From contig NZ_RJJD01000001.1 of assembly GCF_003721515.1 (NCBI RefSeq), positions 248,001 to 312,000 of the forward strand: 64,000 nt of DNA. The letters are read 5' to 3'. Source of the stretch: Rufibacter latericius (GTDB lineage Bacteria > Bacteroidota > Bacteroidia > Cytophagales > Hymenobacteraceae). The notes below the pieces were generated by a model. That model searched no databases, was not told where the DNA came from, and saw nothing but the letters and a program-made list of their open reading frames with translations. Positions 1-64,000 of the stretch are shown here, piece by piece; position 1 is the first letter of the stretch, and each line of letters begins with the position of its first letter. A program made the translations under genes and the position numbers.

Positions 1-174
1 CGTACTGTCTGTCGGCGGGCCGAGCGCCTGGTCATTGCCTTGCAGGAAGAGTCGCACGTAGATGACCTGGTGGTGCAGTACCTCAACCGGCTCTCAGATT
101 TCCTCTTTGTGCTGAGCCGCGCCAACGGTTTTGAATTAGGAGTAAAAGAAATAACTTGGAAGCCTCGTATGTGA
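1..174 (+). CDS. Cob(I)alamin adenosyltransferase, PduO/MMAB type, C-terminal part (5' truncated)
   Basis: The window opens inside an open frame that runs in frame 1 to TGA at 172-174 and encodes 57 residues. The visible tail has CRRAERL, then NRLSDFLFVLSR and a final W near the end, which is the typical C-terminal helix of PduO-type ATP:cob(I)alamin adenosyltransferases (known family signature). The enzyme transfers the adenosyl group of ATP to cob(I)alamin, giving adenosylcobalamin. The N-terminal two thirds lie outside the window, so the active site cannot be checked. Context supports the call: both methylmalonyl-CoA mutase subunits and the MeaB chaperone, which use this cofactor, are 33-45 kb downstream. 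Confidence 0.85.
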   Translation, partial: RTVCRRAERLVIALQEESHVDDLVVQYLNRLSDFLFVLSRANGFELGVKEITWKPRM

Positions 175-184
175 GGCTTTTTTT
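160..184 (+). terminator. Intrinsic terminator of the adenosyltransferase gene
   Basis: A 7-bp stem (AAGCCTC at 160-166 with GAGGCTT at 173-179, loop of six) is followed by a run of seven T. The stem starts inside the last codons and spans the stop codon at 172-174. Confidence 0.8.
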
Positions 185-234
185 ATTCAGAATTGCCAGA
201 ATTGCGTATAATCCTTAGTCATATCACCAAACCT

Positions 235-1305
235 ATGCAAACCGAATCCATTTCTATCCATACCACCGTTACCACCGCTAGTCAATTAGCCGATCTTGAC
301 CTTGAGAACCTGCAGTTCGGGAAAGTTTTCGCCGATCACATGTTGGAGGTTGATTTCAAGGACGGTGCCTGGCAACAGCCACGAATTCTCCCCTACGGTC
401 CCATTGAGTTGAGTCCGGCTACCGCCGCGCTGCACTATGGCCAAGCCATGTTTGAAGGGATGAAAGCCTATAAAACCCCTGAAGGGAAAGTGGTGCTGTT
501 CCGGCCGCAGGACAACTGGGCCAGGATGAACAAATCGGCTGTTCGGTTGTGCATGCCGGAGATCCCCGAAGACATTTTCATGGATGGCCTGAAACAACTC
601 GTCGCCCTGGATGCTGATTGGGTTCCGCAGCGCCCCGGTTATTCTTTGTACATCCGTCCGTTCATGTTCGGGTCTGAAGGGTTGTTGGGGGTTCGTCCGG
701 CCACGGAATACAAGTTCATTATCTTCTGCAGCCCCGCCAGCGGCTATTACGCTGAGCCGGTGCGCGTGAAGATTGAAGAACACTACACCCGCGCCGTAGA
801 AGGCGGATTTGGTTTCGCGAAAGCAGCTGGTAACTACGGAGGTTCTTTGCTGCCCGCCAAACTGGCCCACGAAGAAGGCTACCACCAAATAATCTGGACC
901 GATGGCCGCGAGCACAACTACATAGAGGAATCTGGCACCATGAACGTGATGTTCGTGATTGACGGCACCTTGGTAACGCCAGCCCTAAGCACCTCCATCC
1001 TGGCTGGTATCACCCGCGACAGCGTGCTGCAACTGGCCCGCGACTGGGGCGTTCCCGTAGAAGAAAGACGCATCAAAGTGCAGGAGATCGCCGATGCCTA
1101 CAAAGCTGGTAAACTGCAGGACGCCTTCGGGACCGGTACCGCTGCCACCATCGCCCACATTAAATCCATCACCTTCAGAGGAGAGGAAATGATGTTACCA
1201 CCGGTGGCTGATCGTACGCTTTCAAACAAGATTGCCACTGAGCTGGATAACATCCGCTACGGATTGTCGCCTGATCCACATGGATGGGTAGTTCCCGTGG
1301 TGTAA
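235..1305 (+). CDS. ilvE: Branched-chain amino acid aminotransferase
   Basis: Fold-type IV PLP enzyme of 356 aa that interconverts leucine, isoleucine or valine with their 2-oxo acids using 2-oxoglutarate/glutamate, in the cytoplasm. The catalytic lysine is visible as K196 in GFGFAKAAGNYGG. Downstream, IEESGTMNVMFV and TPALSTSILAGITRDS are PLP-phosphate and substrate-loop motifs of the mitochondrial-BCAT-like (type 2) group. The frame is open upstream to a TTG at 193, but the ATG at 235 gives the usual family N-terminus and is preferred. It stands alone between the terminator at 160-184 and the palindrome at 1327-1370. Confidence 0.95.
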   Translation: MQTESISIHTTVTTASQLADLDLENLQFGKVFADHMLEVDFKDGAWQQPRILPYGPIELSPATAALHYGQAMFEGMKAYKTPEGKVVLFRPQDNWARMNKSAVRLCMPEIPEDIFMDGLKQLVALDADWVPQRPGYSLYIRPFMFGSEGLLGVRPATEYKFIIFCSPASGYYAEPVRVKIEEHYTRAVEGGFGFAKAAGNYGGSLLPAKLAHEEGYHQIIWTDGREHNYIEESGTMNVMFVIDGTLVTPALSTSILAGITRDSVLQLARDWGVPVEERRIKVQEIADAYKAGKLQDAFGTGTAATIAHIKSITFRGEEMMLPPVADRTLSNKIATELDNIRYGLSPDPHGWVVPVV

Positions 1306-1326
1306 TCTTTGAGTTAAATTTCTTTG

Positions 1327-1370
1327 ATCCGTTTCGGGGTTGTTTTCTGTAAAACGGCCTTGAAACGGAT
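1327..1370 (+). terminator. ilvE terminator, a member of the intergenic palindrome family
   Basis: ATCCGTTTC at the left pairs with GAAACGGAT at the right, enclosing the family core GTTTTCTGTAAAAC, and a run of eight T follows at 1370-1377. It is the only family copy with an obvious T-tract directly downstream, so here it should work as an intrinsic terminator. Confidence 0.8.
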
Positions 1371-1390
1371 TTTTTTTGATGTTTGTGCAT

Positions 1391-1712
1391 GCAGTTGGCT
1401 TGTTCTGGCGAAAGTCCGTTCTTTTCGTGAGTGCATGAATTTTAATGTTTCATAGCTAGGCTCCGAGCGTTCACAGCTGCGAGACCCCGCCTTCCGCCCT
1501 CGCGCTGTGCCAGCTTCCTTTGCTCCTTGCAGTCGCAATGCCTATCGGCACCGGAACCTGCCTAGGCGCTCACCCGAAAGTTTAGAAACAGAGGGGTGCA
1601 GGAGAAAGGCAATCCTTTTCTGTTCCTTATAATATGATAATATGGTTCAAGTCTGCGACCTGGACCTAAATGACCTGCGGTTAGCAAAGCTGTGAGGCAA
1701 GAGTCTCAAATA
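1391..1712. repeat. Dispersed intergenic repeat R1, copy A
   Basis: About 320 bp that align with 32741-33052. The best-conserved block (1460-1558) contains GGCTCCGAGCG, CCCCGCCTTCC, CCCTCGCGCTG, TTCCTTTGCTCC and CAGTCGCAATGC in the same order and spacing as copy B. A second conserved block at 1641-1712 starts with ATGGTTCAAGTCTGCGACC. No transposase or terminal inverted repeats are visible. The antisense strand has an open frame of about 40 codons shared with copy B without indels, but amino acid changes are frequent, so I do not call a gene. Confidence 0.75.
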
Positions 1713-1862
1713 TGCGTCCCTGTAATTTTACGATGCCTAATTATGCCCTTAGCCTTATCACCAATAACATAAACGGCACCTACTTTCTACAATAAAACAT
1801 CGTTCATAGGCTACTCGGCTACCACTTTACCAACCTTTTCAGCCTTCTTTCCTTATAACTAG

Positions 1863-1870
1863 TATCTTTG
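1863..1870 (+). promoter_or_regulatory. Putative -7 promoter element of prfB
   Basis: TATCTTTG matches the Bacteroidota -7 consensus TAnnTTTG exactly and lies 44 bp before the prfB ATG. No clear -33 TTTG is seen. Confidence 0.6.
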
Positions 1871-1913
1871 CAAAAACGGCTAATTCCCCAAATTAAGATT
1901 AGCACATCCTGAT

Positions 1914-2991
1914 ATGACCCAAGAACAAATCAAAGAATTGAAAGGCCGGGTAGAGGCGTTGAGGAGGTATCTTTGACTACGATGCCAAGAAAGAACAAGT
2001 AACTGCCATTGAGGCCCAATCTGCTGCCCCTGATTTCTGGGACGATCCTAAAAAAGCCGAAACCGTTTTAAAAGAGGCCAAAAGCCTCAAAACCTGGACC
2101 GATGATTTTGAGAACACGTCCAAGGCGGTGGAAGACGTAGAAGTACTATTTGATTTCTATAAAGAGGGCGACGTCTCAGAGGAAGATATATCCACTGAGT
2201 TTAAGGCCGCTGAGGAAACTGTGGAGGGACTGGAATTCAAGCGGATGCTCAGCAACGAAGAAGATCAGTTAGGCGCTGTTTTGGAGGTAAACTCCGGGGC
2301 CGGTGGTACCGAAAGCCAGGACTGGGCCGAGATGCTCTACCGCATGTACCTCATGTGGGGCGAACGCAAAGGCTACACTGTCAAACAAATCGACTTTCAA
2401 CCGGGCGAGGGCGCGGGCATCAAATCGGCGACCCTCCAGTTTGAGGGAGACTTCGCCTATGGTTACCTGAAGGCAGAGATTGGCGTGCACCGTTTGGTGC
2501 GCATCTCACCTTTTGACTCCGGCGGACGCCGACATACCTCTTTTGCCTCGGTGTTTGCCTACCCCATTGTGGATGACACCATTGAGATCACCGTAAATCC
2601 CGGCGATATTGAGTGGGACACTTACCGCGCCGGTGGAGCTGGTGGCCAGAACGTAAACAAAGTAGAAACGGCGGTACGGCTCCGGCACAAACCAACGGGC
2701 ATCACTATTGCAGTGCAGATTGAGCGCTCGCAGCTCATGAACAAGGAACACGCCATTAGAATGCTGAAATCGCAGCTCTACCAGATTGAGATCAACAAGC
2801 GGAACGAGGAGCGCGACAAGGTGGAGAGCACCAAAAAACGCATCGATTTCGGTTCTCAGATCCGGAACTATGTGCTGCACCCGTACAAGCTTATCAAAGA
2901 CATCAGAACCGGCGTTGAGCGCACTGATGTCCAAAACGTGCTAGACGGAGACTTGGATGACTATATAAAAGCGTTCCTGATGCAGGCCTAA
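1914..2991 (+). CDS. prfB: Peptide chain release factor 2, made by programmed +1 frameshift
   Basis: Decodes UGA and UAA stop codons and releases the peptide from the ribosome. Translation starts at ATG 1914 and reaches an in-frame TGA at 1974-1976 after 20 codons. A +1 shift at CTT (1971-1973), so that GAC at 1975 is read next, continues the frame to 2991, giving join(1914..1973,1975..2991), 358 aa, a normal RF2 length. Visible motifs are the SPF anticodon tripeptide at 198-200, giving UGA specificity, and the catalytic GGQ at 243-245 within the [13 protein letters not shown] segment. The slippage context AGGAGG-TAT-CTT-TGA-C is nearly the same as in E. coli. Annotation software that ignores the shift would call only a shortened gene from 2128. 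Confidence 0.95.
1962..1977 (+). promoter_or_regulatory. prfB autoregulatory +1 frameshift site
   Basis: Elements in order: internal Shine-Dalgarno-like AGGAGG (1962-1967), TAT, the slippery CTT (1971-1973), then TGA followed by C. Known mechanism: when RF2 is scarce, the slow UGA is bypassed by tRNA-Leu slipping into the +1 frame, which restores RF2 synthesis. Confidence 0.93.
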
Positions 2992-3004
2992 AAGCCTCTT
3001 CTGA

Positions 3005-3067
3005 CTTCCTTAAAACTGAAAAGCCTTTCCGCAGCAATTGCAGAAAGGCTTTTCAGTTTTAAGGAAG
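3005..3067. terminator. Bidirectional terminator between prfB and the minus-strand gene at 3118
   Basis: A near-perfect 25-bp stem (CTTCCTTAAAACTGAAAAG at left with its complement at right, including GCCTTTC/GAAAGGC) encloses a 13-nt loop. A- and T-rich stem sides would give a U-tract in either direction. Its right arm doubles as the left arm of the palindrome at 3054-3092. Confidence 0.8.
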
Positions 3068-3092
3068 TTTTCGGGAAACTGGTTCAAAAACC
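3054..3092. repeat. Intergenic palindrome family, copy overlapping the prfB terminator
   Basis: Left arm CAGTTTTAAGGAA, core GTTTTCGGGAAAC, right arm TGGTTCAAAAACC. It follows the family layout but the arm is shared with the hairpin at 3005-3067. Confidence 0.55.
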
Positions 3093-3117
3093 CAATACTC
3101 CGGTAAAAGAACGAACC

Positions 3118-3507
3118 TTACTGAGCGGGCTTCTCAGGAGTGTTGGGTAGAGGCAGTACCTTATAGCGTTTCTTCAGCAGGTGGTACTTGGTAGAGGACT
3201 CATCTGCTTTAACCGAGGGCATGGGCTCCTGCTTGTTTTGGAACTTAGCCATGGGCATGTTGCTGTAAAACGGGGTTACTTCTTCCCGAGCCAAATCTTG
3301 GGGCTCCCTCCTATTCCAGAAACTTTCCCCTTTGTTTTGCCGGGGCAACTCAAATTTATGTCCAAATTTACCTTCCCGTTGTGGAGAAGAGAGCGGCGGC
3401 AACAAACCAGGGCTTTCTGATGTTTTGGTACTATCCGGTGATGTCTGCGCGAAGGCTGCCCCTGCCCAAAAGATCAGCACAAACATCCCTACAATTTTCT
3501 TTTCCAT
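3118..3507 (-). CDS. Small secreted protein of unknown function
   Basis: Encodes 129 aa with a clear signal peptide (MEKKIVGMFVLIFWAG, cleavage likely after AFAQ at 18-21). The mature part is hydrophilic, rich in P, S and K, with no recognised domain. The antisense frames are not convincing because only this strand gives a signal peptide. It converges with prfB and is followed on the minus strand by the terminator at 3005-3067. No function can be assigned; it is likely lineage-specific and periplasmic or cell-surface. Confidence 0.7.
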   Translation of the reverse strand: MEKKIVGMFVLIFWAGAAFAQTSPDSTKTSESPGLLPPLSSPQREGKFGHKFELPRQNKGESFWNRREPQDLAREEVTPFYSNMPMAKFQNKQEPMPSVKADESSTKYHLLKKRYKVLPLPNTPEKPAQ

Positions 3508-3625
3508 CTCTATGGATTTTTAAAGTCTCAGGGAAACAACCTTAATGTAAGTTTAGCATAGTAAACTGGTTGCATCCCGCTGAAGGTAGTTTCCTTCTAA
3601 TATACGATTTTGGGGCTAAAAATGC

Positions 3626-4201
3626 TTAGTACGTCGCATCACCTACGGCAAGCCCAATCAGTACCAGTACAAAGAAAATGGCTCCTAACACCACCACTAC
3701 AATCTCACCGCCGGAGAAAGCCGAAGACGTTTTGCCCTGTGGGTTTGCCTTCCGGAAAAAGTAGTTTCTGGCTTGTAGCACCGGAATCATAGGCACAAAT
3801 GAAACGAGTGAGATCAGCCACATGGGATCTGGCAGGTTAGACAAAAGAGAAATCAACAGAAACGCCACAAACAACCACCCAGGAGAGTAACTCTGCTCAT
3901 ACCCCACTGACTTAGCCCGACCTAAGACATTCTTGTTCAATTCATACCCGAAGAAAATAACGAAGATGGATCGCCAGATGGGCATGATTTCCTCCCGCTC
4001 CTCCATCTCCTTGATGAAATACCAGTTCTTATACCACCAGTAAATCAGGTATAGGCTGAAGGAAAGAAAGCAAAGCATACTGAATTTCCAGACAGGTAGC
4101 ACTTGATGGTATTCTTCAATTATATCCTGCTCTTCTTTACTGAAAGTAATGGTTGGGTTAGGAGACAGGTTTTCTTCGTTGGCGGGTAAATCTAATTCCA
4201 T
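3626..4201 (-). CDS. Integral membrane protein of unknown function
   Basis: Encodes 191 aa from ATG 4201 (an upstream TTG at 4213 is less likely). About four to five hydrophobic segments are visible: around 40-60 (FSMLCFLSFSLYLIYWWY), 80-95, 110-130 (two adjacent) and 165-187 at the C-terminus. The LYLIYWWYKNW segment resembles the aromatic motif of DUF4234-like membrane proteins, a weak similarity. The N-terminal 40 residues are acidic and soluble. Neighbours give no functional hint. Confidence 0.7.
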   Translation of the reverse strand: MELDLPANEENLSPNPTITFSKEEQDIIEEYHQVLPVWKFSMLCFLSFSLYLIYWWYKNWYFIKEMEEREEIMPIWRSIFVIFFGYELNKNVLGRAKSVGYEQSYSPGWLFVAFLLISLLSNLPDPMWLISLVSFVPMIPVLQARNYFFRKANPQGKTSSAFSGGEIVVVVLGAIFFVLVLIGLAVGDATY

Positions 4202-4532
4202 ATAGAAGGTCAAATAATATATAAATGGTAGGTAGGATTGAAAACTTGGCTTGCCTATACAACCTGTAAGGAGAAGCCATCTTCAAAAATCGACTACTTC
4301 ATTCCTGAGCAACGGAAAACCTTTTTTGATTGCTCTCCTTCGTTAAATACAAGGATTATAGAAGGTTAAAACCCGTTCTTCTAAAGTAGAATAATTTCCC
4401 TTCTCTACAAAACCGAACACCAACCCCAAGCCGGTTTCCTTTTCCTTTGGCGTTGAACCGTTCCCATTCCCAACATGTTCATAAGGGGCCGTTCCTTTGT
4501 CTCTGAAGGAACAGATCCTCAAAATCTTAGAC
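4202..4532. other. Intergenic region between divergent genes
   Basis: This 331-bp spacer should contain promoters for both flanking genes. TTCCTTTG at 4492-4499 is a one-mismatch match to the -7 consensus for the plus-strand gene. I see no repeat, RNA or further gene in it. Confidence 0.4.
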
Positions 4533-5687
4533 ATGAACCTGCATTCTTCGGCACCCCTGTTTTTCAGGGGGAAACCTATAGCATCTGCTTCCCAATGGCT
4601 TCTGCTTTTGGGCTTGTCGCTTCTCGCGCTTTTAGTACTGGGCGGGGCGGGGCAATCTACGGCCAAACAAGAAACCTTGGTGCTGAAATCTGAGCAGCTC
4701 CCTTTCCAGACGAAGGAGTTTTACATAGCCGATGTCATTGATGAACGGCAAAACCCCAAGGCCATGGGATCACTGGTAGCGGCGGTGACTCCGGCGTCCG
4801 TCTCAAAGCCCGTGGATTTCCAGGGAGGCAGCGTGCCGGCTATCAAGAAATACATCAACGAAAGCTTCTCCCATAACCCCAAAGCCCGTCCTATTCTCAT
4901 GCGCCTGAAGGAATACCAGGTGACGGAAAAAACCGTGGCGGGCGGGCGTGTGGAAGGTCAGATCCAGATTTCGGCGGCGTTTGAGGTGCAGCGCGAAGGC
5001 AAAAAACTGCACTTATTCGATTACAAAAGCGGGGCCCGGTACGCCCGCCCGGCCACCAACCTCACCATGGTAGAGCCAACTCTTAGAAAGACCTTGTCTG
5101 AGTCCTTGCGTTATCTTACCGGCTGGATGGACAAGGAAGTTCCGCATAACGAGAAGCTGGCCCGAAAAATCCAGGTGCACTTTGAGGATTACAAGCAGCA
5201 CTCAGACGATGATACCCTGTTCTATGACCCCGCCCGCCCTCTGAATTGGAGCGATTTCCAGGGAGGCTCCAGCCTAAGGGGCAATTATGCGGCGTCCATT
5301 TTCCCGGGTTTATCCAATGACATCCAGTCTACGGTAGAGAATGGGGTCATTCACATTCGGGTGGCTACTAAGCCCTATATTTTGCGCAGCCTGTCTAAGG
5401 TTCTGCCCGATGCCCGAAACGAGTACGCCCTCAACCACGAGCAGCGCCACTTTGACATCCTGAAACTGGTGTCTGAGCACTACAAGCAGCGGTTACGCCC
5501 CGAAAAGCTGAACCTGGAGGATTACGAAAGCATTATCCGGTATCAGTACCTGGAGGCGCTTTGGGAATTAGATCGCCTACAGAAACAATACGACGGGGAA
5601 ACCAGCCACGGCCTCAACCGCATGGCCCAGGAAAAATGGAACCAGAAGATAGACCAGGAACTGCGTGAGTTTAAAGTAAAACCCTAA
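4533..5687 (+). CDS. Membrane-anchored protein with DUF922-like metalloprotease domain
   Basis: Encodes 384 aa from ATG 4533; an upstream TTG at 4497 would add 12 residues ahead of the hydrophobic segment. Residues about 22-45 form a membrane anchor or uncleaved signal (WLLLLGLSLLALLVLGG). The C-terminal half has PLNWSDFQG followed by YALNHEQRHFDI, where HEQRH is a zincin-like HExxH variant, as in the DUF922 family of predicted secreted Zn-dependent proteases. The N-terminal half (about 60-200) has no domain I recognise. The active site has Q after E, which still fits HExxH (H-E-Q-R-H). Likely acts in the periplasm; substrate unknown. It is followed by the strong terminator at 5707. Confidence 0.75.
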   Translation: MNLHSSAPLFFRGKPIASASQWLLLLGLSLLALLVLGGAGQSTAKQETLVLKSEQLPFQTKEFYIADVIDERQNPKAMGSLVAAVTPASVSKPVDFQGGSVPAIKKYINESFSHNPKARPILMRLKEYQVTEKTVAGGRVEGQIQISAAFEVQREGKKLHLFDYKSGARYARPATNLTMVEPTLRKTLSESLRYLTGWMDKEVPHNEKLARKIQVHFEDYKQHSDDDTLFYDPARPLNWSDFQGGSSLRGNYAASIFPGLSNDIQSTVENGVIHIRVATKPYILRSLSKVLPDARNEYALNHEQRHFDILKLVSEHYKQRLRPEKLNLEDYESIIRYQYLEALWELDRLQKQYDGETSHGLNRMAQEKWNQKIDQELREFKVKP

Positions 5688-5706
5688 TTCATAATTTAGT
5701 AGCCAT

Positions 5707-5747
5707 AAAAAAGGTGGCCACTCTGCAACAGAGTGGCCACCTTTTTT
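5707..5747. terminator. Bidirectional intrinsic terminator
   Basis: A 19-bp perfect stem (AAAAAAGGTGGCCACTCTG and its complement) with a 3-nt loop. The A and T flanks supply a U-tract in both directions, serving the plus gene ending at 5687 and the minus gene ending at 5785. Confidence 0.92.
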
Positions 5748-5748
5748 A

Positions 5749-5779
5749 TGACCGTTTTAAGGAAAACAGCCCCAAAGCG
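5749..5779. repeat. Intergenic palindrome family copy
   Basis: Core GTTTTAAGGAAAAC with right arm AGCCCCAAAGCG. The left arm is degenerate and runs into the adjacent terminator. Confidence 0.6.
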
Positions 5780-5784
5780 ATTGC

Positions 5785-6576
5785 TTACCCGAAAATCTCT
5801 TCCAAGACCCCGGCCAGACGCACGCCACCTTTCAGGAGCTGGTCGTTCAGGGTCTGCACATAGTCAAAGTTGTAGCGGTAGCTCAGTTTTTCCTCGGGCT
5901 TGGTGATGCCTTTGTACAGCTGCTGCGCAATCTGGTACGATTCAAAAAACCAAACCGGAGCCAATTGCTTTTGCCAGGTCTTCACCTGGTCCTTAGAGGC
6001 GAAGTTGATGGCGGTGGCGTACTCAGTATAGCTCAGTTGCTGGTATTCTATCAATTGGGAATCCCAAAGGAGGTGCAGGTTGGTAGGCTGATTGAACCAT
6101 TCCAGGCGCACCCGGTTTCCCCCTAAATCCTCCGGACGGCCAACGTGCATGGGTTGGTGTACATCGCCTACTATGTGAATCAAAAGACGCAGGTTCATTT
6201 GCTTTTTCTCGGGCGCCAAGTCTTTCTTTTTCAGCTCGGTAATCAGGTAGTTCAGGCGGGTATAGGCATCGGTGGCGGTATCGGCATGAAGATGCTTCTC
6301 TACCTGCTCAAAGCTGAGGCCTTCCTTCAGGTTCACGTAATGCCAGGTATCCAGATAGTTAAAATTGGGGTCAGATTTGATGAAATCGGGCCAGTTGCTG
6401 GCCATGGCGATGGACTCGTTGCCCAGTATTTTGCGGATGTTCTTCCTTGCTTTGTTAGAGATATGGCGATCAGCGATTTCGCCTACAATACGGTGACCAA
6501 TCATACCCCAACCCATGGATTGGAACGGCAGGTAAAGAAGGAAACAAAGGAAAATCAGTTTTTTAAAAGCGTTCAT
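5785..6576 (-). CDS. Secreted S1/P1-type nuclease
   Basis: Encodes 263 aa from ATG 6576, chosen because a signal peptide (KKLIFLCFLLYLPFQSMG) follows directly; the longer frame to 6717 has no coding character. The mature protein would begin at the conserved WG (WGMIGHRIVGEIADRH), whose Trp and His are zinc ligands in the S1/P1 family. Other zinc-cluster pieces are visible: NWPDFIKSD, DTWHYVN, LLIHIVGDVHQPMHVG, GGNRV and NLHLLWDSQLIE. The enzyme degrades single-stranded RNA and DNA to 5'-mononucleotides outside the cytoplasm. It probably salvages nucleic acid as a nutrient. Confidence 0.93.
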   Translation of the reverse strand: MNAFKKLIFLCFLLYLPFQSMGWGMIGHRIVGEIADRHISNKARKNIRKILGNESIAMASNWPDFIKSDPNFNYLDTWHYVNLKEGLSFEQVEKHLHADTATDAYTRLNYLITELKKKDLAPEKKQMNLRLLIHIVGDVHQPMHVGRPEDLGGNRVRLEWFNQPTNLHLLWDSQLIEYQQLSYTEYATAINFASKDQVKTWQKQLAPVWFFESYQIAQQLYKGITKPEEKLSYRYNFDYVQTLNDQLLKGGVRLAGVLEEIFG

Positions 6577-6608
6577 GCAGGTGTTTGATGGTTGGCAAAT
6601 GAAAGGTG

Positions 6609-6616
6609 CAAAAGTA
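6609..6616 (-). promoter_or_regulatory. Putative -7 element of the S1/P1 nuclease gene
   Basis: On the minus strand this reads TACTTTTG, matching TAnnTTTG, 33 bp ahead of the ATG at 6576. Confidence 0.55.
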
Positions 6617-6647
6617 GGCAAAAAAGCCGGCAGGCGAACTTTCCTTT

Positions 6648-6688
6648 CGGTTTCTGCTTTGTTTTCAGGAAAACGGCCGCTAAACGGG
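6648..6688. repeat. Intergenic palindrome family copy
   Basis: Left arm CGGTTTCTGCTTT, core GTTTTCAGGAAAAC, right arm GGCCGCTAAACGGG. It abuts the stop codon of the SDR gene at 6689 on the minus strand. Confidence 0.8.
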
Positions 6689-7417
6689 TTAGAACTCACG
6701 CACCGAGCACACCACACCCTGGGCCAAGCCAGGTTCCTTCATTAGCTGAATTACCTTCCGGGCTACTTCCTCAGGCGAAACCAAGGCTCCGGCGTCTTTG
6801 TAGTCCCTGAACTGCTGTACGCTGCTGAACTGGTTTACATCGGTTTCCCTGATCTGCTCCTGCATTTCAGTATCTATCAGTCCCGGCGACAAAGAGAACA
6901 CCCGTACGCCGGTGCCCATCTGCTCCTGCTCCAGTTGCGCAGTCTGGGAAAGCATGTCTAGGGCGGCTTTGGAGGCACAGTAAGCCGCCCAGCCATCAAT
7001 GGGTCTCTGTCCGGCTCCCGAGCTGATGTTCACGATCATTTTCTCGCAGTTCTGCCGGTGCTGATAGCTTTGCAGATACATGTTCATGAGCATGGCCGGC
7101 ACAATCACGTTCACGTCAAACACGAACTCAAAATGCTCGCTTTGGCTCTGCCCGATGTACCCTATCTCGCCAATTACCCCGGCATTGTTCACCAACACTA
7201 TTTTCTGTGCATCATCGAACGGAGAGAAGACTTTGTGGAGGTTGTGCTCCACCCCTGCTATGTCTGAAAAATCCAGCGGCTGATGCCGATACCTTGGGTG
7301 ACTGATGGTGCTGTTGCGGGATACGCCCACTACGCAGTTGTTCTCGTCTTCTAACAAGGCCTCGGCAAGGGCTTTTCCCAACCCCCGGCTGGCTCCGGTG
7401 ATGATGTAGTGGTTCAT
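6689..7417 (-). CDS. Short-chain dehydrogenase/reductase, sepiapterin reductase-like
   Basis: A classical SDR of 242 aa. The NADP-binding motif TGASRGLG is at 8-15, the NNAG motif near residue 76, and the catalytic triad near 131 (NISSGAG, Ser), then Y and K in YCASK near 146-150. A SPGLIDTEM segment follows. The arrangement and the VGVSRN stretch after the first beta strand suggest an NADP-dependent carbonyl reductase of the benzil/sepiapterin reductase subgroup; the physiological substrate cannot be told from sequence. It lies 112 bp upstream of the nuclease on the same strand, with the palindrome at 6648 and the nuclease promoter between them, so they are probably separate units. Confidence 0.88.
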   Translation of the reverse strand: MNHYIITGASRGLGKALAEALLEDENNCVVGVSRNSTISHPRYRHQPLDFSDIAGVEHNLHKVFSPFDDAQKIVLVNNAGVIGEIGYIGQSQSEHFEFVFDVNVIVPAMLMNMYLQSYQHRQNCEKMIVNISSGAGQRPIDGWAAYCASKAALDMLSQTAQLEQEQMGTGVRVFSLSPGLIDTEMQEQIRETDVNQFSSVQQFRDYKDAGALVSPEEVARKVIQLMKEPGLAQGVVCSVREF

Positions 7418-7592
7418 ATGTTCAATTAGGAATTAGGGATGACAGAAAACCAATCTACCTCTGCATACGAAAGAATGGGATGGTAGAGTTGGGGTAAGGA
7501 TATGGACATAGACCCTCGGGGTGTCCAGAGGAAATGCAAGTGTCTCCGCCAACTACGTTTCTACCCTATTTTCCATAAAACGGGCAAAAAAC

Positions 7593-7628
7593 AGAAAGAG
7601 CCGCTTCTTGCAAGGAGCAGCTCTTTCT
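7593..7628. terminator. Terminator-like hairpin downstream of hslU
   Basis: AGAAAGAGC pairs with GCTCTTTCT across an 18-nt partly paired loop, with flanking A and T runs. Immediately upstream at about 7568-7590 is a degenerate copy of the palindrome-family core (TTTTCCATAAAACGGGC). Confidence 0.6.
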
Positions 7629-7630
7629 TG

Positions 7631-7721
7631 TTGTCATCCTGAAAGGATCTTGGTTGCAAACGGTATTAGCAGTTAAGTAAGGTATTCCTAGTTTGCCCAC
7701 AAGATCCTTTCAGGATGACAA
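7631..7721. repeat. Dispersed repeat R3 (GTCATCCTGAAAGG inverted pair), copy A
   Basis: A perfect 21-bp inverted repeat (TTGTCATCCTGAAAGGATCTTG at left, complement ending at 7721) surrounds a 47-bp spacer with a second short inverted pair (GTTGCAAAC/GTTTGC). A second element with the same ends is at 35826-35992. The layout resembles REP/MITE-like palindromes; no coding capacity. Confidence 0.8.
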
Positions 7722-7762
7722 AGAAGGATGGGTTAAGGGAAAACTAAATCCTAGATTCCTAA

Positions 7763-9172
7763 TCAAAGAATATACTGGCTCAGGTCACGGTTTTTGACCA
7801 TGTCACGGAGGCGTTCCTCTACCAGTTCCGGCGTGATCATGAGGTGCGCGTTGGGTGGAATGGTATCCGGTACCTCAAACAGGATGTCGTTGAGCAGGCG
7901 GCTCATGACGGTTTGCAGCCGGCGGGCGCCTATGTTCTCTACCTCTGAGTTCACCTCAAAGGAGATCTCAGCAAGTTTATGCAGGGACTCATCGGTGAAG
8001 TTGAGTTCCACACCTTCGGCCCGAAGAAGCTCCTCGTACTGTTTGGTAAGCGCGTTTTTAGGGTACTTCAGAATCTGGTAGAAATCATCGGTGCTCAGGC
8101 TCTGCAGTTCCACTCTGATGGGGAAACGGCCCTGTAACTCAGGAATCAAATCTGAGGGCTTTGCCACGTGAAACGCCCCCGCCGCGATGAACAGGATATG
8201 ATCGGTTTTGATGACGCCGTACTTGGTGTTAACGGTACTACCTTCCACAATGGGGAGCAAGTCACGCTGTACGCCTTCACGGCTCACGTCTGGACCACCC
8301 CCGCCTTTGTTGCTGGAACTGGCTACTTTGTCAATCTCGTCAATGAAGATGATGCCCGCGTTCTCGGCTTTCTGGATGGCCTCTTCTTTGACTTCGTCCA
8401 TGTCAATGAGCTTGGCAGCTTCTTCCTCCAACAGGATTTTACGCGCCTCAGCGATGGTCACTTTCCGTTTCTTGGTTTTCTTGGGCATCATGTTCCCGAT
8501 CATCTCCTGGATGTTCATCATGGACATCTCGTCCATGCCCGGGCTCACCACGCCCACGCCAGACGAAGGATGTTGCGATACCTTGATATCAATCTTACGG
8601 TCTTCCAACTCACCGTTCCTGATTTTCTCCCGGAACCGCTCGCGGGTGCGCTCGTTCAGTTCCTGGTCAGTGTCAGGGATATCAGCGGAAGACGACGTAT
8701 GATTGCCGCCGAAACCTACCATGTCACGGCTGCCGGGTTGGTTGATAGGCGGAATAAGCGCATCCAAGATCACCTCCTCCACTACCAGAGCAGCCTGTTG
8801 TTTTACTTCTTCTTTTTTGCGGGTTTTCACCATGTTCACGGCCTGCTCTACCAGGTCACGCACCATGCTTTCCACGTCGCGGCCCACGTAGCCCACTTCG
8901 GTGAACTTGGAGGCCTCAACTTTGGTGAAGGGCGCATCGGCAATGCTGGCCAGGCGGCGGGCGATCTCGGTTTTACCTACCCCGGTGGCCCCAATCATGA
9001 GAATGTTGTTGGGAACAATCTCTTTCTGCATTTCGGGCGCGGCGTGCATCCGGCGCCAGCGGTTCCGCAACGCAATAGCTACGTTGCGTTTAGCGTCTTG
9101 CTGGCCAATAATATATTTATCTAACTCGGCTACAATCTGGCTAGGGGTTAAATACTTGGTTGGATCTAACAT
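7763..9172 (-). CDS. hslU: ATP-dependent protease ATPase subunit HslU (ClpY)
   Basis: AAA+ unfoldase of 469 aa that unfolds proteins and feeds them to the HslV peptidase in the cytoplasm. The start is ATG 9172 (MLDPTKYLTPSQIV), the standard HslU N-terminus. Walker A GATGVGKT is at 61-68; Walker B is IIFIDEIDK. A highly charged insertion (I-domain) precedes Walker B, and the C-terminus ends in LSQYIL, matching the tail that docks into HslV. No hslV gene is adjacent in this window, so the peptidase partner must be elsewhere. Confidence 0.97.
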   Translation of the reverse strand: MLDPTKYLTPSQIVAELDKYIIGQQDAKRNVAIALRNRWRRMHAAPEMQKEIVPNNILMIGATGVGKTEIARRLASIADAPFTKVEASKFTEVGYVGRDVESMVRDLVEQAVNMVKTRKKEEVKQQAALVVEEVILDALIPPINQPGSRDMVGFGGNHTSSSADIPDTDQELNERTRERFREKIRNGELEDRKIDIKVSQHPSSGVGVVSPGMDEMSMMNIQEMIGNMMPKKTKKRKVTIAEARKILLEEEAAKLIDMDEVKEEAIQKAENAGIIFIDEIDKVASSSNKGGGGPDVSREGVQRDLLPIVEGSTVNTKYGVIKTDHILFIAAGAFHVAKPSDLIPELQGRFPIRVELQSLSTDDFYQILKYPKNALTKQYEELLRAEGVELNFTDESLHKLAEISFEVNSEVENIGARRLQTVMSRLLNDILFEVPDTIPPNAHLMITPELVEERLRDMVKNRDLSQYIL

Positions 9173-9414
9173 AAATATGGAGTGATTGAGAGAAGGAGTG
9201 CCTGCATGAATCAAAGCTGCTCCTTCTTTGAACTGAATTATCTTTCTTTAAAGCGGTGAAACACCGTTTGTTTCATTTAAACTGCTGTTGACGGGCTTTC
9301 ACTTGCCTTAACGTCCTATGCAAAAAGTTGTTGGTTAGAACCCAACCAGCAGCCTAAGGTTTACGGCATCTTTGCCTAAAATAGCCTTAAAACGGCTAAC
9401 ACCTTCTCAAACCG

Positions 9415-10461
9415 TCAGTCCAGTTTCTTTTTCAGGAACCGGTTCAGGTCTGTGTTGAGGGTAAGGTAATTGCTGGCCCCGGCTACGTGGTACTTGGCGT
9501 AGGTGTACTCAAACCGAAACGCGTGCACTTTCACCGAGGCTCCAAAGGAAAATCCGGCCATGCCGCCTACGTTCTCCACCACCAATTCTTTCCGCCGGAG
9601 GTGGTTGTAGCCGCCCCGCACCTGAAAACCCGGCCCCAGGATAAACTCTCCACCCACCACAAAGTGCCGCGCCAGCTTATCCCCGAAGGTCTTTTCCTCT
9701 TTTACTTCCTGGTTGTTCTCGTCTATGGTACCAGGCTTGTCAGGGTCAAGGTACACGATGTCAAAGCGTTGCAATTGGTGCGCCGTCAGCGATAGCCGGA
9801 ACGGGGCGTGTTCTGGTTTATAACTCGCCCCCAACTGGATGTCCAGCGGCACGTCCTCGCGTTCGCCGTTGGCATAGGTATTTACCATCACGCCAAGGTT
9901 TTTGATGGCTAAACCCACCACAAAATCCCGCTCAGGGTGCTTGAAAGTTCCACCCAGGTCTACTAACACCCCCAACGCCTGGTCACCGGCAATGCTGGAA
10001 ACCGCTACTTTGGCCGTAGCACCCAGGGTAAAAACCTCAATGGTAGCCGCATGCGACAGCGACAACGCATAATCCCGGACCTTGAAACTTCCTTCCTCTA
10101 CCCCGGCATCATTGGTCTGGGTAAACGAACCATAATCCAAGTACTGAATCCCGATGGCGTTGCGGCCCCAGCGGCTGCTCTCAAACGTGTAGTTCAGGTT
10201 GTTTTGGCTCACATCGGCCAGGTAGTTGAGGTAGGTAAGCCCAAGGTGGTTATTTGTTTTGCCGTGCATGAGCGCCGGGTTCGCCGCCACCGCGTTCACA
10301 TCCTCCAAACCCGAGGAAACGTTCACCCCTCCCAACCCTGCTACGCGGGCATGCGTGGGCACGTCCAGGAACCGAAAAACAGAACGCCCTCCCACTTGGG
10401 CGGAAGCCAGCTGCCCAATGGCTACCAGCAAAAGACCCAATAGGAAAAGGCGTTTCTGCAT
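9415..10461 (-). CDS. porQ: Type IX secretion system protein PorQ
   Basis: Encodes 348 aa with a signal peptide (LFLLGLLLVAIGQLASAQ) followed by GGRSVFRFLDVPTHARVAGLGG, characteristic of PorQ, then a series of amphipathic beta-strands predicting an outer-membrane barrel of the PorV/FadL-like group. In type IX secretion PorQ is an outer-membrane component linked to the PorU/PorV/PorZ attachment complex (known from P. gingivalis). It ends with a charged KKKLD tail. It starts 24 bp after lon ends on the same strand, so the two are likely co-transcribed. A weak palindrome-family core lies in that gap. Confidence 0.87.
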   Translation of the reverse strand: MQKRLFLLGLLLVAIGQLASAQVGGRSVFRFLDVPTHARVAGLGGVNVSSGLEDVNAVAANPALMHGKTNNHLGLTYLNYLADVSQNNLNYTFESSRWGRNAIGIQYLDYGSFTQTNDAGVEEGSFKVRDYALSLSHAATIEVFTLGATAKVAVSSIAGDQALGVLVDLGGTFKHPERDFVVGLAIKNLGVMVNTYANGEREDVPLDIQLGASYKPEHAPFRLSLTAHQLQRFDIVYLDPDKPGTIDENNQEVKEEKTFGDKLARHFVVGGEFILGPGFQVRGGYNHLRRKELVVENVGGMAGFSFGASVKVHAFRFEYTYAKYHVAGASNYLTLNTDLNRFLKKKLD

Positions 10462-10485
10462 CGTTTTTCAATAAACAGGCTTAAA

Positions 10486-12984
10486 TCAGCTTTCGGCTTT
10501 GGCCGGAACGGCTTCCTCACGTACCCGCAGGTCCAGTGGTTTCTTCACTTTCTCCGGCAACAGGGCAAATTCCAACACCTCGTCTACGTAATCTACATAG
10601 TGGATATTGAGCCCCTCAATATAGTGCGCCGAGATCTCGTTCACATCTTTCCGGTTCTTGTAGCACAAGATCACATCTTTGATACCCGCGCGCTTGGCCG
10701 CCAAGATTTTCTCCTTGATGCCACCCACCGGCAACACCTTGCCACGAAGCGTGATCTCACCAGTCATGGCCAAATGCGACCGTACCTTGCGCTGAGTAAA
10801 CACCGAGGCGATAGAAGTAAAGATAGCGATTCCGGCACTTGGTCCATCTTTTGGTACGGCCCCTTCGGGGAAGTGGATGTGCAGGTCGTATTGGTCGAAG
10901 AGACGGTAGTCGATGCCTAGTTCCTCAGCGTGGGCCCGCAGGTAAGAAACCGCCGTGATGGCTGATTCCTTCATCACATCGCCCAACTGGCCCGACAAGG
11001 TCAGTTTGCCTTTGCCACGGCTCAGCAACGACTCAATAAACAGGATATCACCGCCCACCGAGGTCCAGGCCAGACCTGTTACCACCCCTGCGGTTTCGTT
11101 GTCCTGGTACAGTTCCTTGTCGAAAATCTCCGGACCCAGGATACGCACCACGTCTTTTGGCTCCAACTTGGCTGGCCACTCCTCCTCCATCGCCTTAGAT
11201 TTAGCAATGTTCCGAATCACCGCGCCCAACTTGCGCTCCAGGTTCCGCACACCCGACTCGCGGGAATAGTCTTCAATCACTTTCTGGATAGCGGCCGTAG
11301 AAAACGCCACATCCTTGGGTTGCAAGCCATGATCTTCCTTCTGCTTCGGGATCAAATGACGTTTCGCGATTTCGGTTTTCTCCTCCACCGTGTAGCCCGT
11401 CACTTCAATGATCTCCATCCGGTCACGCAGAGCTGGGTGAATGGTCTCCAGGGAGTTGGCCGTGGCGATGAACAGGACTTTAGACAAGTCATATTCCACC
11501 TCCAGGTAATTGTCCACGAAGGTGTGGTTCTGCTCCGGGTCCAGTACCTCTAGCAAAGCCGAAGATGGATCTCCGCGGAAATCAGAGGTCAATTTATCTA
11601 CCTCATCCAGGATCATCACCGGGTTAGACGAAGACACTTTCTTGATCTGGCTGATGATACGGCCCGGCATAGCGCCCACGTAAGTTTTACGGTGCCCTCT
11701 TATCTCGGCTTCATCACGTACGCCTCCTAGGGCAATGCGCACGTATTTCCGACCCAATGCTTTGGCTACCGAACGGCCCAGGGAAGTTTTACCCACGCCC
11801 GGAGGTCCGTACAAGCACAGGATAGGCGCCTTCATGTCGTTTTTCAACTTGAGCACGGCCAGGTACTCTAGAATCCGCTCTTTTACCTTTTCCAGACCGT
11901 AATGATCGGCATCCAGGATCTTTTTGGTGCGCTTTAGGTTGAAGTTATCTTTGGTATAGTCGTTCCAAGGCAAATCAAGGAGGAATTCACAGTAATTCAA
12001 AGAAATGGGGTACTCGGCGGCCTGCGGATTCAGGCGGCTAAGTTTATCGAGCTCCTTGCTGAAGTGCTTGGCGACGGTCTCGGGCCATTTCTTTTTAGCG
12101 GCCGTAGCGCGCATCTTCTCCACTTCCTGCTCTGGGCCGTCCATGCCCAGTTCATCCTGAAGCACTTTGATTTGCTGGCGCAGGAAATAGTCACGCTGCT
12201 GCTCGTCAATATCTGTGTGCACCTTGGAGTGGATTTCCTGCTTGATTTCCAGCATCTGGATTTCGCGCATCATCAACTGCAGCAAGGTGGTGCCCCGCTC
12301 TACGCCATCGTTGATCTCCAGCAGCTTTTGCTTCTGAGCTACTTCGGCGTTGATGTTAGAAGACAGAAAATGGGTCAGAAACGAAGGGCTATCGATGTTG
12401 TCCAACGCCACCTGAGCCTCCTGGGGAATCTCAGGGTTCAGTTTTAGGATTTTAGCGGCCGCCTCCTGCAATGACTCCACCAAGGCCTTTACCTCTTTGC
12501 TTTTCTGTTTAGGAAAAGTCTCAGGGCAATAAGAGACTTTGGCCACCATGAACGGCTCTTCCTGGGTTACTTCCTCAATCTGGAAGCGGCTCTGGCCCTG
12601 GATGATGATGGTGGTATTGCCGTCTGGCAGCACCAACATTTTCAGAATCTTGGCCATGGTGCCCACCTGGAATAAATCGTCTGGCGAGGGATCTTCGGCT
12701 GACATGTTCTTTTGAGCCACTACGCCCACCGTTTTATCGCCGCGGTAGGCTTTACGCACCAGCCGCACCGACTTTTTCCGGCTCACGGTTATGGGAAGCA
12801 CCACTCCCGGAAACAAAACGGTGTTTCTGACTGGCAATAGAGCAAGTGTATCTGGGTTATTTTTTTCAGCGCCCTCCGCGTCGTCCAGTTCCGAGGTGAT
12901 GATGGAGATGATGTCTCCATTGCCATCGTCAGATAAATCGGACAACATGAGCTGCTGTAGTAGGTTCTCTTGGGTATTGTTCAT
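10486..12984 (-). CDS. lon: ATP-dependent protease Lon
   Basis: Encodes 832 aa from ATG 12984 ([12 protein letters not shown]). It has the three-part Lon layout: an N-terminal substrate-binding domain ([18 protein letters not shown] near 50), an AAA+ module with Walker [10 protein letters not shown] near 392-400 and Walker [10 protein letters not shown], and a C-terminal serine-lysine protease domain with [10 protein letters not shown], the nucleophile near Ser716, and [12 protein letters not shown] supplying the lysine. It degrades misfolded and regulatory proteins in the cytoplasm. It is divergent from the OmpA-family gene at 13180 and lies directly upstream of porQ. Confidence 0.98.
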
Positions 12985-13179
12985 ACGTCGTGTCTCAGAG
13001 GATGCCAAATTGGCAGCAATCCTCCCGTCGGTTCTGTTGTTTGTCTTTAATATATATACTTGTCAAGACCTGTGCCAATATATCACCTGTTTTCTATAGA
13101 ATAGGGATAATTTCACCCCAGAAAAAGCTACATTTGGAACTGCATATTGAAATAATGCTTTTCAGATGCCCCTTCTGTT

Positions 13180-15171
13180 ATGTTGCGTACTGGATCTTTT
13201 CTGATTTTCCTGCTCTCTCTGTTCCTGAGCTTATCTGCTACGGGCCAAAACAAACCCGCCTTGCGCCTGAAACAACGGCCTGTTACTGACTCACTTCGGA
13301 AAAAAGCTCCCGAAGCCGAGGTGGTGCTGAATTTCCCCAACATCAACCGCACTCCCTATTACTATCAAAAATCCAAGTACGAGGCCATTCTTAAACTGGA
13401 AAAGAAGAAGGACTGGAACAAGGTGCTTCCGCTGCTGGCCGAGTACGTGGGCAACTTCGGGATTGATAATTTCTATAAAGATACGAAACTTCTCTGGCGT
13501 TTGGGGCAACTCTATGAGCGCTTAGGCCAGCGCGAGAAAGCCGTGGCGTACTACCGCCTGGTTCTGAAACACCACCGCACCGACATCAGGCAGGTACAGC
13601 AATACTATGACTCCCTGGAGCAGAAAAACAAAGATCTATATGTGCCCCTACAGTATTACTATGAACTGGTGGAGTACCGCAAATCAGTGGCTACGTTCAA
13701 GCCGCCGCGTGGGGTGTACACCAACATGGGCGACGCTATCAACTCCAAGGCCGAAGATTACGGCCCCGCAGTTAGATCAGACGAGGAACTGTTCATCTAC
13801 ACCTCCCGCCGTAAGGGCGTGAAAGCCACCGGCACCGACGAAGACCTGTACTTTTCCCGTTTCGAGAACGGTTTCTGGCACGAAGGCGAATCCTTTGGCA
13901 AACCCATCAACAGCATTTATAACGAAGGCTCCGCTTGCCTCAGCCGCGACGGCAACACCCTGTACTTTGCCCGCTGCGAAAGCCCCGACGGGATGGGCAA
14001 CTGCGACCTATACTCGGCCACTCGCCAAGCCGATGGTTCCTGGGGTCAGCTCAAAAATCTGGGAGCCAACGTGAACAGCAAATCATGGGACTCGCAACCC
14101 ACCTTATCACCACAGGAAGACACGCTCTACTTTGCCTCTGACCGGTTGGGAGGGTTTGGTATGAGTGACATCTATTTCACCCATAAACAAAAAAGTGGTC
14201 AGTGGGCGCCGGCGCAGAACCTAGGCCCCATCATCAATACCCGCGAGAGTGAGGTGAGCCCATATTTCCACCCTTTGTACCAGGTGCTGTACTTCAGCTC
14301 GCGCGGGCAGTTGCTTAACTTTGGGGATTTTGACATCTACAAGGCCTACCGCATCAAGGGCAACTGGCAGGAGCCCCGCAACATCGGGCCGCTGGTGAAC
14401 GGCAAAGGAAGCGAGTACTACTTCACCATCAACGCCAACTCTACCAACCTGTACTACGCCCGCTCTGAACCCACCGACCTCAAGAACCTGGACCTGTATT
14501 CGTTCCCACTTCCGATGGAGGCCCACCCCTTAGCGGTGACTAAGCTCACCGGCGTTTTGATGGATTCTGTCACAAACAGGCCCCTAAACGGCATCATCTC
14601 TATCATTGACCTGGACAACGGCATTGAAGTAGCCTCCAAATACCTGCGTGAGGACGGTTCCTTTGACTTTGACCTCATTGACAACAGCCGCTACATGATG
14701 CTCATCCAGAGCTCCGATTTTTTCTCCATTGAAAAGGAAATCAACCTGAAGGAAGACACCGTGATGAAGATCATGACCAGCCTCATTGACTACAGCATCC
14801 CGCTCATCTTCAAAAACCTGGAGTTTGACGAAGGCAAGGCCGAGATTAAAGATGCCATGAAACCCACCTTGGACCGCATTGTGCTGTTTCTGGTAGACCA
14901 CCCGCAGGTACGCCTCAGCATTGAAGGCCACACCGACAGCAGCGGTGACCCCGATGCCAACCTTGAACTCTCCCAATGGCGGGCCGTCTCCATCCAAAAG
15001 TACTTGGAAAGCAAAGGCAACCTAGCCTCGGGCCGCATTGATGCTGTAGGCAAAGGCAGCTCAGAACCCATCAAGCCGGAACTCACCATTGAAGACCGTG
15101 CCGTGAACCGCCGGGTAGAATTCAAGCTGATTAAACCCAAAGACGCAGGAACCGGCGACGGAGATTGGTAA
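13180..15171 (+). CDS. PorE-like outer-membrane protein: TPR, PD40 propeller, OmpA C-terminal domain
   Basis: Encodes 663 aa. A signal peptide (FLIFLLSLFLSLSATGQ) is followed by a helical TPR-like region (about 65-145), a beta-propeller of PD40 repeats such as DLYFSRFENGFW and DTLYFASDRLGGFGMSDIYF (about 185-430), a carboxypeptidase-regulatory/CNA-B-like beta sandwich (about 450-520) and an OmpA domain (about 545-655) with the peptidoglycan motif IEGHTDSSGD and R near NRRVEFKL. This order is that of PorE, which anchors type IX secretion components to peptidoglycan. Because a second gene with the same layout is at 58360, I do not decide which, if either, is the PorE orthologue. Confidence 0.87.
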   Translation: MLRTGSFLIFLLSLFLSLSATGQNKPALRLKQRPVTDSLRKKAPEAEVVLNFPNINRTPYYYQKSKYEAILKLEKKKDWNKVLPLLAEYVGNFGIDNFYKDTKLLWRLGQLYERLGQREKAVAYYRLVLKHHRTDIRQVQQYYDSLEQKNKDLYVPLQYYYELVEYRKSVATFKPPRGVYTNMGDAINSKAEDYGPAVRSDEELFIYTSRRKGVKATGTDEDLYFSRFENGFWHEGESFGKPINSIYNEGSACLSRDGNTLYFARCESPDGMGNCDLYSATRQADGSWGQLKNLGANVNSKSWDSQPTLSPQEDTLYFASDRLGGFGMSDIYFTHKQKSGQWAPAQNLGPIINTRESEVSPYFHPLYQVLYFSSRGQLLNFGDFDIYKAYRIKGNWQEPRNIGPLVNGKGSEYYFTINANSTNLYYARSEPTDLKNLDLYSFPLPMEAHPLAVTKLTGVLMDSVTNRPLNGIISIIDLDNGIEVASKYLREDGSFDFDLIDNSRYMMLIQSSDFFSIEKEINLKEDTVMKIMTSLIDYSIPLIFKNLEFDEGKAEIKDAMKPTLDRIVLFLVDHPQVRLSIEGHTDSSGDPDANLELSQWRAVSIQKYLESKGNLASGRIDAVGKGSSEPIKPELTIEDRAVNRRVEFKLIKPKDAGTGDGDW

Positions 15172-15200
15172 GAGAATTATTTAACGAGTTTATATCCTGT

Positions 15201-15244
15201 ACGTTTTAGGGGTATTTTCTAGAAAACGGTACTATAATAAAACA
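15201..15244. repeat. Intergenic palindrome family copy
   Basis: Left arm ACGTTTTAGGGGT, core ATTTTCTAGAAAAC. The right arm carries an extra six bases before the final AAAACAG. Confidence 0.7.
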
Positions 15245-15271
15245 GCCCTATTCCTTGAAGGAGTAGGGCTG
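15243..15271. terminator. Terminator-like hairpin after the PorE-like gene
   Basis: CAGCCCTA at left pairs with TAGGGCTG at right; the loop itself is partly paired (TTCCTTGAAGGAG). No long T-run follows, so efficiency is uncertain. Confidence 0.5.
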
Positions 15272-15343
15272 ATTAGCGTTTAGTAATTGCTTTTTTGAGG
15301 TTATTCTGCTCTGCTAATGTAAGCTGAGGCTGTTGTCTCACTG

Positions 15344-15425
15344 AAGTTGCAAACTTCAGATCATGGAAGGTCCAAGTTGCAAACTTCAGATCATGGAAGG
15401 TCCAAGTCGCAGACTTGAACCATGG
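15344..15425. repeat. Tandem 30-bp repeat, 2.7 copies (R4)
   Basis: Two identical 30-bp units (15344-15373 and 15374-15403), each AAGTTGCAAACTTCAG then ATCATGGAAGGTCC, are followed by a diverged partial unit (AAGTCGCAGACTTGAACCATGG). AAGTTGCAAACTT inside the unit is itself palindromic. The last unit is the reverse complement of the conserved end block of repeat R1 (1641 and 32979). The units abut without spacers, so this is not CRISPR. Confidence 0.85.
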
Positions 15426-15447
15426 TAAAATTTACCCAAGAAAAAAA

Positions 15448-15507
15448 TATCAGCAGAAGAAGTCATCCCCCTACCTCCTTAACAGGAGGACGTGCTCTTT
15501 GGGTACG
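15448..15507. repeat. Dispersed repeat R2, copy A
   Basis: About 60 bp matching 25502-25562: ATCAGCAGAAGAAGTCATCC, then CCCTACC, then an A/G-G-rich segment AGGAGGAC and TGC near the end. The CCTCCTTAACAGGAGG part can form a short hairpin. Confidence 0.75.
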
Positions 15508-15624
15508 CTTTTTCAAAATGGGAAGCAAAACGGAATAGAACCAATCTTGAACCGTAGAAAGAACACATTATTCCCTTTTAAAACAGTAATTAAATCTAAA
15601 CAACCTCTAAGACCAACAAACAAA

Positions 15625-15670
15625 AAAGTGTTTCAAGGCCATTTTAGAGAAAACAGCCCTGAAACACTTT
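15625..15670. repeat. Intergenic palindrome family copy, terminator-like
   Basis: AAAAGTGTTTC at left pairs with GAAACACTTTT at right. Inner arms are AAGGCC/AGCCCT and the core ATTTTAGAGAAAAC. The T-rich end suits termination on the plus strand and the A-rich start suits termination of the minus gene region. Confidence 0.8.
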
Positions 15671-15685
15671 TCGTGAATATCGCCA

Positions 15686-16516
15686 TCAAAGCTTGATGGT
15701 ATTCCCTTTCTTATTCCATTTTGGCAACGGCGGAATTGCCGGAGTTCTGTCTTCTGGCCGTATGGCATCCTTCTTCAGGTTTTTACCACCTACATTCACA
15801 ATGAACCCGATGCTGAAAACAGAGTTGCCGGCGGTCATGAAATCGCGGTTTTTCAACCCGAAATTGCTGCCGCTGGTGTACTGCAACTGAATGGAAGGAG
15901 TCAAAGACATGCGGGTGTAGAAGATGGGCTCAAAGAAGATGTTATCCTCGGTGGGCTGCTTGATGTCGTTCCGGACGAACTCACTCATGTTGAGGTAACT
16001 CAAACGGAGGGCGGTGCCGTAGTTAAGGAAATGCTCATTCCCGAACAGTTTGAGCATGCGTTTTTTCTTGGAGGAGTAGTTTACTTGCAGGAAGACTTTG
16101 TTGAAGGAAGTCTCCTGGCGGTCATAGGTGGTGAGTCCTTCGGAGGATTTGTCTTTGAAGGTGCGGTCGCTGCTGCCGCGGCCAAGGCCTGCGTATACTT
16201 CCAGCACCCGGTTCTGGTTCGGCCCGAAGGTGGTGAAGTAGCCTCCACCGGCCTCCAATAGGTTATGGCGGAAATCCTTCTTGCTGTTATTGTTGTTCAT
16301 CATAGCTCCGCTGAGCAGCACGCCCACATGGTCTGTGACGGCATAGGCAGAGTTGAAACTGGCATTCCCTTTCAAGGTGATGTGCCCACTGGTACTCAAT
16401 TCCCCTTTAGACGTTAACATAGGCGTATTTGGCACATTGGGCATGTACACAGAGGAACAGCTTGTGGCTCCCAAACTTACCAATAAACCCACTACCCGTA
16501 AAAAGCTTTTTCTCAT
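15686..16516 (-). CDS. Outer-membrane lipoprotein, probable beta-barrel
   Basis: Encodes 276 aa. A lipoprotein signal peptide is visible (RVVGLLVSLGATSC, lipidated Cys at 20). The mature part begins with SSVYMPNVPNTPMLTSKGE, followed by alternating hydrophobic/polar strands (GHITLKGNASFNSAYAV, VGVLLSGAMM, RVLEVYAGLGRG and others), consistent with an eight-strand-like barrel or beta-rich surface protein. The C-terminal 40 residues are basic and proline-rich. No enzymatic motif is seen. It appears to be transcribed alone. Confidence 0.75.
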   Translation of the reverse strand: MRKSFLRVVGLLVSLGATSCSSVYMPNVPNTPMLTSKGELSTSGHITLKGNASFNSAYAVTDHVGVLLSGAMMNNNNSKKDFRHNLLEAGGGYFTTFGPNQNRVLEVYAGLGRGSSDRTFKDKSSEGLTTYDRQETSFNKVFLQVNYSSKKKRMLKLFGNEHFLNYGTALRLSYLNMSEFVRNDIKQPTEDNIFFEPIFYTRMSLTPSIQLQYTSGSNFGLKNRDFMTAGNSVFSIGFIVNVGGKNLKKDAIRPEDRTPAIPPLPKWNKKGNTIKL

Positions 16517-16731
16517 AAAGTAATCCTAAAATTTACATTCAACTGTCTCTTCGCGCGTTCTCCAATCCTGCTCCTCTGCGAGACAAAACAGCAACATTCA
16601 ATCAACAAAACTTCCCTGGCTCAATTGCAAATACCTGTTGCTTGCCTATTACCGGGAAGTCTAACCTGGTTCCAATATACTTAAATGCAATACTCCCCTT
16701 CACCCAAAGCAAGCCCCGGCATTTGCCTCTG

Positions 16732-16772
16732 GGCTTTCGGCCTATTTCTGTAAAAGGATACCGAAAACAGCC
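16732..16772. repeat. Intergenic palindrome family copy with altered arms
   Basis: GGCTTTCGGCCT at left and AGGATACCGAAAACAGCC at right enclose ATTTCTGTAAAA. Arm sequence differs from the consensus, but pairing is partly kept. Confidence 0.6.
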
Positions 16773-16812
16773 TCTACCCCTACCCTGTCACTTGTTAAAT
16801 TCTTTGCAGCCC

Positions 16813-17334
16813 TTAGAGAGAAAGCGTTTGCTGGGATTCTCCCGAACGGCAGAGCACTGAGCGCTTCTTGCCGGCAATCTCCAGGTTCAGGATATTGGTC
16901 TGATCATCGAACACCTCCATCAGCAAAGCGTTCTGTACCCAAACCTGGCCAACCGGTGCTTTCCCCGCTGGAATCTCCAGGTGAACCCAGATGGCATCGG
17001 CTTCTTCCTGGGCTCCTATGAACCGTTGGGCAGCCCGCGTGCCCTTCACCGTGGAGATGGCCAGGTGCGTTTGCAGGTACTCAGCCATTAACTTATTTAC
17101 CCGCTCAGAACGGTCTAACCGAACGGTGGTTTTGTGCCGACGGGTCAGGGCCTCTTCCAAGTCATCGGCGAAAAGCCGCACCGAGAGTTCGTAGGTCTGG
17201 TTTCTAGGGTTATAGCGAGCCTCTGTGATGCTGGTGTGGAACTCATGGGCCCACCCCGCTAGGGGCAGGAAGGTTCCTAGAAAAAGGACCAGCCAAAACG
17301 AGATACCCACAACTCTTTTCATAATCGTTCTCAT
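16813..17334 (-). CDS. DUF6702 family periplasmic protein
   Basis: Encodes 173 aa from ATG 17334 (another ATG at 17322 is possible). A signal peptide (ISFWLVLFLGTFLPLAGWA) is followed by HEFHTSITEARYNPRNQTYELSVRLFADDLEEAL, a pattern recalled from the DUF6702 family of Bacteroidota, whose members often start with a His-containing motif after cleavage. The rest is a predicted beta-sandwich. It lies 89 bp downstream of rseP and probably belongs to the dxr-rseP operon. Function unknown. Confidence 0.8.
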   Translation of the reverse strand: MRTIMKRVVGISFWLVLFLGTFLPLAGWAHEFHTSITEARYNPRNQTYELSVRLFADDLEEALTRRHKTTVRLDRSERVNKLMAEYLQTHLAISTVKGTRAAQRFIGAQEEADAIWVHLEIPAGKAPVGQVWVQNALLMEVFDDQTNILNLEIAGKKRSVLCRSGESQQTLSL

Positions 17335-17423
17335 ACTACTCTCCCTACAAACAGAGAAAGACGCAGTTATCTTGCGTCTTCTCCGGCAATTTTTTATCAA
17401 CAGAATCTGTACTCAGATGTTAA

Positions 17424-18737
17424 CTACTTGAACAGCAACTTAAAGAAGTCGTTAAAGATAGCGAATCCCATCAAGCCCAACAAAAGAACCATGCCTACTT
17501 TCTGGGCATTCTCCAGGAACTTGTCTGAAGGCTTACGGCCCGAGATGATCTCGTACGTCAGGAACATCACGTGGCCGCCGTCCAGGGCCGGAATAGGCAG
17601 GAAGTTCATGAAGGCCAGCACCATGGACAGCATGGCCGTGATGGCCCAGAAGTTCACCCAAGAGAAGTTACCGCCAAAGATTTGGGCAATGCCTATAGGG
17701 CCGCTCAACGCTTTGGAAGGGGAAACTTCGGCCCGGAAAATCTTGGCGAAACCTTTGATGTTGGTGGTGATCACCGAAAAGGCCTTCTCTGCGCCAACCG
17801 GGATAGAAGCCAGCAACCCGTACTCGCGGGTAGCACGGGGCAATAACGGATCTGGGTAAAACCCGATGGTTCCGTCCTCGTCAACCGTCAATTTAAGGGT
17901 TTTGGGCTGGCCTGCGCGTTCAATCTGAAGGACGATGGTTTTGCCTTTGTTTTTCTGCAACTCCTGAGTAGCCTCATGGTAGAACTGGATAGGCTGGTTC
18001 CCGATTTTGGTGATACGGTCACCTGGCTGCAGCCCGGCAGCAGCGGCCGGGGTTTTCGCCTTGATGGCTTTCACCGCGAAAGGCTCCCGCGCGTTGATGA
18101 AGCCTACCTTGTCGTTGTCTGCTAGTTTATCAATCAGGTTAGAAGGTACGGGAACAACTACTTGCTGTCCGCTGCGGTCTACCGTGTAAGAACCATTCTG
18201 GCCCAGCAACACATCGGGGCTGTACACGTCGTTGAACTCCACCAGCGGCTTTCCGTTGATGCCTACAATCTTGTCGCCGTCCCGTAGGCCCATCTGTTTG
18301 CCTATTTCGTTGGTGACAATGCCGTACTGTACGTCTTTGGCCAACAAATAGCTCTCACCATAGATATAGGTCAGGGCCGCGAAGATGAGGATACCGGTGA
18401 TCACGTTGAAGATAATTCCGCCCATCATCACAATGAGGCGTTGCCAGGCTGGTTTTGCCCGGAACTCCCAAGGTTCTGGTTCCTGGTTCAGGGTGGCTGT
18501 GTCCAATGACTCATCAATCATCCCCGAGATTTTCACAAAACCGCCCAGCGGAATCATGCCAATCATGTACTCGGTCTCTCCTACCTGTTTGCCCACCAGT
18601 TTGGGCGGAAACCCGATAGCGTATTTCTCCACACGCATTCCAAACCATTTGGCCGTGAGCATGTGGCCTAATTCATGTATCCCTACCAAGATGGTCAGGC
18701 CCAGAATCAACTGGCCGGCCATTACTAATGCTTCCAT
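17424..18737 (-). CDS. rseP: Site-2 intramembrane zinc protease RseP
   Basis: Encodes 437 aa. The zinc motif HELGH is at 21-25 in the first membrane segment; the third ligand motif is in LPIPALDGGHVMFL near the C-terminus. Between them are a second membrane segment (about 105-125) and two PDZ-like domains, with GLRDGDKIVGINGKPL and GLQPGDRITKIGNQPI as the carboxylate-binding loops. It cleaves membrane-anchored anti-sigma factors and remnant signal peptides within the inner membrane. The gene follows dxr by 82 bp on the same strand, an arrangement seen in many bacteria. Confidence 0.96.
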   Translation of the reverse strand: MEALVMAGQLILGLTILVGIHELGHMLTAKWFGMRVEKYAIGFPPKLVGKQVGETEYMIGMIPLGGFVKISGMIDESLDTATLNQEPEPWEFRAKPAWQRLIVMMGGIIFNVITGILIFAALTYIYGESYLLAKDVQYGIVTNEIGKQMGLRDGDKIVGINGKPLVEFNDVYSPDVLLGQNGSYTVDRSGQQVVVPVPSNLIDKLADNDKVGFINAREPFAVKAIKAKTPAAAAGLQPGDRITKIGNQPIQFYHEATQELQKNKGKTIVLQIERAGQPKTLKLTVDEDGTIGFYPDPLLPRATREYGLLASIPVGAEKAFSVITTNIKGFAKIFRAEVSPSKALSGPIGIAQIFGGNFSWVNFWAITAMLSMVLAFMNFLPIPALDGGHVMFLTYEIISGRKPSDKFLENAQKVGMVLLLGLMGFAIFNDFFKLLFK

Positions 18738-18819
18738 CTACTATGTTTATAAGTTCTATACAAAGGCTTTTGCAAAGAGCTGCCTCTGTATTTTATCTGT
18801 CGAAAATTTGGGGTAAAGA

Positions 18820-19974
18820 TTACGCCTGCATGAGGCTTAACGCTACCTGACGGGCCTCTTTATCGGTTTGCACGAAGTCATCCAAAGAAGGCTCGGCAAT
18901 ATACGCAACTTTAGCGAGACAGTCAGAGATGAGGTCAGACATCTCCAAAAAGCCTACCTCTTCGCGTAGAAAGGCCGCCACTGCCACTTCATTGGCCGCA
19001 TTCAGAATACAAGGCGCGTTACCGCCCCTTTCCATGGCCTCGAAGGCTAAGCTAAGGTTCCGGAATGTCTCCAGGTCTGGCTTCTCGAAGGTAAGCTGCG
19101 GATAGTCCAGGAAATTAAACCTGGGGAATGATGATTTCAAGCGGTGCGGATAATGTAAGGCATACTGGATAGGCAGTTTCATATCTGGCAGGCCCATCTG
19201 GGCCTTCAGGGAACCGTCTTCGAACTGAACGAGCGAATGCACAATAGATTGCGGGTGCACCACTACTTCTATCTGATCGTTCCGCAGCCCGAAGAGCCAT
19301 TTCGCCTCAATCACCTCCAGGCCTTTGTTCATAAGGGACGCCGAGTCAATAGTGATTTTGGCGCCCATTTCCCAGTTAGGATGCTTCAGGGCCTGCGCTT
19401 TGGTGACAGTTTGCAAAAACGAGCGGTCTTTCCCCCGGAACGGTCCACCCGATGCCGTTAAAACGATTTTCTCTATTGGGTTATGGAACTCGCCCGCCAG
19501 GCACTGGAAAATAGCGCTGTGCTCTGAGTCTACGGGATAGATGTTCACGCCTTTTTCCCGAGCCAGTTGTGTGATCAGTTGCCCGGCCACCACCAGGGTT
19601 TCTTTGTTCGCCAAGGCGATGGCTTTGCCCGCCTCAATGGCTTTGATGGTGGGCTGCAAGCCCGCATAGCCCACCATAGCAGTGAGCACGATGTCCACGG
19701 TATCCATCTGTACCACGCTGTTCACCGCGTTCATGCCGGCATACACCTTGATAGGATAGGTTTCCAGCGCATCGCGCACGTCCTCGTACAGGTCTTCCTG
19801 CGTGATGACAACAGCGTTAGGCTGAAAAGCGATGGCTTGGGCAATCAATAGATTGGCATTGGAATGGGCAGTGAGCACCTCCACCTCAAACGCCTGCGGC
19901 TGTGCCTGTATCACCTCCAGCGCCTGCGTGCCTATGGAGCCCGTAGAGCCAAGAATGGCTACTCGTTTCTTCAT
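18820..19974 (-). CDS. dxr: 1-deoxy-D-xylulose 5-phosphate reductoisomerase
   Basis: Encodes 384 aa. Converts DXP to 2-C-methyl-D-erythritol 4-phosphate with NADPH, the first committed step of the MEP isoprenoid pathway, in the cytoplasm. Visible motifs are the nucleotide-binding GSTGSIGTQ at 9-17, ANKETLVVAG, PVDSEHSAIFQCL with the metal-binding D and E, TASGGPFRG and KITIDSASLMNKGLEVIEA. First gene of a probable dxr-rseP-DUF6702 operon with a -7 element at 20010-20017. Confidence 0.97.
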   Translation of the reverse strand: MKKRVAILGSTGSIGTQALEVIQAQPQAFEVEVLTAHSNANLLIAQAIAFQPNAVVITQEDLYEDVRDALETYPIKVYAGMNAVNSVVQMDTVDIVLTAMVGYAGLQPTIKAIEAGKAIALANKETLVVAGQLITQLAREKGVNIYPVDSEHSAIFQCLAGEFHNPIEKIVLTASGGPFRGKDRSFLQTVTKAQALKHPNWEMGAKITIDSASLMNKGLEVIEAKWLFGLRNDQIEVVVHPQSIVHSLVQFEDGSLKAQMGLPDMKLPIQYALHYPHRLKSSFPRFNFLDYPQLTFEKPDLETFRNLSLAFEAMERGGNAPCILNAANEVAVAAFLREEVGFLEMSDLISDCLAKVAYIAEPSLDDFVQTDKEARQVALSLMQA

Positions 19975-20009
19975 GTAATCTCTTTAACGCCGTTTTGGGG
20001 CGGTTAATA

Positions 20010-20017
20010 CAAAAATA
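20010..20017 (-). promoter_or_regulatory. Putative -7 element of the dxr operon
   Basis: Reads TATTTTTG on the minus strand, an exact TAnnTTTG match, 36 bp before the dxr ATG. A weak palindrome-family copy (about 19988-20027) overlaps it. Confidence 0.55.
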
Positions 20018-20104
20018 GGTTAAAAACCGGAGTATGCGGCGGCAAACCGGTTGAATAAGCTTCCGGTTGAGCTTATATCTACCTCGAAAGCCTTTTACTT
20101 CGGT

Positions 20105-21373
20105 TTAGAGGTTTCTTTTCTTATTCTGTCTTAAAAACGCAAGGGCCCTCTCCAGCACTACATCAGTTCTAGGTTCTGGCTTTTCTTTGCTGAAGTCAAT
20201 CAGGATGTTCGGAGTATAGGTTTCCCGGGGCGAGCCGTTGAGGTGAAACAGCTTCTCCACCGGAAAAGAAAAGCTGATACGGGTGTTGGGCATTTGATAA
20301 GAGTAAATGGCACCGTTCAACCCGGCCATCTTAGTCCCGATGGTGGTGGCCCGTTTCATGCCATCAAACGCGATGACTATGCCCTCTCCCACGCTGCCCG
20401 TCCAGTGCCCGGCCAAGACAGCCATGGGTTTCCTATAGATTTTTCCTTTTGGTGATACCATCTCCACCCAACTGCGCTTCACCCCGTATTGCCGTTCCTC
20501 AGCGGTAAGTTCATGCTTCTGGTAGAACTGCTCCTTGGTGATGAACCTCCCCAGAATGGCCCGGGCTACGGTGGTGTTTCCGCCGCTGGGCGTCTCCCGC
20601 AAATCCAGGATGAGGGCACTGGTCTGTTCCAAAGATGCCAAAACGCTGTCAAAAGCTTGAATCAGGCTGTTATCACCCAGGTAATTATTGATTTTGATGT
20701 ACCCAATCCCGTTCAGGTTTCGGCCTTCCACTTTGGCAGGGTACTTAATGTCCTCCAGCCACATGGTAGGAACATCGGGCTGAAACGTACGCAGTTGCCC
20801 CTTTTCCCGCACCGTAATTTTACGAGGCTGCACATGGTTTCCCGCCAGAAGCATGCGTAAAGCATAGTTCCTAGCCTCGAGATCCACGTTTTGCAGGGAT
20901 TTTCCTAAAAACGGCTTTAAAGCGTCTGCCACTGCCACTTCGTTCACTGAGACAATTTCCATTCCCGCCCGAAAGCCTGCAGTCTCAGCCCCCGAACCTC
21001 TCCTCACTTCCAACACCACCGGTTTCCCTTGCACGAACTCCGCCCAGATGTCGGTACCGGAAGGAACCAACCGGGGCGACAGACGGGTGTTGGTGTTCAA
21101 AGAAGCATGGTGGTCATACAGTTCGTTGAAGGCCCGCTCCAGCAAAGACACAAACTGCCCACGGGCAGAAATAGTGTCCAACTGACGGAGGTAAATCTCC
21201 CGAACTTTCTCCCAATCGGTCTGCTTCTTATCAAAGTAACAATAGTCTTCCTGGATGGTTTTCCAGAAGTAAGTAAAATCTGCTTCGTACTGTTCTTTGG
21301 TGAGCGCAGGATCTTGAGCGAAGACCAGCGTCGTGGAAAAAAACCATAACCAAACAAAAAGGGCCTTTTTCAT
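20105..21373 (-). CDS. S41 family (C-terminal processing type) peptidase, secreted
   Basis: Encodes 422 aa from ATG 21373 (MKKALFVWLWFFSTTLVFAQ), which places the signal peptide at the N-terminus; the frame extends to 21391 but that would overlap the upstream gene. An N-terminal helical domain, a PDZ-like segment (AGFRAGMEIVSVNEVAV near 145-160) and the tail-specific protease fold with ALILDLRETPSGGNTT and GSVGEGIVIAFDGMKRA (candidate nucleophile Ser) are visible. It likely processes periplasmic proteins. It begins 14 bp after the GH3-like gene ends. A full palindrome-family match is embedded in its coding sequence at 20887-20924. Confidence 0.87.
   Translation of the reverse strand: MKKALFVWLWFFSTTLVFAQDPALTKEQYEADFTYFWKTIQEDYCYFDKKQTDWEKVREIYLRQLDTISARGQFVSLLERAFNELYDHHASLNTNTRLSPRLVPSGTDIWAEFVQGKPVVLEVRRGSGAETAGFRAGMEIVSVNEVAVADALKPFLGKSLQNVDLEARNYALRMLLAGNHVQPRKITVREKGQLRTFQPDVPTMWLEDIKYPAKVEGRNLNGIGYIKINNYLGDNSLIQAFDSVLASLEQTSALILDLRETPSGGNTTVARAILGRFITKEQFYQKHELTAEERQYGVKRSWVEMVSPKGKIYRKPMAVLAGHWTGSVGEGIVIAFDGMKRATTIGTKMAGLNGAIYSYQMPNTRISFSFPVEKLFHLNGSPRETYTPNILIDFSKEKPEPRTDVVLERALAFLRQNKKRNL
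20887..20924. repeat. Palindrome-family match inside the S41 coding sequence
   Basis: CGTTTT-GCAGGGA, core TTTTCCTAAAAA and CGGCTTTAAAGCG follow the family layout with both arms. It encodes about LKPFLGKSLQNV in the protease on the minus strand. It could be chance or an inserted element. Confidence 0.45.
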
Positions 21374-21387
21374 GCCGGACACGAAGA

Positions 21388-22887
21388 TCACGGTTGTACT
21401 ACTTCCAAGAGGCCGTCTGCCAGGGTGCGGTCATTGCTCAGGCGGGGCACTTTGTTCTGGCCGCCCAGCTTGCCTTGCCGCTTCATGTACTGCTGGAAGG
21501 CATCTGCCGGCAAAGCGGTCACTTTCAGGTTGGCCAGGATGTTGCCCGAGATCAGGTCATCATAATAGCTGTTGCGGCGGCGCAGGTGCCAATTCAGGGC
21601 TTTGGCGAAGCGCTCCGGGTCATGCGGCGGGGTGTCATAGGCGATAAACCACTCGTGGTACGAGGCGCCCTCGCCCTGACTCACGTAAGGAGCCACGGTG
21701 AACTCGGTCACGGCCACCTCGGGGAACTCCTTCATGGCATCGTGCAAGGCTCCTTCCACTTCCTCGCCTATCACGTGCTCGCCAAACGCGGAGATAAAAT
21801 GCTTGAGTCTGCCGCTTACCACCAGTTTATGCGGAAACAGCGAAGTAAATTTCACCGTGTCCCCGATGGAGTAACCCCAAAGTCCGGCGTTGCTGTTGAT
21901 GATGAGCGCGTAATTTACCCCGGTCTTCACCTCGGCTAAGCTAAGTCTACGCGGGTTGGGCTGGTGGTATTCCTCTGCGGGGATGAACTCGTAGTAAATG
22001 CCACTGTCGGCGAGTAAAAGTAGGCTTGGGTCATCCTGGGCGTTTTGGAAGGCGATGAAGCCCTCGGAGGCCGGGAAGGTCTCAATGGAATCAATCTTCC
22101 GGCCGATGCTCTCGTACAGTTTGGCCTTGTAGGGAGCAAAATTCACGCCTCCGTAGACAAACAGGTTGAAGTCAGGAAAAACGTCTTTGATCTGCTTGCC
22201 GGTACGCGACATGATTTTGTCAAAGTACATCTGCACCCACGGCGGAATACCCGAGATGAGTGTCATGCGCTCCTGCAAAGTCTCGTTCACGATGGCGTCC
22301 AGCTTGGTTTCCCAGTCCTCAATGCAATTGGTCTCGTAACTGGGCAGTTGGTTTGTGCGCAAATACCCCGGCACATGGTGGTTCACAATACCCGATAACC
22401 GACCGGTGTTAATGCCAGCCACTTGCTCCAGCACCGGACTGCCACTCAGGAAAATCAGCTTCCCGTCCAGGAACTGGGCGCGGCCAGTTTCGTGAATATA
22501 ATTGAGCAGTGCATTCTTGGCCCCGTTGATGTGGTTTGGGATGGAATCTTGGGTGATGGGGATGTACTTGGTGCCGGAAGTAGTGCCCGATGTTTTGGCA
22601 AAATATAGCGGAAGGCCGGGCCAGAGCACATCTTTCTCGCCTCGCTTCAGGCAATCAAAATACGGGCGCAGGGCCTCGTAGTCGCGGATGGGTACGGCTT
22701 GGGCAAAATCCTTGGGGGTTTGGATGTCCTTGAAGAAGTGGTCTTTCCCGAAAGCGGTGTTCGCGGCTTTCCGGATGATCGTCTGAAATACCTGTTCCTG
22801 GGCTTGGGCGGGCCTTTCCATCCAGCTTTGCTGCTGTGAATGCACCCATGCCGCCAACGGTTTACTCAAGAACGCTTTTATACCCAT
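21388..22887 (-). CDS. GH3-like acyl-adenylate synthetase family protein
   Basis: Encodes 499 aa and aligns by motif with the GH3 auxin-responsive promoter family (ANL-like adenylating enzymes). The phosphate-binding motif TSGTTSGTKYIP is at 99-110; YGGVNFAPY, ASEGFIAFQ and NSNAGLWGYSIGDTVKF correspond to the later adenylation motifs. In plants GH3 enzymes couple acyl acids to amino acids through an acyl-AMP; the substrate of bacterial members is not established. There is no signal peptide. The secreted S41 peptidase gene follows 14 bp downstream, so the two may be co-transcribed. Confidence 0.88.
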   Translation of the reverse strand: MGIKAFLSKPLAAWVHSQQQSWMERPAQAQEQVFQTIIRKAANTAFGKDHFFKDIQTPKDFAQAVPIRDYEALRPYFDCLKRGEKDVLWPGLPLYFAKTSGTTSGTKYIPITQDSIPNHINGAKNALLNYIHETGRAQFLDGKLIFLSGSPVLEQVAGINTGRLSGIVNHHVPGYLRTNQLPSYETNCIEDWETKLDAIVNETLQERMTLISGIPPWVQMYFDKIMSRTGKQIKDVFPDFNLFVYGGVNFAPYKAKLYESIGRKIDSIETFPASEGFIAFQNAQDDPSLLLLADSGIYYEFIPAEEYHQPNPRRLSLAEVKTGVNYALIINSNAGLWGYSIGDTVKFTSLFPHKLVVSGRLKHFISAFGEHVIGEEVEGALHDAMKEFPEVAVTEFTVAPYVSQGEGASYHEWFIAYDTPPHDPERFAKALNWHLRRRNSYYDDLISGNILANLKVTALPADAFQQYMKRQGKLGGQNKVPRLSNDRTLADGLLEVVQP

Positions 22888-23206
22888 GTAGATGCTTTGT
22901 TAGTGAGAACCAATGCCAAAAAAAAAGCCGGAAAACAAAGCAAAGCTCCGTAATTCCCACAACTGAAATCGGGTAAATATAGCAATCTTACTCAAGTTCT
23001 TTTCCACCACCTTTCCACTTGCCTTTTGAAGGCGTTTTCTGAAAAGCTGGCTTAAAACAGAAACTTACGACCGGTACATTCCTGGATTTTCGTTTCGGCC
23101 CACACTTAGCCATAAGGGTCAGTTTCCTGGTTGACACCCCTCTTTTATAACCCAAAGCCGAATTTTTTAGTATTTTAAGGTTAAACATTTCCAAACTCAC
23201 AAAGCT
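22888..23206. other. Intergenic region between divergent genes
   Basis: This 319-bp spacer between the GH3-like gene and osmC holds a palindrome-family copy at 23021-23060 and AT-rich sequence before osmC. I see no gene in it. Confidence 0.6.
23021..23060. repeat. Intergenic palindrome family copy
   Basis: GCCTTTTGAAGGC at left, core GTTTTCTGAAAA, then GCTGGCTTAAAACAG at right. Confidence 0.75.
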
Positions 23207-23641
23207 ATGGCAAATAACACAGGTACAGGCGTCTGGGAAGGCGGCCTGAAAGACGGTAAAGGAACGGTATCTACCCAAAGCGGCACCCTGGACGCCCGCT
23301 ACTCCTTCGGCTCCCGTTTTGAAGAAGATGTTACCGGCACCAATCCCGAGGAACTCGTGGGTGCGGCCCACGCCGGCTGTTTCTCTATGTTCCTGAGCAG
23401 CCTTCTGGAAGGTGCAGGCAAGAAAGCTACCTCGGTAAGAACCCAAGCCAAAGTACACCTGGGCCAAGACAACGGCCCTTACATCAGAAAAATTGACCTG
23501 ACCACCGAAGTAGAAGCCTCGGGCCTCTCTAACGATGAGCTGCAGGAACTGGCCCAGAAAGCCAAAGAAGGCTGCCCTATTTCAAGAGCCCTGGCCTCTG
23601 TACCTGAGATGACCCTGACTGCAACGCTGAAAGGCGCCTAG
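23207..23641 (+). CDS. osmC: OsmC-type organic hydroperoxide peroxiredoxin
   Basis: Encodes 144 aa. The two redox cysteines of the OsmC/Ohr family are present as C58 (AAHAGCFSMFLS) and C123 (KEGCPISRAL), and the protein ends with the usual EMTLTATLKG strand. It reduces organic and fatty-acid hydroperoxides with dihydrolipoyl or thiol donors in the cytoplasm. It is likely monocistronic: the following gene has its own -7 element. Confidence 0.93.
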   Translation: MANNTGTGVWEGGLKDGKGTVSTQSGTLDARYSFGSRFEEDVTGTNPEELVGAAHAGCFSMFLSSLLEGAGKKATSVRTQAKVHLGQDNGPYIRKIDLTTEVEASGLSNDELQELAQKAKEGCPISRALASVPEMTLTATLKGA

Positions 23642-23679
23642 GCCAAAATTCGGGTTTCCGGCCGGTATTAAATTTTCAC

Positions 23680-23687
23680 TATCTTTG
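23680..23687 (+). promoter_or_regulatory. Putative -7 element for the gene at 23705
   Basis: TATCTTTG, an exact consensus match 17 bp before the ATG, so the transcript would have a leader of only about 10 nt. Confidence 0.6.
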
Positions 23688-23704
23688 CCCAATACTTTTA
23701 TTGC

Positions 23705-24202
23705 ATGAGATCATTGGCTAGAGTTGGGTTGCGGCCGTCGCGTGACCACAAAATTTCTTTCGGGGTGCAGTTGGCCCTGGTTTTACTGTGGATGACCTAC
23801 GGGTTGTTTCTTATTTTCACGGAACCCACAACCTCTACCAACGACCGGCACTTCATCCACTATGTCTTCCTGATTCTGGCTTTTGGCTACTTGCTTTTCA
23901 TTCTGGCGCAGAACACGTCATTGTTCGGCCAACAGTCATATCTGGAGATCACCCCGGCTTACGTGGTGGAGAAAAGAGGGCACTTCAAGAAGAAAGTAGC
24001 CATTCACCTGCAGGATGTGCTGGGCATCAGCCTGAACAACGCTCAGGCCCGTTTTGCCATGCGCGACGGCAGCAAGTGCCTGGTGAACCTCAAACTGATC
24101 AGTACCCGCAAAGGGCAGCAGGTAGCGAAAGCCAAACTTCTGGAGGTCGCCGATAAACACGCTATTCCGGTGACAGATACGTCTGTTCCAACCCGTAGAT
24201 AA
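23705..24202 (+). CDS. Small membrane protein with a soluble PH-like domain
   Basis: Encodes 165 aa. Two membrane segments are visible (about 22-42, FGVQLALVLLWMTYGLFLIF, and 51-70, IHYVFLILAFGYLLFILA), followed by a soluble beta-rich domain from about 82 (YLEITPAYVVEKRGHFKKKV). The architecture, two helices followed by a bacterial PH-like fold, is an inference from pattern only. No catalytic residues stand out. The downstream hairpin at 24231 ends the transcript. Confidence 0.7.
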   Translation: MRSLARVGLRPSRDHKISFGVQLALVLLWMTYGLFLIFTEPTTSTNDRHFIHYVFLILAFGYLLFILAQNTSLFGQQSYLEITPAYVVEKRGHFKKKVAIHLQDVLGISLNNAQARFAMRDGSKCLVNLKLISTRKGQQVAKAKLLEVADKHAIPVTDTSVPTRR

Positions 24203-24230
24203 AAAAGAAAAGATTTAGGCTTTCTTTACT

Positions 24231-24297
24231 GAAAACGGGCATAAAACAGAAGCGGCCATTCTTTGCAGAATGGCCGCTTCTGTTTTATGCCCGTTTC
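24231..24297. terminator. Bidirectional terminator built on a palindrome-family half site
   Basis: A roughly 30-bp stem: GAAAACGGGCATAAAACAG followed by AAGCGGCCATTC at left, with the complement at right and loop TTTGCA. The left side is a family core plus right arm (TTTACTGAAAACGGGCATAAAAC from 24222), which recurs inverted on the other side of the hairpin. Confidence 0.85.
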
Positions 24298-24317
24298 TCG
24301 GGTACTTCTAAAGAATC

Positions 24318-24956
24318 TTAGTTGAGGTTAGGTTGCGGAGTAAGGCGCAGGTAAGGCTTCACCACCACGTGTCCTTTCGGGAACTTGGCTTCTACTTCTT
24401 CCTGCTTCACCGACGGTAAAATCACGCAATCCTGCCCGTTTTCCCAGTTAGCCGGCGTAGCCACGCTGTGGTTCGCGGTTAACTGCAAAGAATCAATCAC
24501 GCGCAAAATCTCGGCGAAATTACGACCAGTAGAGGCCGGATACGTGAAGATCAGCTTCACTTTCTTGTCTGGCCCGATGATGAACACCGAACGCACCGTG
24601 AAGGTATCGCTGGCGTTGGGGTGAATCATGTCATACAGGTCAGACACTTTTCTGTCTGCATCCGCGATGATGGGGAAGTTGACCGTGGTGTTCTGGGTTT
24701 CGTTGATGTCCTGAATCCAGCCGTGGTGCGAGTCAATGGGGTCTACGCTCAGCGCCGCCACTTTCACGCCCCGCCGATCAAACTCATCTTTGATGCGGGC
24801 AACCGCGCCCAGTTCCGTTGTACAAACCGGAGTATAGTCCCGCGGATGCGAGAACAATACCGCCCAGCCATCGCCAATCCATTCGTGGAAGTGAATGGTG
24901 CCTTCTGAAGTTTCTGCCGTGAAATCAGGAGCGATGTCGCCTAATCGTAATGCCAT
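24318..24956 (-). CDS. Peroxiredoxin, 1-Cys (Prx6) type
   Basis: Encodes 212 aa. The peroxidatic cysteine is C45 in DYTPVCTTELG, within the PxxxTxxC motif. The extended C-terminal domain (NHSVATPANWENGQDCVILPSV) is typical of the Prx6 group, which reduces H2O2 and lipid hydroperoxides. Length matches that subgroup. It converges with the gene at 23705 and shares the terminator at 24231. Confidence 0.93.
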   Translation of the reverse strand: MALRLGDIAPDFTAETSEGTIHFHEWIGDGWAVLFSHPRDYTPVCTTELGAVARIKDEFDRRGVKVAALSVDPIDSHHGWIQDINETQNTTVNFPIIADADRKVSDLYDMIHPNASDTFTVRSVFIIGPDKKVKLIFTYPASTGRNFAEILRVIDSLQLTANHSVATPANWENGQDCVILPSVKQEEVEAKFPKGHVVVKPYLRLTPQPNLN

Positions 24957-25501
24957 GGTCTTGCTTTTTGATTTGAAAATTAGATACCAATTGATTTCTC
25001 CATCCTCTCCTGCCAGACAAGTTAAATCACGTCAAAACAGCAGCAGAGTTCAAGAAACTCTATAGATGAAGTAGACAAATAAAGAGACCAATTGCTGCAA
25101 ATCCAACTAATCAGCTAGAAATTTGTGAAGGTTCAAAGAAAATGCCTCTAAAAGCAAAATATTTATAGCCTGAAAATAAATGATATGGTATGCATTGTTT
25201 GAAAGAATTATGAAGCAAAAACAAGCATTGCAGTGTCTCAACTAGAACCAGTCACCTTGCGCCAATCGGAGGAACGGTTCAAGTGGCAGTGGCCTACGTC
25301 AGCGATGAAACAGAGAACGTCAGTGGGGTGGTACGAAGAGGTGAAGAAAAGACTGTCTGAGCGTCAGTTAGTATCTTTTCTTCTTGATTCTTTTGGTTAG
25401 GTTGAGCATCAAGGATCAACTTGACAAACGCGGGCAGAGCGCGACTTCAGCCTTGGGCTTGGTAAGATAGGAATGAAAGGTAAAGGCTCCTTAAGAGAAT
25501 A

Positions 25502-25562
25502 AATCAGCAGAAGAAGTCATCCCCCTACCCCCTTCGAAGGGGGACATGCGGTTAGGAAGCGC
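25502..25562. repeat. Dispersed repeat R2, copy B
   Basis: Matches 15448-15507 over about 60 bp with no large gaps. Here the centre is CCCCCTTCGAAGGGGG, a perfect hairpin. Confidence 0.75.
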
Positions 25563-25569
25563 TTAGGAG

Positions 25570-25593
25570 GTCGTTGGTGAGAACACCAACGAC
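25570..25593. repeat. Perfect 9-bp stem hairpin
   Basis: GTCGTTGGT and ACCAACGAC flank the loop GAGAAC, directly after repeat R2. Confidence 0.65.
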
Positions 25594-25650
25594 GGAGACG
25601 TGGCAGCACCTTGGCCCATTAGGGTAGCATTTGTTCTTTGCGGAGAAAAC

Positions 25651-25680
25651 GTTGGAGACAAGGCAGTGCCTGGCCTCTAC
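25651..25680. repeat. Repeat R5 (GAGACAAGGC palindrome), copy A
   Basis: GGAGACAAGGCA and TGCCTGGCCTC form an imperfect palindrome similar to the one at 45354-45382. Confidence 0.5.
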
Positions 25681-25844
25681 AGAAACAACAAACATAGGGA
25701 ACGCCATAATCTGCGTGTATAAACATCCCCTAAAGTGCGCTTTGGAAAGGCTGTTAGCTAGGAAAATCCTAAAAGCAAGAGGAAACAGCTGTTGGAATTT
25801 TAGATTGAAACCCGCAACAGCGTGGTTGATCTGGTGAAAAGAAA

Positions 25845-25890
25845 CTGCCGTTTCAGTACTGCTTTCTGTAAAACAGCCCTAAAACGGCAG
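25845..25890. repeat. Intergenic palindrome family copy
   Basis: CTGCCGTTTC at left pairs with AAAACGGCAG at right; inner arms AGTACT/AGCCCT and core GCTTTCTGTAAAAC. It lies just downstream of the minus-strand rrf2 gene and could end its transcript. Confidence 0.8.
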
Positions 25891-25912
25891 AAACCTATAT
25901 CTATAAAATTCT

Positions 25913-26362
25913 TTAAATCTGATTCGCTTCTTCCTCTACCACCAACGCCGTTACTTTAGAGAAATCGGCCAGGTAGGTAGTGTCCAGAATATCACAGGTA
26001 GCGTCACGCACGCGTTTCATGAGCAAACGAATCTCACAGGTAGCTTCATCCACGCATTCCTCGCATTTGCGGTAATACAGGTGGCTCACACAGTGCACAG
26101 GGGCCAATGGTCCATCTACCATCCGGATGACGTTGCCTACGGAAATCTGCGCTGGGTCTTTGACCAGGGTGTAGCCGCCGTTCTTGCCGCGGGTGCTCTG
26201 CACAATCTGCTGCACCTTCAAATCCACCAGAATGGCTTCCAGGAACTTGCGCGGAATACGCTCGGCGGCGGCAATCTCAGAGATGAGCACCAGACCGCGG
26301 TCATGCTGCTTCGCCAAATAAAGAAGTGCTTTGAGGGCGTACTTGGCCTTTTTTGAAATCAT
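25913..26362 (-). CDS. Rrf2 family transcriptional regulator with Fe-S-type cysteine cluster
   Basis: Encodes 149 aa. A winged-helix DNA-binding domain (KKAKYALKALLYLAKQ, then ERIPRKFLEAILVDLKV as recognition helix region) is followed by four cysteines, C91, C100, C103 and C109, in the region where IscR, NsrR and RsrR bind Fe-S clusters. The spacing C-x8-C-x2-C-x5-C differs from the strict three-Cys pattern of IscR. It may therefore sense iron-sulfur, redox or NO status. The gene begins 23 bp after dnaA ends on the same strand, so it is probably co-transcribed with dnaA. Confidence 0.9.
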   Translation of the reverse strand: MISKKAKYALKALLYLAKQHDRGLVLISEIAAAERIPRKFLEAILVDLKVQQIVQSTRGKNGGYTLVKDPAQISVGNVIRMVDGPLAPVHCVSHLYYRKCEECVDEATCEIRLLMKRVRDATCDILDTTYLADFSKVTALVVEEEANQI

Positions 26363-26385
26363 ATAGGGGTAGAGAAAACGCGTTA

Positions 26386-27816
26386 TTAAACCGCCTTCAC
26401 CTTGAACTTCTTCTGTAGCTCCTGAATGGAAGCCTTGAATTTTTTATCGGTATCGATCAGGTCTGAAACCGTCTGCACCGAGTGAATCACTGTTGAATGG
26501 TCGCGGCCCCCAAAATGGTACCCGATGGACTTAAGCGAATGGCTGGTGTACTCCTTCGCGAAATACATGGCCACTTGGCGTGCCGTCACAATCTCTTTCT
26601 TGCGGGTTTTAGCTTTCAGTGAATCTAAACTCACCTGGAAATACTCAGCTACGGTTTTCTGGATAAAATCCAGGTTCACCTCGGTCTCCACATCCTCAAT
26701 GATGTGTTTCAGGGCCGCTTTCGCTAATTCCAGGTCAATCTCTTTGCGGTTCAAGGAGGACTGTGCAATTAACGAAATTAATACCCCTTCCAGTTCCCTT
26801 ACGTTGGTATCCACGCTGTAGGCGAGGTACTCAATCACGTTATCGGGGATGTGGATACCATCTGACTGCATCTTTTTGTAGATGATGGCCATACGGGTCT
26901 CAAAGTCGGGGCTTTGCAAATCGGCGGTCAAACCCCACTTGAATCGGGACAACAGACGTTCTTCCAGGCCTTTAAGATCGCGCGGAGGACAGTCTGAGGT
27001 CATTACAATCTGCTTGCCGCTTTGGTGCAGGTGGTTGAAGATGTGGAAGAACATCTCCTGGGTTTTCTCCTTGCCGCTCAGGAACTGCACATCGTCAATG
27101 ATGAGGATGTCTACCAGCAGGTAGAAGTTGGCAAAATCCTGCACGTTGTTCGTCTTCAAAGACTCAATGAATTGGTTCACGAATTTCTCTGAGGACACAT
27201 ACAGCACAAACTTGTCTGGATTATTGCTCTTGATGTGGTTGCCAATGGCCTGAACCAGGTGGGTTTTGCCCAATCCTACGCCGCCATATACCATTAGAGG
27301 GTTGAAGGAGGTGGTACCGGGCTTGTTAGCGACCGCATATCCCGCTGAACGGGCTAGGCGGTTGCAGTCGCCTTCAATATAGTTCTCAAACGTGTAGCTC
27401 TGGTTCAGCTGCGAGTTGAAGAAGTGCCGGTCAATGGCTTTCGACTCAAACGGGTTCTTCAGGAAGCTACGCTCAGGGCTATAGGAATTAGCCACGGCCG
27501 TAGGCACCTTCTTGGTAGGGATGTTGACTGTCTGAGGCTTGCTGTGGTCGTTGCCCTGGTCTACAATGATGGAGTACTCCAGACGGCCTTCTGAGCCCAA
27601 CTCCTGGAACACCACTTTCTTCAGGAGACCCACATAGTGCTCCTCCAGCCACTCATAGAAGAATTGGCTGGGCACCTGTATTGTGAGTACGTTTCCGGCC
27701 AAAGACAAAGGGACGATCGGCTCGAACCACGTCTTGTAGCTCTGCTCGCCAATGTTGTCTTTGATAACCTGTAAACAGTTATGCCAGACGGTTGTACAGT
27801 CTTTTACCATTAACAT
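26386..27816 (-). CDS. dnaA: Chromosomal replication initiator protein DnaA
   Basis: Encodes 476 aa from ATG 27816 (27810 is an equally plausible ATG two codons later). Domain I (VWHNCLQVIKDNIGEQSYKTWFEP) is followed by a short linker. The AAA+ domain carries Walker A GGVGLGKTH and Walker B ILIIDDVQFL. The C-terminal DNA-binding domain has the signature GGRDHSTVIHSV. It binds DnaA boxes at oriC and opens the duplex. I could not find DnaA boxes (TTATCCACA-like) in the flanking spacers, so the origin is probably not beside the gene. Confidence 0.97.
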   Translation of the reverse strand: MLMVKDCTTVWHNCLQVIKDNIGEQSYKTWFEPIVPLSLAGNVLTIQVPSQFFYEWLEEHYVGLLKKVVFQELGSEGRLEYSIIVDQGNDHSKPQTVNIPTKKVPTAVANSYSPERSFLKNPFESKAIDRHFFNSQLNQSYTFENYIEGDCNRLARSAGYAVANKPGTTSFNPLMVYGGVGLGKTHLVQAIGNHIKSNNPDKFVLYVSSEKFVNQFIESLKTNNVQDFANFYLLVDILIIDDVQFLSGKEKTQEMFFHIFNHLHQSGKQIVMTSDCPPRDLKGLEERLLSRFKWGLTADLQSPDFETRMAIIYKKMQSDGIHIPDNVIEYLAYSVDTNVRELEGVLISLIAQSSLNRKEIDLELAKAALKHIIEDVETEVNLDFIQKTVAEYFQVSLDSLKAKTRKKEIVTARQVAMYFAKEYTSHSLKSIGYHFGGRDHSTVIHSVQTVSDLIDTDKKFKASIQELQKKFKVKAV

Positions 27817-27905
27817 CGCTTCTTCCAATCCCGCTTTAGTTGAGTGACGAATTTTTCAGGGGGTTACAAAAATGGGAAAAAACTTGAGAGAAAAAAACTT
27901 GAAGA

Positions 27906-28841
27906 TTACGAAAAATTGACACGGTCATTCAGAGGCAGCACAGAAGCCGTAGAAGCCGTTTTTGCCTTGTTTTTTCGATCGAAGGTAAAATCTATGCGGC
28001 CCAGGTTGATCCCTGACCAGCCCACCTGGTTTACCAACGTCACGTGGCCGTTGGAATGGGTGAATTTCTCAGGCTCGTCCAGGAACGTGTGGGTGTGCCC
28101 GCCTATGATCAAATCAATGCCGGTGACTTGCTGGGCCAGCTTTCGGTCGCTAATCTTATCGTACTCATAGGTGTAACCAAGGTGCGAAAGACAGATCACT
28201 AAATCTACGTTCTCCTTTTCGCGCAGGGTTTGCACCATGCTTTGAGCCGTTGCCACCGGGTCCAGGTACTTCGTGCCGGCGTAGTGGTTGTCAGCTACCA
28301 AACCCGCCAACTGGATACCAATCCCGAACACCCCAATGCGGACGCCTTCCTTCACAAACACTTTATAAGGCCTAAAACGGTCTTTGAGGATGGTGTCTGA
28401 GAAATCATAGTTGGCGATCAGGAACGGGAAACCGGCGTGCGGCAGTTGTTTCTGCAGCCCTTCCAGGCCGTTGTCAAAGTCGTGGTTGCCCAGGGTAGCA
28501 GCGTCATAGCCCATTTGGGTCATGAGTTTGTACTCCAGTTCGCCCCCGAAGAAGTTGAAATAAGGCGTTCCCTGCCAGATATCACCGGCATCCAGCAATA
28601 ACACATTGGGCTCCTGTGACCTGATCTGCTTCACCAAAGTAGCCCGACGGGCCATGCCGCCCATGCCGCCGTTCTTGCGGCCATCGTTGGGGAACGGGTC
28701 AATGCGGGAGTGCATGTCATTGGTGTGCAAAATAGTAAGCTTGATTGGCGCAGAAGCGGCATTCCCGATACTGGGAAGCCCTAACACCGCCAGGCCAGCC
28801 GTCCCGGCCAGGGTATTCTTTATAAAATCACGACGATTCAT
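27906..28841 (-). CDS. Metallophosphatase (5'-nucleotidase family catalytic half), Tat-exported
   Basis: Encodes 311 aa. It starts with a Tat-like signal (MNRRDFIKNTLAG, hydrophobic AGLAVLGLPSIGNA). The calcineurin-like two-metal site is visible: HTNDMHSR, DAGDIWQG, GNHDFDNG, LSHLGY and GGHTH. Length covers only the N-terminal catalytic domain of UshA-type nucleotidases. The missing C-terminal domain is encoded by the next gene upstream (28932-29702) on the same strand. Together they should hydrolyse nucleotides or similar phosphoesters in the periplasm. Confidence 0.9.
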   Translation of the reverse strand: MNRRDFIKNTLAGTAGLAVLGLPSIGNAASAPIKLTILHTNDMHSRIDPFPNDGRKNGGMGGMARRATLVKQIRSQEPNVLLLDAGDIWQGTPYFNFFGGELEYKLMTQMGYDAATLGNHDFDNGLEGLQKQLPHAGFPFLIANYDFSDTILKDRFRPYKVFVKEGVRIGVFGIGIQLAGLVADNHYAGTKYLDPVATAQSMVQTLREKENVDLVICLSHLGYTYEYDKISDRKLAQQVTGIDLIIGGHTHTFLDEPEKFTHSNGHVTLVNQVGWSGINLGRIDFTFDRKNKAKTASTASVLPLNDRVNFS

Positions 28842-28931
28842 TGTCTTTGAAGATATTAGATGCTGGATATTAGATTTTAGACCGCTATTAAGGAATCTAA
28901 ATTCTAGTATCTAACATCTATTGTCTAACAT

Positions 28932-29702
28932 CTAATTTAGCACTTTCACGCGGCCGTCTTTGCGAGAGACCACGGGTTTGCCTTGGGCCGTAAGTTGTTT
29001 GATATGGTTCATGATGGCATCTCGGGCCAGCAAACCGGTTTTCTCTGTTTTAAGGGCCTTTTTCAGGAAACCCATGTTGTCGCCGCCATTGGCCAGGTAG
29101 TCTGAGATGGCCAGGGTATAGGTTTTAGTTAGATCCAAAGGCTTGCCCCCGATGACAATGGTTTCGGCTTTCCCGTTGCGCAGGGTATAGGTGGAGTTAG
29201 CGACGAAGAGGATTTTGGTGCGGGCCGCAAAGTCAAAGAGTTCCTGCACGGTCTCGCCCGAGAGCGTGAGCACCAGCATTTCGTTTTCAAAGGGCATCAT
29301 CTCGAAGACATCGCCCACGGTCACTGGGCCTTTATCCAGAGGATTACGCAGGCCTCCGTTGGTCATGCCGCCCATGTCAATCGGCTTGCCGTACACAGCC
29401 ATGGTTTGGGTACGGCTCAGATCAGCCACGAAATTCCCCAGCGGTGATTCAATCTCGCCCCGATCAATCGCCTCGGGTGACTGCCCGATTACCTCGTTCA
29501 TGGTTTGGTCTACCCGCGTGCGGTAAGGCGAGATGGTATGCTCAGCGGTGGAGTCGGCCGGAACCTGGGTATTGACGGGAATATCGGTGATCTGGGAAAG
29601 GCTGGCGGAGGGCGTTAATTCCTTTTGGCAACCCACCAGCGTAAGGGCGATTCCCATACTGAGGGTAAGGCGACGGGAACGCCAATATGAAAATAATGAC
29701 AT
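28932..29702 (-). CDS. 5'-nucleotidase C-terminal (substrate-binding) domain lipoprotein
   Basis: Encodes 256 aa. A lipoprotein signal with Cys at 25 (GIALTLVGC) is followed by a 5_nucleotid_C-type domain: VNTQVPADS, SPLGNFVADLSRTQT, DMGGMTNGGLRNPL, GDVFEMMPFENEMLVLTLSG and the ISDYLANGGDNMGFL motif. This domain supplies the substrate-binding half of UshA-type enzymes and has no metal site of its own. It precedes the catalytic-domain gene by 90 bp, forming an operon with a -7 element at 29722. Confidence 0.88.
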   Translation of the reverse strand: MSLFSYWRSRRLTLSMGIALTLVGCQKELTPSASLSQITDIPVNTQVPADSTAEHTISPYRTRVDQTMNEVIGQSPEAIDRGEIESPLGNFVADLSRTQTMAVYGKPIDMGGMTNGGLRNPLDKGPVTVGDVFEMMPFENEMLVLTLSGETVQELFDFAARTKILFVANSTYTLRNGKAETIVIGGKPLDLTKTYTLAISDYLANGGDNMGFLKKALKTEKTGLLARDAIMNHIKQLTAQGKPVVSRKDGRVKVLN

Positions 29703-30306
29703 GTTAAAATACTGATTTTAACAAAGGTACGGGGGCTGGTCTAAAAAATCTAACGGCGTTTCTGCGGTGGCTTGGGCATCCTTTGGCTAAAACAGGCTTA
29801 AAAACGACTTTCCCCGTCTGACGGACTCTGCTTTAACCACTTGACTTTTAATCTGTTTATCGTTAAACTTGTTTCACTTCTTTTAAAAGCTCAATGGAAT
29901 AGGTTCACAAGCACAGGTATCAAATATGCTTCAATTCATCAGGATTCCTCTTCTTCCCTTCGGGCACCGTCAACATCAGCAGTTACCAAAAGGTTGCCCT
30001 TCCTACCCCCTTGATGACAAGGAAGATAAAAACACCGGTACTTCCTTAAAAGCTTCTTTTTTCCAGAGGAGAACGTTGTTTCAGTACTTAACGCAACAAC
30101 GAGTCACGACCAACCCGCCCACCGAAACAGTTCTAACAGTGGCGCGTACTACACAATCCTTGAGATCCTCTACTCTCCCGAGATTATCTGTGTAGTAAGA
30201 AAACAAATGTTCGTTTTAGCTGTTTCCTTAACTCTTTCTCACCGGAGAAAGGATTAGGACCTTAGCTATTTTTATCACCCACAATCCATCCATAACCATC
30301 ACTGCC
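29703..30306. other. Intergenic region upstream of two divergent units
   Basis: The 604-bp spacer contains the -7 element at 29722 and a weak palindrome-family half (GGCTAAAACAGGCTTAAAAACG near 29785-29808). At 29960-30035 there is a faint R2-like stretch (ATCAGCAG then CTACCCCCTT). An 89-codon frame at 29926-30195 has no coding character and is rejected. Confidence 0.5.
29722..29729 (-). promoter_or_regulatory. Putative -7 element of the split 5'-nucleotidase operon
   Basis: Reads TACCTTTG on the minus strand, an exact TAnnTTTG match, 20 bp ahead of the ATG at 29702. Confidence 0.6.
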
Positions 30307-30558
30307 ATGAGCACGTCCTATTTACAGTACAGTAAATTCATCCTTTTAAAAGTTAGTTTTGATGCAGCCTTGTTTGAAAAAGAGTTTAGAAAATGCCTTC
30401 GTCTGTTGCTCACCCATGAAATACGGGAACTAAAGCGCTGGTGCCGGGCCACTTTCCCTAAGAGTTTCAGGGGTATCATGGGCCGTTGCTTCCGGTATTT
30501 CTGGCGGACCAAAGCCACTGGGGTTGTTACCTCCAAAACAGCGAATCCCCTTACGTAG
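30307..30558 (+). CDS. Small basic conserved-looking protein
   Basis: Encodes 83 aa, strongly basic. The N-terminal part (YSKFILLKVSFDAALFEKEF, then RKCLRLLLTHEIRELKRWC) looks like a two-helix protein. I recall similar short proteins (KVSFD, LFEKELRK, ELKRWC) as unnamed conserved proteins of Cytophagales, but this is memory only. The C-terminal 30 residues are less coherent and could be diverged. It stands alone and is followed by the strong hairpin at 30592. Function unknown. Confidence 0.6.
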   Translation: MSTSYLQYSKFILLKVSFDAALFEKEFRKCLRLLLTHEIRELKRWCRATFPKSFRGIMGRCFRYFWRTKATGVVTSKTANPLT

Positions 30559-30591
30559 TCTTTTTTTTAAAATAACCTTATACTTCCCCCC

Positions 30592-30641
30592 GCGGCATCC
30601 CCGCGGCAACTCTTTCAAAAGAGTGGCCGCGGGGATGCCGC
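30592..30641 (+). terminator. Strong GC-rich hairpin
   Basis: GCGGCATCCCCGCGGC pairs with GCCGCGGGGATGCCGC, with an inner ACTCTTT/AAAGAGT stem; TTTT follows. It probably ends the transcript of the small gene at 30307. Confidence 0.75.
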
Positions 30642-30678
30642 TTTTAGGCCGGTTTCCTAAAAAACACCCCCAAAACCC
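30640..30678. repeat. Intergenic palindrome family copy
   Basis: GCTTTTAGGCC at left, core GGTTTCCTAAAAAAC, right ACCCCCAAAACCC. It directly abuts the preceding hairpin. Confidence 0.75.
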
Positions 30679-30788
30679 AAATCACACCCCAGCCCTTGTC
30701 TTTTCTCTTTTAAGTTGCCCATGCTCCGCTTGGGTGCACGGTTTCCTGTTTTACCGTATCTTGCAGGACTCAACTTAAAGGCCCTTCC

Positions 30789-31742
30789 ATGGAAACCGAA
30801 AACAAACTTCCTGCCCACGCCAATGTTCCGCTTGCCAACAAGGTGCTGCTGGTGCGCCCCACCCGATTCGGGTCAAACCCTGAGACTGCGGCCACCAACA
30901 GTTTCCAGCAGGAAGTTCCGGCCGGTGCCGCCGCGCAGGTGCAGCAGAAAGCCCTGGATGAGTTCAACCAGTTTTTGCTGAAACTTTGGGCGGCCCGCAT
31001 TGATGCCGTGGTGTTGGATGATGTGGAAGACCCCGCCACCCCAGACGCCGTTTTCCCCAACAACTGGATTTCATTCCATAAAGGCGGCAAAGTGGTGTTG
31101 TACCCCATGCTCTCCCCTACCCGCCGGCTAGAGCGCCACCCAGATCTGCTTACCCAATTGCAGGAAGAGCACGGCCTGGTATTCAAGGAAGTCATTGACC
31201 TCACTCCTTTTGAGAACGAAGGCAAGTTTCTGGAAGGAACGGGCAGTCTGGTCCTGGACCGTCAACACAAGATCGCCTACGCCTGTCTTTCAGAGCGCAC
31301 GCACCTGGAGCCGCTGCAGGCCTTCTGCGAGAAACTTGATTTCCGGCCGGTGGTGTTCCATGCCGTTGACGCGAATAACCTGCCCATTTACCACACCAAC
31401 GTGATCATGAGCATCGGGGCCGATTTTGCACTGGTGTGCCTGGAAGCCATCCCCGACGAAGAGGAACAGGGACTTCTGTTAGAGGCCTTGGTAGACACGG
31501 GTAAGGAGATCATCGATCTTTCCTTGGCCCAGGTGAAGAAAATGGCTGGCAACATGCTGCAGGTGCGCAACAAAGCCGGCGAACCAGTGTTGGTGATGTC
31601 AGACAAAGGCTATAAGGCCCTGCGCAAAGACCAATTCGAGGCGCTAAACCAGCTTACCAAAATGGTACGGTCAGACCTCCGCACCATTGAGGCCCACGGC
31701 GGCGGAAGCGCCCGCTGCATGCTGGCCGAGATTTTTGTTTAA
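30789..31742 (+). CDS. ctlX: Citrulline hydrolase / arginine deiminase-related protein, CtlX type
   Basis: Encodes 317 aa of the guanidino-group-modifying (pentein) superfamily. Motifs visible: VRPTRFG near the N-terminus, FPNNWISFHKGGKVVLYPM (about 95-113, the conserved Asn/Trp loop), LEGTGSLVLDR, a His in ERTHLEP, YHTNVIMSIG (His), and the C-terminal nucleophile C310 in GGGSARCMLAEI. CtlX-type enzymes hydrolyse citrulline to ornithine, CO2 and ammonia (known from Francisella); substrate choice here is inferred from overall resemblance. It is transcribed alone. Confidence 0.83.
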   Translation: METENKLPAHANVPLANKVLLVRPTRFGSNPETAATNSFQQEVPAGAAAQVQQKALDEFNQFLLKLWAARIDAVVLDDVEDPATPDAVFPNNWISFHKGGKVVLYPMLSPTRRLERHPDLLTQLQEEHGLVFKEVIDLTPFENEGKFLEGTGSLVLDRQHKIAYACLSERTHLEPLQAFCEKLDFRPVVFHAVDANNLPIYHTNVIMSIGADFALVCLEAIPDEEEQGLLLEALVDTGKEIIDLSLAQVKKMAGNMLQVRNKAGEPVLVMSDKGYKALRKDQFEALNQLTKMVRSDLRTIEAHGGGSARCMLAEIFV

Positions 31743-31863
31743 TTGTTAGTTGTTCCTTGCTGATTGTTTTATAAACAGCAATCAGCAATCCTGTTTAAAG
31801 CTTGTTCTGGGCGCTGGCGCTTTGGTAGTCTGGAAGCATGGCTTGGTGCTGGTACCAAAACAA

Positions 31864-32613
31864 TTAAAGGTTCAAAATCGCTTGCTTCAGCTTCTGGGCG
31901 TCTGACGTGGCGTTTCCCCCAATGGTATTGTTGAAAAAGCACCACACCGTTTTCTCATCCAGAAGCCAGTCCTGGGCCATGTAACTGAATCGCTCCAGTT
32001 CCTCATCTGGGTAAGCGCCGCGGTACAACTGCTCATGGCCGTGCAAACGCATGTACACCGTATCTGTGGTGGCAGCGGCCAGAGCGGGCCATTTCTTTCC
32101 GGCACTGATCACCACCAACGAGATATTGAACTCCTCCAGCAGTTCCAGCACTTCCTCGGTGTGCCAGGACGCGTGCCGCACTTCCAAGGCAAAAACGGTG
32201 GAGGGGTAGAGATTGCGCAGAAGCGTGAAAAAATGTTTGGCTATGAGCTCATTGAAATGAAAAGATCCCGGTAACTGCACCAACACCGGGCCCAGCCGAT
32301 CGCCCATAAGCAGGAACCGATCCATCCACTTGCGCAGCGGGTTTTCAATGTTCTGCAGGCGGTTTTCGTGGGTGATGGAGCGGTGCAGCTTAGGCGCAAA
32401 CTTAAAATGGGCAGGCGTAGTTTCCAGCCATTTCAGGATGGTTTTCTCCATGGTGAAATGGTAGAAACTGCTGTTGACCTCGGTACAATTGAAGTGCTCG
32501 GCATAAAACGGCAACATCTCCGCCGATTTCAGGTCTTCTGGGTAAAAGATGCCGCGCCAGGCATAACTCCAGCCCGAGGTTCCGATGTAGAGGTGATCTT
32601 GTGCGATGTCCAT
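31864..32613 (-). CDS. DUF72 family TIM-barrel protein
   Basis: Encodes 249 aa from ATG 32613 (ATG 32640 would add nine residues). DUF72 features are clear: YIGTSGWSYAWRGIFYP at the start, FNCTEVNSSFYHFT, FKFAPKLHRSITHENRL, LGPVLVQLPGSFHFN, FALEVRHASW, VYMRLHGHEQLYRG and the final WCFFNNTIGGNATSDAQKLK. The family (YecE-like) adopts a TIM barrel; its reaction is not established, although links to nucleic-acid or Fe-S related nucleases have been suggested. No operon partner. Confidence 0.88.
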   Translation of the reverse strand: MDIAQDHLYIGTSGWSYAWRGIFYPEDLKSAEMLPFYAEHFNCTEVNSSFYHFTMEKTILKWLETTPAHFKFAPKLHRSITHENRLQNIENPLRKWMDRFLLMGDRLGPVLVQLPGSFHFNELIAKHFFTLLRNLYPSTVFALEVRHASWHTEEVLELLEEFNISLVVISAGKKWPALAAATTDTVYMRLHGHEQLYRGAYPDEELERFSYMAQDWLLDEKTVWCFFNNTIGGNATSDAQKLKQAILNL

Positions 32614-32740
32614 GCTGCATACAGACGCAGAACTGTGCATGGAGGTTTATTTGCACTTTGAAGTTTACATTGACGGCTTGCTTTCCTGATTAGCTTGTGC
32701 AGGCGGAGAACCGTTGTTTACTAAAAGCTACCCTGTGTAC

Positions 32741-33052
32741 GTAGTTCGCTTGAGCTGGCGTGGAGCCGTTTTTTTACGTGGGTGCATAAGCTTTATTGTT
32801 GCATCGCTGGGCTCCGAGCGCTCACGCCCGCGCGGCCCCGCCTTCCTCCCTCGCGCTGCGCCAGGTTCCTTTGCTCCTTTCAGTCGCAATGCATAGCGGT
32901 ACCCGAACCTGACAAGGCGCTCAACCCAAAGGCTGGAAAAGGAAATACGTAACGACAGCGTTGCATCCTCACACTCCCACATGGTTCAAATCTGTGACTT
33001 GGCCCTACCATGGCCTCAAGTTTGTAACTGCCGTGAGGCGGAGGCCTCATGG
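32741..33052. repeat. Dispersed intergenic repeat R1, copy B
   Basis: Counterpart of 1391-1712. GGCTCCGAGCG at 32810-32820, CCCCGCCTTCC, CCCTCGCGCTG, TTCCTTTGCTCC and CAGTCGCAATGC occur in the same order, and the end block CATGGTTCAAATCTGTGACTT occurs at 32980-33000. Both copies lie in the same orientation relative to the + strand. Confidence 0.75.
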
Positions 33053-33248
33053 GGCTTTTCCCGAAACCAATGGTACGCAAGATTAAATAAAACCTAACCT
33101 GCTCCTGTGGTTTACAAAAGGCACAACCATTGAACAAAATCACCTTTCCCGATTAAGGCGGCTGTGGGACGATGGCGTTTGCTGGGGGGAAGAACATGCC
33201 GGTCTCAGCACTCTTCAGGCGTTTGATTGAATACTTACGCACACAATC

Positions 33249-33288
33249 CTGTTTCTGCTTTGTTTTCCTAAAAACAGCCTTTAAACCG
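33249..33288. repeat. Intergenic palindrome family copy
   Basis: CTGTTTCTGCTTT at left, core GTTTTCCTAAAAAC, right AGCCTTTAAACCG. Confidence 0.8.
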
Positions 33289-33334
33289 CCATCGTATTTC
33301 CGTTGGATGCCGTAAAACAGTTCGGGCAAAAAGC

Positions 33335-33342
33335 TATCTTTA
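33335..33342 (+). promoter_or_regulatory. Putative -7 element of mutA
   Basis: TATCTTTA, one mismatch from TAnnTTTG, 25 bp before the ATG at 33367. Confidence 0.45.
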
Positions 33343-33366
33343 CCACATCATACGCCTGCCTTCTCT

Positions 33367-35202
33367 ATGACGAACCCAACCTCTTCTGAGGCATTATTCC
33401 CGGAGTTTGACCCTATCACGGCCGAGCAATGGATTGCCAAAATAAAACAAGACCTCAAAGGCGCCGACCTCGCTGACCTGCACTGGCAGAGTTACGAAGA
33501 CATCACGGTCGCCCCTTTTTATACCAAAAACAGTGTGCCGCCCAGCGGAACCCTCAACACCACTCCGGGGCAGTTCCCGTACCTGCGCACCGCTAAAACC
33601 GACAAGAACAGTTGGCTGAACCTCCAGCCCGTTTACACCTCGGGCAACGGCCGTGAAGCCGTAGACAAAGCCGTGGACGCCCTCACCCGCGGAGCCGATG
33701 GCATCCACTTCATCATGGAAAACGGCTCCCACTTTGACGCCGATTACCTGATTGAGCACATTGATCTGACCAAGGTACCGGTCTCGTATACCTTTTCTAC
33801 CGAGGCTGCCAATTTCCTGCATCACCTTATCACGGGCTTGTACCGCAGGCGAATTTCCCTGGCAACGCTTAACGGTTTCCTGAAGTGCTCTCCCATCCTG
33901 TCATCTGAAAGTTACAAGCAGTTAGACATGGAACATGCCATGCACCTGCTGGAACAGACCCTGGATGCGCCTAATTTCTACGCACTCACCATCAACGGAT
34001 CGCATTTCAGCAACAAGGGCGCTACCCTGGTGCAGGAACTGGCCATCACGCTGGCCATTGCCGTGTGCTACACCAACAGCCTCACCCAGGAAGGACTGCC
34101 GGCCGAGAGTATTTTCCGGAACATGCAATTCCACCTTACCGCAGGCACTAACTACTTTTTTGAGATCGCCAAATTCCGGGCAATCCGGTTGCTGTGGGCG
34201 AAGGTGGTGGAAGCCTATGAGGTACCCACCCAGGCGGCCGCGGCCCTCCGCATCCACGCTTCTACCTCGCGCTGGCACCAAACCACCCTTGACCCGCACA
34301 CCAACCTGCTGCGCCACACCACTGAGATGATGAGTGCTATTATGGGTGGCGTGAACTCGGTGGAAGTGGAGCCCTTTGACTCCACGTACCGGCAGTCAAA
34401 TGCGTTCAGCGAGCGCATTGCCCGAAATATTCCTATCATCCTGAAGGAAGAAGCCTACCTGGACCAAGCCATTGACCCTGCGGCCGGCTCTTACTACCTG
34501 GAGTACCTTACCCGCCAAATCGCCTTGAAAGCCTGGGCTCTGTTTCAGGAAATTGAGGCGTTGGGCGGCTTTATTCCGGCGTCTAACGCAGGTTTTATCC
34601 AGGAACTGATCAAAGAGACCAGCAACCAGAAATTCAAGGACATCGCCAGCGGCAAAGAGGTGCTGGTGGGCACCAACAAGTTCCCCAACCCCAAGGAGCA
34701 GCACGAGTATGACCCCGAGCAGCTGATCCAGAGCAAACAGTTTGATAATACCCGCGCGGCGTACTCGTACGAAGTCATGCGCCTGGCCACCGAACTGTAT
34801 TTCAGGAAGAAAAACCGTCGGCCACATGCCGTGGTGGTGCACATGGGCAAAGCCATTCAGGAACACATCCATGCCTCTTTTGCCCGGGAGTTCTTTACCT
34901 GTTCAGGCTTCACCACGCAGGTCCTCAAGTATGAAGATGTCTCGGAGGCCATTGCCGGCGTGCGAACCCTGGATGCGCAGGTGATTGTCATGGCAGCGCC
35001 AGAAAACCAGTTCAATGAATTCTCCGAGGCTTTCGCCAAAGGCATGCGTGCCGACCGCCGTCAAGGTCCGGCCTTGATCCTAGCCGATGACCCCATGCAC
35101 CTGAAAGAAGAGCTTCGGGCCAACGGCTTTGACGAGTTCCTTTTCCAGGGCTGCGACATCAAGGAAATCATTTCCCGCATCCAGGAGCGATTGGGGGTGT
35201 AA
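33367..35202 (+). CDS. mutA: Methylmalonyl-CoA mutase small (non-catalytic) subunit
   Basis: Encodes 611 aa. With MutB it forms the heterodimer that interconverts L-methylmalonyl-CoA and succinyl-CoA in propionate metabolism. The TIM-barrel region (about 40-470) has mutase-like segments such as HASTSRWHQTTLDPHTNLLRHTTEMMSA (in part) and DPAAGSYYLE. The C-terminal Rossmann-like domain is present, but where MutB has DGHDRG this protein reads MGKAIQEHIH, so the cobalamin ligand His motif is lost, as expected for the small subunit. A SnoaL-like gene and a repeat separate it from mutB. Confidence 0.93.
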   Translation: MTNPTSSEALFPEFDPITAEQWIAKIKQDLKGADLADLHWQSYEDITVAPFYTKNSVPPSGTLNTTPGQFPYLRTAKTDKNSWLNLQPVYTSGNGREAVDKAVDALTRGADGIHFIMENGSHFDADYLIEHIDLTKVPVSYTFSTEAANFLHHLITGLYRRRISLATLNGFLKCSPILSSESYKQLDMEHAMHLLEQTLDAPNFYALTINGSHFSNKGATLVQELAITLAIAVCYTNSLTQEGLPAESIFRNMQFHLTAGTNYFFEIAKFRAIRLLWAKVVEAYEVPTQAAAALRIHASTSRWHQTTLDPHTNLLRHTTEMMSAIMGGVNSVEVEPFDSTYRQSNAFSERIARNIPIILKEEAYLDQAIDPAAGSYYLEYLTRQIALKAWALFQEIEALGGFIPASNAGFIQELIKETSNQKFKDIASGKEVLVGTNKFPNPKEQHEYDPEQLIQSKQFDNTRAAYSYEVMRLATELYFRKKNRRPHAVVVHMGKAIQEHIHASFAREFFTCSGFTTQVLKYEDVSEAIAGVRTLDAQVIVMAAPENQFNEFSEAFAKGMRADRRQGPALILADDPMHLKEELRANGFDEFLFQGCDIKEIISRIQERLGV

Positions 35203-35242
35203 GCACCTGGCTTTCGTTCTAAATCTTGCTGCCTGTATAAAG

Positions 35243-35284
35243 CCTGTTTCGGGGCTATTTTCTAAAAAATAGCCCCGAAACAGG
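35243..35284. repeat. Intergenic palindrome family copy, near-perfect hairpin
   Basis: CCTGTTTCGGGGCTATTTT pairs along its whole length with AAAATAGCCCCGAAACAGG, loop of about four. It is the most perfect copy in the window, lying 40 bp after mutA. Confidence 0.9.
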
Positions 35285-35359
35285 AAATCACCGATTCAAC
35301 CTAAAAAGGCTCCTATTCTTTCTCATTCTACTTTCACCAATCTCTCCTTCACCCATCCT

Positions 35360-35758
35360 ATGGAAAACCACACCGTCATCGCCTCTATTGAAAATCCTGT
35401 TGAAGCCGCCAAAAAAGGCTTAGACGGTCAGGTAACCGCCTGGAACGCCGGCAACCTGGAAGAAGCGATGGATTTCTACTGGAACTCGCCGGAGATGCTC
35501 TGGATCAGTAAGAACGGGGTTGAGAAAGGCTGGCAACCGGTGCTGGAGATGTTCCAACAAGACTTCAAGGATCGCAGCACCATGGGCACCTACACGTATG
35601 AACCGTTGCACCTGGAGACAATGGGCAAAGAAGCAGCCCTTTACGTATTCCGCTGGAAGATTGAACTGGACGGCAAACGCCTGATGGGCAGCGTTTCCTC
35701 GCAGGTTTGGAAGAAGATGAACGGGAAATGGGTGATTACCTCAGAGCATGCTTCTTAA
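35360..35758 (+). CDS. SnoaL/NTF2-like (DUF4440-type) protein
   Basis: Encodes 132 aa with the cone-shaped alpha+beta fold expected of the NTF2-like superfamily: an N-terminal helix (GLDGQVTAWNAGNLEEAMDFYW), a strand pair with WISKNGVEKGW, a helix, and long strands (AALYVFRWKIELDGKRLMGSV, then WKKMNGKWVITSEHAS ending the sheet). These proteins are often small isomerases, hydrolases or binding proteins. No signal peptide. It lies between mutA and mutB, which may mean co-expression, but hairpins on both sides argue for separate transcripts. Confidence 0.83.
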   Translation: MENHTVIASIENPVEAAKKGLDGQVTAWNAGNLEEAMDFYWNSPEMLWISKNGVEKGWQPVLEMFQQDFKDRSTMGTYTYEPLHLETMGKEAALYVFRWKIELDGKRLMGSVSSQVWKKMNGKWVITSEHAS

Positions 35759-36072
35759 AGAGTCCTTTAAAGAGTCCTGAGTCTTGAGTTCTGAGCCTTG
35801 AGTTGCTCAGAATGTCTCCCCAACCGTCATCCTGAAAGGAATTGGTGGGCGAACTAAATAGGCCAGGTTATGGAACAGCTTAGAAATATTTCAAAAGGAA
35901 TGGAAGGATTGATCAAACCAACAAACCCGAAGAGGAGCTTCTATGCTTAGTTACTCAGATGCCGTCCGCCCACCAGCCCCTTTCAGGATGACAAAAGTGA
36001 GGAAGTAGAAAGGAAAGATTAGAACAATCTTCAAGTACAGTTAAGTGCTACTTGATACATGATACAAACCAC
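35759..36072. other. 314-bp spacer before mutB filled by repeat R3
   Basis: About half of it is the R3 element at 35826-35992. It is preceded by a short direct duplication (AGAGTCCT at 35759-35776, then CTTGAGTTCTGAGCCTTGAG). No promoter match and no gene seen. Confidence 0.6.
35826..35992. repeat. Dispersed repeat R3, copy B
   Basis: Ends are GTCATCCTGAAAGG and CCTTTCAGGATGAC, 14 bp each, followed inwards by GGTGGGCG and CGCCCACC, so the palindromic ends extend for more than 20 bp with a small mismatch. The interior is unrelated to that of copy A and is longer (about 115 bp). Confidence 0.8.
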
Positions 36073-38205
36073 ATGAAACCAGATTTCACCAAGATACCAT
36101 TTACGTTTTCGGGCTCAGAATTAGGAAAGGAGCCCGAAACGAAGCCAAGTACCTGGAAGACCGCTGAGCGATTACCGCTTCAGAACTTCTATACCAAGGA
36201 AGACACGGCGGCCTTTGAGCACCTGGATTTTGCCGCTGGCTTGCCGCCGTATTTGCGCGGGCCCTACAGCACCATGTACGTCAAGAACCCTTGGACCATC
36301 AGGCAGTACGCCGGTTTCAGCACCGCCGAGGAATCCAACGCCTTTTACCGCCGCAACCTGGCTGGCGGGCAGAAAGGGCTATCGGTGGCGTTTGATTTGG
36401 CTACGCACCGGGGCTATGACTCAGACCACCCGCGGGTAGTGGGTGATGTAGGAAAAGCAGGTGTGGCTATTGACTCTATCCTGGACATGAAGGTTCTGTT
36501 CGATCAGATTCCGCTGGACCAGATGAGCGTGTCCATGACCATGAACGGAGCCGTGTTGCCTATTCTGGCGTTCTACATTGTGGCGGCAGAAGAGCAGGGC
36601 GTCAAGCCGGAGCAGTTGAGCGGCACCATCCAGAATGACATTCTGAAGGAGTTCATGGTGCGCAACACGTACATCTATCCGCCGGAGCCCAGCATGAAGA
36701 TCATCGCGGATATCTTCGCCTACACCTCCCGGCACATGCCCAAGTTTAACTCCATTTCCATCTCGGGCTACCACATGCAGGAAGCCGGCGCCACGGCCGA
36801 TTTGGAGTTGGCCTACACCTTAGCCGATGGTTTGGAATACGTGCGCACCGGTTTGGCCGCAGGCATGGATATTGACACCTTCGCGCCGCGGTTGTCGTTC
36901 TTTTGGGCCATCGGCATGAACCATTTCATGGAAATTGCCAAAATGCGCGCCGCCCGTATGCTGTGGGCCAAACTGATCAAACAGTTCAACCCCAAAAGCG
37001 ATAAATCCTTGGCCTTGCGCACGCACTGTCAAACCAGCGGCTGGAGTTTGACCGAGCAGGACCCGTTCAACAACGTGGCCCGCACCACTGTGGAAGCCCT
37101 GGCCGCTGCCTTAGGTGGAACGCAAAGTTTGCATACCAACGCCCTGGATGAAGCCATTGCCTTGCCCACAGATTTCTCGGCGCGCATTGCCCGCAACACC
37201 CAGATTTACCTGCAGCAGGAAACGCACATCACCAAGACCGTGGATCCGTGGGGTGGCTCATATTATGTGGAGGCCCTCACCCACCAACTCGCGCACCGCG
37301 CCTGGGACCTGATTCAGGAAGTAGAACGCCTGGGCGGTATGGCCAAAGCTATTGAAACCGGTTTGCCCAAGATGCGCATTGAGGAAGCCGCCGCTAGAAA
37401 GCAGGCGCGCATTGATGCCGGCAAAGACGTGATTGTGGGCGTGAACAAGTACAAACCCGAGCAAGAGGAGCACCTGGAGATTCTGGACATTGACAACACC
37501 GCTGTTCGTGAATCACAGTTCGCCCGTTTAGCCAAACTTCGCGAAAATCGGGATGAAAACGCTGTGTTTGCTGCCATGGACGCGCTCACCAATGCTGCTG
37601 AGACAGGCGAAGGCAACTTGTTGGAGCTGGCCATCAACGCCGCCCGCGTGCGCTGCAGCCTGGGCGAGATTTCGTATGCCTTAGAAAAAGTATTCGGCCG
37701 CCACCGGGCCACCATCAGATCCATATCCGGCGTGTACAGTTCAGAAATATCAGACGACGAGAATTTCGGCAAAGCCCAGGCGCTCGCCGATCAGTTTGCG
37801 GAACAGGAAGGCCGCCGACCCAGAATCATGGTGGCGAAAATGGGTCAGGACGGCCACGACCGTGGTTCCAAAGTAATTGCCACTTCCTTCGCGGATTTAG
37901 GCTTTGACGTGGATTTAGGTCCGCTGTTCCAGACGCCAGAGGAAGTGGCCCTGCAAGCCGCCGAGAACGACGTGCACGTGGTAGGCGTTAGCAGTCTAGC
38001 CGCCGGTCATAAAACCCTTATCCCGGCTTTGATCTCAGAATTGAAAAAATTAGGCCGCGAGGATATTCTGGTGATTGCCGGCGGCGTGATTCCGGCGCAA
38101 GATTACCAGTTCCTATATGATGCAGGGGTATCCGGGGTTTTCGGGCCGGGCACCGTGATCAGCGTGGCGGCGCAGGAGATTCTGGAGAAGTTGCTGAAGG
38201 GGTAA
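36073..38205 (+). CDS. mutB: Methylmalonyl-CoA mutase large (catalytic) subunit
   Basis: Encodes 710 aa from ATG 36073 (an upstream TTG at 36052 is unlikely). The substrate-binding TIM barrel (about 50-410) contains [33 protein letters not shown] and [17 protein letters not shown]. The C-terminal B12-binding domain carries the base-off/His-on motif DGHDRG at 593-598, giving the cobalt ligand H595, followed by [12 protein letters not shown] and VIAGGVIP. It catalyses the radical rearrangement of methylmalonyl-CoA. It works with MutA, MeaB (44329) and the adenosyltransferase (window start). Confidence 0.97.
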
Positions 38206-38258
38206 GTACCGAAACTTTTCATCTAAAGGAGTTTACCCGACTCGCTTAAAAATTCCAG

Positions 38259-38281
38259 GGGGTGGTAGTTATTACCACCCC
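38259..38281 (+). terminator. Intrinsic terminator of mutB
   Basis: GGGGTGGTA and TACCACCCC form a 9-bp stem followed by a run of six T. Confidence 0.88.
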
Positions 38282-38417
38282 TTTTTTGTTAAATTCCATA
38301 AATCAAACTCATTCCCCACGCATAAATGACTTTCAAACCTTAGGAACCACTTTGTCCTTAAAAGCGGATTCCCGGGTAGTTTTCCTAAAATAAGCTATAA
38401 ACAAATTCTATACTCTA

Positions 38418-39095
38418 ATGGAAGCCTTTACTCCAGATGTTATTGTCAGTCCCTCTAAACGGGTCAGGGACATGGTATTTAGTGAGGAAGCCACGGCTGA
38501 AAGCCTCATCAGGGAAACAGGGCTGCCACCTGCTACTACTGACATCCGCTTTCAACTCAAGGATGTTTACATCAAACGGAAAAGGGAAATTGGCAGGGGT
38601 GAGATTTATGTGGTCACGGTTATTGCGGATGACGCCTCTACGGAGCCGTTGCAGTTGGAGACCAGGGTCTTTGAACATGTAAAAAACAAAACCCATCTAA
38701 ACCTCGGCCCCACCGGTCTCACCTGCTACCGGAACACCCCGGGTAAAATCCCGCGCTTCCTGGACTACCGCATCATGGTCATGGAATTTGACGGCGGTGC
38801 CCGAGATTTAGGGGCCGTTTTAACCGAAGTACAGGGAAACCAGCAGTTCCAGGAATTCAAAAATTCTATTTCTGGAATCACCAACTTAGGCGCCCCGCAA
38901 ATTGCGTTGATCTCCGGGGCCACGGATTTTGCCCTTGCCTTGACGGCCAAGCTCTTGAAAGGCAACAAAGATGACCAGTTGTTCCTGGTACAGGGTTCTT
39001 TTGATAACACGTTTGATGCATTGGGCGTAACCGAAGGACTCATCACGCAAACCAATCAATTCGTAGAGGTCATCTATCAGGTACAAGCTATTTAG
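38418..39095 (+). CDS. Protein of unknown function
   Basis: Encodes 225 aa with no signal peptide or membrane segment. The first 130 residues look beta-rich (FQLKDVYIKRKREIGRGEIYVV, VMEFDGGARDLGAVL) and the C-terminal part alternates helices and strands (ALISGATDFALALTAKLL, LFLVQGSFDNTFDALGV). DIRFQLKDVYIKR hints at a C2-like or calcium-sandwich fold, but I cannot name a family. It stands alone between the mutB terminator and a family palindrome. A weak palindrome copy lies just upstream at 38374-38402. Confidence 0.75.
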   Translation: MEAFTPDVIVSPSKRVRDMVFSEEATAESLIRETGLPPATTDIRFQLKDVYIKRKREIGRGEIYVVTVIADDASTEPLQLETRVFEHVKNKTHLNLGPTGLTCYRNTPGKIPRFLDYRIMVMEFDGGARDLGAVLTEVQGNQQFQEFKNSISGITNLGAPQIALISGATDFALALTAKLLKGNKDDQLFLVQGSFDNTFDALGVTEGLITQTNQFVEVIYQVQAI

Positions 39096-39147
39096 GCCCC
39101 TTTCCCCGGCATTGAGGAAGATGCTGGGGATTTTGGTTTTAGTAACC

Positions 39148-39185
39148 TGCTTTCCGTCCCTTTTCCAGAAAACAACCCCAAAACG
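39148..39185. repeat. Intergenic palindrome family copy
   Basis: GCTTTCCGTCC at left, core CTTTTCCAGAAAAC, right AACCCCAAAACG. Left arm degenerate. Confidence 0.65.
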
Positions 39186-39307
39186 TCTCTTCAGATTTTT
39201 CTACTTTTTCTTCCCTCCTCCTTTAAACCTTCATTCCTGGGATTTGTCTAAGCCTGCGTTGGTTCCACACTACGCAACCCTTTACACAACTTACAAGCAA
39301 ACCTAGT

Positions 39308-41878
39308 ATGAAGAAATTCTTATTGACGCTGGGGCTGGTGTCCTCCTTCGCGGGAGTTGCCATGGCTCAGGGTCGCACCCAGCCCGCCGATTCTACGCGC
39401 CGGGTAGCCGGGGCAGCCGGTATGGCAGGCACTGCCAACCAAAAGGCCAAACCCAAGCCGTATGCCGATGTCATCACCGACAAAGCCCAATCTAAATCAG
39501 GTTTTTTCAAGACCCACAAAGTAGAAGACAAGTACTTCTTTGAACTGGCAGATTCAGTTTTAGGCCGCGAGATTCTGGTGGTGAACCGGATTTCCAAGGC
39601 CGGTGCCGAGGTTCGGGCCGCATCCGGGTACGCGGGTGACCAGATCGGTTCTTCGGTGATCATGTTTGAGAAAGGGCCGGATGACCGTATTTTCATGCGG
39701 AAAATCTCTTACGCCACCTACAGCCCAGACAGCACCAAGTCTATGTACCAATCGGTGCAGCGCTCTAACGTGCAGGCTATTGTGGCTGCCTTCAACGTAG
39801 CCGCTTATAGCCCCGGCAACAAAGGCAGCGTGATTGATGTCACTGATTATATCAAAGGCGAAAACGAGATCTTCTCGTTCAGTAACGCAGCGGGCAAAAC
39901 CCGTATCCGGTTAGGTAACTTCATCCCAGACCGCAGCTACATCCAGAACGTGCGCAGCTTCCCGCAGAACGTGGAAGTGACCACCGTGAAAACGTACGTG
40001 CTTACCCCTCCTACCACTGGTTTCGGGGCGGCTCCGGCAGGTGCTGGCGCAGCTAACTCTAACCTGAACGGTTCTTCTACCATCGAGGTAAACACCTCTA
40101 TGGTCGTTCTTCCTAAGAAACCAATGCAGCCGCGTTACTTTGACCCGCGCGTAGGTTTCTTCACCGTTGGCTACACAGACTTTGATGCCAATCCGCAGGG
40201 CGTGAAGGAAATCCAGATGGTGAAACGCTGGAGACTGGAGCCCAAGGAAAAGGACATGGCCAAGTACAAGCGCGGCGAGCTGGTAGAGCCTAAAGAGCCG
40301 ATCGTGTTCTACATTGACCCGGCTACGCCGAAGAAATGGGTACCGTATCTGATTGCCGGGGTGAACGACTGGCAGAAAGCGTTTGAGAAAGCTGGTTTCA
40401 AGAACGCCATCATAGGCAAAGAAGCCCCGAGCGCCAAAGAGAACCCGAACTGGAGCCTGGACGATGCCCGTCACTCGGCTATCGTGTACAAGCCTTCTGA
40501 GATTTCCAACGCCAGCGGACCCAGCATCTCTGACCCACGCAGCGGCGAGATCATGGAAAGCCACATCAACTGGTACCACAACGTGATGAAACTGGTGCAC
40601 GACTGGTACTTCATCCAGACGGCGGCCATTGACCCACGCGCCCGCAAGATGGAGTTCTCAGACGAGCTCATGGGTGATTTGATCCGCTTTGTGTCTTCGC
40701 ACGAAGTAGGCCACACGCTGGGTCTTCGCCACAACTACGGTTCCAGCTCAACGGTGCCGGTAGAAAACCTGCGCAACAAGAAATGGGTGGAAGAGCACGG
40801 CCATACCCCGTCTATCATGGACTATGCCCGTTTCAACTACGTGGCCCAGCCAGAAGACAACATCACCTCTAAAGGCATCTATCCAAGAATCGGGGACTAT
40901 GACCTGTGGGCTATTGAGTGGGGCTACAGAATGCTGCCGAACGCCAAAAACGCGACGGCCGAGATTCCTATGCTCAACAAAATGACCATGGAGAAACTCA
41001 AGAACCGCCGCAACTGGTTCGGGACAGAGATCAACCCAGATGACCCACACTCTCAGAACGAAGACCTTGGTGATAACGCCATGAAAGCCTCTGAGTACGG
41101 CATCAAGAACCTGCAGCGTATTCTGGCCAAGCTTCCGGAGTGGACGAAGGAAGAAAACGAAGGCTATGAGAACCTGGAAATCATGTACGGTCAGTTGACG
41201 ACCCAGTTCAACCGGTACATGGGCCACGTAGCCAAGAACATTGGTGGTATCTACGAAAACCCTAAGACAGTAGAGCAGGAAGGCGTAGTGTATGAGCGCA
41301 CTCCGGCGGCCACTCAGAAAGAAGCCCTGGCGTTCCTGGACAAGCAACTGTTCACTACCCCTACCTGGTTACTGGCGCCAAATGTGTTGAACAACACTGG
41401 CTCTAACCCAATGGTAGTGGTTTCCCGCAGCCAGCAAGCCGTGTTGAACCGCCTCATCAGCAACAACACCCTGACTAAGCTGATCGCTGCCGAGGCCATG
41501 GACGGAGCCAAAGCCTACAAGGTAACGGACTTCTTCACCGACATGAACGGTTCTATCTTCAAGGAGGTGAAAAACAAGCAGGCCATTGACGTGTACCGCC
41601 GTAACCTGCAGAAAATGTACGTGCAGGAGTTGATTGACATCGTGAAACCTGCTCCGGCTCCAACCGGCGCTCAGGCTGCCCAAGGTGGCCGAGGTGGAAA
41701 CACCGCTCCAACCATGGATGCCCGCACGAGCGATGTGGTTTCTGTGGCTAAAGCCGAGTTACGTAACATCAACAACCTGATCAAAGCATCGGCGGCTGGC
41801 CAGTCAGACTCCCTGAGCAACTACCACTTGCTGGATCTTTCTGACCGTATCAACGAAGCCCTGGACCCAAGAAGTTAA
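39308..41878 (+). CDS. Secreted zinc-dependent metalloprotease (DUF5117/DUF5118 type)
   Basis: Encodes 856 aa. A signal peptide (KFLLTLGLVSSFAGVAMAQ) is followed by a DUF5118/DUF5117-like N-terminal half (HKVEDKYFFELADSVLGREILVVNRIS and EVNTSMVVLP) and a metzincin-like catalytic domain with HEVGHTLGLRHN, about residues 465-476, the third His completing HExxHxxGxxH. IMDYARFNYVAQPED follows as a Met-turn candidate. A long helical C-terminal part ends in a low-complexity PAPAPTGAQAAQGGRGGN linker and a final helix bundle. Acts in the periplasm or outside the cell; substrates are not established for the family. Confidence 0.92.
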   Translation: MKKFLLTLGLVSSFAGVAMAQGRTQPADSTRRVAGAAGMAGTANQKAKPKPYADVITDKAQSKSGFFKTHKVEDKYFFELADSVLGREILVVNRISKAGAEVRAASGYAGDQIGSSVIMFEKGPDDRIFMRKISYATYSPDSTKSMYQSVQRSNVQAIVAAFNVAAYSPGNKGSVIDVTDYIKGENEIFSFSNAAGKTRIRLGNFIPDRSYIQNVRSFPQNVEVTTVKTYVLTPPTTGFGAAPAGAGAANSNLNGSSTIEVNTSMVVLPKKPMQPRYFDPRVGFFTVGYTDFDANPQGVKEIQMVKRWRLEPKEKDMAKYKRGELVEPKEPIVFYIDPATPKKWVPYLIAGVNDWQKAFEKAGFKNAIIGKEAPSAKENPNWSLDDARHSAIVYKPSEISNASGPSISDPRSGEIMESHINWYHNVMKLVHDWYFIQTAAIDPRARKMEFSDELMGDLIRFVSSHEVGHTLGLRHNYGSSSTVPVENLRNKKWVEEHGHTPSIMDYARFNYVAQPEDNITSKGIYPRIGDYDLWAIEWGYRMLPNAKNATAEIPMLNKMTMEKLKNRRNWFGTEINPDDPHSQNEDLGDNAMKASEYGIKNLQRILAKLPEWTKEENEGYENLEIMYGQLTTQFNRYMGHVAKNIGGIYENPKTVEQEGVVYERTPAATQKEALAFLDKQLFTTPTWLLAPNVLNNTGSNPMVVVSRSQQAVLNRLISNNTLTKLIAAEAMDGAKAYKVTDFFTDMNGSIFKEVKNKQAIDVYRRNLQKMYVQELIDIVKPAPAPTGAQAAQGGRGGNTAPTMDARTSDVVSVAKAELRNINNLIKASAAGQSDSLSNYHLLDLSDRINEALDPRS

Positions 41879-41898
41879 TTCTTCCGGTTCTCGAATAC

Positions 41899-41931
41899 AA
41901 AAAGCGGCGCCCCACCAGGTGCCGCTTTTTT
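41899..41931 (+). terminator. Intrinsic terminator of the metalloprotease gene
   Basis: AAAAAGCGGC pairs with GCCGCTTTTT around a 12-nt loop, followed by T. Likely bidirectional. Confidence 0.85.
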
Positions 41932-41952
41932 GCGTTTAAATACAGGTAGAAT

Positions 41953-41992
41953 CGGTTTGGGGCTCCTTTTCCTGAAACTGGCTCAGAAACGG
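41953..41992. repeat. Intergenic palindrome family copy
   Basis: CGGTTTGGGGCTC at left, core CTTTTCCTGAAAC, right TGGCTCAGAAACGG. Confidence 0.75.
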
Positions 41993-42201
41993 AGGCACAA
42001 TATATTTACTTTAAAAACGCTTTATAGGTACGATACTGGAGCTTGGGGAAAAGCCAATGAGAAGCAAGAAAACGCGCGAAACCAGGTAACAACTTTAGTA
42101 TGAACCTCTTTGGTTTCTTCCCAGGCCAACCCCGCTCCGGCGGTGAAAGAAGGGAAGGCATGCTCAGGTTTCTGGCCTGCTTTTTGAAATCTACAGGCAA
42201 A

Positions 42202-43386
42202 ATGAATGACGTTTTAAAAATGAAGAACCCCCACAGACTTTTACTTCTGCTTCCTTTTTGGCTCATTTCCCTGGCGGCTTTGGGCCAGAAAGAAGTTACG
42301 ACCTGGTATTTCGGGCATAACGCAGGTTTGTCCTTCGCTGATCCTGCCAATCCGCAACCACTGAAAGACGGAAAGATGTTCAGTGAGGAAGGCTGTGCCG
42401 TGCTTTCAGATGCGCTGGGCAATCTTCTGTTTTACTCTAACGGCATGCAGGTCTGGAACCGCAACAAGCAGATTATGGCCAACGGCGATTCCCTCAAAGG
42501 CCACGAGTCTTCCACGCAGTCCTCGGTGATTGTGCCCAAACCCGGTTCATCGCACCTCTACTATCTTTTCACCACCGATTTCCAGGGCCAGAGCCATGGT
42601 CTGCAATACCACCTCATTGACCTGAGCCGCAATGGCGGCTTGGGCGAAGTGGTCTCTAAAAACAACCTGGTCTTTGCCCCGGTCACCGAGAAACTCACCG
42701 CCATCAAGCACCGCAACGGCCGCGACTACTGGATCATCACCCACCGCTGGAACAGTTCGGCCTTCTACGCTTACCTTATCACCCCCGATGGCATCACCTT
42801 CAAACCCGTGGAAAGCCACTTGGGCAGCATCCACTCCGGCGACAATGGCGCCACCATCGGGTACATGAAAGCCTCGCCCGCCGGAAACAAACTGGCGGTG
42901 GCTACCTGGGCGGCCGTGAACAAGATTGAGGTTTTTGATTTCAACAACGAAAACGGGAAATTAGCTTTAGCGGTGGATTTAGGCAAGTTCGATGAAGCCT
43001 ACGGCGTGGAGTTCTCCCCTGATGGCACCAAACTGTACGGCGGTAAAAACGGCATTGCCGGCGGCGAGGCCCGCATCTTTCAGTTCGATCTGGCAGCAGG
43101 CACCAATGACGCGATCATCCACTCGGGCAAACAGGTGGCCAAAAGCATCAGCCGCAAGATAGGCGCCCTGCAACTGGGTCCGGACGGTCGTATCTACGTA
43201 GCCCGAAACAACAGCAACTGGCTCGGCGTCATCCGCAACCCCAACGCCCTTGGCCCCGACTGTGACTACAAAGACAGCGGCATTAAACTAGGAGACCAGA
43301 AAAGTGCGTTAGGCTTACCCAACTTTCCTGCATTTTACTTCCAGAACCTGGCCCCCTCCACAAGTGCCGTTCTACCGGCAAAGTAG
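42202..43386 (+). CDS. Secreted beta-propeller-like protein
   Basis: Encodes 394 aa from ATG 42202 (ATG 42220 is an alternative; the frame is open to ATG 42100, but that start would bury the signal peptide). Signal: PHRLLLLLPFWLISLAALGQ. The mature protein begins KEVTTWYFGHNAGLSFADP and shows repeated four-stranded blade-like units (GNLLFYSNGMQVWNRN, HLYYLFTTDFQG, NKLAVATWAAVNKIEVFDF, VEFSPDGTKLYGGKNG). This start is typical of Bacteroidota cell-surface proteins that often carry a type IX sorting domain, but here the C-terminus has no such domain. Function unknown. Confidence 0.8.
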   Translation: MNDVLKMKNPHRLLLLLPFWLISLAALGQKEVTTWYFGHNAGLSFADPANPQPLKDGKMFSEEGCAVLSDALGNLLFYSNGMQVWNRNKQIMANGDSLKGHESSTQSSVIVPKPGSSHLYYLFTTDFQGQSHGLQYHLIDLSRNGGLGEVVSKNNLVFAPVTEKLTAIKHRNGRDYWIITHRWNSSAFYAYLITPDGITFKPVESHLGSIHSGDNGATIGYMKASPAGNKLAVATWAAVNKIEVFDFNNENGKLALAVDLGKFDEAYGVEFSPDGTKLYGGKNGIAGGEARIFQFDLAAGTNDAIIHSGKQVAKSISRKIGALQLGPDGRIYVARNNSNWLGVIRNPNALGPDCDYKDSGIKLGDQKSALGLPNFPAFYFQNLAPSTSAVLPAK

Positions 43387-43423
43387 CTGCCTCAGGTTGT
43401 CGGTTGCGGCTGGAGTTACAAAA

Positions 43424-44119
43424 TTAAGAAACCGGTTTCAGCGCATTGGTCCTGGCTTGCTTTTCTTGGGGTAGACCCTCATGCTCCAAGCCCCACAGGT
43501 TGAACGCAATTCTGGGATGGCTTCCTGCTTTTCTGGCCAGTTCTGAGGAGAGCAGCGTCATGCGCTCAATGGTGCGGCTGTTTTTGAGCAAACCCGCATC
43601 CAGAATCCGGAAGGGCAACTGCTTCAGCAACTGCATCACCGTTTCTCGGGCTGTCCCGCTGTTGGAGGCTACATAGACGTCGCTCTTCAGGCCTTGCAGC
43701 ACGGGGGCATCAAACACCACCCAGTACGTATTTTTAAAGGCAGTGACCACATGGCTGTCAGGGATAACTTTCTGCAGTTCCTCGGCTGCGGAGGTGTCGT
43801 AAGCGGTGGTGAAATCATCAAAGTTCTCATTGAAGGGATTGGAGATGTCAATGACTATTTTCCCTTCCAGAACTTTTCTGTGTTCCTGCGCCCAGGCCAG
43901 CAGGTCGCTGAACCATAAGGTAGGAATGATAACATCGGCTTGGAGTGCCTCTTCCAGGGGCACTGCCTGTAAGGAAAGGTCCAGTTCTTCAATCACGCTT
44001 TGGGCGTGCGCTATGTCTCTACCAGTGAATATAACCTGTGTTCCATAGGCTCGGTAAAATGTCTTGAGCAGGCCCTTGCCCATGCGCCCAGTGCCAATAA
44101 TTGCTACTTTCATCATCAT
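43424..44119 (-). CDS. NADPH-dependent F420 reductase-like oxidoreductase
   Basis: Encodes 231 aa from the first of three consecutive ATGs (44119, 44116, 44113). A Rossmann motif VAIIGTGRMGKGLL is at the start, followed by GTQVIFTGRD, VIIPTLWFSD, IVIDISNPFN and VVTAFKNTYWVVF. This matches the NADPH:F420 oxidoreductase/NAD-binding domain 2 group, many members of which in non-F420 bacteria act on other substrates. No F420 biosynthesis genes are in view, so the name reflects fold only. It converges with the propeller gene and is divergent from meaB. Confidence 0.8.
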   Translation of the reverse strand: MMMKVAIIGTGRMGKGLLKTFYRAYGTQVIFTGRDIAHAQSVIEELDLSLQAVPLEEALQADVIIPTLWFSDLLAWAQEHRKVLEGKIVIDISNPFNENFDDFTTAYDTSAAEELQKVIPDSHVVTAFKNTYWVVFDAPVLQGLKSDVYVASNSGTARETVMQLLKQLPFRILDAGLLKNSRTIERMTLLSSELARKAGSHPRIAFNLWGLEHEGLPQEKQARTNALKPVS

Positions 44120-44288
44120 GCAATAGTTTGTTTGTAATAAGATAAGCCAACTCATGCTTAACCCCTATCAGGGTTTGGCTTTGGGAGAATATTTCCCGCG
44201 TGTTTTCCAGGTAGAGGGTTTACCCGGTAAAATCTCCTGCCTTGGGCCGGCTACTTACTGCATCCTGTAATTCTTAGTCGCCCTTTTC

Positions 44289-44327
44289 GTATTTTTCGCG
44301 TACTTTCCTGAAATCAGCCTTAAAACG
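44289..44327. repeat. Intergenic palindrome family copy
   Basis: GTATTTTTCGCG at left (degenerate), core ACTTTCCTGAAAT, right CAGCCTTAAAACG. It ends two bases before the meaB GTG start codon. Confidence 0.6.
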
Positions 44328-44328
44328 A

Positions 44329-45312
44329 GTGCCCAAAAGATTTACCCCAGATGAGTATGCCGCCGGAGTTCTGTCAGGGAACCGGGTACTCTTGAGCCGT
44401 GCCATTACTTTAGTGGAAAGCACCTTGCTTTCAGACCAGGAACTGGCCCATCAGGTCATGGAACAGGTGTTGCCACACGCGGGCAAATCTGTAAGGGTGG
44501 GCATTACGGGTGTGCCCGGAGTAGGCAAAAGCACGTTTATTGAGGCCTTCGGGAATCACCTGTTGGAGCAGCACGGCAAGAAACTGGCAGTGTTGGCCAT
44601 TGATCCCACCAGTCAGCGTACCGGCGGAAGCATCCTGGGCGATAAAACCCGCATGGAAACGCTTTCCTCTAATCCTAACGCGTACATCCGCCCTTCACCA
44701 GCTGGAAAAACCTTGGGCGGCGTGGCCCGAAGTACCCGCGAAAGCATTTTGTTGTGCGAGGCGGCTGGCTTTGACGTTATTTTTGTGGAGACCGTGGGGG
44801 TAGGCCAGTCTGAGACGGCGGTGCACGAGATGGTGGATTTTTTCCTGCTGTTGATGCTGGCCGGCGCCGGCGACGAACTTCAGGGAATCAAGAAAGGCAT
44901 CATGGAAATGGCCGATGCCATTGCGATCACCAAAGCAGACGGTACTAACCTCCACCCTGCCACCAGTGCCCAGGCCGAGTACCAGGGCGCTTTGCACCTT
45001 TTCCCGCTTGGCCCCTCTAAGTGGAGCCCCAAGGTGTCGGTGTGTTCAGCCTTCGAGAAAACGGGGTTGGGTACTATCTGGGAATCGGTGACGGAATATG
45101 TGCAACTAACGCAGCAGAACGGGTATTTTCAGAAACGAAGACAGGAGCAAAACATGCATTGGCTCAAACACAGCATCCGGCAGCAACTGGAAGAACGGTT
45201 CTACCAACACCCGGCGGTGCAGGCGCAATGGACAGCTATTTCAGGGCAAGTGACCCAAGGTCAGAAATCTCCTTTCGCAGCGGCCGCGGAACTGTTTGGG
45301 TTGCTTCCATAA
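44329..45312 (+). CDS. meaB: Methylmalonyl-CoA mutase-associated GTPase MeaB (ArgK family)
   Basis: Encodes 327 aa starting at GTG 44329. A G3E-family P-loop GTPase: Walker A GVPGVGKST at 61-69, VLAIDPTSQRTGGSILGDKTRM (in part the switch region), VETVGVGQSE and the base-specificity motif ITKADG. C-terminal dimerisation helices follow. MeaB gates adenosylcobalamin delivery to methylmalonyl-CoA mutase and protects it from inactivation. It is about 6 kb from mutB rather than adjacent. The palindrome at 44289 runs right up to the start codon, which is unusual for a translation start. Confidence 0.95.
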   Translation: MPKRFTPDEYAAGVLSGNRVLLSRAITLVESTLLSDQELAHQVMEQVLPHAGKSVRVGITGVPGVGKSTFIEAFGNHLLEQHGKKLAVLAIDPTSQRTGGSILGDKTRMETLSSNPNAYIRPSPAGKTLGGVARSTRESILLCEAAGFDVIFVETVGVGQSETAVHEMVDFFLLLMLAGAGDELQGIKKGIMEMADAIAITKADGTNLHPATSAQAEYQGALHLFPLGPSKWSPKVSVCSAFEKTGLGTIWESVTEYVQLTQQNGYFQKRRQEQNMHWLKHSIRQQLEERFYQHPAVQAQWTAISGQVTQGQKSPFAAAAELFGLLP

Positions 45313-45317
45313 AGCTG

Positions 45318-45354
45318 CGTTTCAGGCCTCTTTTCTAAAAAAAACCCTGAAAAG
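45318..45354. repeat. Intergenic palindrome family copy
   Basis: CGTTTCAGGCCT at left, core CTTTTCTAAAAAAA, right ACCCTGAAAAG. It lies between convergent meaB and xerD. Confidence 0.7.
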
Positions 45355-45382
45355 TAGAGACAAAGCGATGCCTTGTCTCCAA
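45354..45382. repeat. Repeat R5 (GAGACAAGGC palindrome), copy B
   Basis: GAGACAAAGC and GCCTTGTCTC pair with a short loop. It resembles 25651-25680. Confidence 0.55.
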
Positions 45383-45396
45383 GCTTGCCCCTCCTT

Positions 45397-46296
45397 TTAA
45401 CTTCTGGGGTGAAATTCCTGAATGATTTGCTTCAGGTAATCACGGTCCAGATGGGTGTAGATTTCGGTGGTGGTGATGGATTCGTGGCCCAGCATTTCCT
45501 GAACAGCGCGCAGATCAGCGCCGCCTTCAATCAGGTGGGTGGCGAAGGAGTGGCGGAAGGTGTGCGGACTGATGCTTTTCTGCAGACCTACTTTAGCTGC
45601 CAGGTCTTTGATGATGTTGAACACCATCACGCGGCTTAGACTAGCGCCTCGGCGGTTGAGGAACACAAAATCCTCCTGGCCTTTTTTGATGGTCTGGTGC
45701 CGGCGCACGCCATCAAGATACAACCTGATATATTTCAAGGCATCTTTCCCGATGGGCACCAACCGTTCTTTATTGCCTTTTCCGGTGATGCGCAGGAAAC
45801 CCAGGTCTTCGTAGAGGTTGCTGATTTTTAGTTCGATGAGCTCGGTGACGCGCAGGCCAGAGCTGTAAAGCGTTTCCAGCATGGCCTTGTTGCGGGTTCC
45901 CTCTGGGGTGCTCACGTTTATGGCGTCAAAGAGAGCGACAATCTCCTCGTAACTGAGCACATCGGGCAGTTTGCGTTGGAGCTTGGGGGCTTCAATGGTC
46001 TCGGTGGGGTCTGCGTTGAGCAGGTCTTCCATGATCAGGAATTTGTAAAAGGCCCTGATGCCGGAGATAGTGCGGGCCTGCGAATGGGAAGTCATGCCCA
46101 GGGTATTGATCCATTCCAGAAATCCGCGCAGGTGGTGGGCTTCTACGGCTAGCGGACCGATGTTCTCATTGGTGACTTCAAAATACTGCACCAGCTTACG
46201 GACATCTCGCAGATAAGCCTCTACAGAGTGACTTGACAGAGATTTCTCCAGTTGGAGATACCCCTGGAATTGGGTAAGACTTACTGACCAGTTCAT
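45397..46296 (-). CDS. xerD: Tyrosine recombinase XerD
   Basis: Encodes 299 aa with the XerC/D layout: an N-terminal SAM-like core-binding domain (1-90) and the catalytic domain with R149 (SSGLRVTE), K173 (TGKGNKE), H245 and R248 (SPHTFRHSF), H271 (LGHES) and nucleophile Y280 (EIYTHL). It resolves chromosome dimers at dif with FtsK. The C-terminal VQEMLGHESITTTEIYTHL is more XerD- than integrase-like; there is no prophage or integron context here. No dif site was recognised nearby. Confidence 0.92.
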   Translation of the reverse strand: MNWSVSLTQFQGYLQLEKSLSSHSVEAYLRDVRKLVQYFEVTNENIGPLAVEAHHLRGFLEWINTLGMTSHSQARTISGIRAFYKFLIMEDLLNADPTETIEAPKLQRKLPDVLSYEEIVALFDAINVSTPEGTRNKAMLETLYSSGLRVTELIELKISNLYEDLGFLRITGKGNKERLVPIGKDALKYIRLYLDGVRRHQTIKKGQEDFVFLNRRGASLSRVMVFNIIKDLAAKVGLQKSISPHTFRHSFATHLIEGGADLRAVQEMLGHESITTTEIYTHLDRDYLKQIIQEFHPRS

Positions 46297-46387
46297 TATT
46301 GGGGGAGGTAAAAACTAAATATAGCTAAATCCTTATTAATTACAAGTATAGGTAAAAGGATATAGCTACCCAAAGGTAGTTATTCCG

Positions 46388-46395
46388 TACATTTG
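46388..46395 (+). promoter_or_regulatory. Putative -7 element of aroQ
   Basis: TACATTTG, an exact match 49 bp before ATG 46444. It makes the upstream candidate start at 46393 impossible on this transcript. Confidence 0.55.
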
Positions 46396-46443
46396 GTCAT
46401 GACCCAGGCGCTAAAATTTAGGCACCTCCCAAACCACACAACT

Positions 46444-46902
46444 ATGAAGATTCTTATACTTAACGGTCCAAACCTAAACTTATTAGGTCGCCGGGAAAAA
46501 TCTATCTATGGATCCCGCTCTTTTGAAGACTATCTGGAGAAGGACCTCATCCCCGCCTTCCCCGGTTTAGAGCTGGAGTACTTCCAATCAAACATTGAGG
46601 GAGGGCTCATAGACAAACTGCATGAGGTGGGTTTCAGCTACCAGGGCATTGTCTTCAACGCCGGGGCGTACACCCATTCCAGCCTGGCGTTGGCAGATGC
46701 CATCGCCGCAATTGAAACCCCGGTGATTGAGGTGCATATCTCCAACGTGTTCGCCCGCGAGGCCACCCGGCACGTGACCTACATTGGCGGACGGTGCGTG
46801 GGCAGCATCAGCGGTTTTGGGTTGGAAAGCTATCGGCTTGCCTTGCAGTACTTTGAGCGGCAAAAGCCTAATAAGGTAGGATTTACATACACCAAAGCGT
46901 AA
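46444..46902 (+). CDS. aroQ: Type II 3-dehydroquinate dehydratase
   Basis: Encodes 152 aa from ATG 46444, which gives the exact family N-terminus MKILILNGPNLNLLG. The longer frame from 46393 would begin inside the promoter. Catalytic residues visible: R17 area (GRREKSIYG), Y22 in the flexible lid, N72 in VFNAGAYTHSS, and H98 in EVHISN. It dehydrates 3-dehydroquinate to 3-dehydroshikimate, the third step of the shikimate pathway. It is divergent from xerD. Confidence 0.97.
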   Translation: MKILILNGPNLNLLGRREKSIYGSRSFEDYLEKDLIPAFPGLELEYFQSNIEGGLIDKLHEVGFSYQGIVFNAGAYTHSSLALADAIAAIETPVIEVHISNVFAREATRHVTYIGGRCVGSISGFGLESYRLALQYFERQKPNKVGFTYTKA

Positions 46903-46950
46903 CCAGCGTACGTTTTTCCCGTGTAGGTCATTTCAGCGGGGCCTGCATGG

Positions 46951-46993
46951 GCTTACTTTTGGCCGATTTTCTGAAAAACACCCCTAAAACACG
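46951..46993. repeat. Intergenic palindrome family copy
   Basis: GCTTACTTTTGGCC at left, core GATTTTCTGAAAAAC, right ACCCCTAAAACACG. Confidence 0.7.
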
Positions 46994-47058
46994 GGTTACT
47001 TCAGAAATTCCAATTTTCCGCTGACCTACGCTACGTTCCACCACTATGCTCTCTGCCC

Positions 47059-48120
47059 ATGCTTAATTTCTATCCGGGTCCGTCTAAAGTACACCCCGAG
47101 GTGCGCGACTACCTGACCATGGCTTATGACGAAGGAATGCTCAGTATTCCGCACCGCGGCGAACGGTTTGTGCTGATGATGCGGGAACTGGTGGCTTTGC
47201 TTCGGTTAAAACTGAATATTCCGCAGGATTACTATATATTCTTCACCTCCTCGGCCACCGAGTGCTGGGAGATCATTGCCCAGAGCCTTACCCCAAACAA
47301 GAGTCTGCACCTGTACAATGGGGCGTTCGGGGAGAAATGGTACGAGTATGCCAAGCGCCTGAAGCCAGACTGCTACGGACAGGCCTTCGGACTGGAAGAG
47401 GTGCTGGACGTGCCCAACCTTCCGGTAGAGGATGACACCGACGTGATCTGCGTGACTCAGACCGAGACCTCCAATGGTACCCAGGTGGGCATGAACACGC
47501 TTCTGAAACTGCAGAACCAGTTCAAGGACCCGTTGCTGGCCATTGACGCCACCTCCAGCATGGCCGGCCTTAACCTGAAATTCATCCGGGCCGATATCTG
47601 GTTTGCCTCGGTGCAGAAGTGTTTTGGGTTGCCCGCCGGCATGGGCGTGCTGGTCTGCTCGCCGCGCACCATTCAGCGGGCCAAAGGCATCAACGAACGG
47701 AAGCATTACAACAGCCTGGTGTTTATGCACGAGAAGATGCTGAACTACCAGACTACGTTCACGCCCAACGTGCTCAACCTGTTCCTGCTCAAGAAAGTAC
47801 TGGAGAAACGGCCGCTGATTAAAAACGTGGACCAACTGTTGGTGCAGCGTGCGCAGGATCTGTACACGTTTTTTGAGGAATTCATGGAAATGGACTTGTT
47901 GGTGGAGAACCCCGAGGTGCGTTCCCCTACCGTGATCGCCGTCAAAGGAGCCGACCGCTGGGTTCAGGAAGCCAAGCGCATGGCCGCCACACAGGGCATT
48001 ACGCTGGGCAACGGATACGGCCCCTGGGCCAAGAACACCTTCCGGATCGCCAACTTCCCCGCCATCTCTGATTCTGAATATGAGACGCTTCGGAATTTCA
48101 TTTCCGGGCAATATCACTAA
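47059..48120 (+). CDS. Class V aminotransferase, SerC-like
   Basis: Encodes 353 aa of the PLP fold-type I class V group. The N-terminus NFYPGPSKVHPEV is typical of phosphoserine aminotransferase and alanine-glyoxylate aminotransferase. The PLP lysine is K187 (ASVQKCFGLPAG), the aspartate is in AIDATSSMAG, and the phosphate cup includes TSSATECWEI. It may make 3-phosphoserine or another amino acid from a 2-oxo acid; length and motifs do not separate these. marC-like follows 36 bp downstream, so they may be co-transcribed. A long antisense frame across this gene is a codon-usage shadow. Confidence 0.87.
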   Translation: MLNFYPGPSKVHPEVRDYLTMAYDEGMLSIPHRGERFVLMMRELVALLRLKLNIPQDYYIFFTSSATECWEIIAQSLTPNKSLHLYNGAFGEKWYEYAKRLKPDCYGQAFGLEEVLDVPNLPVEDDTDVICVTQTETSNGTQVGMNTLLKLQNQFKDPLLAIDATSSMAGLNLKFIRADIWFASVQKCFGLPAGMGVLVCSPRTIQRAKGINERKHYNSLVFMHEKMLNYQTTFTPNVLNLFLLKKVLEKRPLIKNVDQLLVQRAQDLYTFFEEFMEMDLLVENPEVRSPTVIAVKGADRWVQEAKRMAATQGITLGNGYGPWAKNTFRIANFPAISDSEYETLRNFISGQYH

Positions 48121-48156
48121 TTTCGCGGGACGAACCTTAAACCGCAGCCCCAGCAC

Positions 48157-48729
48157 ATGCCCCATTTCAGTTTCAAAGAGATTGTTTCCGTTAGCCTGAT
48201 TCTTTTCGCCATCATTGATATTCTGGGGTCTATTCCCATCATCATTCAGTTGCGACAGCGCGAAGGCATCATCCAGTCTGAGAAGGCGACCCTGGTGGCG
48301 GGTGTTCTGATGATTGTGTTCCTCTTCCTGGGCGATGGGATTCTGCGGCTCTTCGGGATTGATTTCGCTTCCTTCGCGCTGGCCGGGGCTATCATTATTT
48401 TTCTGATGGGCATGGAGATGGTGCTGGGCATTCACTTGTTCCATTCCAACCCCGAGGTGAAAACCGGTTCCATCGTGCCTTTGGCTTTCCCGTTGATTGT
48501 AGGGGCCGGCACCATGACCACGCTCCTTTCGTTACGCGCCGCTTACGCGTTGCCAAACGTGTTGGTGGGCATCCTGCTTAACCTCTTGTTTGTGTACATT
48601 GTGTTGAAGAGTTCTAACTGGCTGGAGCGCAAACTGGGTCAGAACGGTACCGAGGTCCTCCGGAAGGTTTTCGGGGTGATTCTGCTGGCCATCGCTATCA
48701 AACTTTTCAAAACGCACGTGAGCATCTGA
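48157..48729 (+). CDS. MarC/UPF0056 family membrane protein
   Basis: Encodes 190 aa with six hydrophobic segments (about 8-28, 42-62, 68-88, 105-125, 133-152, 168-188). Family landmarks are FAIIDILGSIPI near the start, AGAIIIFLMGMEMVLG, and PLAFPLIVGAGTMTTLLSL in the centre. MarC proteins are inner-membrane proteins of unestablished transport function; the old link to multiple antibiotic resistance was not confirmed. The palindrome at 48732 begins 2 bp after the stop codon. Confidence 0.92.
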   Translation: MPHFSFKEIVSVSLILFAIIDILGSIPIIIQLRQREGIIQSEKATLVAGVLMIVFLFLGDGILRLFGIDFASFALAGAIIIFLMGMEMVLGIHLFHSNPEVKTGSIVPLAFPLIVGAGTMTTLLSLRAAYALPNVLVGILLNLLFVYIVLKSSNWLERKLGQNGTEVLRKVFGVILLAIAIKLFKTHVSI

Positions 48730-48731
48730 TG

Positions 48732-48771
48732 CTGTTTCAAGCGTGATTTTACAAAAGCAGCCCTGAAACAG
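48732..48771. repeat. Intergenic palindrome family copy
   Basis: CTGTTTCAAGCGT at left pairs at the outer part with GCCCTGAAACAG at right; core GATTTTACAAAAGC. A T-rich stretch follows (GGCTGCTTTTTC), so it can terminate the marC transcript. Confidence 0.8.
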
Positions 48772-48861
48772 AAGGCTGCTTTTTCTTTTTCTACGAAGCT
48801 GGCTTTTACCTTGGGCAACCTGCGGTGGCTTCTCTGCATCTACAGAGAAAACAGCCATCGT

Positions 48862-49686
48862 ATGAAACCCATCTTCTTGCTTTTCCTTCTCTTAGGTTCT
48901 TTTATCTCCCAGGCACAACGCCTCCAGGGCAGCATCACAGACCAACAAGCCCAACCGCTGGGATACGTGAACATTGGCGTGGTAGGCAAAGATGTGGGCA
49001 CGGTTTCCACCGCCAATGGCACCTTCACCATTACCTTTCCGGCCGAGTTTGAGGAGGAAACGGTGCAGGTCTCGGCTATCGGGTACGCCACCAGAACCTG
49101 GAAAGTAAAGGACTTCAGGCAGCAGTTCAGCGAACCTGATGCCGTAATCTCCTTGAAGGAACAAGCCGTTGCGCTGCAGGAAGTGGTGGTTCGGCCGCGG
49201 AAATACGTGACCAAGGTGGTGGGCAATACCACTACCTCTAAAACAACCTCGGCGGGGTTCAAGAGCAACAAATTAGGTTCTGAGGTGGGCATCGCCCTGA
49301 AGATCAAGAACCCTTCCTTCCTGGAGAAAGTCACCTTCAACATCGCGCACAACCAGTATGACACGCTTTTCCTCCGGATCAACGTGTACCGGATGACCAA
49401 AGAAGGCCCGGAAAACAACCTCCTGCGGGAACCGATTTATCTGAATGTGGCCAAAAAAGAGATTGGCGATGGCGTTTCCCTGGACCTGCGCGACCGCAAC
49501 ATCTACCTGGAGTCTGATGTGTTGGTTTCGCTGGAACTGGTGCGTGATCTGGGGAACGGCGGTTTGAACTTCAGTGCCGGCATCTTCAACAGCGACTGCT
49601 ACGTGAGGAGCACCAGCCAAAGCACCTGGGAAAAACTTCCGCTGATAGGCCTGGGCTTTAACGCGACTATCAGTTACGCAAAGTAA
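48862..49686 (+). CDS. Secreted protein with CarboxypepD_reg-like domain
   Basis: Encodes 274 aa from ATG 48862, chosen because the signal peptide KPIFLLFLLLGSFISQAQ follows. Residues about 20-100 form a carboxypeptidase regulatory-like (CNA-B/TonB receptor plug-adjacent) beta sandwich: LQGSITDQQAQPLGYVNIGV, GTVSTANGTFTITFP and VQVSAIGYATRTW. The remaining 170 residues are beta-rich with no named domain (FLRINVYRM, DVLVSLELVRDLG). It lacks a TonB-dependent receptor barrel, so it belongs to the short soluble members of this group. Function unknown. Confidence 0.82.
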   Translation: MKPIFLLFLLLGSFISQAQRLQGSITDQQAQPLGYVNIGVVGKDVGTVSTANGTFTITFPAEFEEETVQVSAIGYATRTWKVKDFRQQFSEPDAVISLKEQAVALQEVVVRPRKYVTKVVGNTTTSKTTSAGFKSNKLGSEVGIALKIKNPSFLEKVTFNIAHNQYDTLFLRINVYRMTKEGPENNLLREPIYLNVAKKEIGDGVSLDLRDRNIYLESDVLVSLELVRDLGNGGLNFSAGIFNSDCYVRSTSQSTWEKLPLIGLGFNATISYAK

Positions 49687-49726
49687 AAGTATCGGCAAAC
49701 GTCTCTCGCCAAAGATTTTATCTTTT

Positions 49727-49767
49727 CCCGATTATGACCCGTTTTAGGAAAACAGGCCATAATCGGG
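49727..49767. repeat. Intergenic palindrome family copy with substituted arms
   Basis: CCCGATTATGACCC at left pairs with GGCCATAATCGGG at right, around the family core GTTTTAGGAAAAC. Arms differ from the consensus but remain complementary, and TTTT follows. Confidence 0.85.
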
Positions 49768-49860
49768 ATTTTGCTTGATGGCTGTTTGGTGAACAATCTG
49801 GTACCCAAAAAGTGATTTATGCTGAAATACTATGCAACCAAGCTCCTACATTTGTAGTTT

Positions 49861-49868
49861 TATCTTTG
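49861..49868 (+). promoter_or_regulatory. Putative -7 element of the histidine kinase gene
   Basis: TATCTTTG, an exact match, 91 bp before the ATG at 49959. Confidence 0.5.
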
Positions 49869-49958
49869 CCTTTTCCGTACTCTGCAAATAACCTTCCCAA
49901 CAAAAGGCCCATACTGAACTAGGTAAGAGAATAAACTGAGAATACATTTACCTGTATT

Positions 49959-51215
49959 ATGAACGAAACAACGTATGGGAAGTCAGATCGGCAAGATGCC
50001 CCCGCCCCCACGGCTGACAGACTTGCGCAACTAGAGGCAGAAAATCAACTTTTGCGCACCCAGATAAGCCAATTACAAGAAGAGAAATCGGCTTATCAAT
50101 TGCAGCGTGAAGCGGAGAATGCCCTTACCCAGAGGTATGAGGAAAGCCAATCTCGGTTTAAAAGCATTTTCTACCAATCCAAGCTGGCCAATAAAATCAT
50201 TGCGCCAGACCTGAGGGTGATCCAGATCAATGAGGCCTTGCAGAAAATGCTTGGGTACAGTGAAGAAGAGATAATTGGTACCAGAATCACGGAGTATGCC
50301 CACCCAGATTTTATTTCTCATTGGCGGGAGTTACAGGAAAACCTCTGGACCAGGCAAATCCCATCCTTCCAGATTGAGACCTGCCTGGTGAGAAAAGACG
50401 GAACCCCTTTTTGGTGCCAGGTAACCTCCATTCTGTTCAAAGACCAGGGCAAAACGTTAGGCTATACCATCATTGATGATATCACTGAGCGGAAGCAGCT
50501 AGAACTGGATCTGAAAAAGCTTTATGATAAGCAGGAAACCATTATGCACATGGTGGCCCATGATCTTAAAAACCCGCTCATCAACATTCAATTAGCCGTT
50601 GACTTACTGAAAGAGAACCTGGAACAGGTGCTGCTAAGCCACCAGGAAGAGCAGGCAGAATGCTTTGACCTTCTTGGCCTGATTTCAGAAACCTCTGAGA
50701 AAATGTTCGCCCTCATCCATGATTTACTTTTCATTGGCGAGTTAGAAATACTAGAGGCTTTTGAAGAAACCAACCTGAATTCTTTTATTCAGCACCAGTT
50801 ATCTTTTCTTGGCGCGGCTGCCAAGAAAAAGGGAATCAAGGTTGTTTTCCAAGCCCCTGAAACGCCTTTCTTTGTCCACCTCCACCGCGAAAGGTTCAAG
50901 CGGTTGTTAGACAACCTGCTTTCCAACGCCGTGAAGTTCACCCCAGCCGGAAGCGGTGAAATCAACATCTCCCTGAAAAAGGCTGATCAAGGCGTCTTGC
51001 TGCAAGTAACTGATACGGGAGTAGGAATTCCTGAGAATTTACAACCCACCGTATTTGACAGGTTCACCAAGGCAAGCAGGCTTGGTACCGAGGGAGAACC
51101 CACCACGGGATTAGGCCTTTACATTGTCAAACAAATTGTAGAGCTACACAAAGGGCAGATCTGGGTAGAAAGCCAGGAGAATGTAGGCACCTCCTTTTTC
51201 ATTCAATTGACCTGA
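49959..51215 (+). CDS. PAS-domain sensor histidine kinase
   Basis: Encodes 418 aa, cytoplasmic (no membrane segment). An N-terminal coiled coil (about 20-60, heptads rich in L, E and Q), a PAS domain with PAC tail (about 65-178, ending TIIDDITERKQ), then HisKA with phospho-acceptor H201 in VAHDLKNPL, and HATPase_c with N box (NLLSNAVKF), G1 (DTGVGIP) and G2 (TTGLGLYIVKQI). No response regulator gene is adjacent, so it is an orphan kinase. The PAS domain suggests a small-molecule, redox or oxygen cue, not predictable from sequence. Confidence 0.93.
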   Translation: MNETTYGKSDRQDAPAPTADRLAQLEAENQLLRTQISQLQEEKSAYQLQREAENALTQRYEESQSRFKSIFYQSKLANKIIAPDLRVIQINEALQKMLGYSEEEIIGTRITEYAHPDFISHWRELQENLWTRQIPSFQIETCLVRKDGTPFWCQVTSILFKDQGKTLGYTIIDDITERKQLELDLKKLYDKQETIMHMVAHDLKNPLINIQLAVDLLKENLEQVLLSHQEEQAECFDLLGLISETSEKMFALIHDLLFIGELEILEAFEETNLNSFIQHQLSFLGAAAKKKGIKVVFQAPETPFFVHLHRERFKRLLDNLLSNAVKFTPAGSGEINISLKKADQGVLLQVTDTGVGIPENLQPTVFDRFTKASRLGTEGEPTTGLGLYIVKQIVELHKGQIWVESQENVGTSFFIQLT

Positions 51216-51278
51216 AGAAGTTGTATTTCCTTCCATTAACCAATTCCTTATCCGGTAGAAAATAACTGGCCTGCCGTT

Positions 51279-51316
51279 TGTTTCAGGCCTATTTTCCCCA
51301 AAGTAGAAGCAAAACA
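51279..51316. repeat. Intergenic palindrome family copy, degenerate right arm
   Basis: TGTTTCAGGCCT at left, core ATTTTCCCCAAAGT, right AGAAGCAAAACA. Confidence 0.6.
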
Positions 51317-51395
51317 GAATCGGGGTGATTTGTCGGAAAAAAGCATCCCTTAAAATATTCTCAGCCCATAACACCGCCGCTTGCGCCCAGATGGG

Positions 51396-51403
51396 TATTT
51401 TTG
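51396..51403 (+). promoter_or_regulatory. Putative -7 element of rnhA
   Basis: TATTTTTG, an exact TAnnTTTG match. Transcription would start near 51409, about 17 bp before the proposed TTG start at 51426, and inside the longer open frame. Confidence 0.55.
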
Positions 51404-51425
51404 CGGAAGACTAACCCATTCCATT

Positions 51426-51887
51426 TTGATAGAAGTATTTACCGATGGCGCTTCCCGGGGCAATCCCGGCCCTGGAGGCTACGGCGTCATTCTGCGCTAC
51501 GGCCCCCACGTGAAAGAAATCAGCGAGGGATTCCGGAAGACCACCAACAACCGCATGGAACTCTTAGCCGTGATCGTGGCCTTAGAGGCGATCACCAAAC
51601 CCGGCATGCCCGTCACTATTTACTCAGACTCAAAATACGTGGTAGATGCCGTGGAGAAGAAGTGGGTCTTCGGTTGGGAGAAGAAAAGCTTCACCGGCAA
51701 GGCCAACCCAGATCTTTGGCAGCGTTTTCTGAAAATCTACCGCAAACACCAGGTACGCTTCGTGTGGGTACGGGGCCACGCCGGCCACGCCGAGAACGAA
51801 CGCTGTGACGAACTAGCCGTAGCCGCCGCCCTCCAGCCCAACCTCCCCCCTGATAAAGGCTTCGAAGCAAACCCAACCGCTGGGTAG
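51426..51887 (+). CDS. rnhA: Ribonuclease HI
   Basis: Encodes 153 aa if started at TTG 51426; ATT 51423 is also possible. The open frame extends to TTG 51381, but the -7 promoter match lies inside that extension, and family proteins begin just before VFTDGASRGNPGPGG. Catalytic residues D7, E45, D68 and the later D in ERCDELA (about 132) are present. The family His is near, in RGHAGHAENE. It removes RNA from RNA/DNA hybrids. A C-terminal tail (PNLPPDKGFEANPTAG) is not part of the fold. No ATG is available near the start. Confidence 0.92.
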   Translation: MIEVFTDGASRGNPGPGGYGVILRYGPHVKEISEGFRKTTNNRMELLAVIVALEAITKPGMPVTIYSDSKYVVDAVEKKWVFGWEKKSFTGKANPDLWQRFLKIYRKHQVRFVWVRGHAGHAENERCDELAVAAALQPNLPPDKGFEANPTAG

Positions 51888-52051
51888 CGGGGTAATTTGC
51901 TGATTGTTAAATGTGCTAATGTGCTATTCTTTAAAAGTCAATTGACTTTATTTCTTGAATTTCGCTTAACAAGGCACTTGTCTGAATCAATCAAAAGCAG
52001 CTTTTCACTCATTCCCAAGTCAACACATTACCAAATTAGCACCTTCCCAAA

Positions 52052-52768
52052 GTGGCCAACGACTACTTCCAGTTTAAGCAATTTCTGATCAGGCAGGACA
52101 AATGCGCCATGAAGGTCTGCACCGATTCCTGCGTGCTGGGAGCTGCCGTTGATGTAGCCGGGGCTAAACGCATCTTGGACATCGGGGCAGGAACGGGTTT
52201 GCTTAGTTTGATGGTGGCCCAACGGGCGCCGGAGGCCCATCTAGAAGCCGTGGAGATTGACCCGGAGGCTGCTGATCAGGCGCAGGAAAACATCAGCATC
52301 AGTCCCTGGGCAGATCGCATTCAACTGTTCCCCATAAGCTTGCAGGAGTTGGAGGCCAGTAATCCCGCTCCTTATGAGGTGATCATCAGCAATCCTCCCT
52401 TTTTCCAGGCGTCCCTGAAATCTGCTGACCCCGGGAAGAACCAGGCCAAACACACCGAGACGCTCTCTTTCTTTGAGATCATCTCATTTGCCCAGAAGTA
52501 CTTAACTCCTTCCGGACGGATGCATATTCTGCTGCCCCCGCATGAGGCCCGCGTGTTTGAGCAGGAAGCCCACAAAGCCGGTCTTTTCACCCAATCTATC
52601 CTATGGTTGGAGGCCACCCCACAAGGCAAACTGCTCAGAGCCATCCACTCCTATACCCGCCATCCAGTTGCATCAATCAAAGAGAGCACGTTACCGGTTC
52701 GGGAGAAAGACCATTCCTACACGGCCGCTTTTCAGGAATTATTGCAGGAATATTACCTGATTTTCTGA
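52052..52768 (+). CDS. trmN6: tRNA1(Val) (adenine-37-N6)-methyltransferase
   Basis: Encodes 238 aa starting with GTG 52052 (no ATG nearby). A Rossmann methyltransferase: FKQFLIRQDKCAMKVCTDSCVLG (in part) is the family N-terminal signature, the SAM motif is ILDIGAGTGLLSL, the acidic ribose-binding motif is VEIDPEAA, and the catalytic N6-adenine motif NPPF is in IISNPPFFQASL. It methylates A37 of tRNA1(Val) in E. coli (YfiC). Palindrome 52771 follows the stop codon directly. Confidence 0.9.
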   Translation: MANDYFQFKQFLIRQDKCAMKVCTDSCVLGAAVDVAGAKRILDIGAGTGLLSLMVAQRAPEAHLEAVEIDPEAADQAQENISISPWADRIQLFPISLQELEASNPAPYEVIISNPPFFQASLKSADPGKNQAKHTETLSFFEIISFAQKYLTPSGRMHILLPPHEARVFEQEAHKAGLFTQSILWLEATPQGKLLRAIHSYTRHPVASIKESTLPVREKDHSYTAAFQELLQEYYLIF

Positions 52769-52770
52769 TC

Positions 52771-52810
52771 CATTTTGCCCCGTTTTTCAGGAAAACAAGG
52801 CTAAAACGGG
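52771..52810. repeat. Intergenic palindrome family copy
   Basis: CATTTTGCCCC at left, core GTTTTTCAGGAAAAC, right AAGGCTAAAACGGG. It sits between two convergent genes. Confidence 0.7.
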
Positions 52811-52813
52811 TTC

Positions 52814-54145
52814 TTATTCTTCCCGCTCGGTGAAGCATACGCCGTGTTGTTCCAGCTCCTCCAAGATAGGTTCATAGAGGTCGGGCTGCAGTGGCACCAC
52901 TACGCCTTTAGCTTGTATCTTCCCTTGCAGCAGTAGTTTGACGGCAATGCCCAAGGGAAGGCCCACGGTTTTAGCCATGGCGGTATGTACCTCGTCATCG
53001 CCCAGAACCACTAGCGAGGAAGTCAGGTTTCTTTTTTCGCCTTGGAGCTCATATTCAAACTGGTGGAGCATCACAATCATGTCTTTGTCGCCGGCGTTCA
53101 GTTTCCATTTAGGCACCAGTAGTTTCTCCAAAGCTTGGGCTGGTGTAGCTTTTTCTAACCCGATGGGGAGGTCGTCAAACAAGCCGGTCCATTCTACCAG
53201 ACGCAATTCCTCTGAATCTGCGGCAAGGCCTATATACGCGGCCACCCGTTCTTTCAAGGATTTTCCTGTGTCAGCAGCAGGCAGGCAGCTTTCCACCAGG
53301 TCCCGGTACGTGAGGTGGGCAGGGTCTTCCAGAAAATAAGAGTCATCGGTGAGGCCCAGTTGCACCAGCACCTGCCAGGCCTGGCAATACCCCGGCCGCC
53401 GAAGGGTTCCGCGCAACATGGTGGGGATTCCCTGCAAACCATAAGGCTCCCGGTACGAGAGAGAATCGCGGTTTGCGTACCCATCAAAAGCCCCGAAACC
53501 ATCAACCTGAAAGGTCTCGGTGCGCCGGAAAAGCTGTGGGTACGGAATGTATTTGTAAGTACCGTTCTCAATGTATTTGGCCGTTCCCTGCCCAGCTAGC
53601 ACCACGTTGCGGGGGTTCCAGGTAAACTTGTAGTGCCAAGGGTTGTTGTCAGACTCGGGAGCCATCAATCCGCCGGTGAAAGACTTAAACGAGGTGATGG
53701 TTCCGCCCTTCTGTTGAATTTGGTGGATGAGGCGCATCGCAGAAAGATGGTCAATGCCGGGGTCCAGGCCACACTCCATCAGAAACGTCAACCCTTTGGC
53801 GGCCACTTGGGGGTGCAGCTCTTTGATCTGAGGCGGCACATACGAGGCCGTCACCAGGTGTTTGCCCAACGCCAGGCAGGTTTCCGCTACCAAGGGGTGA
53901 AACATGGCCGGAAGCATGGAAATCACCACATCGGCTCCGCCGATTTCTGCCCTCCGCTGGGCTTCGTCCTGAACATCGAAAACAAACGCGCGCGCCTGGG
54001 TATTGCCTTGCAGTAGCGCCTCCAGATGATGCACCGACACATCGCCGATGGAGAGGTGCCAGCCGAAGGTTTTCGCGTTGGAAAGCAGGTAATGTATGAG
54101 CACGGTGGCGGAGCGGCCAGCGCCTAGGAGCAGGATCTTTTTCAT
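52814..54145 (-). CDS. Saccharopine dehydrogenase-like protein
   Basis: Encodes 443 aa with the sacchrp_dh NADP-binding and C-terminal domains. The Rossmann motif ILLLGAGRSATVL is at the start, followed by VVISMLPAMFHPLVAE, VTASYVPPQIKEL, MECGLDPGIDHLSAM and FTGGLMAPESDNNPWHYKF, all typical of saccharopine reductase/lysine-ketoglutarate reductase relatives. In bacteria such proteins may act in lysine degradation or in polyamine (carboxynorspermidine) chemistry; sequence alone does not decide. Divergent from cdd. Confidence 0.88.
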   Translation of the reverse strand: MKKILLLGAGRSATVLIHYLLSNAKTFGWHLSIGDVSVHHLEALLQGNTQARAFVFDVQDEAQRRAEIGGADVVISMLPAMFHPLVAETCLALGKHLVTASYVPPQIKELHPQVAAKGLTFLMECGLDPGIDHLSAMRLIHQIQQKGGTITSFKSFTGGLMAPESDNNPWHYKFTWNPRNVVLAGQGTAKYIENGTYKYIPYPQLFRRTETFQVDGFGAFDGYANRDSLSYREPYGLQGIPTMLRGTLRRPGYCQAWQVLVQLGLTDDSYFLEDPAHLTYRDLVESCLPAADTGKSLKERVAAYIGLAADSEELRLVEWTGLFDDLPIGLEKATPAQALEKLLVPKWKLNAGDKDMIVMLHQFEYELQGEKRNLTSSLVVLGDDEVHTAMAKTVGLPLGIAVKLLLQGKIQAKGVVVPLQPDLYEPILEELEQHGVCFTEREE

Positions 54146-54227
54146 AGTGCGGAAACGGATGCAGGCCTTAAAATGGACAATTTATCTGGCCCAGACAACC
54201 ACTTCTTGCTTTTTCGGGGCGACTTAT

Positions 54228-54235
54228 TAACTTTG
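54228..54235 (+). promoter_or_regulatory. Putative promoter of cdd
   Basis: TAACTTTG matches TAnnTTTG, with TTG at 54206-54208 about 20 bp upstream as a -33 candidate. It lies 35 bp before the ATG at 54270. Confidence 0.6.
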
Positions 54236-54269
54236 GCTCCCGTACGTGCTCGTGCGGAAACCGCACTAT

Positions 54270-54755
54270 ATGATAGAACAAGTACAACTCAACATTACCT
54301 ATGAGGTAGTGTCTTCCCCGGAGGAATTAACCGATCAGGAACGGCAGGTTCTCTACCTGGCCCAGAAAGCCACCGACAATGCTTATGCTCCCTACTCCAA
54401 CTACCTGGTAGGCGCGGCGTTGCTTCTCTCAGATGGCACCATGCACCAAGGCACCAACCAGGAAAACGCGGCTTACCCCTCGGGGCTTTGCGCCGAACGC
54501 ACCCTGTTGTTTGGCGTAGGATCAAACCACCCAGATAAGACAATAGAGATCATGGCTGTGACCGTGCGCCGGAGAAATGAAGCCCACTTCCTGAAAGCCT
54601 GTTCCTGCGGCGCCTGCCGGCAGGTGATGGCCGAGTACCAGAGCCGCCAGAATGCTCCTATCCGCCTCATCATGCAGGGCGAAGACGGCAAGGTCATCCG
54701 CCTGAACTCGGTGGAGGATTTGCTGCCTTTCATGTTCACCAAAGACCAGCTTTAG
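54270..54755 (+). CDS. cdd: Cytidine deaminase
   Basis: Encodes 161 aa from ATG 54270; the upstream in-frame candidate at 54246 is closer to the promoter and less likely. Zinc ligands and catalysis: C74 and E76 in SGLCAERTL, and C113 and C116 in CSCGACRQ. AYAPYSNYLVGAALL forms the substrate pocket. It converts cytidine and deoxycytidine to uridine forms in pyrimidine salvage. The esterase gene starts 1 bp after its stop codon, so they form an operon. Confidence 0.96.
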   Translation: MIEQVQLNITYEVVSSPEELTDQERQVLYLAQKATDNAYAPYSNYLVGAALLLSDGTMHQGTNQENAAYPSGLCAERTLLFGVGSNHPDKTIEIMAVTVRRRNEAHFLKACSCGACRQVMAEYQSRQNAPIRLIMQGEDGKVIRLNSVEDLLPFMFTKDQL

Positions 54756-54756
54756 T

Positions 54757-55428
54757 TTGGCAGCCCAACATCGGACCATCTCGGTACCCCGTACGGCGCA
54801 CCTTCACCAGGTAGGCACCCTTTCTGCAGAAACCAAACACCTCTGGATTGTGCTGCATGGCTATGGCCAATTGGCCCGATATTTCATCCGGCACTTTGAG
54901 GCAATGGCAGACGGGCAGACGGTTATTATTGCGCCCGAAGGTTTGTCGCGCTTTTACCTGGAGGGAGTATCGGGCCGCGTGGGGGCCACCTGGATGACGA
55001 AAGAAGAACGCCTGCACGAGATCACCGACTACGTCACCTATCTGAACCTGGTGCGCGATATGGCCTTGCAGGAAGCTCCCGGAGCTACGTTGCACGTGTT
55101 GGGCTTCTCACAGGGAGGAGCCACGGTTTGCCGTTGGCTGGCGCAGGCGCAATGGCCCGTGGCACAGCTGGTGCTCTGGGCCGGCATGTTCCCCGAGGAC
55201 ATGGAGCTGACTTCTGCCGATTCCGCGTTATCACGAACCCACCTAACGTATGTGTATGGCCTACAAGATCCCTTCGTAGCCGATGATAAAGTACAGGCCC
55301 AACTCACGCGGGTACAAGCCGCCGGGCTGCACCCCCAGGTTTTGACCTTTGAAGGCAAGCACGAACTGAACCAGGAAATCTTGCAGCAACTGAAACATAA
55401 TCCTGTTACTTCCCCGCGTACCTTTTAG
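54757..55428 (+). CDS. Alpha/beta hydrolase, carboxylesterase/phospholipase type
   Basis: Encodes 223 aa starting at TTG 54757, one base after the cdd stop codon, which points to translational coupling. The oxyanion-hole strand WIVLHGYGQL, nucleophile S118 in GFSQGGAT, D in YGLQDPFV and H in GKHELNQE complete the catalytic triad of the LysoPLA/carboxylesterase group. It hydrolyses small esters or lysophospholipids in the cytoplasm; substrate not established. The palindrome 55421-55459 overlaps its stop codon. Confidence 0.88.
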   Translation: MAAQHRTISVPRTAHLHQVGTLSAETKHLWIVLHGYGQLARYFIRHFEAMADGQTVIIAPEGLSRFYLEGVSGRVGATWMTKEERLHEITDYVTYLNLVRDMALQEAPGATLHVLGFSQGGATVCRWLAQAQWPVAQLVLWAGMFPEDMELTSADSALSRTHLTYVYGLQDPFVADDKVQAQLTRVQAAGLHPQVLTFEGKHELNQEILQQLKHNPVTSPRTF

Positions 55429-55459
55429 GCCTGTTTTCTCCAAAACAGGATTAAATCAG
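55421..55459. repeat. Intergenic palindrome family copy overlapping the esterase stop codon
   Basis: CCTTTTAGGCCT at left (its TAG is the stop codon), core GTTTTCTCCAAAAC, right AGGATTAAATCAG. Confidence 0.75.
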
Positions 55460-55485
55460 CCGCAGCACCATCAGGCTAATCCCTG

Positions 55486-55878
55486 TTATCTTTCCCAAAT
55501 ACCGGGTACCACAATCTCCAGCAGGTGTTGGTCCGGGTCCCGGAAGTAGCAGGATTTACGTTCGTGCGGCCAGGTTTGCTCGTGTTCAATGGGGATGTTG
55601 GCTTGCCGCAGTTTCTCTTTCCACGAGGGGTAATCCGAGGCTTCACACTCAAAAGCCAGGTGCAGTTGCCCCTCCCCGTAATGCGGTGGCAGGTCCTTGC
55701 TTGCCCTGGTTTTCTGCGCGTTGAAACACAGCAGCACCGAATTTCCCACCCTGAAAAAGACATGCCGCCCCGCCACCTGCCCAATCACGGGCAAACCCAA
55801 TACCTCTGTGTAAAAAGAAGTGGTACGGTCCAGGTCCTGCACATACAGGCACGTCTCCTTTATCTGGGTGAATTTCAT
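55486..55878 (-). CDS. VOC/glyoxalase superfamily protein
   Basis: Encodes 130 aa with two beta-alpha-beta3 modules: FTQIKETCLYVQDLDRTTSFYTEVLGL (in part) at the start, VFFRVGNSVLLCF, HLAFECEASD, and RSCYFRDPDQHLLEIVV at the C-terminus, where the last E is a metal ligand. The H in QLHLAFE is the other. Such proteins include glyoxalase I, fosfomycin-resistance enzymes and dioxygenases; no specific activity can be assigned. The downstream neighbour in transcription is the intergenic repeat, so it is probably monocistronic. Confidence 0.87.
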   Translation of the reverse strand: MKFTQIKETCLYVQDLDRTTSFYTEVLGLPVIGQVAGRHVFFRVGNSVLLCFNAQKTRASKDLPPHYGEGQLHLAFECEASDYPSWKEKLRQANIPIEHEQTWPHERKSCYFRDPDQHLLEIVVPGIWER

Positions 55879-55927
55879 CAGCGCACGTTTTCATCTTGCA
55901 ACGAAAGTACCCCTGCGAAAGATACCC

Positions 55928-55963
55928 GCTTTAGGTCCGTTTTCCTTAAAACAGCCCTAAAAC
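55928..55963. repeat. Intergenic palindrome family copy close to consensus
   Basis: GCTTTAGGTCC at left, core GTTTTCCTTAAAAC, right AGCCCTAAAAC, the ideal right arm. Confidence 0.85.
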
Positions 55964-55966
55964 AAA

Positions 55967-55999
55967 AAGGCTCACCGGTGGAAACCACCAGCGAGCTTT
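55967..55999 (-). terminator. Terminator downstream of the SDR gene
   Basis: AAAGGCTC with CGGTGG at left pairs with CCACC and GAGCTTT at right around AAA. On the minus strand the A-rich flank at 55961-55967 gives the U-tract. Confidence 0.7.
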
Positions 56000-56019
56000 G
56001 TCTTTTATGAAAGGGTAAG

Positions 56020-56772
56020 TTACTGTTTGTTGATGATGGTGGCCGAAGCCTGGGCTGCGGGTAGAATCAGCACCTCGGCTAAATTCACGCGCTTGGGACG
56101 GGTAACCATGAACAGGATCAGGTCAGCTAAATCTTCGGCGGTGAGGGGTTCAAAGCCTTTGTACACGCTGGCCGCGCGCTCTTTGTCTCCTTTGAAACGA
56201 ACCTCTGAGAACTCGGTCTCTACCGCCCCCGGGTTGATCTCCGATACTTTCACGCCTTCGTGCACCAGGTCAATGCGCATGGCTTTGGATAGGGCGTCCA
56301 CGGCGAATTTGCTGGCGCAGTACACGTTTCCGTTGGCGTACACCTCCTGCCCGGCAATAGACCCGATGTTGATGATGTGCCCCGCCTTCCGCTCAATCAT
56401 GATCGGCAGCACTTCCTTGGTCACGTACAAAAGGCCTTTCACGTTGATGTCCAGCATGGCCTCCCAGTCGTCCATATCGCCACTTTGAAAAGGGGCCAAA
56501 CCGTGCGCGTTGCCGGCATTGTTGATGAGCACGTCAATGGTACGCCACTCAGTAGGCAACGAACTAATGGCGGCATTTACAGCGGCTTTATCCCGCACGT
56601 CAAACTCCAGCGGGTAGATGTTCTCGGGGCCGAACTGTTGCACCAGCTCCTGCAGGCGTTCGGTGCGCCGACCGGTGGCGATGATCCTGAATCCGTGCTG
56701 TGCCAGGGAGATAGAGGTTGCCCGACCTATGCCAGAGGTGGCACCAGTCACCAGGGCTATTTTCTGCGTCAT
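56020..56772 (-). CDS. SDR family NAD(P)-dependent oxidoreductase (YdfG-like)
   Basis: Encodes 250 aa. Cofactor motif TGATSGIGRA at 9-18, the NADP-favouring RRTER after the second strand, NNAG near 84, catalytic S in NIGSIAG, and Y/K in YCASKFAV near 153-157. INPGAVETEFS follows. The group includes YdfG/3-hydroxy acid and serine dehydrogenases; substrate is not fixed by sequence. It starts 7 bp after porT ends on the same strand, so it is the last gene of the ubiE-porT-SDR operon. Confidence 0.9.
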   Translation of the reverse strand: MTQKIALVTGATSGIGRATSISLAQHGFRIIATGRRTERLQELVQQFGPENIYPLEFDVRDKAAVNAAISSLPTEWRTIDVLINNAGNAHGLAPFQSGDMDDWEAMLDINVKGLLYVTKEVLPIMIERKAGHIINIGSIAGQEVYANGNVYCASKFAVDALSKAMRIDLVHEGVKVSEINPGAVETEFSEVRFKGDKERAASVYKGFEPLTAEDLADLILFMVTRPKRVNLAEVLILPAAQASATIINKQ

Positions 56773-56779
56773 AATAGAC

Positions 56780-57529
56780 TTATTCGAAGTTGAGGTAAAG
56801 CGTCACGGTATTGGTGTTCAGCTGCTGAATGCTGTTGTTGAACACCGTAGGGAAAGGCTGATGCACGTTGGAGATTCCGCGGGAATACCGGATTTCCGGA
56901 GCGAACTTGAAGAACGGATAGAACATATCCAGCCCCACGCCATACTCTATCGCGAAGTCCATGCTTTTCACTTGCAGCACCTCGGGGTTACCTTTCTTCT
57001 GGCCGCCCACCACTAACGAGGGCTTAATACCCGCAATGAAATACATTTGGGTGTTTTTGCGCCGCTTGGCTTCATATTTCACCAGCAGCGGAAGCTCTCC
57101 GGCAAAGGTATTCATCTGTTGCGTAATGTCTCCGCCAGGGGTGATATCATCGGCGGGCACGTTCTTGTATTCAATCAGGCGGCTATGGTAGCCAACTCCG
57201 GGTTGGGCCCTAAGCACAAAGTTCGGCGACAGCCGGTACGTAGTGATAAAGTTCACATTAAAGCCGATGCCCGTCTTATCGTTCACGGAGTACCCTTCGT
57301 CAATTCGGTCTACATAGTATTGCGAATGCTCCAGCTGGTACCAGGACCCGTTCACGCCCAGAGAGAACCCCCAGCGCAGCCGTTTGAACTCATAGCCGGG
57401 TAGGTTTTCACCGTGGAGCTTGCCCTGCGCCAGGGTTTGCTGCCCAGCGCCCAACAAGGCCAGAAATAAGAAAACAGTTATTTTGTGCCGGTGTAAATGG
57501 AGCTGATGCCGAAGGTAAGTGAATGCCAT
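56780..57529 (-). CDS. porT: Type IX secretion outer-membrane protein PorT
   Basis: Encodes 249 aa. The N-terminus has a basic stretch followed by a hydrophobic signal (VFLFLALLGAGQQTLAQ). The remainder is an eight-strand-like outer-membrane barrel (YEFKRLRWGFSLGVNGS, NFVLRAQPGVGYHSR, FAPEIRYSRGISN) ending in LNFE. PorT is essential for type IX secretion in P. gingivalis, and its position beside ubiE is a known Bacteroidota arrangement, which supports the call. Its start codon overlaps the end of ubiE by 52 bp, suggesting coupled translation. Confidence 0.85.
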   Translation of the reverse strand: MAFTYLRHQLHLHRHKITVFLFLALLGAGQQTLAQGKLHGENLPGYEFKRLRWGFSLGVNGSWYQLEHSQYYVDRIDEGYSVNDKTGIGFNVNFITTYRLSPNFVLRAQPGVGYHSRLIEYKNVPADDITPGGDITQQMNTFAGELPLLVKYEAKRRKNTQMYFIAGIKPSLVVGGQKKGNPEVLQVKSMDFAIEYGVGLDMFYPFFKFAPEIRYSRGISNVHQPFPTVFNNSIQQLNTNTVTLYLNFE

Positions 57530-58200
57530 TTTGTGTTTTTAAAGCCGATTCTCTGGAAAATACTCAGGAAGTTGTTGCCATCCGGGAACGCCTGCACAGA
57601 CTCGGGCAGATACGTGTAGGCGGCATTGTCTTTTGAGATCATTTTCCCGAAAACGGGTAAAATATGTTTGAAGTAAAAATTATATCCTTGTTTCATGGGG
57701 AACGCCTGCGGCTTGGAGAACTCTAGGATCACCGCCATGCCGCCCGGTTTCAGCACCCGCAGCATCTCTGAAAGGCCTTTCTCCAGGTTCTCGAAGTTGC
57801 GCACCCCAAAGGCCACCGTAATGGCGTCAAAGTGATTATCGGGGAATTGGATGTTCTCTGAGTCGCCAAGGTGCAGCTGTACCAAGTGGCTCAGTCCGCG
57901 CTTGTTTATCTTCTCACGGCCCACCTGCAGCATTCCCTCTGAGATGTCTATCCCGATGATCTGCTTGGGCTGCAGCCGAAGCGTTTCCAGGGCGAAGTCA
58001 CCGGTACCTGTGGCAATATCCAACACCATCTGAGGCTTCACCGGCTCCAACAGTTTTACCGCTCTTTTGCGCCAGTAGATGTCTACCCCTGCGCTAAGGA
58101 AATGGTTAAGAAAATCGTAGCGTTTGGCAATGCTGTTGAACATCTGCGCCACCTGCTTTTTCTTACCTTCTTCCTGGTCTTTGTACGGAACTACTGACAT
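57478..58200 (-). CDS. ubiE: Demethylmenaquinone methyltransferase
   Basis: Encodes 240 aa. SAM motif I is LDIATGTGDFALE; the family motifs YDFLNHFLSAG (near 29-39), GDSENIQFPDNHFDAIT (in part) and FGVRNFENLEKGLSEM are complete, then GGMAVILEFSKP. It adds the ring methyl group to make menaquinone, the respiratory quinone of this phylum, so the MenG role is meant. First gene of the ubiE-porT-SDR operon, with a -7 element at 58224. Confidence 0.96.
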   Translation of the reverse strand: MSVVPYKDQEEGKKKQVAQMFNSIAKRYDFLNHFLSAGVDIYWRKRAVKLLEPVKPQMVLDIATGTGDFALETLRLQPKQIIGIDISEGMLQVGREKINKRGLSHLVQLHLGDSENIQFPDNHFDAITVAFGVRNFENLEKGLSEMLRVLKPGGMAVILEFSKPQAFPMKQGYNFYFKHILPVFGKMISKDNAAYTYLPESVQAFPDGNNFLSIFQRIGFKNTKWHSLTFGISSIYTGTK

Positions 58201-58223
58201 GTACTACGTTTAGTTAAGGAGGG

Positions 58224-58231
58224 CAAAGCTA
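58224..58231 (-). promoter_or_regulatory. Putative -7 element of the ubiE-porT operon
   Basis: Reads TAGCTTTG on the minus strand, an exact TAnnTTTG match, 24 bp before the ubiE ATG. Confidence 0.6.
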
Positions 58232-58286
58232 CTATGCTTTAACTAGAATTCCCGCATTATGTTGTACACAAGCCTCCCATAAATAG

Positions 58287-58316
58287 CAGAGCCCCGGCCA
58301 AAAGACCGGGGCTCTG
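58287..58316. terminator. Terminator-like hairpin after the PorE-like gene
   Basis: CAGAGCCCCGG and CCGGGGCTCTG form a perfect 11-bp stem with loop of eight (CCAAAAGA). TTTC follows on the plus strand; on the minus strand the flank is moderately A-rich. Confidence 0.75.
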
Positions 58317-58354
58317 TTTCTTCCCTGTTTTCCTGAAAGGAACGCTAAAACGGG
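58315..58354. repeat. Intergenic palindrome family copy
   Basis: TGTTTCTTCCCT at left, core GTTTTCCTGAAAG, right GAACGCTAAAACGGG. It begins inside the preceding hairpin. Confidence 0.7.
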
Positions 58355-58359
58355 GTTGC

Positions 58360-60303
58360 TTATTGTTGCTCGGCGTTTTTGATCACGTTGAACTCGGTAC
58401 GACGGTTCAACTGCATGTTCTCAGGAGAATCGTTTGCTGCAGCCGGACGACGCTCACCGTAAGAAACAGTGATCATACGGTTGCTAGGGATTCCCTGCTG
58501 AATCAGGTAGTTGTAAGCAGCCATGGCACGGTTCTCACCAAGGGTTACGTTGTACTCATCTGAGGCACGGGAATCGGTGTGGCCGTCAATGGAGATACGC
58601 AGGGTTGGGTTGGCTTTCAACACACGAACAATGTTATCCAACTCAGAGATAGACTCAGGACGCAGGTTGTATTTATCGGTGTCATAGTAGATGCGTTTGA
58701 AGGCATAAGCACCGGTTCCAATTCCGGTAGTGTCTTCGAAAGCGATGTAGAAATCTTTTTCAAACACAGTGGTATCGCTCAAAGACATAGGCACCTCATA
58801 TTGCTCAGTGGCGATGGTTCTGCCGTCTTTAGACAAGGTCACTTGGTACGGACGGGCCGAAAGCACGGTCACCTGGTAGGTACCAGAATCTGGCTTGGTT
58901 ACGTCGCGGGCTTCCAGCGGAGTGTTGTTGGCTGCTTTACCGGAGAACACCAATTCTACCCCTGGGATGATGGTTGAGTCACGCAGGCTGTACACGTGGC
59001 CACGTACGCCAGCGTTCCGGATGTAGTTGATAGTATAGATGTCTTTCTCGCCGTAGCCGCCCATGCGGTAAGAAGAAAGGTAAGCGTAAGAACCATCTGG
59101 GCTCAAGCGGTAGTAAGTATCATCATCTGGCGTGTTCACTGGATATCCCATGTTGGCTGGTCTGCTCCAACGACGGGCCACGGTGTCAAACTTCATGGTG
59201 AAGATATCATAACCACCCATGGTAGAGTGCCCGCGTGAGCTGAAATACATGGTCAGACCATCTGGCGTGAAGTATGGGCTGTCTTCATCGTAAGGAGTGT
59301 TTACGCCGTTACCGAAGTTCTTAGGCTCGCCCCACTCGCCGTTTGGCTGGCGCTTAGAATAGTAGATATCCAGGTCACCGTTCTGTGAGAACTGGCTGGT
59401 GGAGAAGTAAAGGGTAGTACCGTCTCTAGAAATGAAGGCGTCAGATTCAAAACCTTTGGAGTTGATGTTTCTGCCTAACTTTTGCGGCTGACCCCAATCA
59501 CCACCATCTCGGCTGGTCATGAAGATATCACCACCTTCGTCCTGACGGTACATCAACAGTTTGGTGTCATTGTCAAATAACTGGATAGAGGCATCGTGAC
59601 CGGTACCGTTCAAACGGCCGCTCAAAGACTTAGGAGTTTCCCACTGATCTTGTCCTAAACGACGGGTTTCAAAGATATCCTCGAAATACTCACCGTCTTC
59701 TGCTTCCTTACCACCGGTTACGCTGGCACTGCGGGAAGTAAACAACAGGTAGTTGTCATCTGAGGAGATCACCGGGCTGTGCTCAGAGTAAGGCGTGTTC
59801 ACGGTTGGCCCCAGGTTCTTCACGAATACATCCTTAGGGTTGGCCACTTCTTTCTTGGCGTTACGGGCGTGCTGCAACAAAAGAGCCGCTTGCTCTTTTC
59901 CATCATCATCACGCTTGCCTAGGGTAGCTTGGTAAGCCTGGGCGTTTTTGATGGCGTTGTCAAACTCATAGTTCACCAGGTCCACTCTACCTAACCAGTA
60001 AAGGACATCCTCCCCTACCTTCGGCTTCATTCTGTAGGCCTTATAGATATAGTCGCTCGCTTTTTCCTTGTCGAACGCAATGTAGCTGATACCTGCGCGG
60101 TACATGGCCTTTGCATTATTTGGATCACGCTCTAGCGCCCGCTCATAGAAAGGTAATGCCGCCCGAAAATTCGCCTGATTGAAAAATTTGTCTCCGCTTC
60201 GGATAAGCTTACGGGTACTCTGGGCCATGGCCGTGGAAGCCATGATAAACAGTGTTAGAAAAAGTAAAGATGTTCTAAACAACCGCTTGTCTAAGTGATT
60301 CAT
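58360..60303 (-). CDS. Second PorE-like outer-membrane protein: TPR, PD40, regulatory-like and OmpA domains
   Basis: Encodes 647 aa. Signal peptide RTSLLFLTLFIMASTAMAQ; TPR-like helices (about 35-150: NQANFRAALPFYERALERDP, KAMYRAGISYIAFDKEK); a PD40 propeller (about 165-430, with DIFETRRLG, LDIYYSKRQPN and GGYDIFTMKF); a CarboxypepD_reg-like sandwich (about 435-520); and OmpA_C (about 540-645) with SIDGHTDSRASDEYN and NRRTEFNVI. Architecture equals that of the gene at 13180 and of PorE. It may anchor type IX secretion components or other envelope machinery to peptidoglycan. It is monocistronic with a long AT-rich upstream region. Confidence 0.9.
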   Translation of the reverse strand: MNHLDKRLFRTSLLFLTLFIMASTAMAQSTRKLIRSGDKFFNQANFRAALPFYERALERDPNNAKAMYRAGISYIAFDKEKASDYIYKAYRMKPKVGEDVLYWLGRVDLVNYEFDNAIKNAQAYQATLGKRDDDGKEQAALLLQHARNAKKEVANPKDVFVKNLGPTVNTPYSEHSPVISSDDNYLLFTSRSASVTGGKEAEDGEYFEDIFETRRLGQDQWETPKSLSGRLNGTGHDASIQLFDNDTKLLMYRQDEGGDIFMTSRDGGDWGQPQKLGRNINSKGFESDAFISRDGTTLYFSTSQFSQNGDLDIYYSKRQPNGEWGEPKNFGNGVNTPYDEDSPYFTPDGLTMYFSSRGHSTMGGYDIFTMKFDTVARRWSRPANMGYPVNTPDDDTYYRLSPDGSYAYLSSYRMGGYGEKDIYTINYIRNAGVRGHVYSLRDSTIIPGVELVFSGKAANNTPLEARDVTKPDSGTYQVTVLSARPYQVTLSKDGRTIATEQYEVPMSLSDTTVFEKDFYIAFEDTTGIGTGAYAFKRIYYDTDKYNLRPESISELDNIVRVLKANPTLRISIDGHTDSRASDEYNVTLGENRAMAAYNYLIQQGIPSNRMITVSYGERRPAAANDSPENMQLNRRTEFNVIKNAEQQ

Positions 60304-60683
60304 AGTGTAAAGGTTTAGGTATAGTAGCTACTTATTAGGCGCAAAAACAAAATAAAGAATGGCAATCGGGCATCAATTCAGCGTCTCTTTTTAATTGTTG
60401 AAAATAGAAGAGAACCACAATAATATCTAAAATTTCAAGATAATAAATCGCTATTTCTAAATTATTTCATTGCTATTATTAGCAAAGTGCCGCAATATAT
60501 AAAAAGTATCTTATCCGATAATCATATTGCTTGCGCTATTCCGCCCTACGATACTCTTATTTGTGTTAAATGGTTACCAGATATAAAAGAAATATATGTC
60601 TGATTCAGCCAATTTAGAGATTTTTAAGCGGTTAGCGGTTTATTTGGTACCTTTGTGTTTATCAATAAACGTACAAAGTAATT
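60304..60683. other. AT-rich divergent promoter region
   Basis: This 380-bp spacer is the most AT-rich part of the window, with many A/T runs between 60400 and 60530 and no family palindrome. It must carry the promoters of the PorE-like gene (minus) and engB (plus). The engB -7 element is at 60648. No gene seen. Confidence 0.6.
60648..60655 (+). promoter_or_regulatory. Putative -7 element of the engB operon
   Basis: TACCTTTG, an exact match, 29 bp before the ATG at 60684. Confidence 0.6.
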
Positions 60684-61298
60684 ATGGTCATTAAAGATGC
60701 GAAGTTCATTACCAGCAACACCCGTGCTGACTTATGTCCGCAGACAGACCTGCCGGAATATGCGTTTATTGGGCGTTCAAATGTGGGCAAGTCATCGCTC
60801 ATCAATATGCTGACTAATCGGCTTAAATTAGCCAAAACTTCCTCCTTTCCAGGTAAAACTCAGCTAATCAACCACTTCCTTATCAATGAAAATTGGTATC
60901 TGGTAGATTTACCGGGGTACGGCTGGGCCAAGGTCAGCAAGGAGTCTCGGGAAGCGTGGCGTAAGATGATTCTCTATTACCTGAAAAACCGCCAGAACCT
61001 GGCCTGCGTGTTCGTGCTGATAGACTCCCGCCTGCCCCCGCAGAAGCCTGACCTGGATTTCATGGAGTTGCTGGGAACCATGGGGGTGCCTTTTGTGATT
61101 ATCTTCACGAAAACAGACAAACAGTCTGGCACGAAAACTGATATGAACATAGCGCTTTACATGAAGACGCTGAAGGAAACCTGGGAAGAGTTGCCTATGT
61201 ACATGAAGAGCTCTTCAACCTCCAAGGAGGGGCGCGAGGAGATTCTCCAGTTCATCAGCGACGTAAACCAGCGGTACCAGGAAGAGCGTCAGGGATAG
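60684..61298 (+). CDS. engB: Ribosome biogenesis GTP-binding protein YihA/YsxC
   Basis: Encodes 204 aa, an Era-like GTPase needed for late 50S subunit assembly. All G motifs are visible: G1 GRSNVGKSS at 30-38, G2 region SSFPGKTQL, G3 DLPGYGWA, G4 TKTDK, G5 SSSTSKEG. Length is standard. First gene of a probable engB-TonB-like-DUF5606 operon with gaps of 30 and 25 bp. Confidence 0.97.
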   Translation: MVIKDAKFITSNTRADLCPQTDLPEYAFIGRSNVGKSSLINMLTNRLKLAKTSSFPGKTQLINHFLINENWYLVDLPGYGWAKVSKESREAWRKMILYYLKNRQNLACVFVLIDSRLPPQKPDLDFMELLGTMGVPFVIIFTKTDKQSGTKTDMNIALYMKTLKETWEELPMYMKSSSTSKEGREEILQFISDVNQRYQEERQG

Positions 61299-61328
61299 GG
61301 CGTTTGTTTAAAGCTTAATTTTTCAAAA

Positions 61329-61706
61329 ATGAAGGTAAAACACATTTTAGCAGCGGCGCTTATTGCCCTGTTCACCTCTGGCGCGTTTGCCCAGACCACA
61401 AAGCCAACCGCCACCCAGACCGGTAAATTACCCGTGGCAGAACATTATGCAGGCGGCCAGGACTCTTTGGTTGCCCAGTTGCAGCGCAGCCTCCAGTACC
61501 CTGCCCTGGCCAAGCGTAACCGCATGCAGGGCCAGTGCATCATTGGCTTCACCCTGCAGGAAGACGGTTCTATCACCAATGCCAAAATCCTGAAGGAAAT
61601 AGGCGGCGGTACCGGCCAGGAAGCCTTAAGAGCCGTAAAACTACTCAAATTCAAAGCCCCGGGATACAGCCAGCAATACAGCGTTCCCGTAAGCTTTAAA
61701 CTATAA
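61329..61706 (+). CDS. TonB C-terminal-like periplasmic protein
   Basis: Encodes 125 aa. A signal peptide (HILAAALIALFTSGAFAQ) replaces the membrane anchor of true TonB. Residues about 45-125 resemble a TonB_C domain: LQRSLQYPALAKRNRMQGQC, IIGFTLQEDGSITNAKIL, EALRAVKLLKF and QYSVPVSFKL. It lacks the proline-rich linker, so it is probably not a full energy transducer but a soluble TonB_C-type protein of the kind common in this phylum. Co-transcribed with engB. Confidence 0.85.
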   Translation: MKVKHILAAALIALFTSGAFAQTTKPTATQTGKLPVAEHYAGGQDSLVAQLQRSLQYPALAKRNRMQGQCIIGFTLQEDGSITNAKILKEIGGGTGQEALRAVKLLKFKAPGYSQQYSVPVSFKL

Positions 61707-61731
61707 TCATCCAACATAACCAAACACATCT

Positions 61732-62190
61732 ATGCCATTTGACCTGAAAGAGATCGCCTCTATTTCTGGTATGCCAGGCCTTTACAGAATTGTAGCGCCT
61801 ACCCGCAATGGAATCATTGTAGAAAGCCTTTCTGAAAAACCAGCACGCAGTGTTGCCCAGGCCCGCAACCGGGTATCCATTCTGCAGGAAATCTCTATGT
61901 ACACCAATGACGAGGAACACACGGTTCCGTTGGCCGAGATTTTTGACAGAATCAGAAAACAATACGGATCTGATATTCCGGTAAACGGCAAATCCAGCAC
62001 GCAGGAGTTGGCTTCCTTCCTGGAGTCAGTGCTTCCAGACTATGACCAGGAGCGGGTGTATGCCTCAGACATGAAGAAACTGGCTCAATGGTATCTGATT
62101 GTAAACCAGTTCGTGCCTTACTCTGAGGCCGCTGATGAGACAGCTTCCGCCGAAGGAACCACCGAGGAAACATCTGCCACGGCCGAGTAA
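61732..62190 (+). CDS. DUF5606 family protein
   Basis: Encodes 152 aa, soluble, with no signal peptide. Matches what I recall of DUF5606, a family found across Bacteroidota: FDLKEIASISGMPGLYRIV at the start, SLSEKPARSVAQARNRVSIL, EISMYTNDEEHTVPLAEIF and DMKKLAQWYLIVNQF. The acidic C-terminal tail (SEAADETASAEGTTEETSATAE is its extent) is low-complexity. Function unknown; the N-terminal half may be an SH3-like barrel. Last gene of the engB operon, ended by the hairpin at 62208. Confidence 0.87.
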   Translation: MPFDLKEIASISGMPGLYRIVAPTRNGIIVESLSEKPARSVAQARNRVSILQEISMYTNDEEHTVPLAEIFDRIRKQYGSDIPVNGKSSTQELASFLESVLPDYDQERVYASDMKKLAQWYLIVNQFVPYSEAADETASAEGTTEETSATAE

Positions 62191-62207
62191 TCTCTTCTGA
62201 TATTGAG

Positions 62208-62265
62208 ATAGCCTTACACACCGCGGCCCCTGCCATTAGACAGGGGCCGCGGTGTGTAAGGCTAT
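62208..62265. terminator. Very strong bidirectional terminator
   Basis: A perfect 25-bp stem (ATAGCCTTACACACC and GCGGCCCCTG at left with its complement at right), loop CCATTAGA, followed by TTTTTT. It separates convergent DUF5606 and fbp. Confidence 0.93.
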
Positions 62266-62279
62266 TTTTTGATACTTTT

Positions 62280-63314
62280 TTAATTCACCAGCATGGAGGA
62301 CCTCACCGGTCTTTCTCTGGCTACCAGCAGGTTCTCTACCTCATCTACCATCTCTTTAGACCCGATGTAGAAAGTGCAACGCTGGTGTAGTTCTGAAGGC
62401 TGCAGTTCCAGGATGCGGTGACGACCGTCTGAGGCTTTTCCGCCGGCCTGTTCCACAATAAAGGCCAAGGCATTGCACTCGTACAACAATCTCAGTTTTC
62501 CGCCCGGTGATTTCAGGGTGTTCGGGTACATGTAAATACCGCCTTTGAGCAGGTTGCGGTGGAAATCTGCCACCAGGGAGCCAATATAACGGGCGGCATA
62601 ATTTCGTACGCGGCAAAGCTCCACGTAATGCTTGATGCTCTCCGGGAAATGGTTGAACCCGCCCTCGTTCACCGAGTAAATATTGCCGTTCTTCGGAGTG
62701 GTAATGTTGGGGTGCGACAAAAAGAACTCGCCCAGTGAAGTCTCATAGGTGAACCCGTTTACGCCGCAACCGGTGGTATACACCAGCATGGTGCTGGAGC
62801 CATAGATCACGTAGCCGGCGGCCACCTGTTCGGTTCCCTTCTGGTAAAAATCATCTATGGTGGCTTCGGAGCCCACTTCAGAAATACGGCGGTAAATGGA
62901 GAAGATCGTCCCGATGGAGACGTTCACGTCAATGTTGGAGGAACCATCCAGAGGATCTATGGCAACGATGTATTTCCCTTTGTTATTTCCCGTATGGATC
63001 ACTTCCTCTTCTTCCTCAGAAATGATGGCACACACCTCACCGCCGTTGCGTAAGGCCCGTATGAACCGGATATTAGCCACCACATCCAGCTTTTGCTGGT
63101 CTTCTCCCTGCACATTCTGTCGGCCGTAGGCTCCACCAATGTCTGTAAGACCTGCATGGTTAATGGCGCGGTTTACTATTTTTGCCGCCAGGGCTATGTC
63201 GCGGAGCAACTGAGACAATTCGCCGGTGGCATAGGGGAAGTCTTCCTGCTTGCGCATGATGAACCGGTCAAGCGTGGTACCCACTGGCAGGGCCAGGTTT
63301 TCTTTCAGTGTCAT
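62280..63314 (-). CDS. fbp: Fructose-1,6-bisphosphatase class I
   Basis: Encodes 344 aa. Hydrolyses fructose 1,6-bisphosphate to fructose 6-phosphate in gluconeogenesis. Metal and phosphate motifs visible: [34 protein letters not shown] (in part) and [19 protein letters not shown] near the C-terminus, with [22 protein letters not shown]. Length is standard for the class. Divergent from the aspartate kinase gene with a -7 element at 63371. Confidence 0.97.
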
Positions 63315-63370
63315 AGGATTAAGGTAGATAGGTGAACGGATAGATTGCTGATAACTCAGGTATATAATTG

Positions 63371-63378
63371 CAAAAATA
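63371..63378 (-). promoter_or_regulatory. Putative -7 element of fbp
   Basis: Reads TATTTTTG on the minus strand, an exact TAnnTTTG match, 57 bp before the fbp ATG. Confidence 0.5.
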
Positions 63379-63438
63379 TCAATTAAACCAATACGAAACT
63401 GGTATAACTTAACAGTTTTGTAAAATAAGCAAATTTAA

Positions 63439-64000
63439 ATGATAGTTTACAAATTCGGGGGAGCTTCTGTCAAAAATGCGGCGGCATTCAAGAACGTACT
63501 TTCCATTCTTTCCATGCTTCCGAGCCCGGAGAAAACGCTGGTAGTGGTATCGGCGATGGGCAAAACCACCAATGCTTTGGAGCAGGTGTACATCTTGGCA
63601 TTCCAAGGGCAGGACTACACCCAGACCCTGCAGGAAATGCGCCAATACCACCTTGAGATTGTGCAGGAGCTGTTTCAGGATTCAAAGCACCCGGTGTACG
63701 CAGCCCTTCAGGATCACTTCATTTTTCTGGAAAACACCCTTGAAACGGTTCAGCCCACTGAATTTGACCGCCAGTACGACCAGATCATCAGCGTAGGCGA
63801 ATTACTCTCCAGCCTAATCCTTCATCATTACCTGTGCAGCCAGGGCTTCCAGAACCAATGGCTCGACTGCCGTGAGTACCTCCGCACAGATGACACTTGG
63901 CGCGAAAGCCGACTGGACTGGGACTACACCGAACAGAAAATCCAGCAGCACCTGCCAGCCATTCTGGAAAAGGAACCCATCATCACCCAAGGGTTTATCG
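63439..64000 (+). CDS. Aspartate kinase, N-terminal part (3' truncated by the window)
   Basis: From ATG 63439 the frame stays open to the window end, encoding the first 187 residues. The N-terminus carries the kinase signature VYKFGGASVKNA, followed by LVVVSAMGKTTNALE and VGELLSSLILHHYL, typical of amino acid kinase-fold aspartokinases. It phosphorylates aspartate, the first step to lysine, threonine and methionine. The regulatory ACT domains, or a fused homoserine dehydrogenase, would lie beyond the window, so lysC versus thrA type cannot be decided. Confidence 0.9.
   Translation, partial: MIVYKFGGASVKNAAAFKNVLSILSMLPSPEKTLVVVSAMGKTTNALEQVYILAFQGQDYTQTLQEMRQYHLEIVQELFQDSKHPVYAALQDHFIFLENTLETVQPTEFDRQYDQIISVGELLSSLILHHYLCSQGFQNQWLDCREYLRTDDTWRESRLDWDYTEQKIQQHLPAILEKEPIITQGFI

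Follow-up and report, generated by a model that had tools for sequence, protein, structure and literature searches.

A long palindrome recurring along Rufibacter chromosomes, possibly as a mark of self DNA

Why one palindrome should recur through so many gaps between genes is the question raised by a 64,000-nucleotide stretch of the Rufibacter latericius genome, referred to here as the window (GCF_003721515.1, NZ_RJJD01000001.1, positions 248,001-312,000 of the forward strand; GTDB lineage Bacteria; Bacteroidota; Bacteroidia; Cytophagales; Hymenobacteraceae). The consensus is 36-46 bp long; its two inverted arms carry four GTTTT/AAAAC boxes between T/C-rich flanks. The two boxes within each arm lie 11 bp apart, or one helical turn, and the layout described in a first-pass annotation of the sequence is borne out.

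Copies of the palindrome and their distribution

A 36-bp profile built from 691 kb of R. latericius sequence, applied with a cut-off of 14 bits, finds 44 copies in the window. Genes here were called with a simple self-written codon-usage finder and no annotation; 34 copies are intergenic and the other 10 lie inside called genes, which corrects the first-pass annotation. Each place on its list, 25 main and 5 weak, has a 36-bp match no more than 16 bp away, scoring 25.2-41.6 bits except at 49729 (19.9 bits) and 29769 (20.7 bits). Every entry is thus real, and the list was incomplete, omitting for example the copies at 9358 and 20888. The copies include the following, given by window coordinates with no strand assigned.

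1331..1366: copy, 38.1 bits; directly after an aminotransferase gene (235-1305), then a T-run
3056..3091: copy, 30.7 bits; after an RF-1/PCRF peptide-release-factor gene (2128-2991)
5743..5778: copy, 34.8 bits; convergent spacer
6650..6685: copy, 32.5 bits
7557..7592: copy, 35.1 bits; adjoins a separate hairpin (by eye)
9358..9393: copy, 30.6 bits; absent from the first list
10452..10487: copy, 26.8 bits
15203..15238: copy, 28.5 bits
15630..15665: copy, 37.1 bits; strongly palindromic, T-run at its edge
16733..16768: copy, 27.2 bits
19992..20027: copy, 27.4 bits
20888..20923: copy, 31.6 bits; within called gene 20105-21391, absent from the first list
23023..23058: copy, 31.3 bits
24212..24247: copy, 32.3 bits; then a separate hairpin (by eye)
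25850..25885: copy, 36.2 bits
29769..29804: weak copy, 20.7 bits
30641..30676: copy, 32.2 bits; divergent spacer
33251..33286: copy, 35.5 bits; divergent spacer, congeners with copies in the same spacer
35246..35281: copy, 38.2 bits; strongly palindromic
36106..36141: weak copy, 15.1 bits; inside a methylmalonyl-CoA mutase gene
38367..38402: copy, 25.2 bits
39149..39184: copy, 34.8 bits
41955..41990: copy, 27.7 bits
42168..42203: copy, 24.3 bits; second in the same called spacer
44291..44326: copy, 35.5 bits; directly upstream of the start at 44329, present as well in G014 and G003
45319..45354: copy, 33.2 bits; stop codon 6 bp before
46955..46990: copy, 35.0 bits
48734..48769: copy, 33.8 bits; stop codon 4 bp before
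49729..49764: weak copy, 19.9 bits
51280..51315: copy, 30.3 bits
52772..52807: copy, 29.1 bits; short convergent spacer
55422..55457: copy, 32.1 bits; overlaps a stop codon
55928..55963: copy, 41.6 bits; top score of the window
57630..57665: copy, 24.1 bits; within a called gene
58316..58351: copy, 31.7 bits; 8 bp after the stop of an OmpA-family gene (58360-60105)
61306..61341: copy, 26.6 bits; absent from the first list

The palindrome set is real and more extensive than first noted. In the 691 kb, 416 copies reach 14 bits, whereas the reversed sequence yields 4 and a single third-order Markov sequence 9. A separate profile trained on the window itself finds 111 start positions of at least 8 bits there; 20 first-order Markov shuffles average 10.6. 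The copy number, on which the first-pass annotation had staked its claim, is far above chance both in R. latericius and across the genus. Its statement that most spacers longer than 80 bp hold exactly one copy barely stands: among the 43 called window spacers of at least 80 bp, 23 have one copy, 17 are empty and 3 have two or more.

Comparison of 16 Rufibacter genomes (labelled G000 and so on), with up to three mismatches allowed, gives 911 forward matches in G000 and 52-1909 in the 15 congeners, and the spacing in Rufibacter is one copy per ~1-2 kb. Outside the genus the motif falls to background, with 0-4 matches in 43 relatives and no more than 6 in any of 394 other Bacteroidota genomes at the same tolerance. 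Within it the consensus varies by species as a set of dialects, reaching an information content of 50-60 bits in G012, G013 and G006; between G012 and G013, the same five motif positions differ in 85-92% of 13 shared copies.

Placement is far from even. Among spacers of 80-500 bp, copies are found in 39 of 43 convergent as against 14 of 55 divergent ones, and 180 of 650 copies start 2-12 bp after a stop codon, a bias toward 3′ ends that seems stronger than free space alone would give. Copies also occur in divergent spacers, and one of these is conserved upstream of a start: the copy at 30641 begins 115-239 bp upstream of the next gene in every one of the 15 Rufibacter genomes whose spacer could be placed, R. 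latericius included (G001 was not placeable). When the DNA is divided into 4-kb segments, those of lowest GC contain 1.3 copies per 10 kb versus 5.4 in the commonest GC class, and segments above +4% GC are also poorer (4.1). Low GC serves here only as a proxy for acquired DNA, which the low-GC DNA probably is, and any site that is gained slowly would be scarce there as well. GC is not clearly depressed in the two longest stretches that lack a copy (L107, 20 kb, 0.468; L036, 15.6 kb, 0.488).

Inheritance in place and constraint on the DNA

Near relatives share the majority of their copies at orthologous places, and the A/T tracts of these copies resist substitution. The pair G003/G014 has 41 shared places and 7 unshared, and G006/G013 has 35 and 14; none of these 21 unshared events is a clean insertion of 36-46 bp. 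Sharing drops with distance: in five wider pairs the shared and unshared places number 18 and 22 (G000/G003, 18 of 40 copies), 20 and 19, 12 and 21, 14 and 12, and 5 and 15 (G012/G005, 5 of 20 copies).

Copies inside genes are kept at constant codon positions, in 15 of 15, 16 of 16 and 15 of 16 species at three sites, while two further sites are graded between species. The weak copy in the methylmalonyl-CoA mutase gene (36106) is stronger elsewhere, scoring 31.7-47.6 bits at the corresponding place in the 6 other species listed. At one in-gene site, orthologs from outside the genus align with length unchanged. Synonymous changes were counted in two-fold codons of five in-gene sites picked in G000. 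Where the third letter agrees with the tract, 9 of 125 comparisons show a change, against 54.4 expected; where it breaks the tract, 19 of 34 do, against 9.3 expected, 9 of these 19 toward the motif letter.

Arm-pair analysis detects no covariation over most of the arm length, the exceptions being positions near 5-6/31-32 and some flank pairs. Conservation beyond simple stem pairing, the other point on which the first-pass annotation had agreed to be judged, is present, and the constraint sits in the tracts. On these comparisons the motif is to be taken as a DNA-level site, not chiefly as a hairpin, because its arms hardly covary, its codon positions are kept within genes and synonymous tract letters are constrained. 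Persistence in place, constancy within genes and species-specific spellings together point to a protein that reads the motif across the chromosome.

A possible mark of self DNA

We consider it quite possible, by analogy with known uptake sequences, that the motif is a self-DNA mark read by a putative dimeric protein. Such a sequence-specific protein would read the palindrome in double-stranded DNA, and the palindrome would mark the cell's own chromosome every ~1.5-2 kb in the manner of the uptake sequences of Neisseria and Haemophilus. Sites would be built and maintained chiefly through base changes in place and would collect where they do least harm, after stop codons and between convergent genes, being tolerated in a few genes; newly arrived DNA would be poor in them, and dialects would follow shifts in the specificity of the reader. 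We infer the protein reader, its dimeric form and, as the maintaining force, a preference for self DNA in uptake and recombination.

The way the motif evolves resembles that of uptake sequences most; an uptake-sequence-like signal and a nucleoid-protein site were both among the options of the first-pass annotation. The motif is strongly over-represented genome-wide in a single lineage and has dialects with base changes at fixed places. DUS of Neisseriaceae and USS of Pasteurellaceae likewise number in the thousands at roughly one per 1-2 kb, with lineage-restricted dialects; they lie mostly in permissive intergenic places and also in genes, and in part sit in terminators. In acquired DNA they are scarce, as the Rufibacter copies may be (PMC3630211, PMC2397512, PMC7811141). 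USS are described as evolving by point mutation at ~1 kb spacing (PMC7811141), and DUS as missing from recently acquired genes and favoring permissive, mostly intergenic places, with new DUS in Neisseria judged to arise from recombination and not from point mutation (PMC2397512). DUS dialects and terminator association are described together with overlapping dyad pairs of DUS in Simonsiella (PMC3630211). The Rufibacter motif differs in being a 36-46 bp palindrome of four A/T boxes with up to ~60 bits in G012, far larger than the 9-12 bp core of DUS and USS, and in its host phylum, Bacteroidota.

Within that phylum, Riemerella is described as naturally transformable, requiring ComEC, DprA, ComF and RecA as well as four proteins without homologs in known machinery (PMC8459023). 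All 16 Rufibacter genomes have ComEC, which is equally common in motif-free relatives (12 of 13). The pilus/secretion ATPase family PF00437 has no match over the cut-off in any of the 16, with weak matches below it in 8; an uptake receptor of the known type is therefore probably absent. To our knowledge, competence has not been reported in Rufibacter. The PF00437 result and the ComEC of motif-free relatives count against the self-mark reading, as do the size of the motif, the strength of the 3′-end bias, the recombinational origin judged for new DUS in Neisseria, the GC of the longest copy-free stretches and the drop in sharing with distance. It is also possible, though we hold this more loosely, that Rufibacter has a genome-wide self-recognition of its own, independent of DUS and USS and the first in Bacteroidota, in which a new class of protein would read, without type IV pili, a long double-stranded palindrome with species dialects. 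We know of only two bacterial families with thousands of self-DNA marks. If the self-mark reading holds, Rufibacter would be a third independent case, with dialects and in an environmental genus; it would allow tests of how such marks originate, of whether drive or selection maintains them, and of the ways in which DNA might be sorted in a phylum that lacks the classical pilus.

Other possible readers and origins

The main rival, on the unlikely side in our judgment, is a chromosome-organizing site at which an abundant dimeric nucleoid protein or a topoisomerase near gene ends absorbs supercoils and folds the chromosome. In E. coli, gyrase is recruited to BIME/REP. The phased A/T tracts and dyad symmetry, the preference for convergent spacers and for positions just past stop codons, and the DNA-level constraint within genes would all suit such a protein. 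The 50-60 bit consensus of G012, G013 and G006, however, far exceeds what is needed to specify a few thousand sites, a dialect shift at thousands of sites would in our judgment be unusual for a global binder, and no candidate protein was found. Dialects would here reflect co-evolution of that protein. If a chromosome-folding reader exists, these sites would be among the densest long sequence-specific sets known to us, and the dialects could offer a way to follow the co-evolution of a global DNA binder and its thousands of sites.

An element acting at 3′ ends on transcription or RNA, either a bidirectional terminator formed by a protein roadblock or a hairpin shielding the ends of mRNA, is improbable, even though copies are placed right after stop codons and a minority sit in longer, locus-specific stems. 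The stem extends outward by at least 4 consecutive pairs in 29 of 353 G000 copies and 25 of 84 G012 copies. In roughly one convergent spacer out of three in G012 and G013 (5 of 16 and 4 of 12), a predicted terminator hairpin overlaps with the motif. Other predicted terminators stand clear of the motif on either side, though the finder is noisy and shuffled spacers often score too. Intrinsic bidirectional terminators are likewise palindromic and located in convergent spacers; the Rufibacter motif departs from them in its conserved tracts, its copies midway in long genes and its T-runs, which by our own rule (a T-run near the copy edge) accompany three of 44 window copies, where the first-pass annotation had counted one. 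A minority of copies do have the features of an intrinsic terminator, sitting in terminator-like stems. The earlier view of a conserved element that resembles a protein site more than a plain terminator is supported; the first-pass suggestion of a bidirectional 3′-end hairpin finds no support as the general role, given the copies at conserved codons, those in divergent spacers, including the one upstream of a start, and the scant arm covariation.

Quite improbable, too, is a Chi-like recombination or repair signal, or a self-marker for a defense nuclease, read from double-stranded DNA. Low-GC scarcity and in-gene constraint fit it as well as they fit uptake, and viral contigs contain no match to the strict consensus (exact pattern only), but known Chi sites are short and directional.

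Least probable is a mobile palindrome of the REP or MITE kind that a RAYT or another transposase has spread and that is now decaying, since conservation is confined to the tracts and, at one in-gene site, orthologs outside the genus keep their length. REP/BIME elements are likewise described as short extragenic palindromes of high copy number downstream of genes, some of them within genes, and REPs are defined by a GTAG or CGTC tag at one end (PMC3733652). Neither tag occurs in the Rufibacter consensus, copies in near relatives are mostly orthologous and the presence of the motif does not follow RAYT genes, so the first-pass annotation's mention of REP is not upheld. RAYT-like matches occur in 15 of 16 Rufibacter genomes; they are also common in the family where the motif is lacking (18 of 21 motif-free genomes; 28 of 33 overall, 12 of these 33 lying outside the motif test). 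G006 has homogeneous copies and no Y1_Tnp match, and at 24 RAYT loci, those of 30 to which a class could be assigned, the closest copies seem by eye no nearer to perfect than the rest. In favor of mobility are the high copy number, the extragenic location, the many copies unshared between more distant species, a RAYT-like match in G013 (L100 12311-12508) suggestively flanked by nearly perfect copies at 12136 and 12885, and an odd motif variant repeated in 4 places in G012.

Layout, abundance and genus limits

The palindrome that the first-pass annotation had placed by eye at 25 main and 5 weak positions of the window is present at all 30. It approximates GTTTT-N6-GTTTTC-N3-AAAAC-N6-AAAAC, a dyad-symmetric element of 36 bp. 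With a profile retrained on 691 kb of the Rufibacter latericius genome (G000; 5.67 Mb) and a copy threshold of 14 bits (match score to the profile), 416 copies were found in 691 kb, as against 4 in reversed and 9 in Markov controls, which extrapolates to approximately 3400 copies in the whole genome. Density ranges from 3.6 to 6.6 copies per 10 kb among the 10 species sampled.

The proposal of a recurrent signal also held in a scan of relatives, in which a rigid pattern allowing up to three mismatches gave 911 forward matches for G000 and 52-1909 for the 15 congeners (G001-G015), as against 0-4 for 43 genomes from other genera. Among 394 other Bacteroidota genomes, the maximum is 6 matches, inside the range of the reversed-pattern control. 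All 16 loci that match the strict consensus exactly in the named genome collection belong to Rufibacter, and viral contigs contain no exact match to it. A profile search that scored no more than about 150 candidates per genome was saturated in each of 16 Rufibacter genomes (at least 150-152) and gave 0-9 in each of 23 others, figures that are not copy numbers. The lowest E-value among those 23 (3.7e-8, the best of five matches) occurs in a sister-genus genome, G022, possibly within transferred Rufibacter DNA. In a second sister-genus genome, G023, the retrained profile drifted, giving 15 weak matches (18.8 bits) in 60 kb compared with 4 in the control; these are taken as AT-rich background, or less probably as a trace of a motif relative. 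In four further sister-genus samples, each 20-60 kb long, 0-2 matches were seen. A literature search, to which most subscription journals were closed, found no description of this palindrome among the papers listed.

Conservation in place, inside genes and across dialects

The best-supported core of the interpretation is that the palindrome is, almost certainly, a genus-wide DNA recognition site under constraint at the DNA level. In the spacer at window positions 29658-30788, a copy begins 115-239 bp before the next gene in all 15 Rufibacter genomes where it can be placed. Close species pairs hold many copies in common (41 shared and 7 unshared for G003/G014; 35 and 14 for G006/G013), and sharing declines in wider pairs (18/22 for G000/G003, 20/19 for G000/G014, 12/21 for G005/G013, 14/12 for G012/G013, and 5/15 for G012/G005). 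Across 30 ungapped copies shared by G003 and G014, the tract cores (positions 3, 4, 14-16, 22, 23, 33, and 34) differ at 0-10%, compared with mostly 13-43% in the arm interior and centre and 27% in the flanks, all rates that omit indel-bearing shared copies (11 of 41 in this pair, 4 of 35 in G006/G013). Conservation thus extends beyond stem pairing, in keeping with the earlier reading.

The motif also occurs within coding sequence. In G000, 108 of 416 copies reside in called genes, at 0.20 per kb versus 1.90 between genes; in five species with clearer motifs, the corresponding count is 14 of 319. The coding copies of G000 lie a median of 845 bp from the next copy, compared with 632 bp for random coding positions (n=76). 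In the gene for a 1410-residue protein, one copy occupies identical codons in all 15 species examined and a second is present in 7 of the 15; in the gene for a 1329-residue protein, copies at fixed codons occur in 16, 15, and 11 of 16 species, and scores at the last of these sites run from under 12 up to 39 bits. Orthologs of the latter protein in seven other genomes contain no comparable match, only a weak one (13.8 bits) offset from one site by four columns; these outside orthologs align gap-free at the 15/16 site, which therefore looks to have been built by substitution.

Synonymous changes were compared with expectations from the same codons elsewhere in these two genes, over five sites and 16 codon positions (neither gene was compared in G008, nor the first in G001, where it is split). 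Among two-fold codons, third letters that match the tracts changed in 9 of 125 comparisons against 54.4 expected (12 codon positions), and those that break them changed in 19 of 34 against 9.3 expected (4 codon positions), with 9 of the 19 changing to the motif letter, in comparisons that are not independent because the species share ancestry and at sites picked by score in G000, a choice that favours matching letters in that genome and leaves the other species unselected. At the breaking codons, TTC became TTT (the motif letter) in 9 of 14 cases and AAC became AAT (not the motif letter) in 10 of 14. The pattern at these codons is one of selection (or drive) acting directly on DNA sequence. 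A further gene, at window 20105-21391, has a close homolog in only four of 16 genomes, G000 included, and was unusable for the in-gene test.

Species differ in the form of the motif. The G012 half-site is tTtCCGTTTTcGGgCTCATTTcc (about 60 bits), that of G013 is tcCGTTTTTgGcCTgTTTTCt, with G006 nearly identical (51-53 bits), and the motifs of G000, G003, G014, and G008 hold 24-31 bits with little information outside the tracts; values for the species with 9-12 copies (G002, G004, G009, G010, G011, and G015) are inflated. A two-protein tree, in which several inner branches are weak, groups the low-information species G000, G003, G014, and G008 with four further species in a single clade (support 100). 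Positions 12, 13, 24, 25, and 31 differ at 85-92% across 13 ungapped copies shared by G012 and G013, which shows a change of dialect within sites that themselves stayed put. G012 also has an odd variant at four places (in L094 and L105), with a CTCTG core, AAATGGA, and TTGC in front, hinting that some copies are of recent common ancestry.

In 367 strong G000 copies, the frequency of matching between paired arm columns does not exceed that of shuffled columns at the majority of positions. Pairs 4/33 (z 3.7), 5/32 (z 6.4), and 6/31 (z 3.2) exceed the shuffled level, and the centre pair 18/19 gave z 3.2 in one analysis and a negative value in another. Five further species show the same lack of covariation at most arm positions, with 6/31 again positive in several. 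Several flank pairs do covary, a result of the extended, locus-specific stems that a minority of copies possess. The symmetry therefore resides mainly in the consensus, as would be expected of a site for a symmetric protein, with a minority of copies drawn into hairpins or terminators.

Gene neighbourhood and base composition

In the five clear species, a copy is present in 39 of the 43 convergent spacers of 80-500 bp, in 113 of the 207 tandem ones, and in 14 of the 55 divergent ones. Across 10 species, 650 copies have a stop codon nearby, and 180 of these start 2-12 bp past it; a second bump lies at 52-58 bp, possibly reflecting a hairpin between stop and motif. Against a null that preserves spacer type and length, the coefficient of variation of spacing is 0.837 versus 0.900 in the five clear species (P 0.05), 0.946 versus 0.998 in G000 (P 0.14), and 0.689 versus 0.902 in four other species (0/300). 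Regular spacing is weak as an independent signal. The window also encodes a dimethylarginine dimethylhydrolase family protein (30789-31742; Pfam DDAH_eukar), close to two methylmalonyl-CoA mutase genes, and a XerD-type site-specific recombinase (45397-46296; TIGR02225, above cut-off).

Copy number varies with base composition. Windows of 4 kb whose GC lies at least 8 points under the species mean (n=19) average 1.3 copies per 10 kb, with none at all in 68% of them, compared with 5.4 copies and 4% empty for those up to 4 points over the mean (n=253) and 4.1 copies for those more than 4 points over (n=30). Low GC also marks several long copy-free stretches, among them a locus for polysaccharide synthesis, a SusC/SusD locus, and one with an integrase of phage type; five such stretches (L101, L050, L058, L130, and L068) have GC of 0.36-0.43, and the proteins scanned in the first four included polysaccharide, SusC/SusD, and integrase families or had no Pfam match. 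The two longest copy-free stretches, L107 (G008; 20 kb, GC 0.468) and L036 1-15578 (G000; 15.6 kb, GC 0.488), are near their genome means and not clearly low.

Candidate roles

A sequence-specific mark on resident DNA would be maintained site by site; such a mark would be tolerated inside genes, be scarce in probably foreign DNA, and have species dialects. DNA uptake sequences of Neisseriaceae and Pasteurellaceae are described in these terms, as resident-DNA marks with dialects that are rare in foreign DNA (PMC3630211, PMC2397512, PMC7811141). The Rufibacter motif resembles them in being kept per site, found in genes, and dialect-bearing, and its scarcity in low-GC DNA, a proxy for foreign origin, may be a further likeness. 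It differs just as clearly in being a long palindrome and in the lack of any match above cut-off to the pilus/secretion ATPase family in all 16 Rufibacter genomes. Transformation in Riemerella, of the same phylum, uses ComEC, DprA, ComF and RecA together with four proteins that do not resemble the known uptake apparatus (PMC8459023); ComEC is present in 16 of 16 Rufibacter genomes, and also in 12 of 13 relatives. Weighing the uptake-sequence likeness, the long palindrome without a pilus ATPase, and the Riemerella case, we tentatively rank first a self-DNA mark with a putative reader, a reading somewhat short of an even chance. A chromosome-organising site comes second, as somewhat less likely. 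The remaining weight is divided among recombination or defence marks, 3′-end roles, and mobility.

As a general role, an RNA hairpin or terminator is rejected, and the bidirectional 3′-end hairpin suggested previously is not supported: the arms hardly covary, copies sit at fixed codons inside genes, and a terminator scan covering 12 of 33 G000 stretches found predicted intrinsic terminators adjoining the motif in either order or overlapping it. The motif is not a terminator in general, so the first-pass view that plain termination does not explain it stands.

The likeness to a REP signal is not supported, as the motif does not track genes for REP-associated transposases (RAYTs). Of the 16 Rufibacter genomes, 15 have one to six RAYT-like Y1_Tnp matches (L141-L170), whose locations vary; in several species one match lies downstream of methylmalonyl-CoA mutase. 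A RAYT-driven REP element is rejected on two of three features, an end tag (GTAG or CGTC), which the consensus lacks, and an association with RAYT genes: G006, whose copies are homogeneous, has no Y1_Tnp match; 18 of 21 family members shown without the motif have one; and copies flanking RAYT loci look ordinary, with one suggestive exception in G013 (loci were available for 30 of 45 matches, 6 of the 30 without an ORF). The densest of the 30 RAYT loci scanned is L159 (G001:C100), with seven copies in 3.2 kb around the RAYT-like gene.
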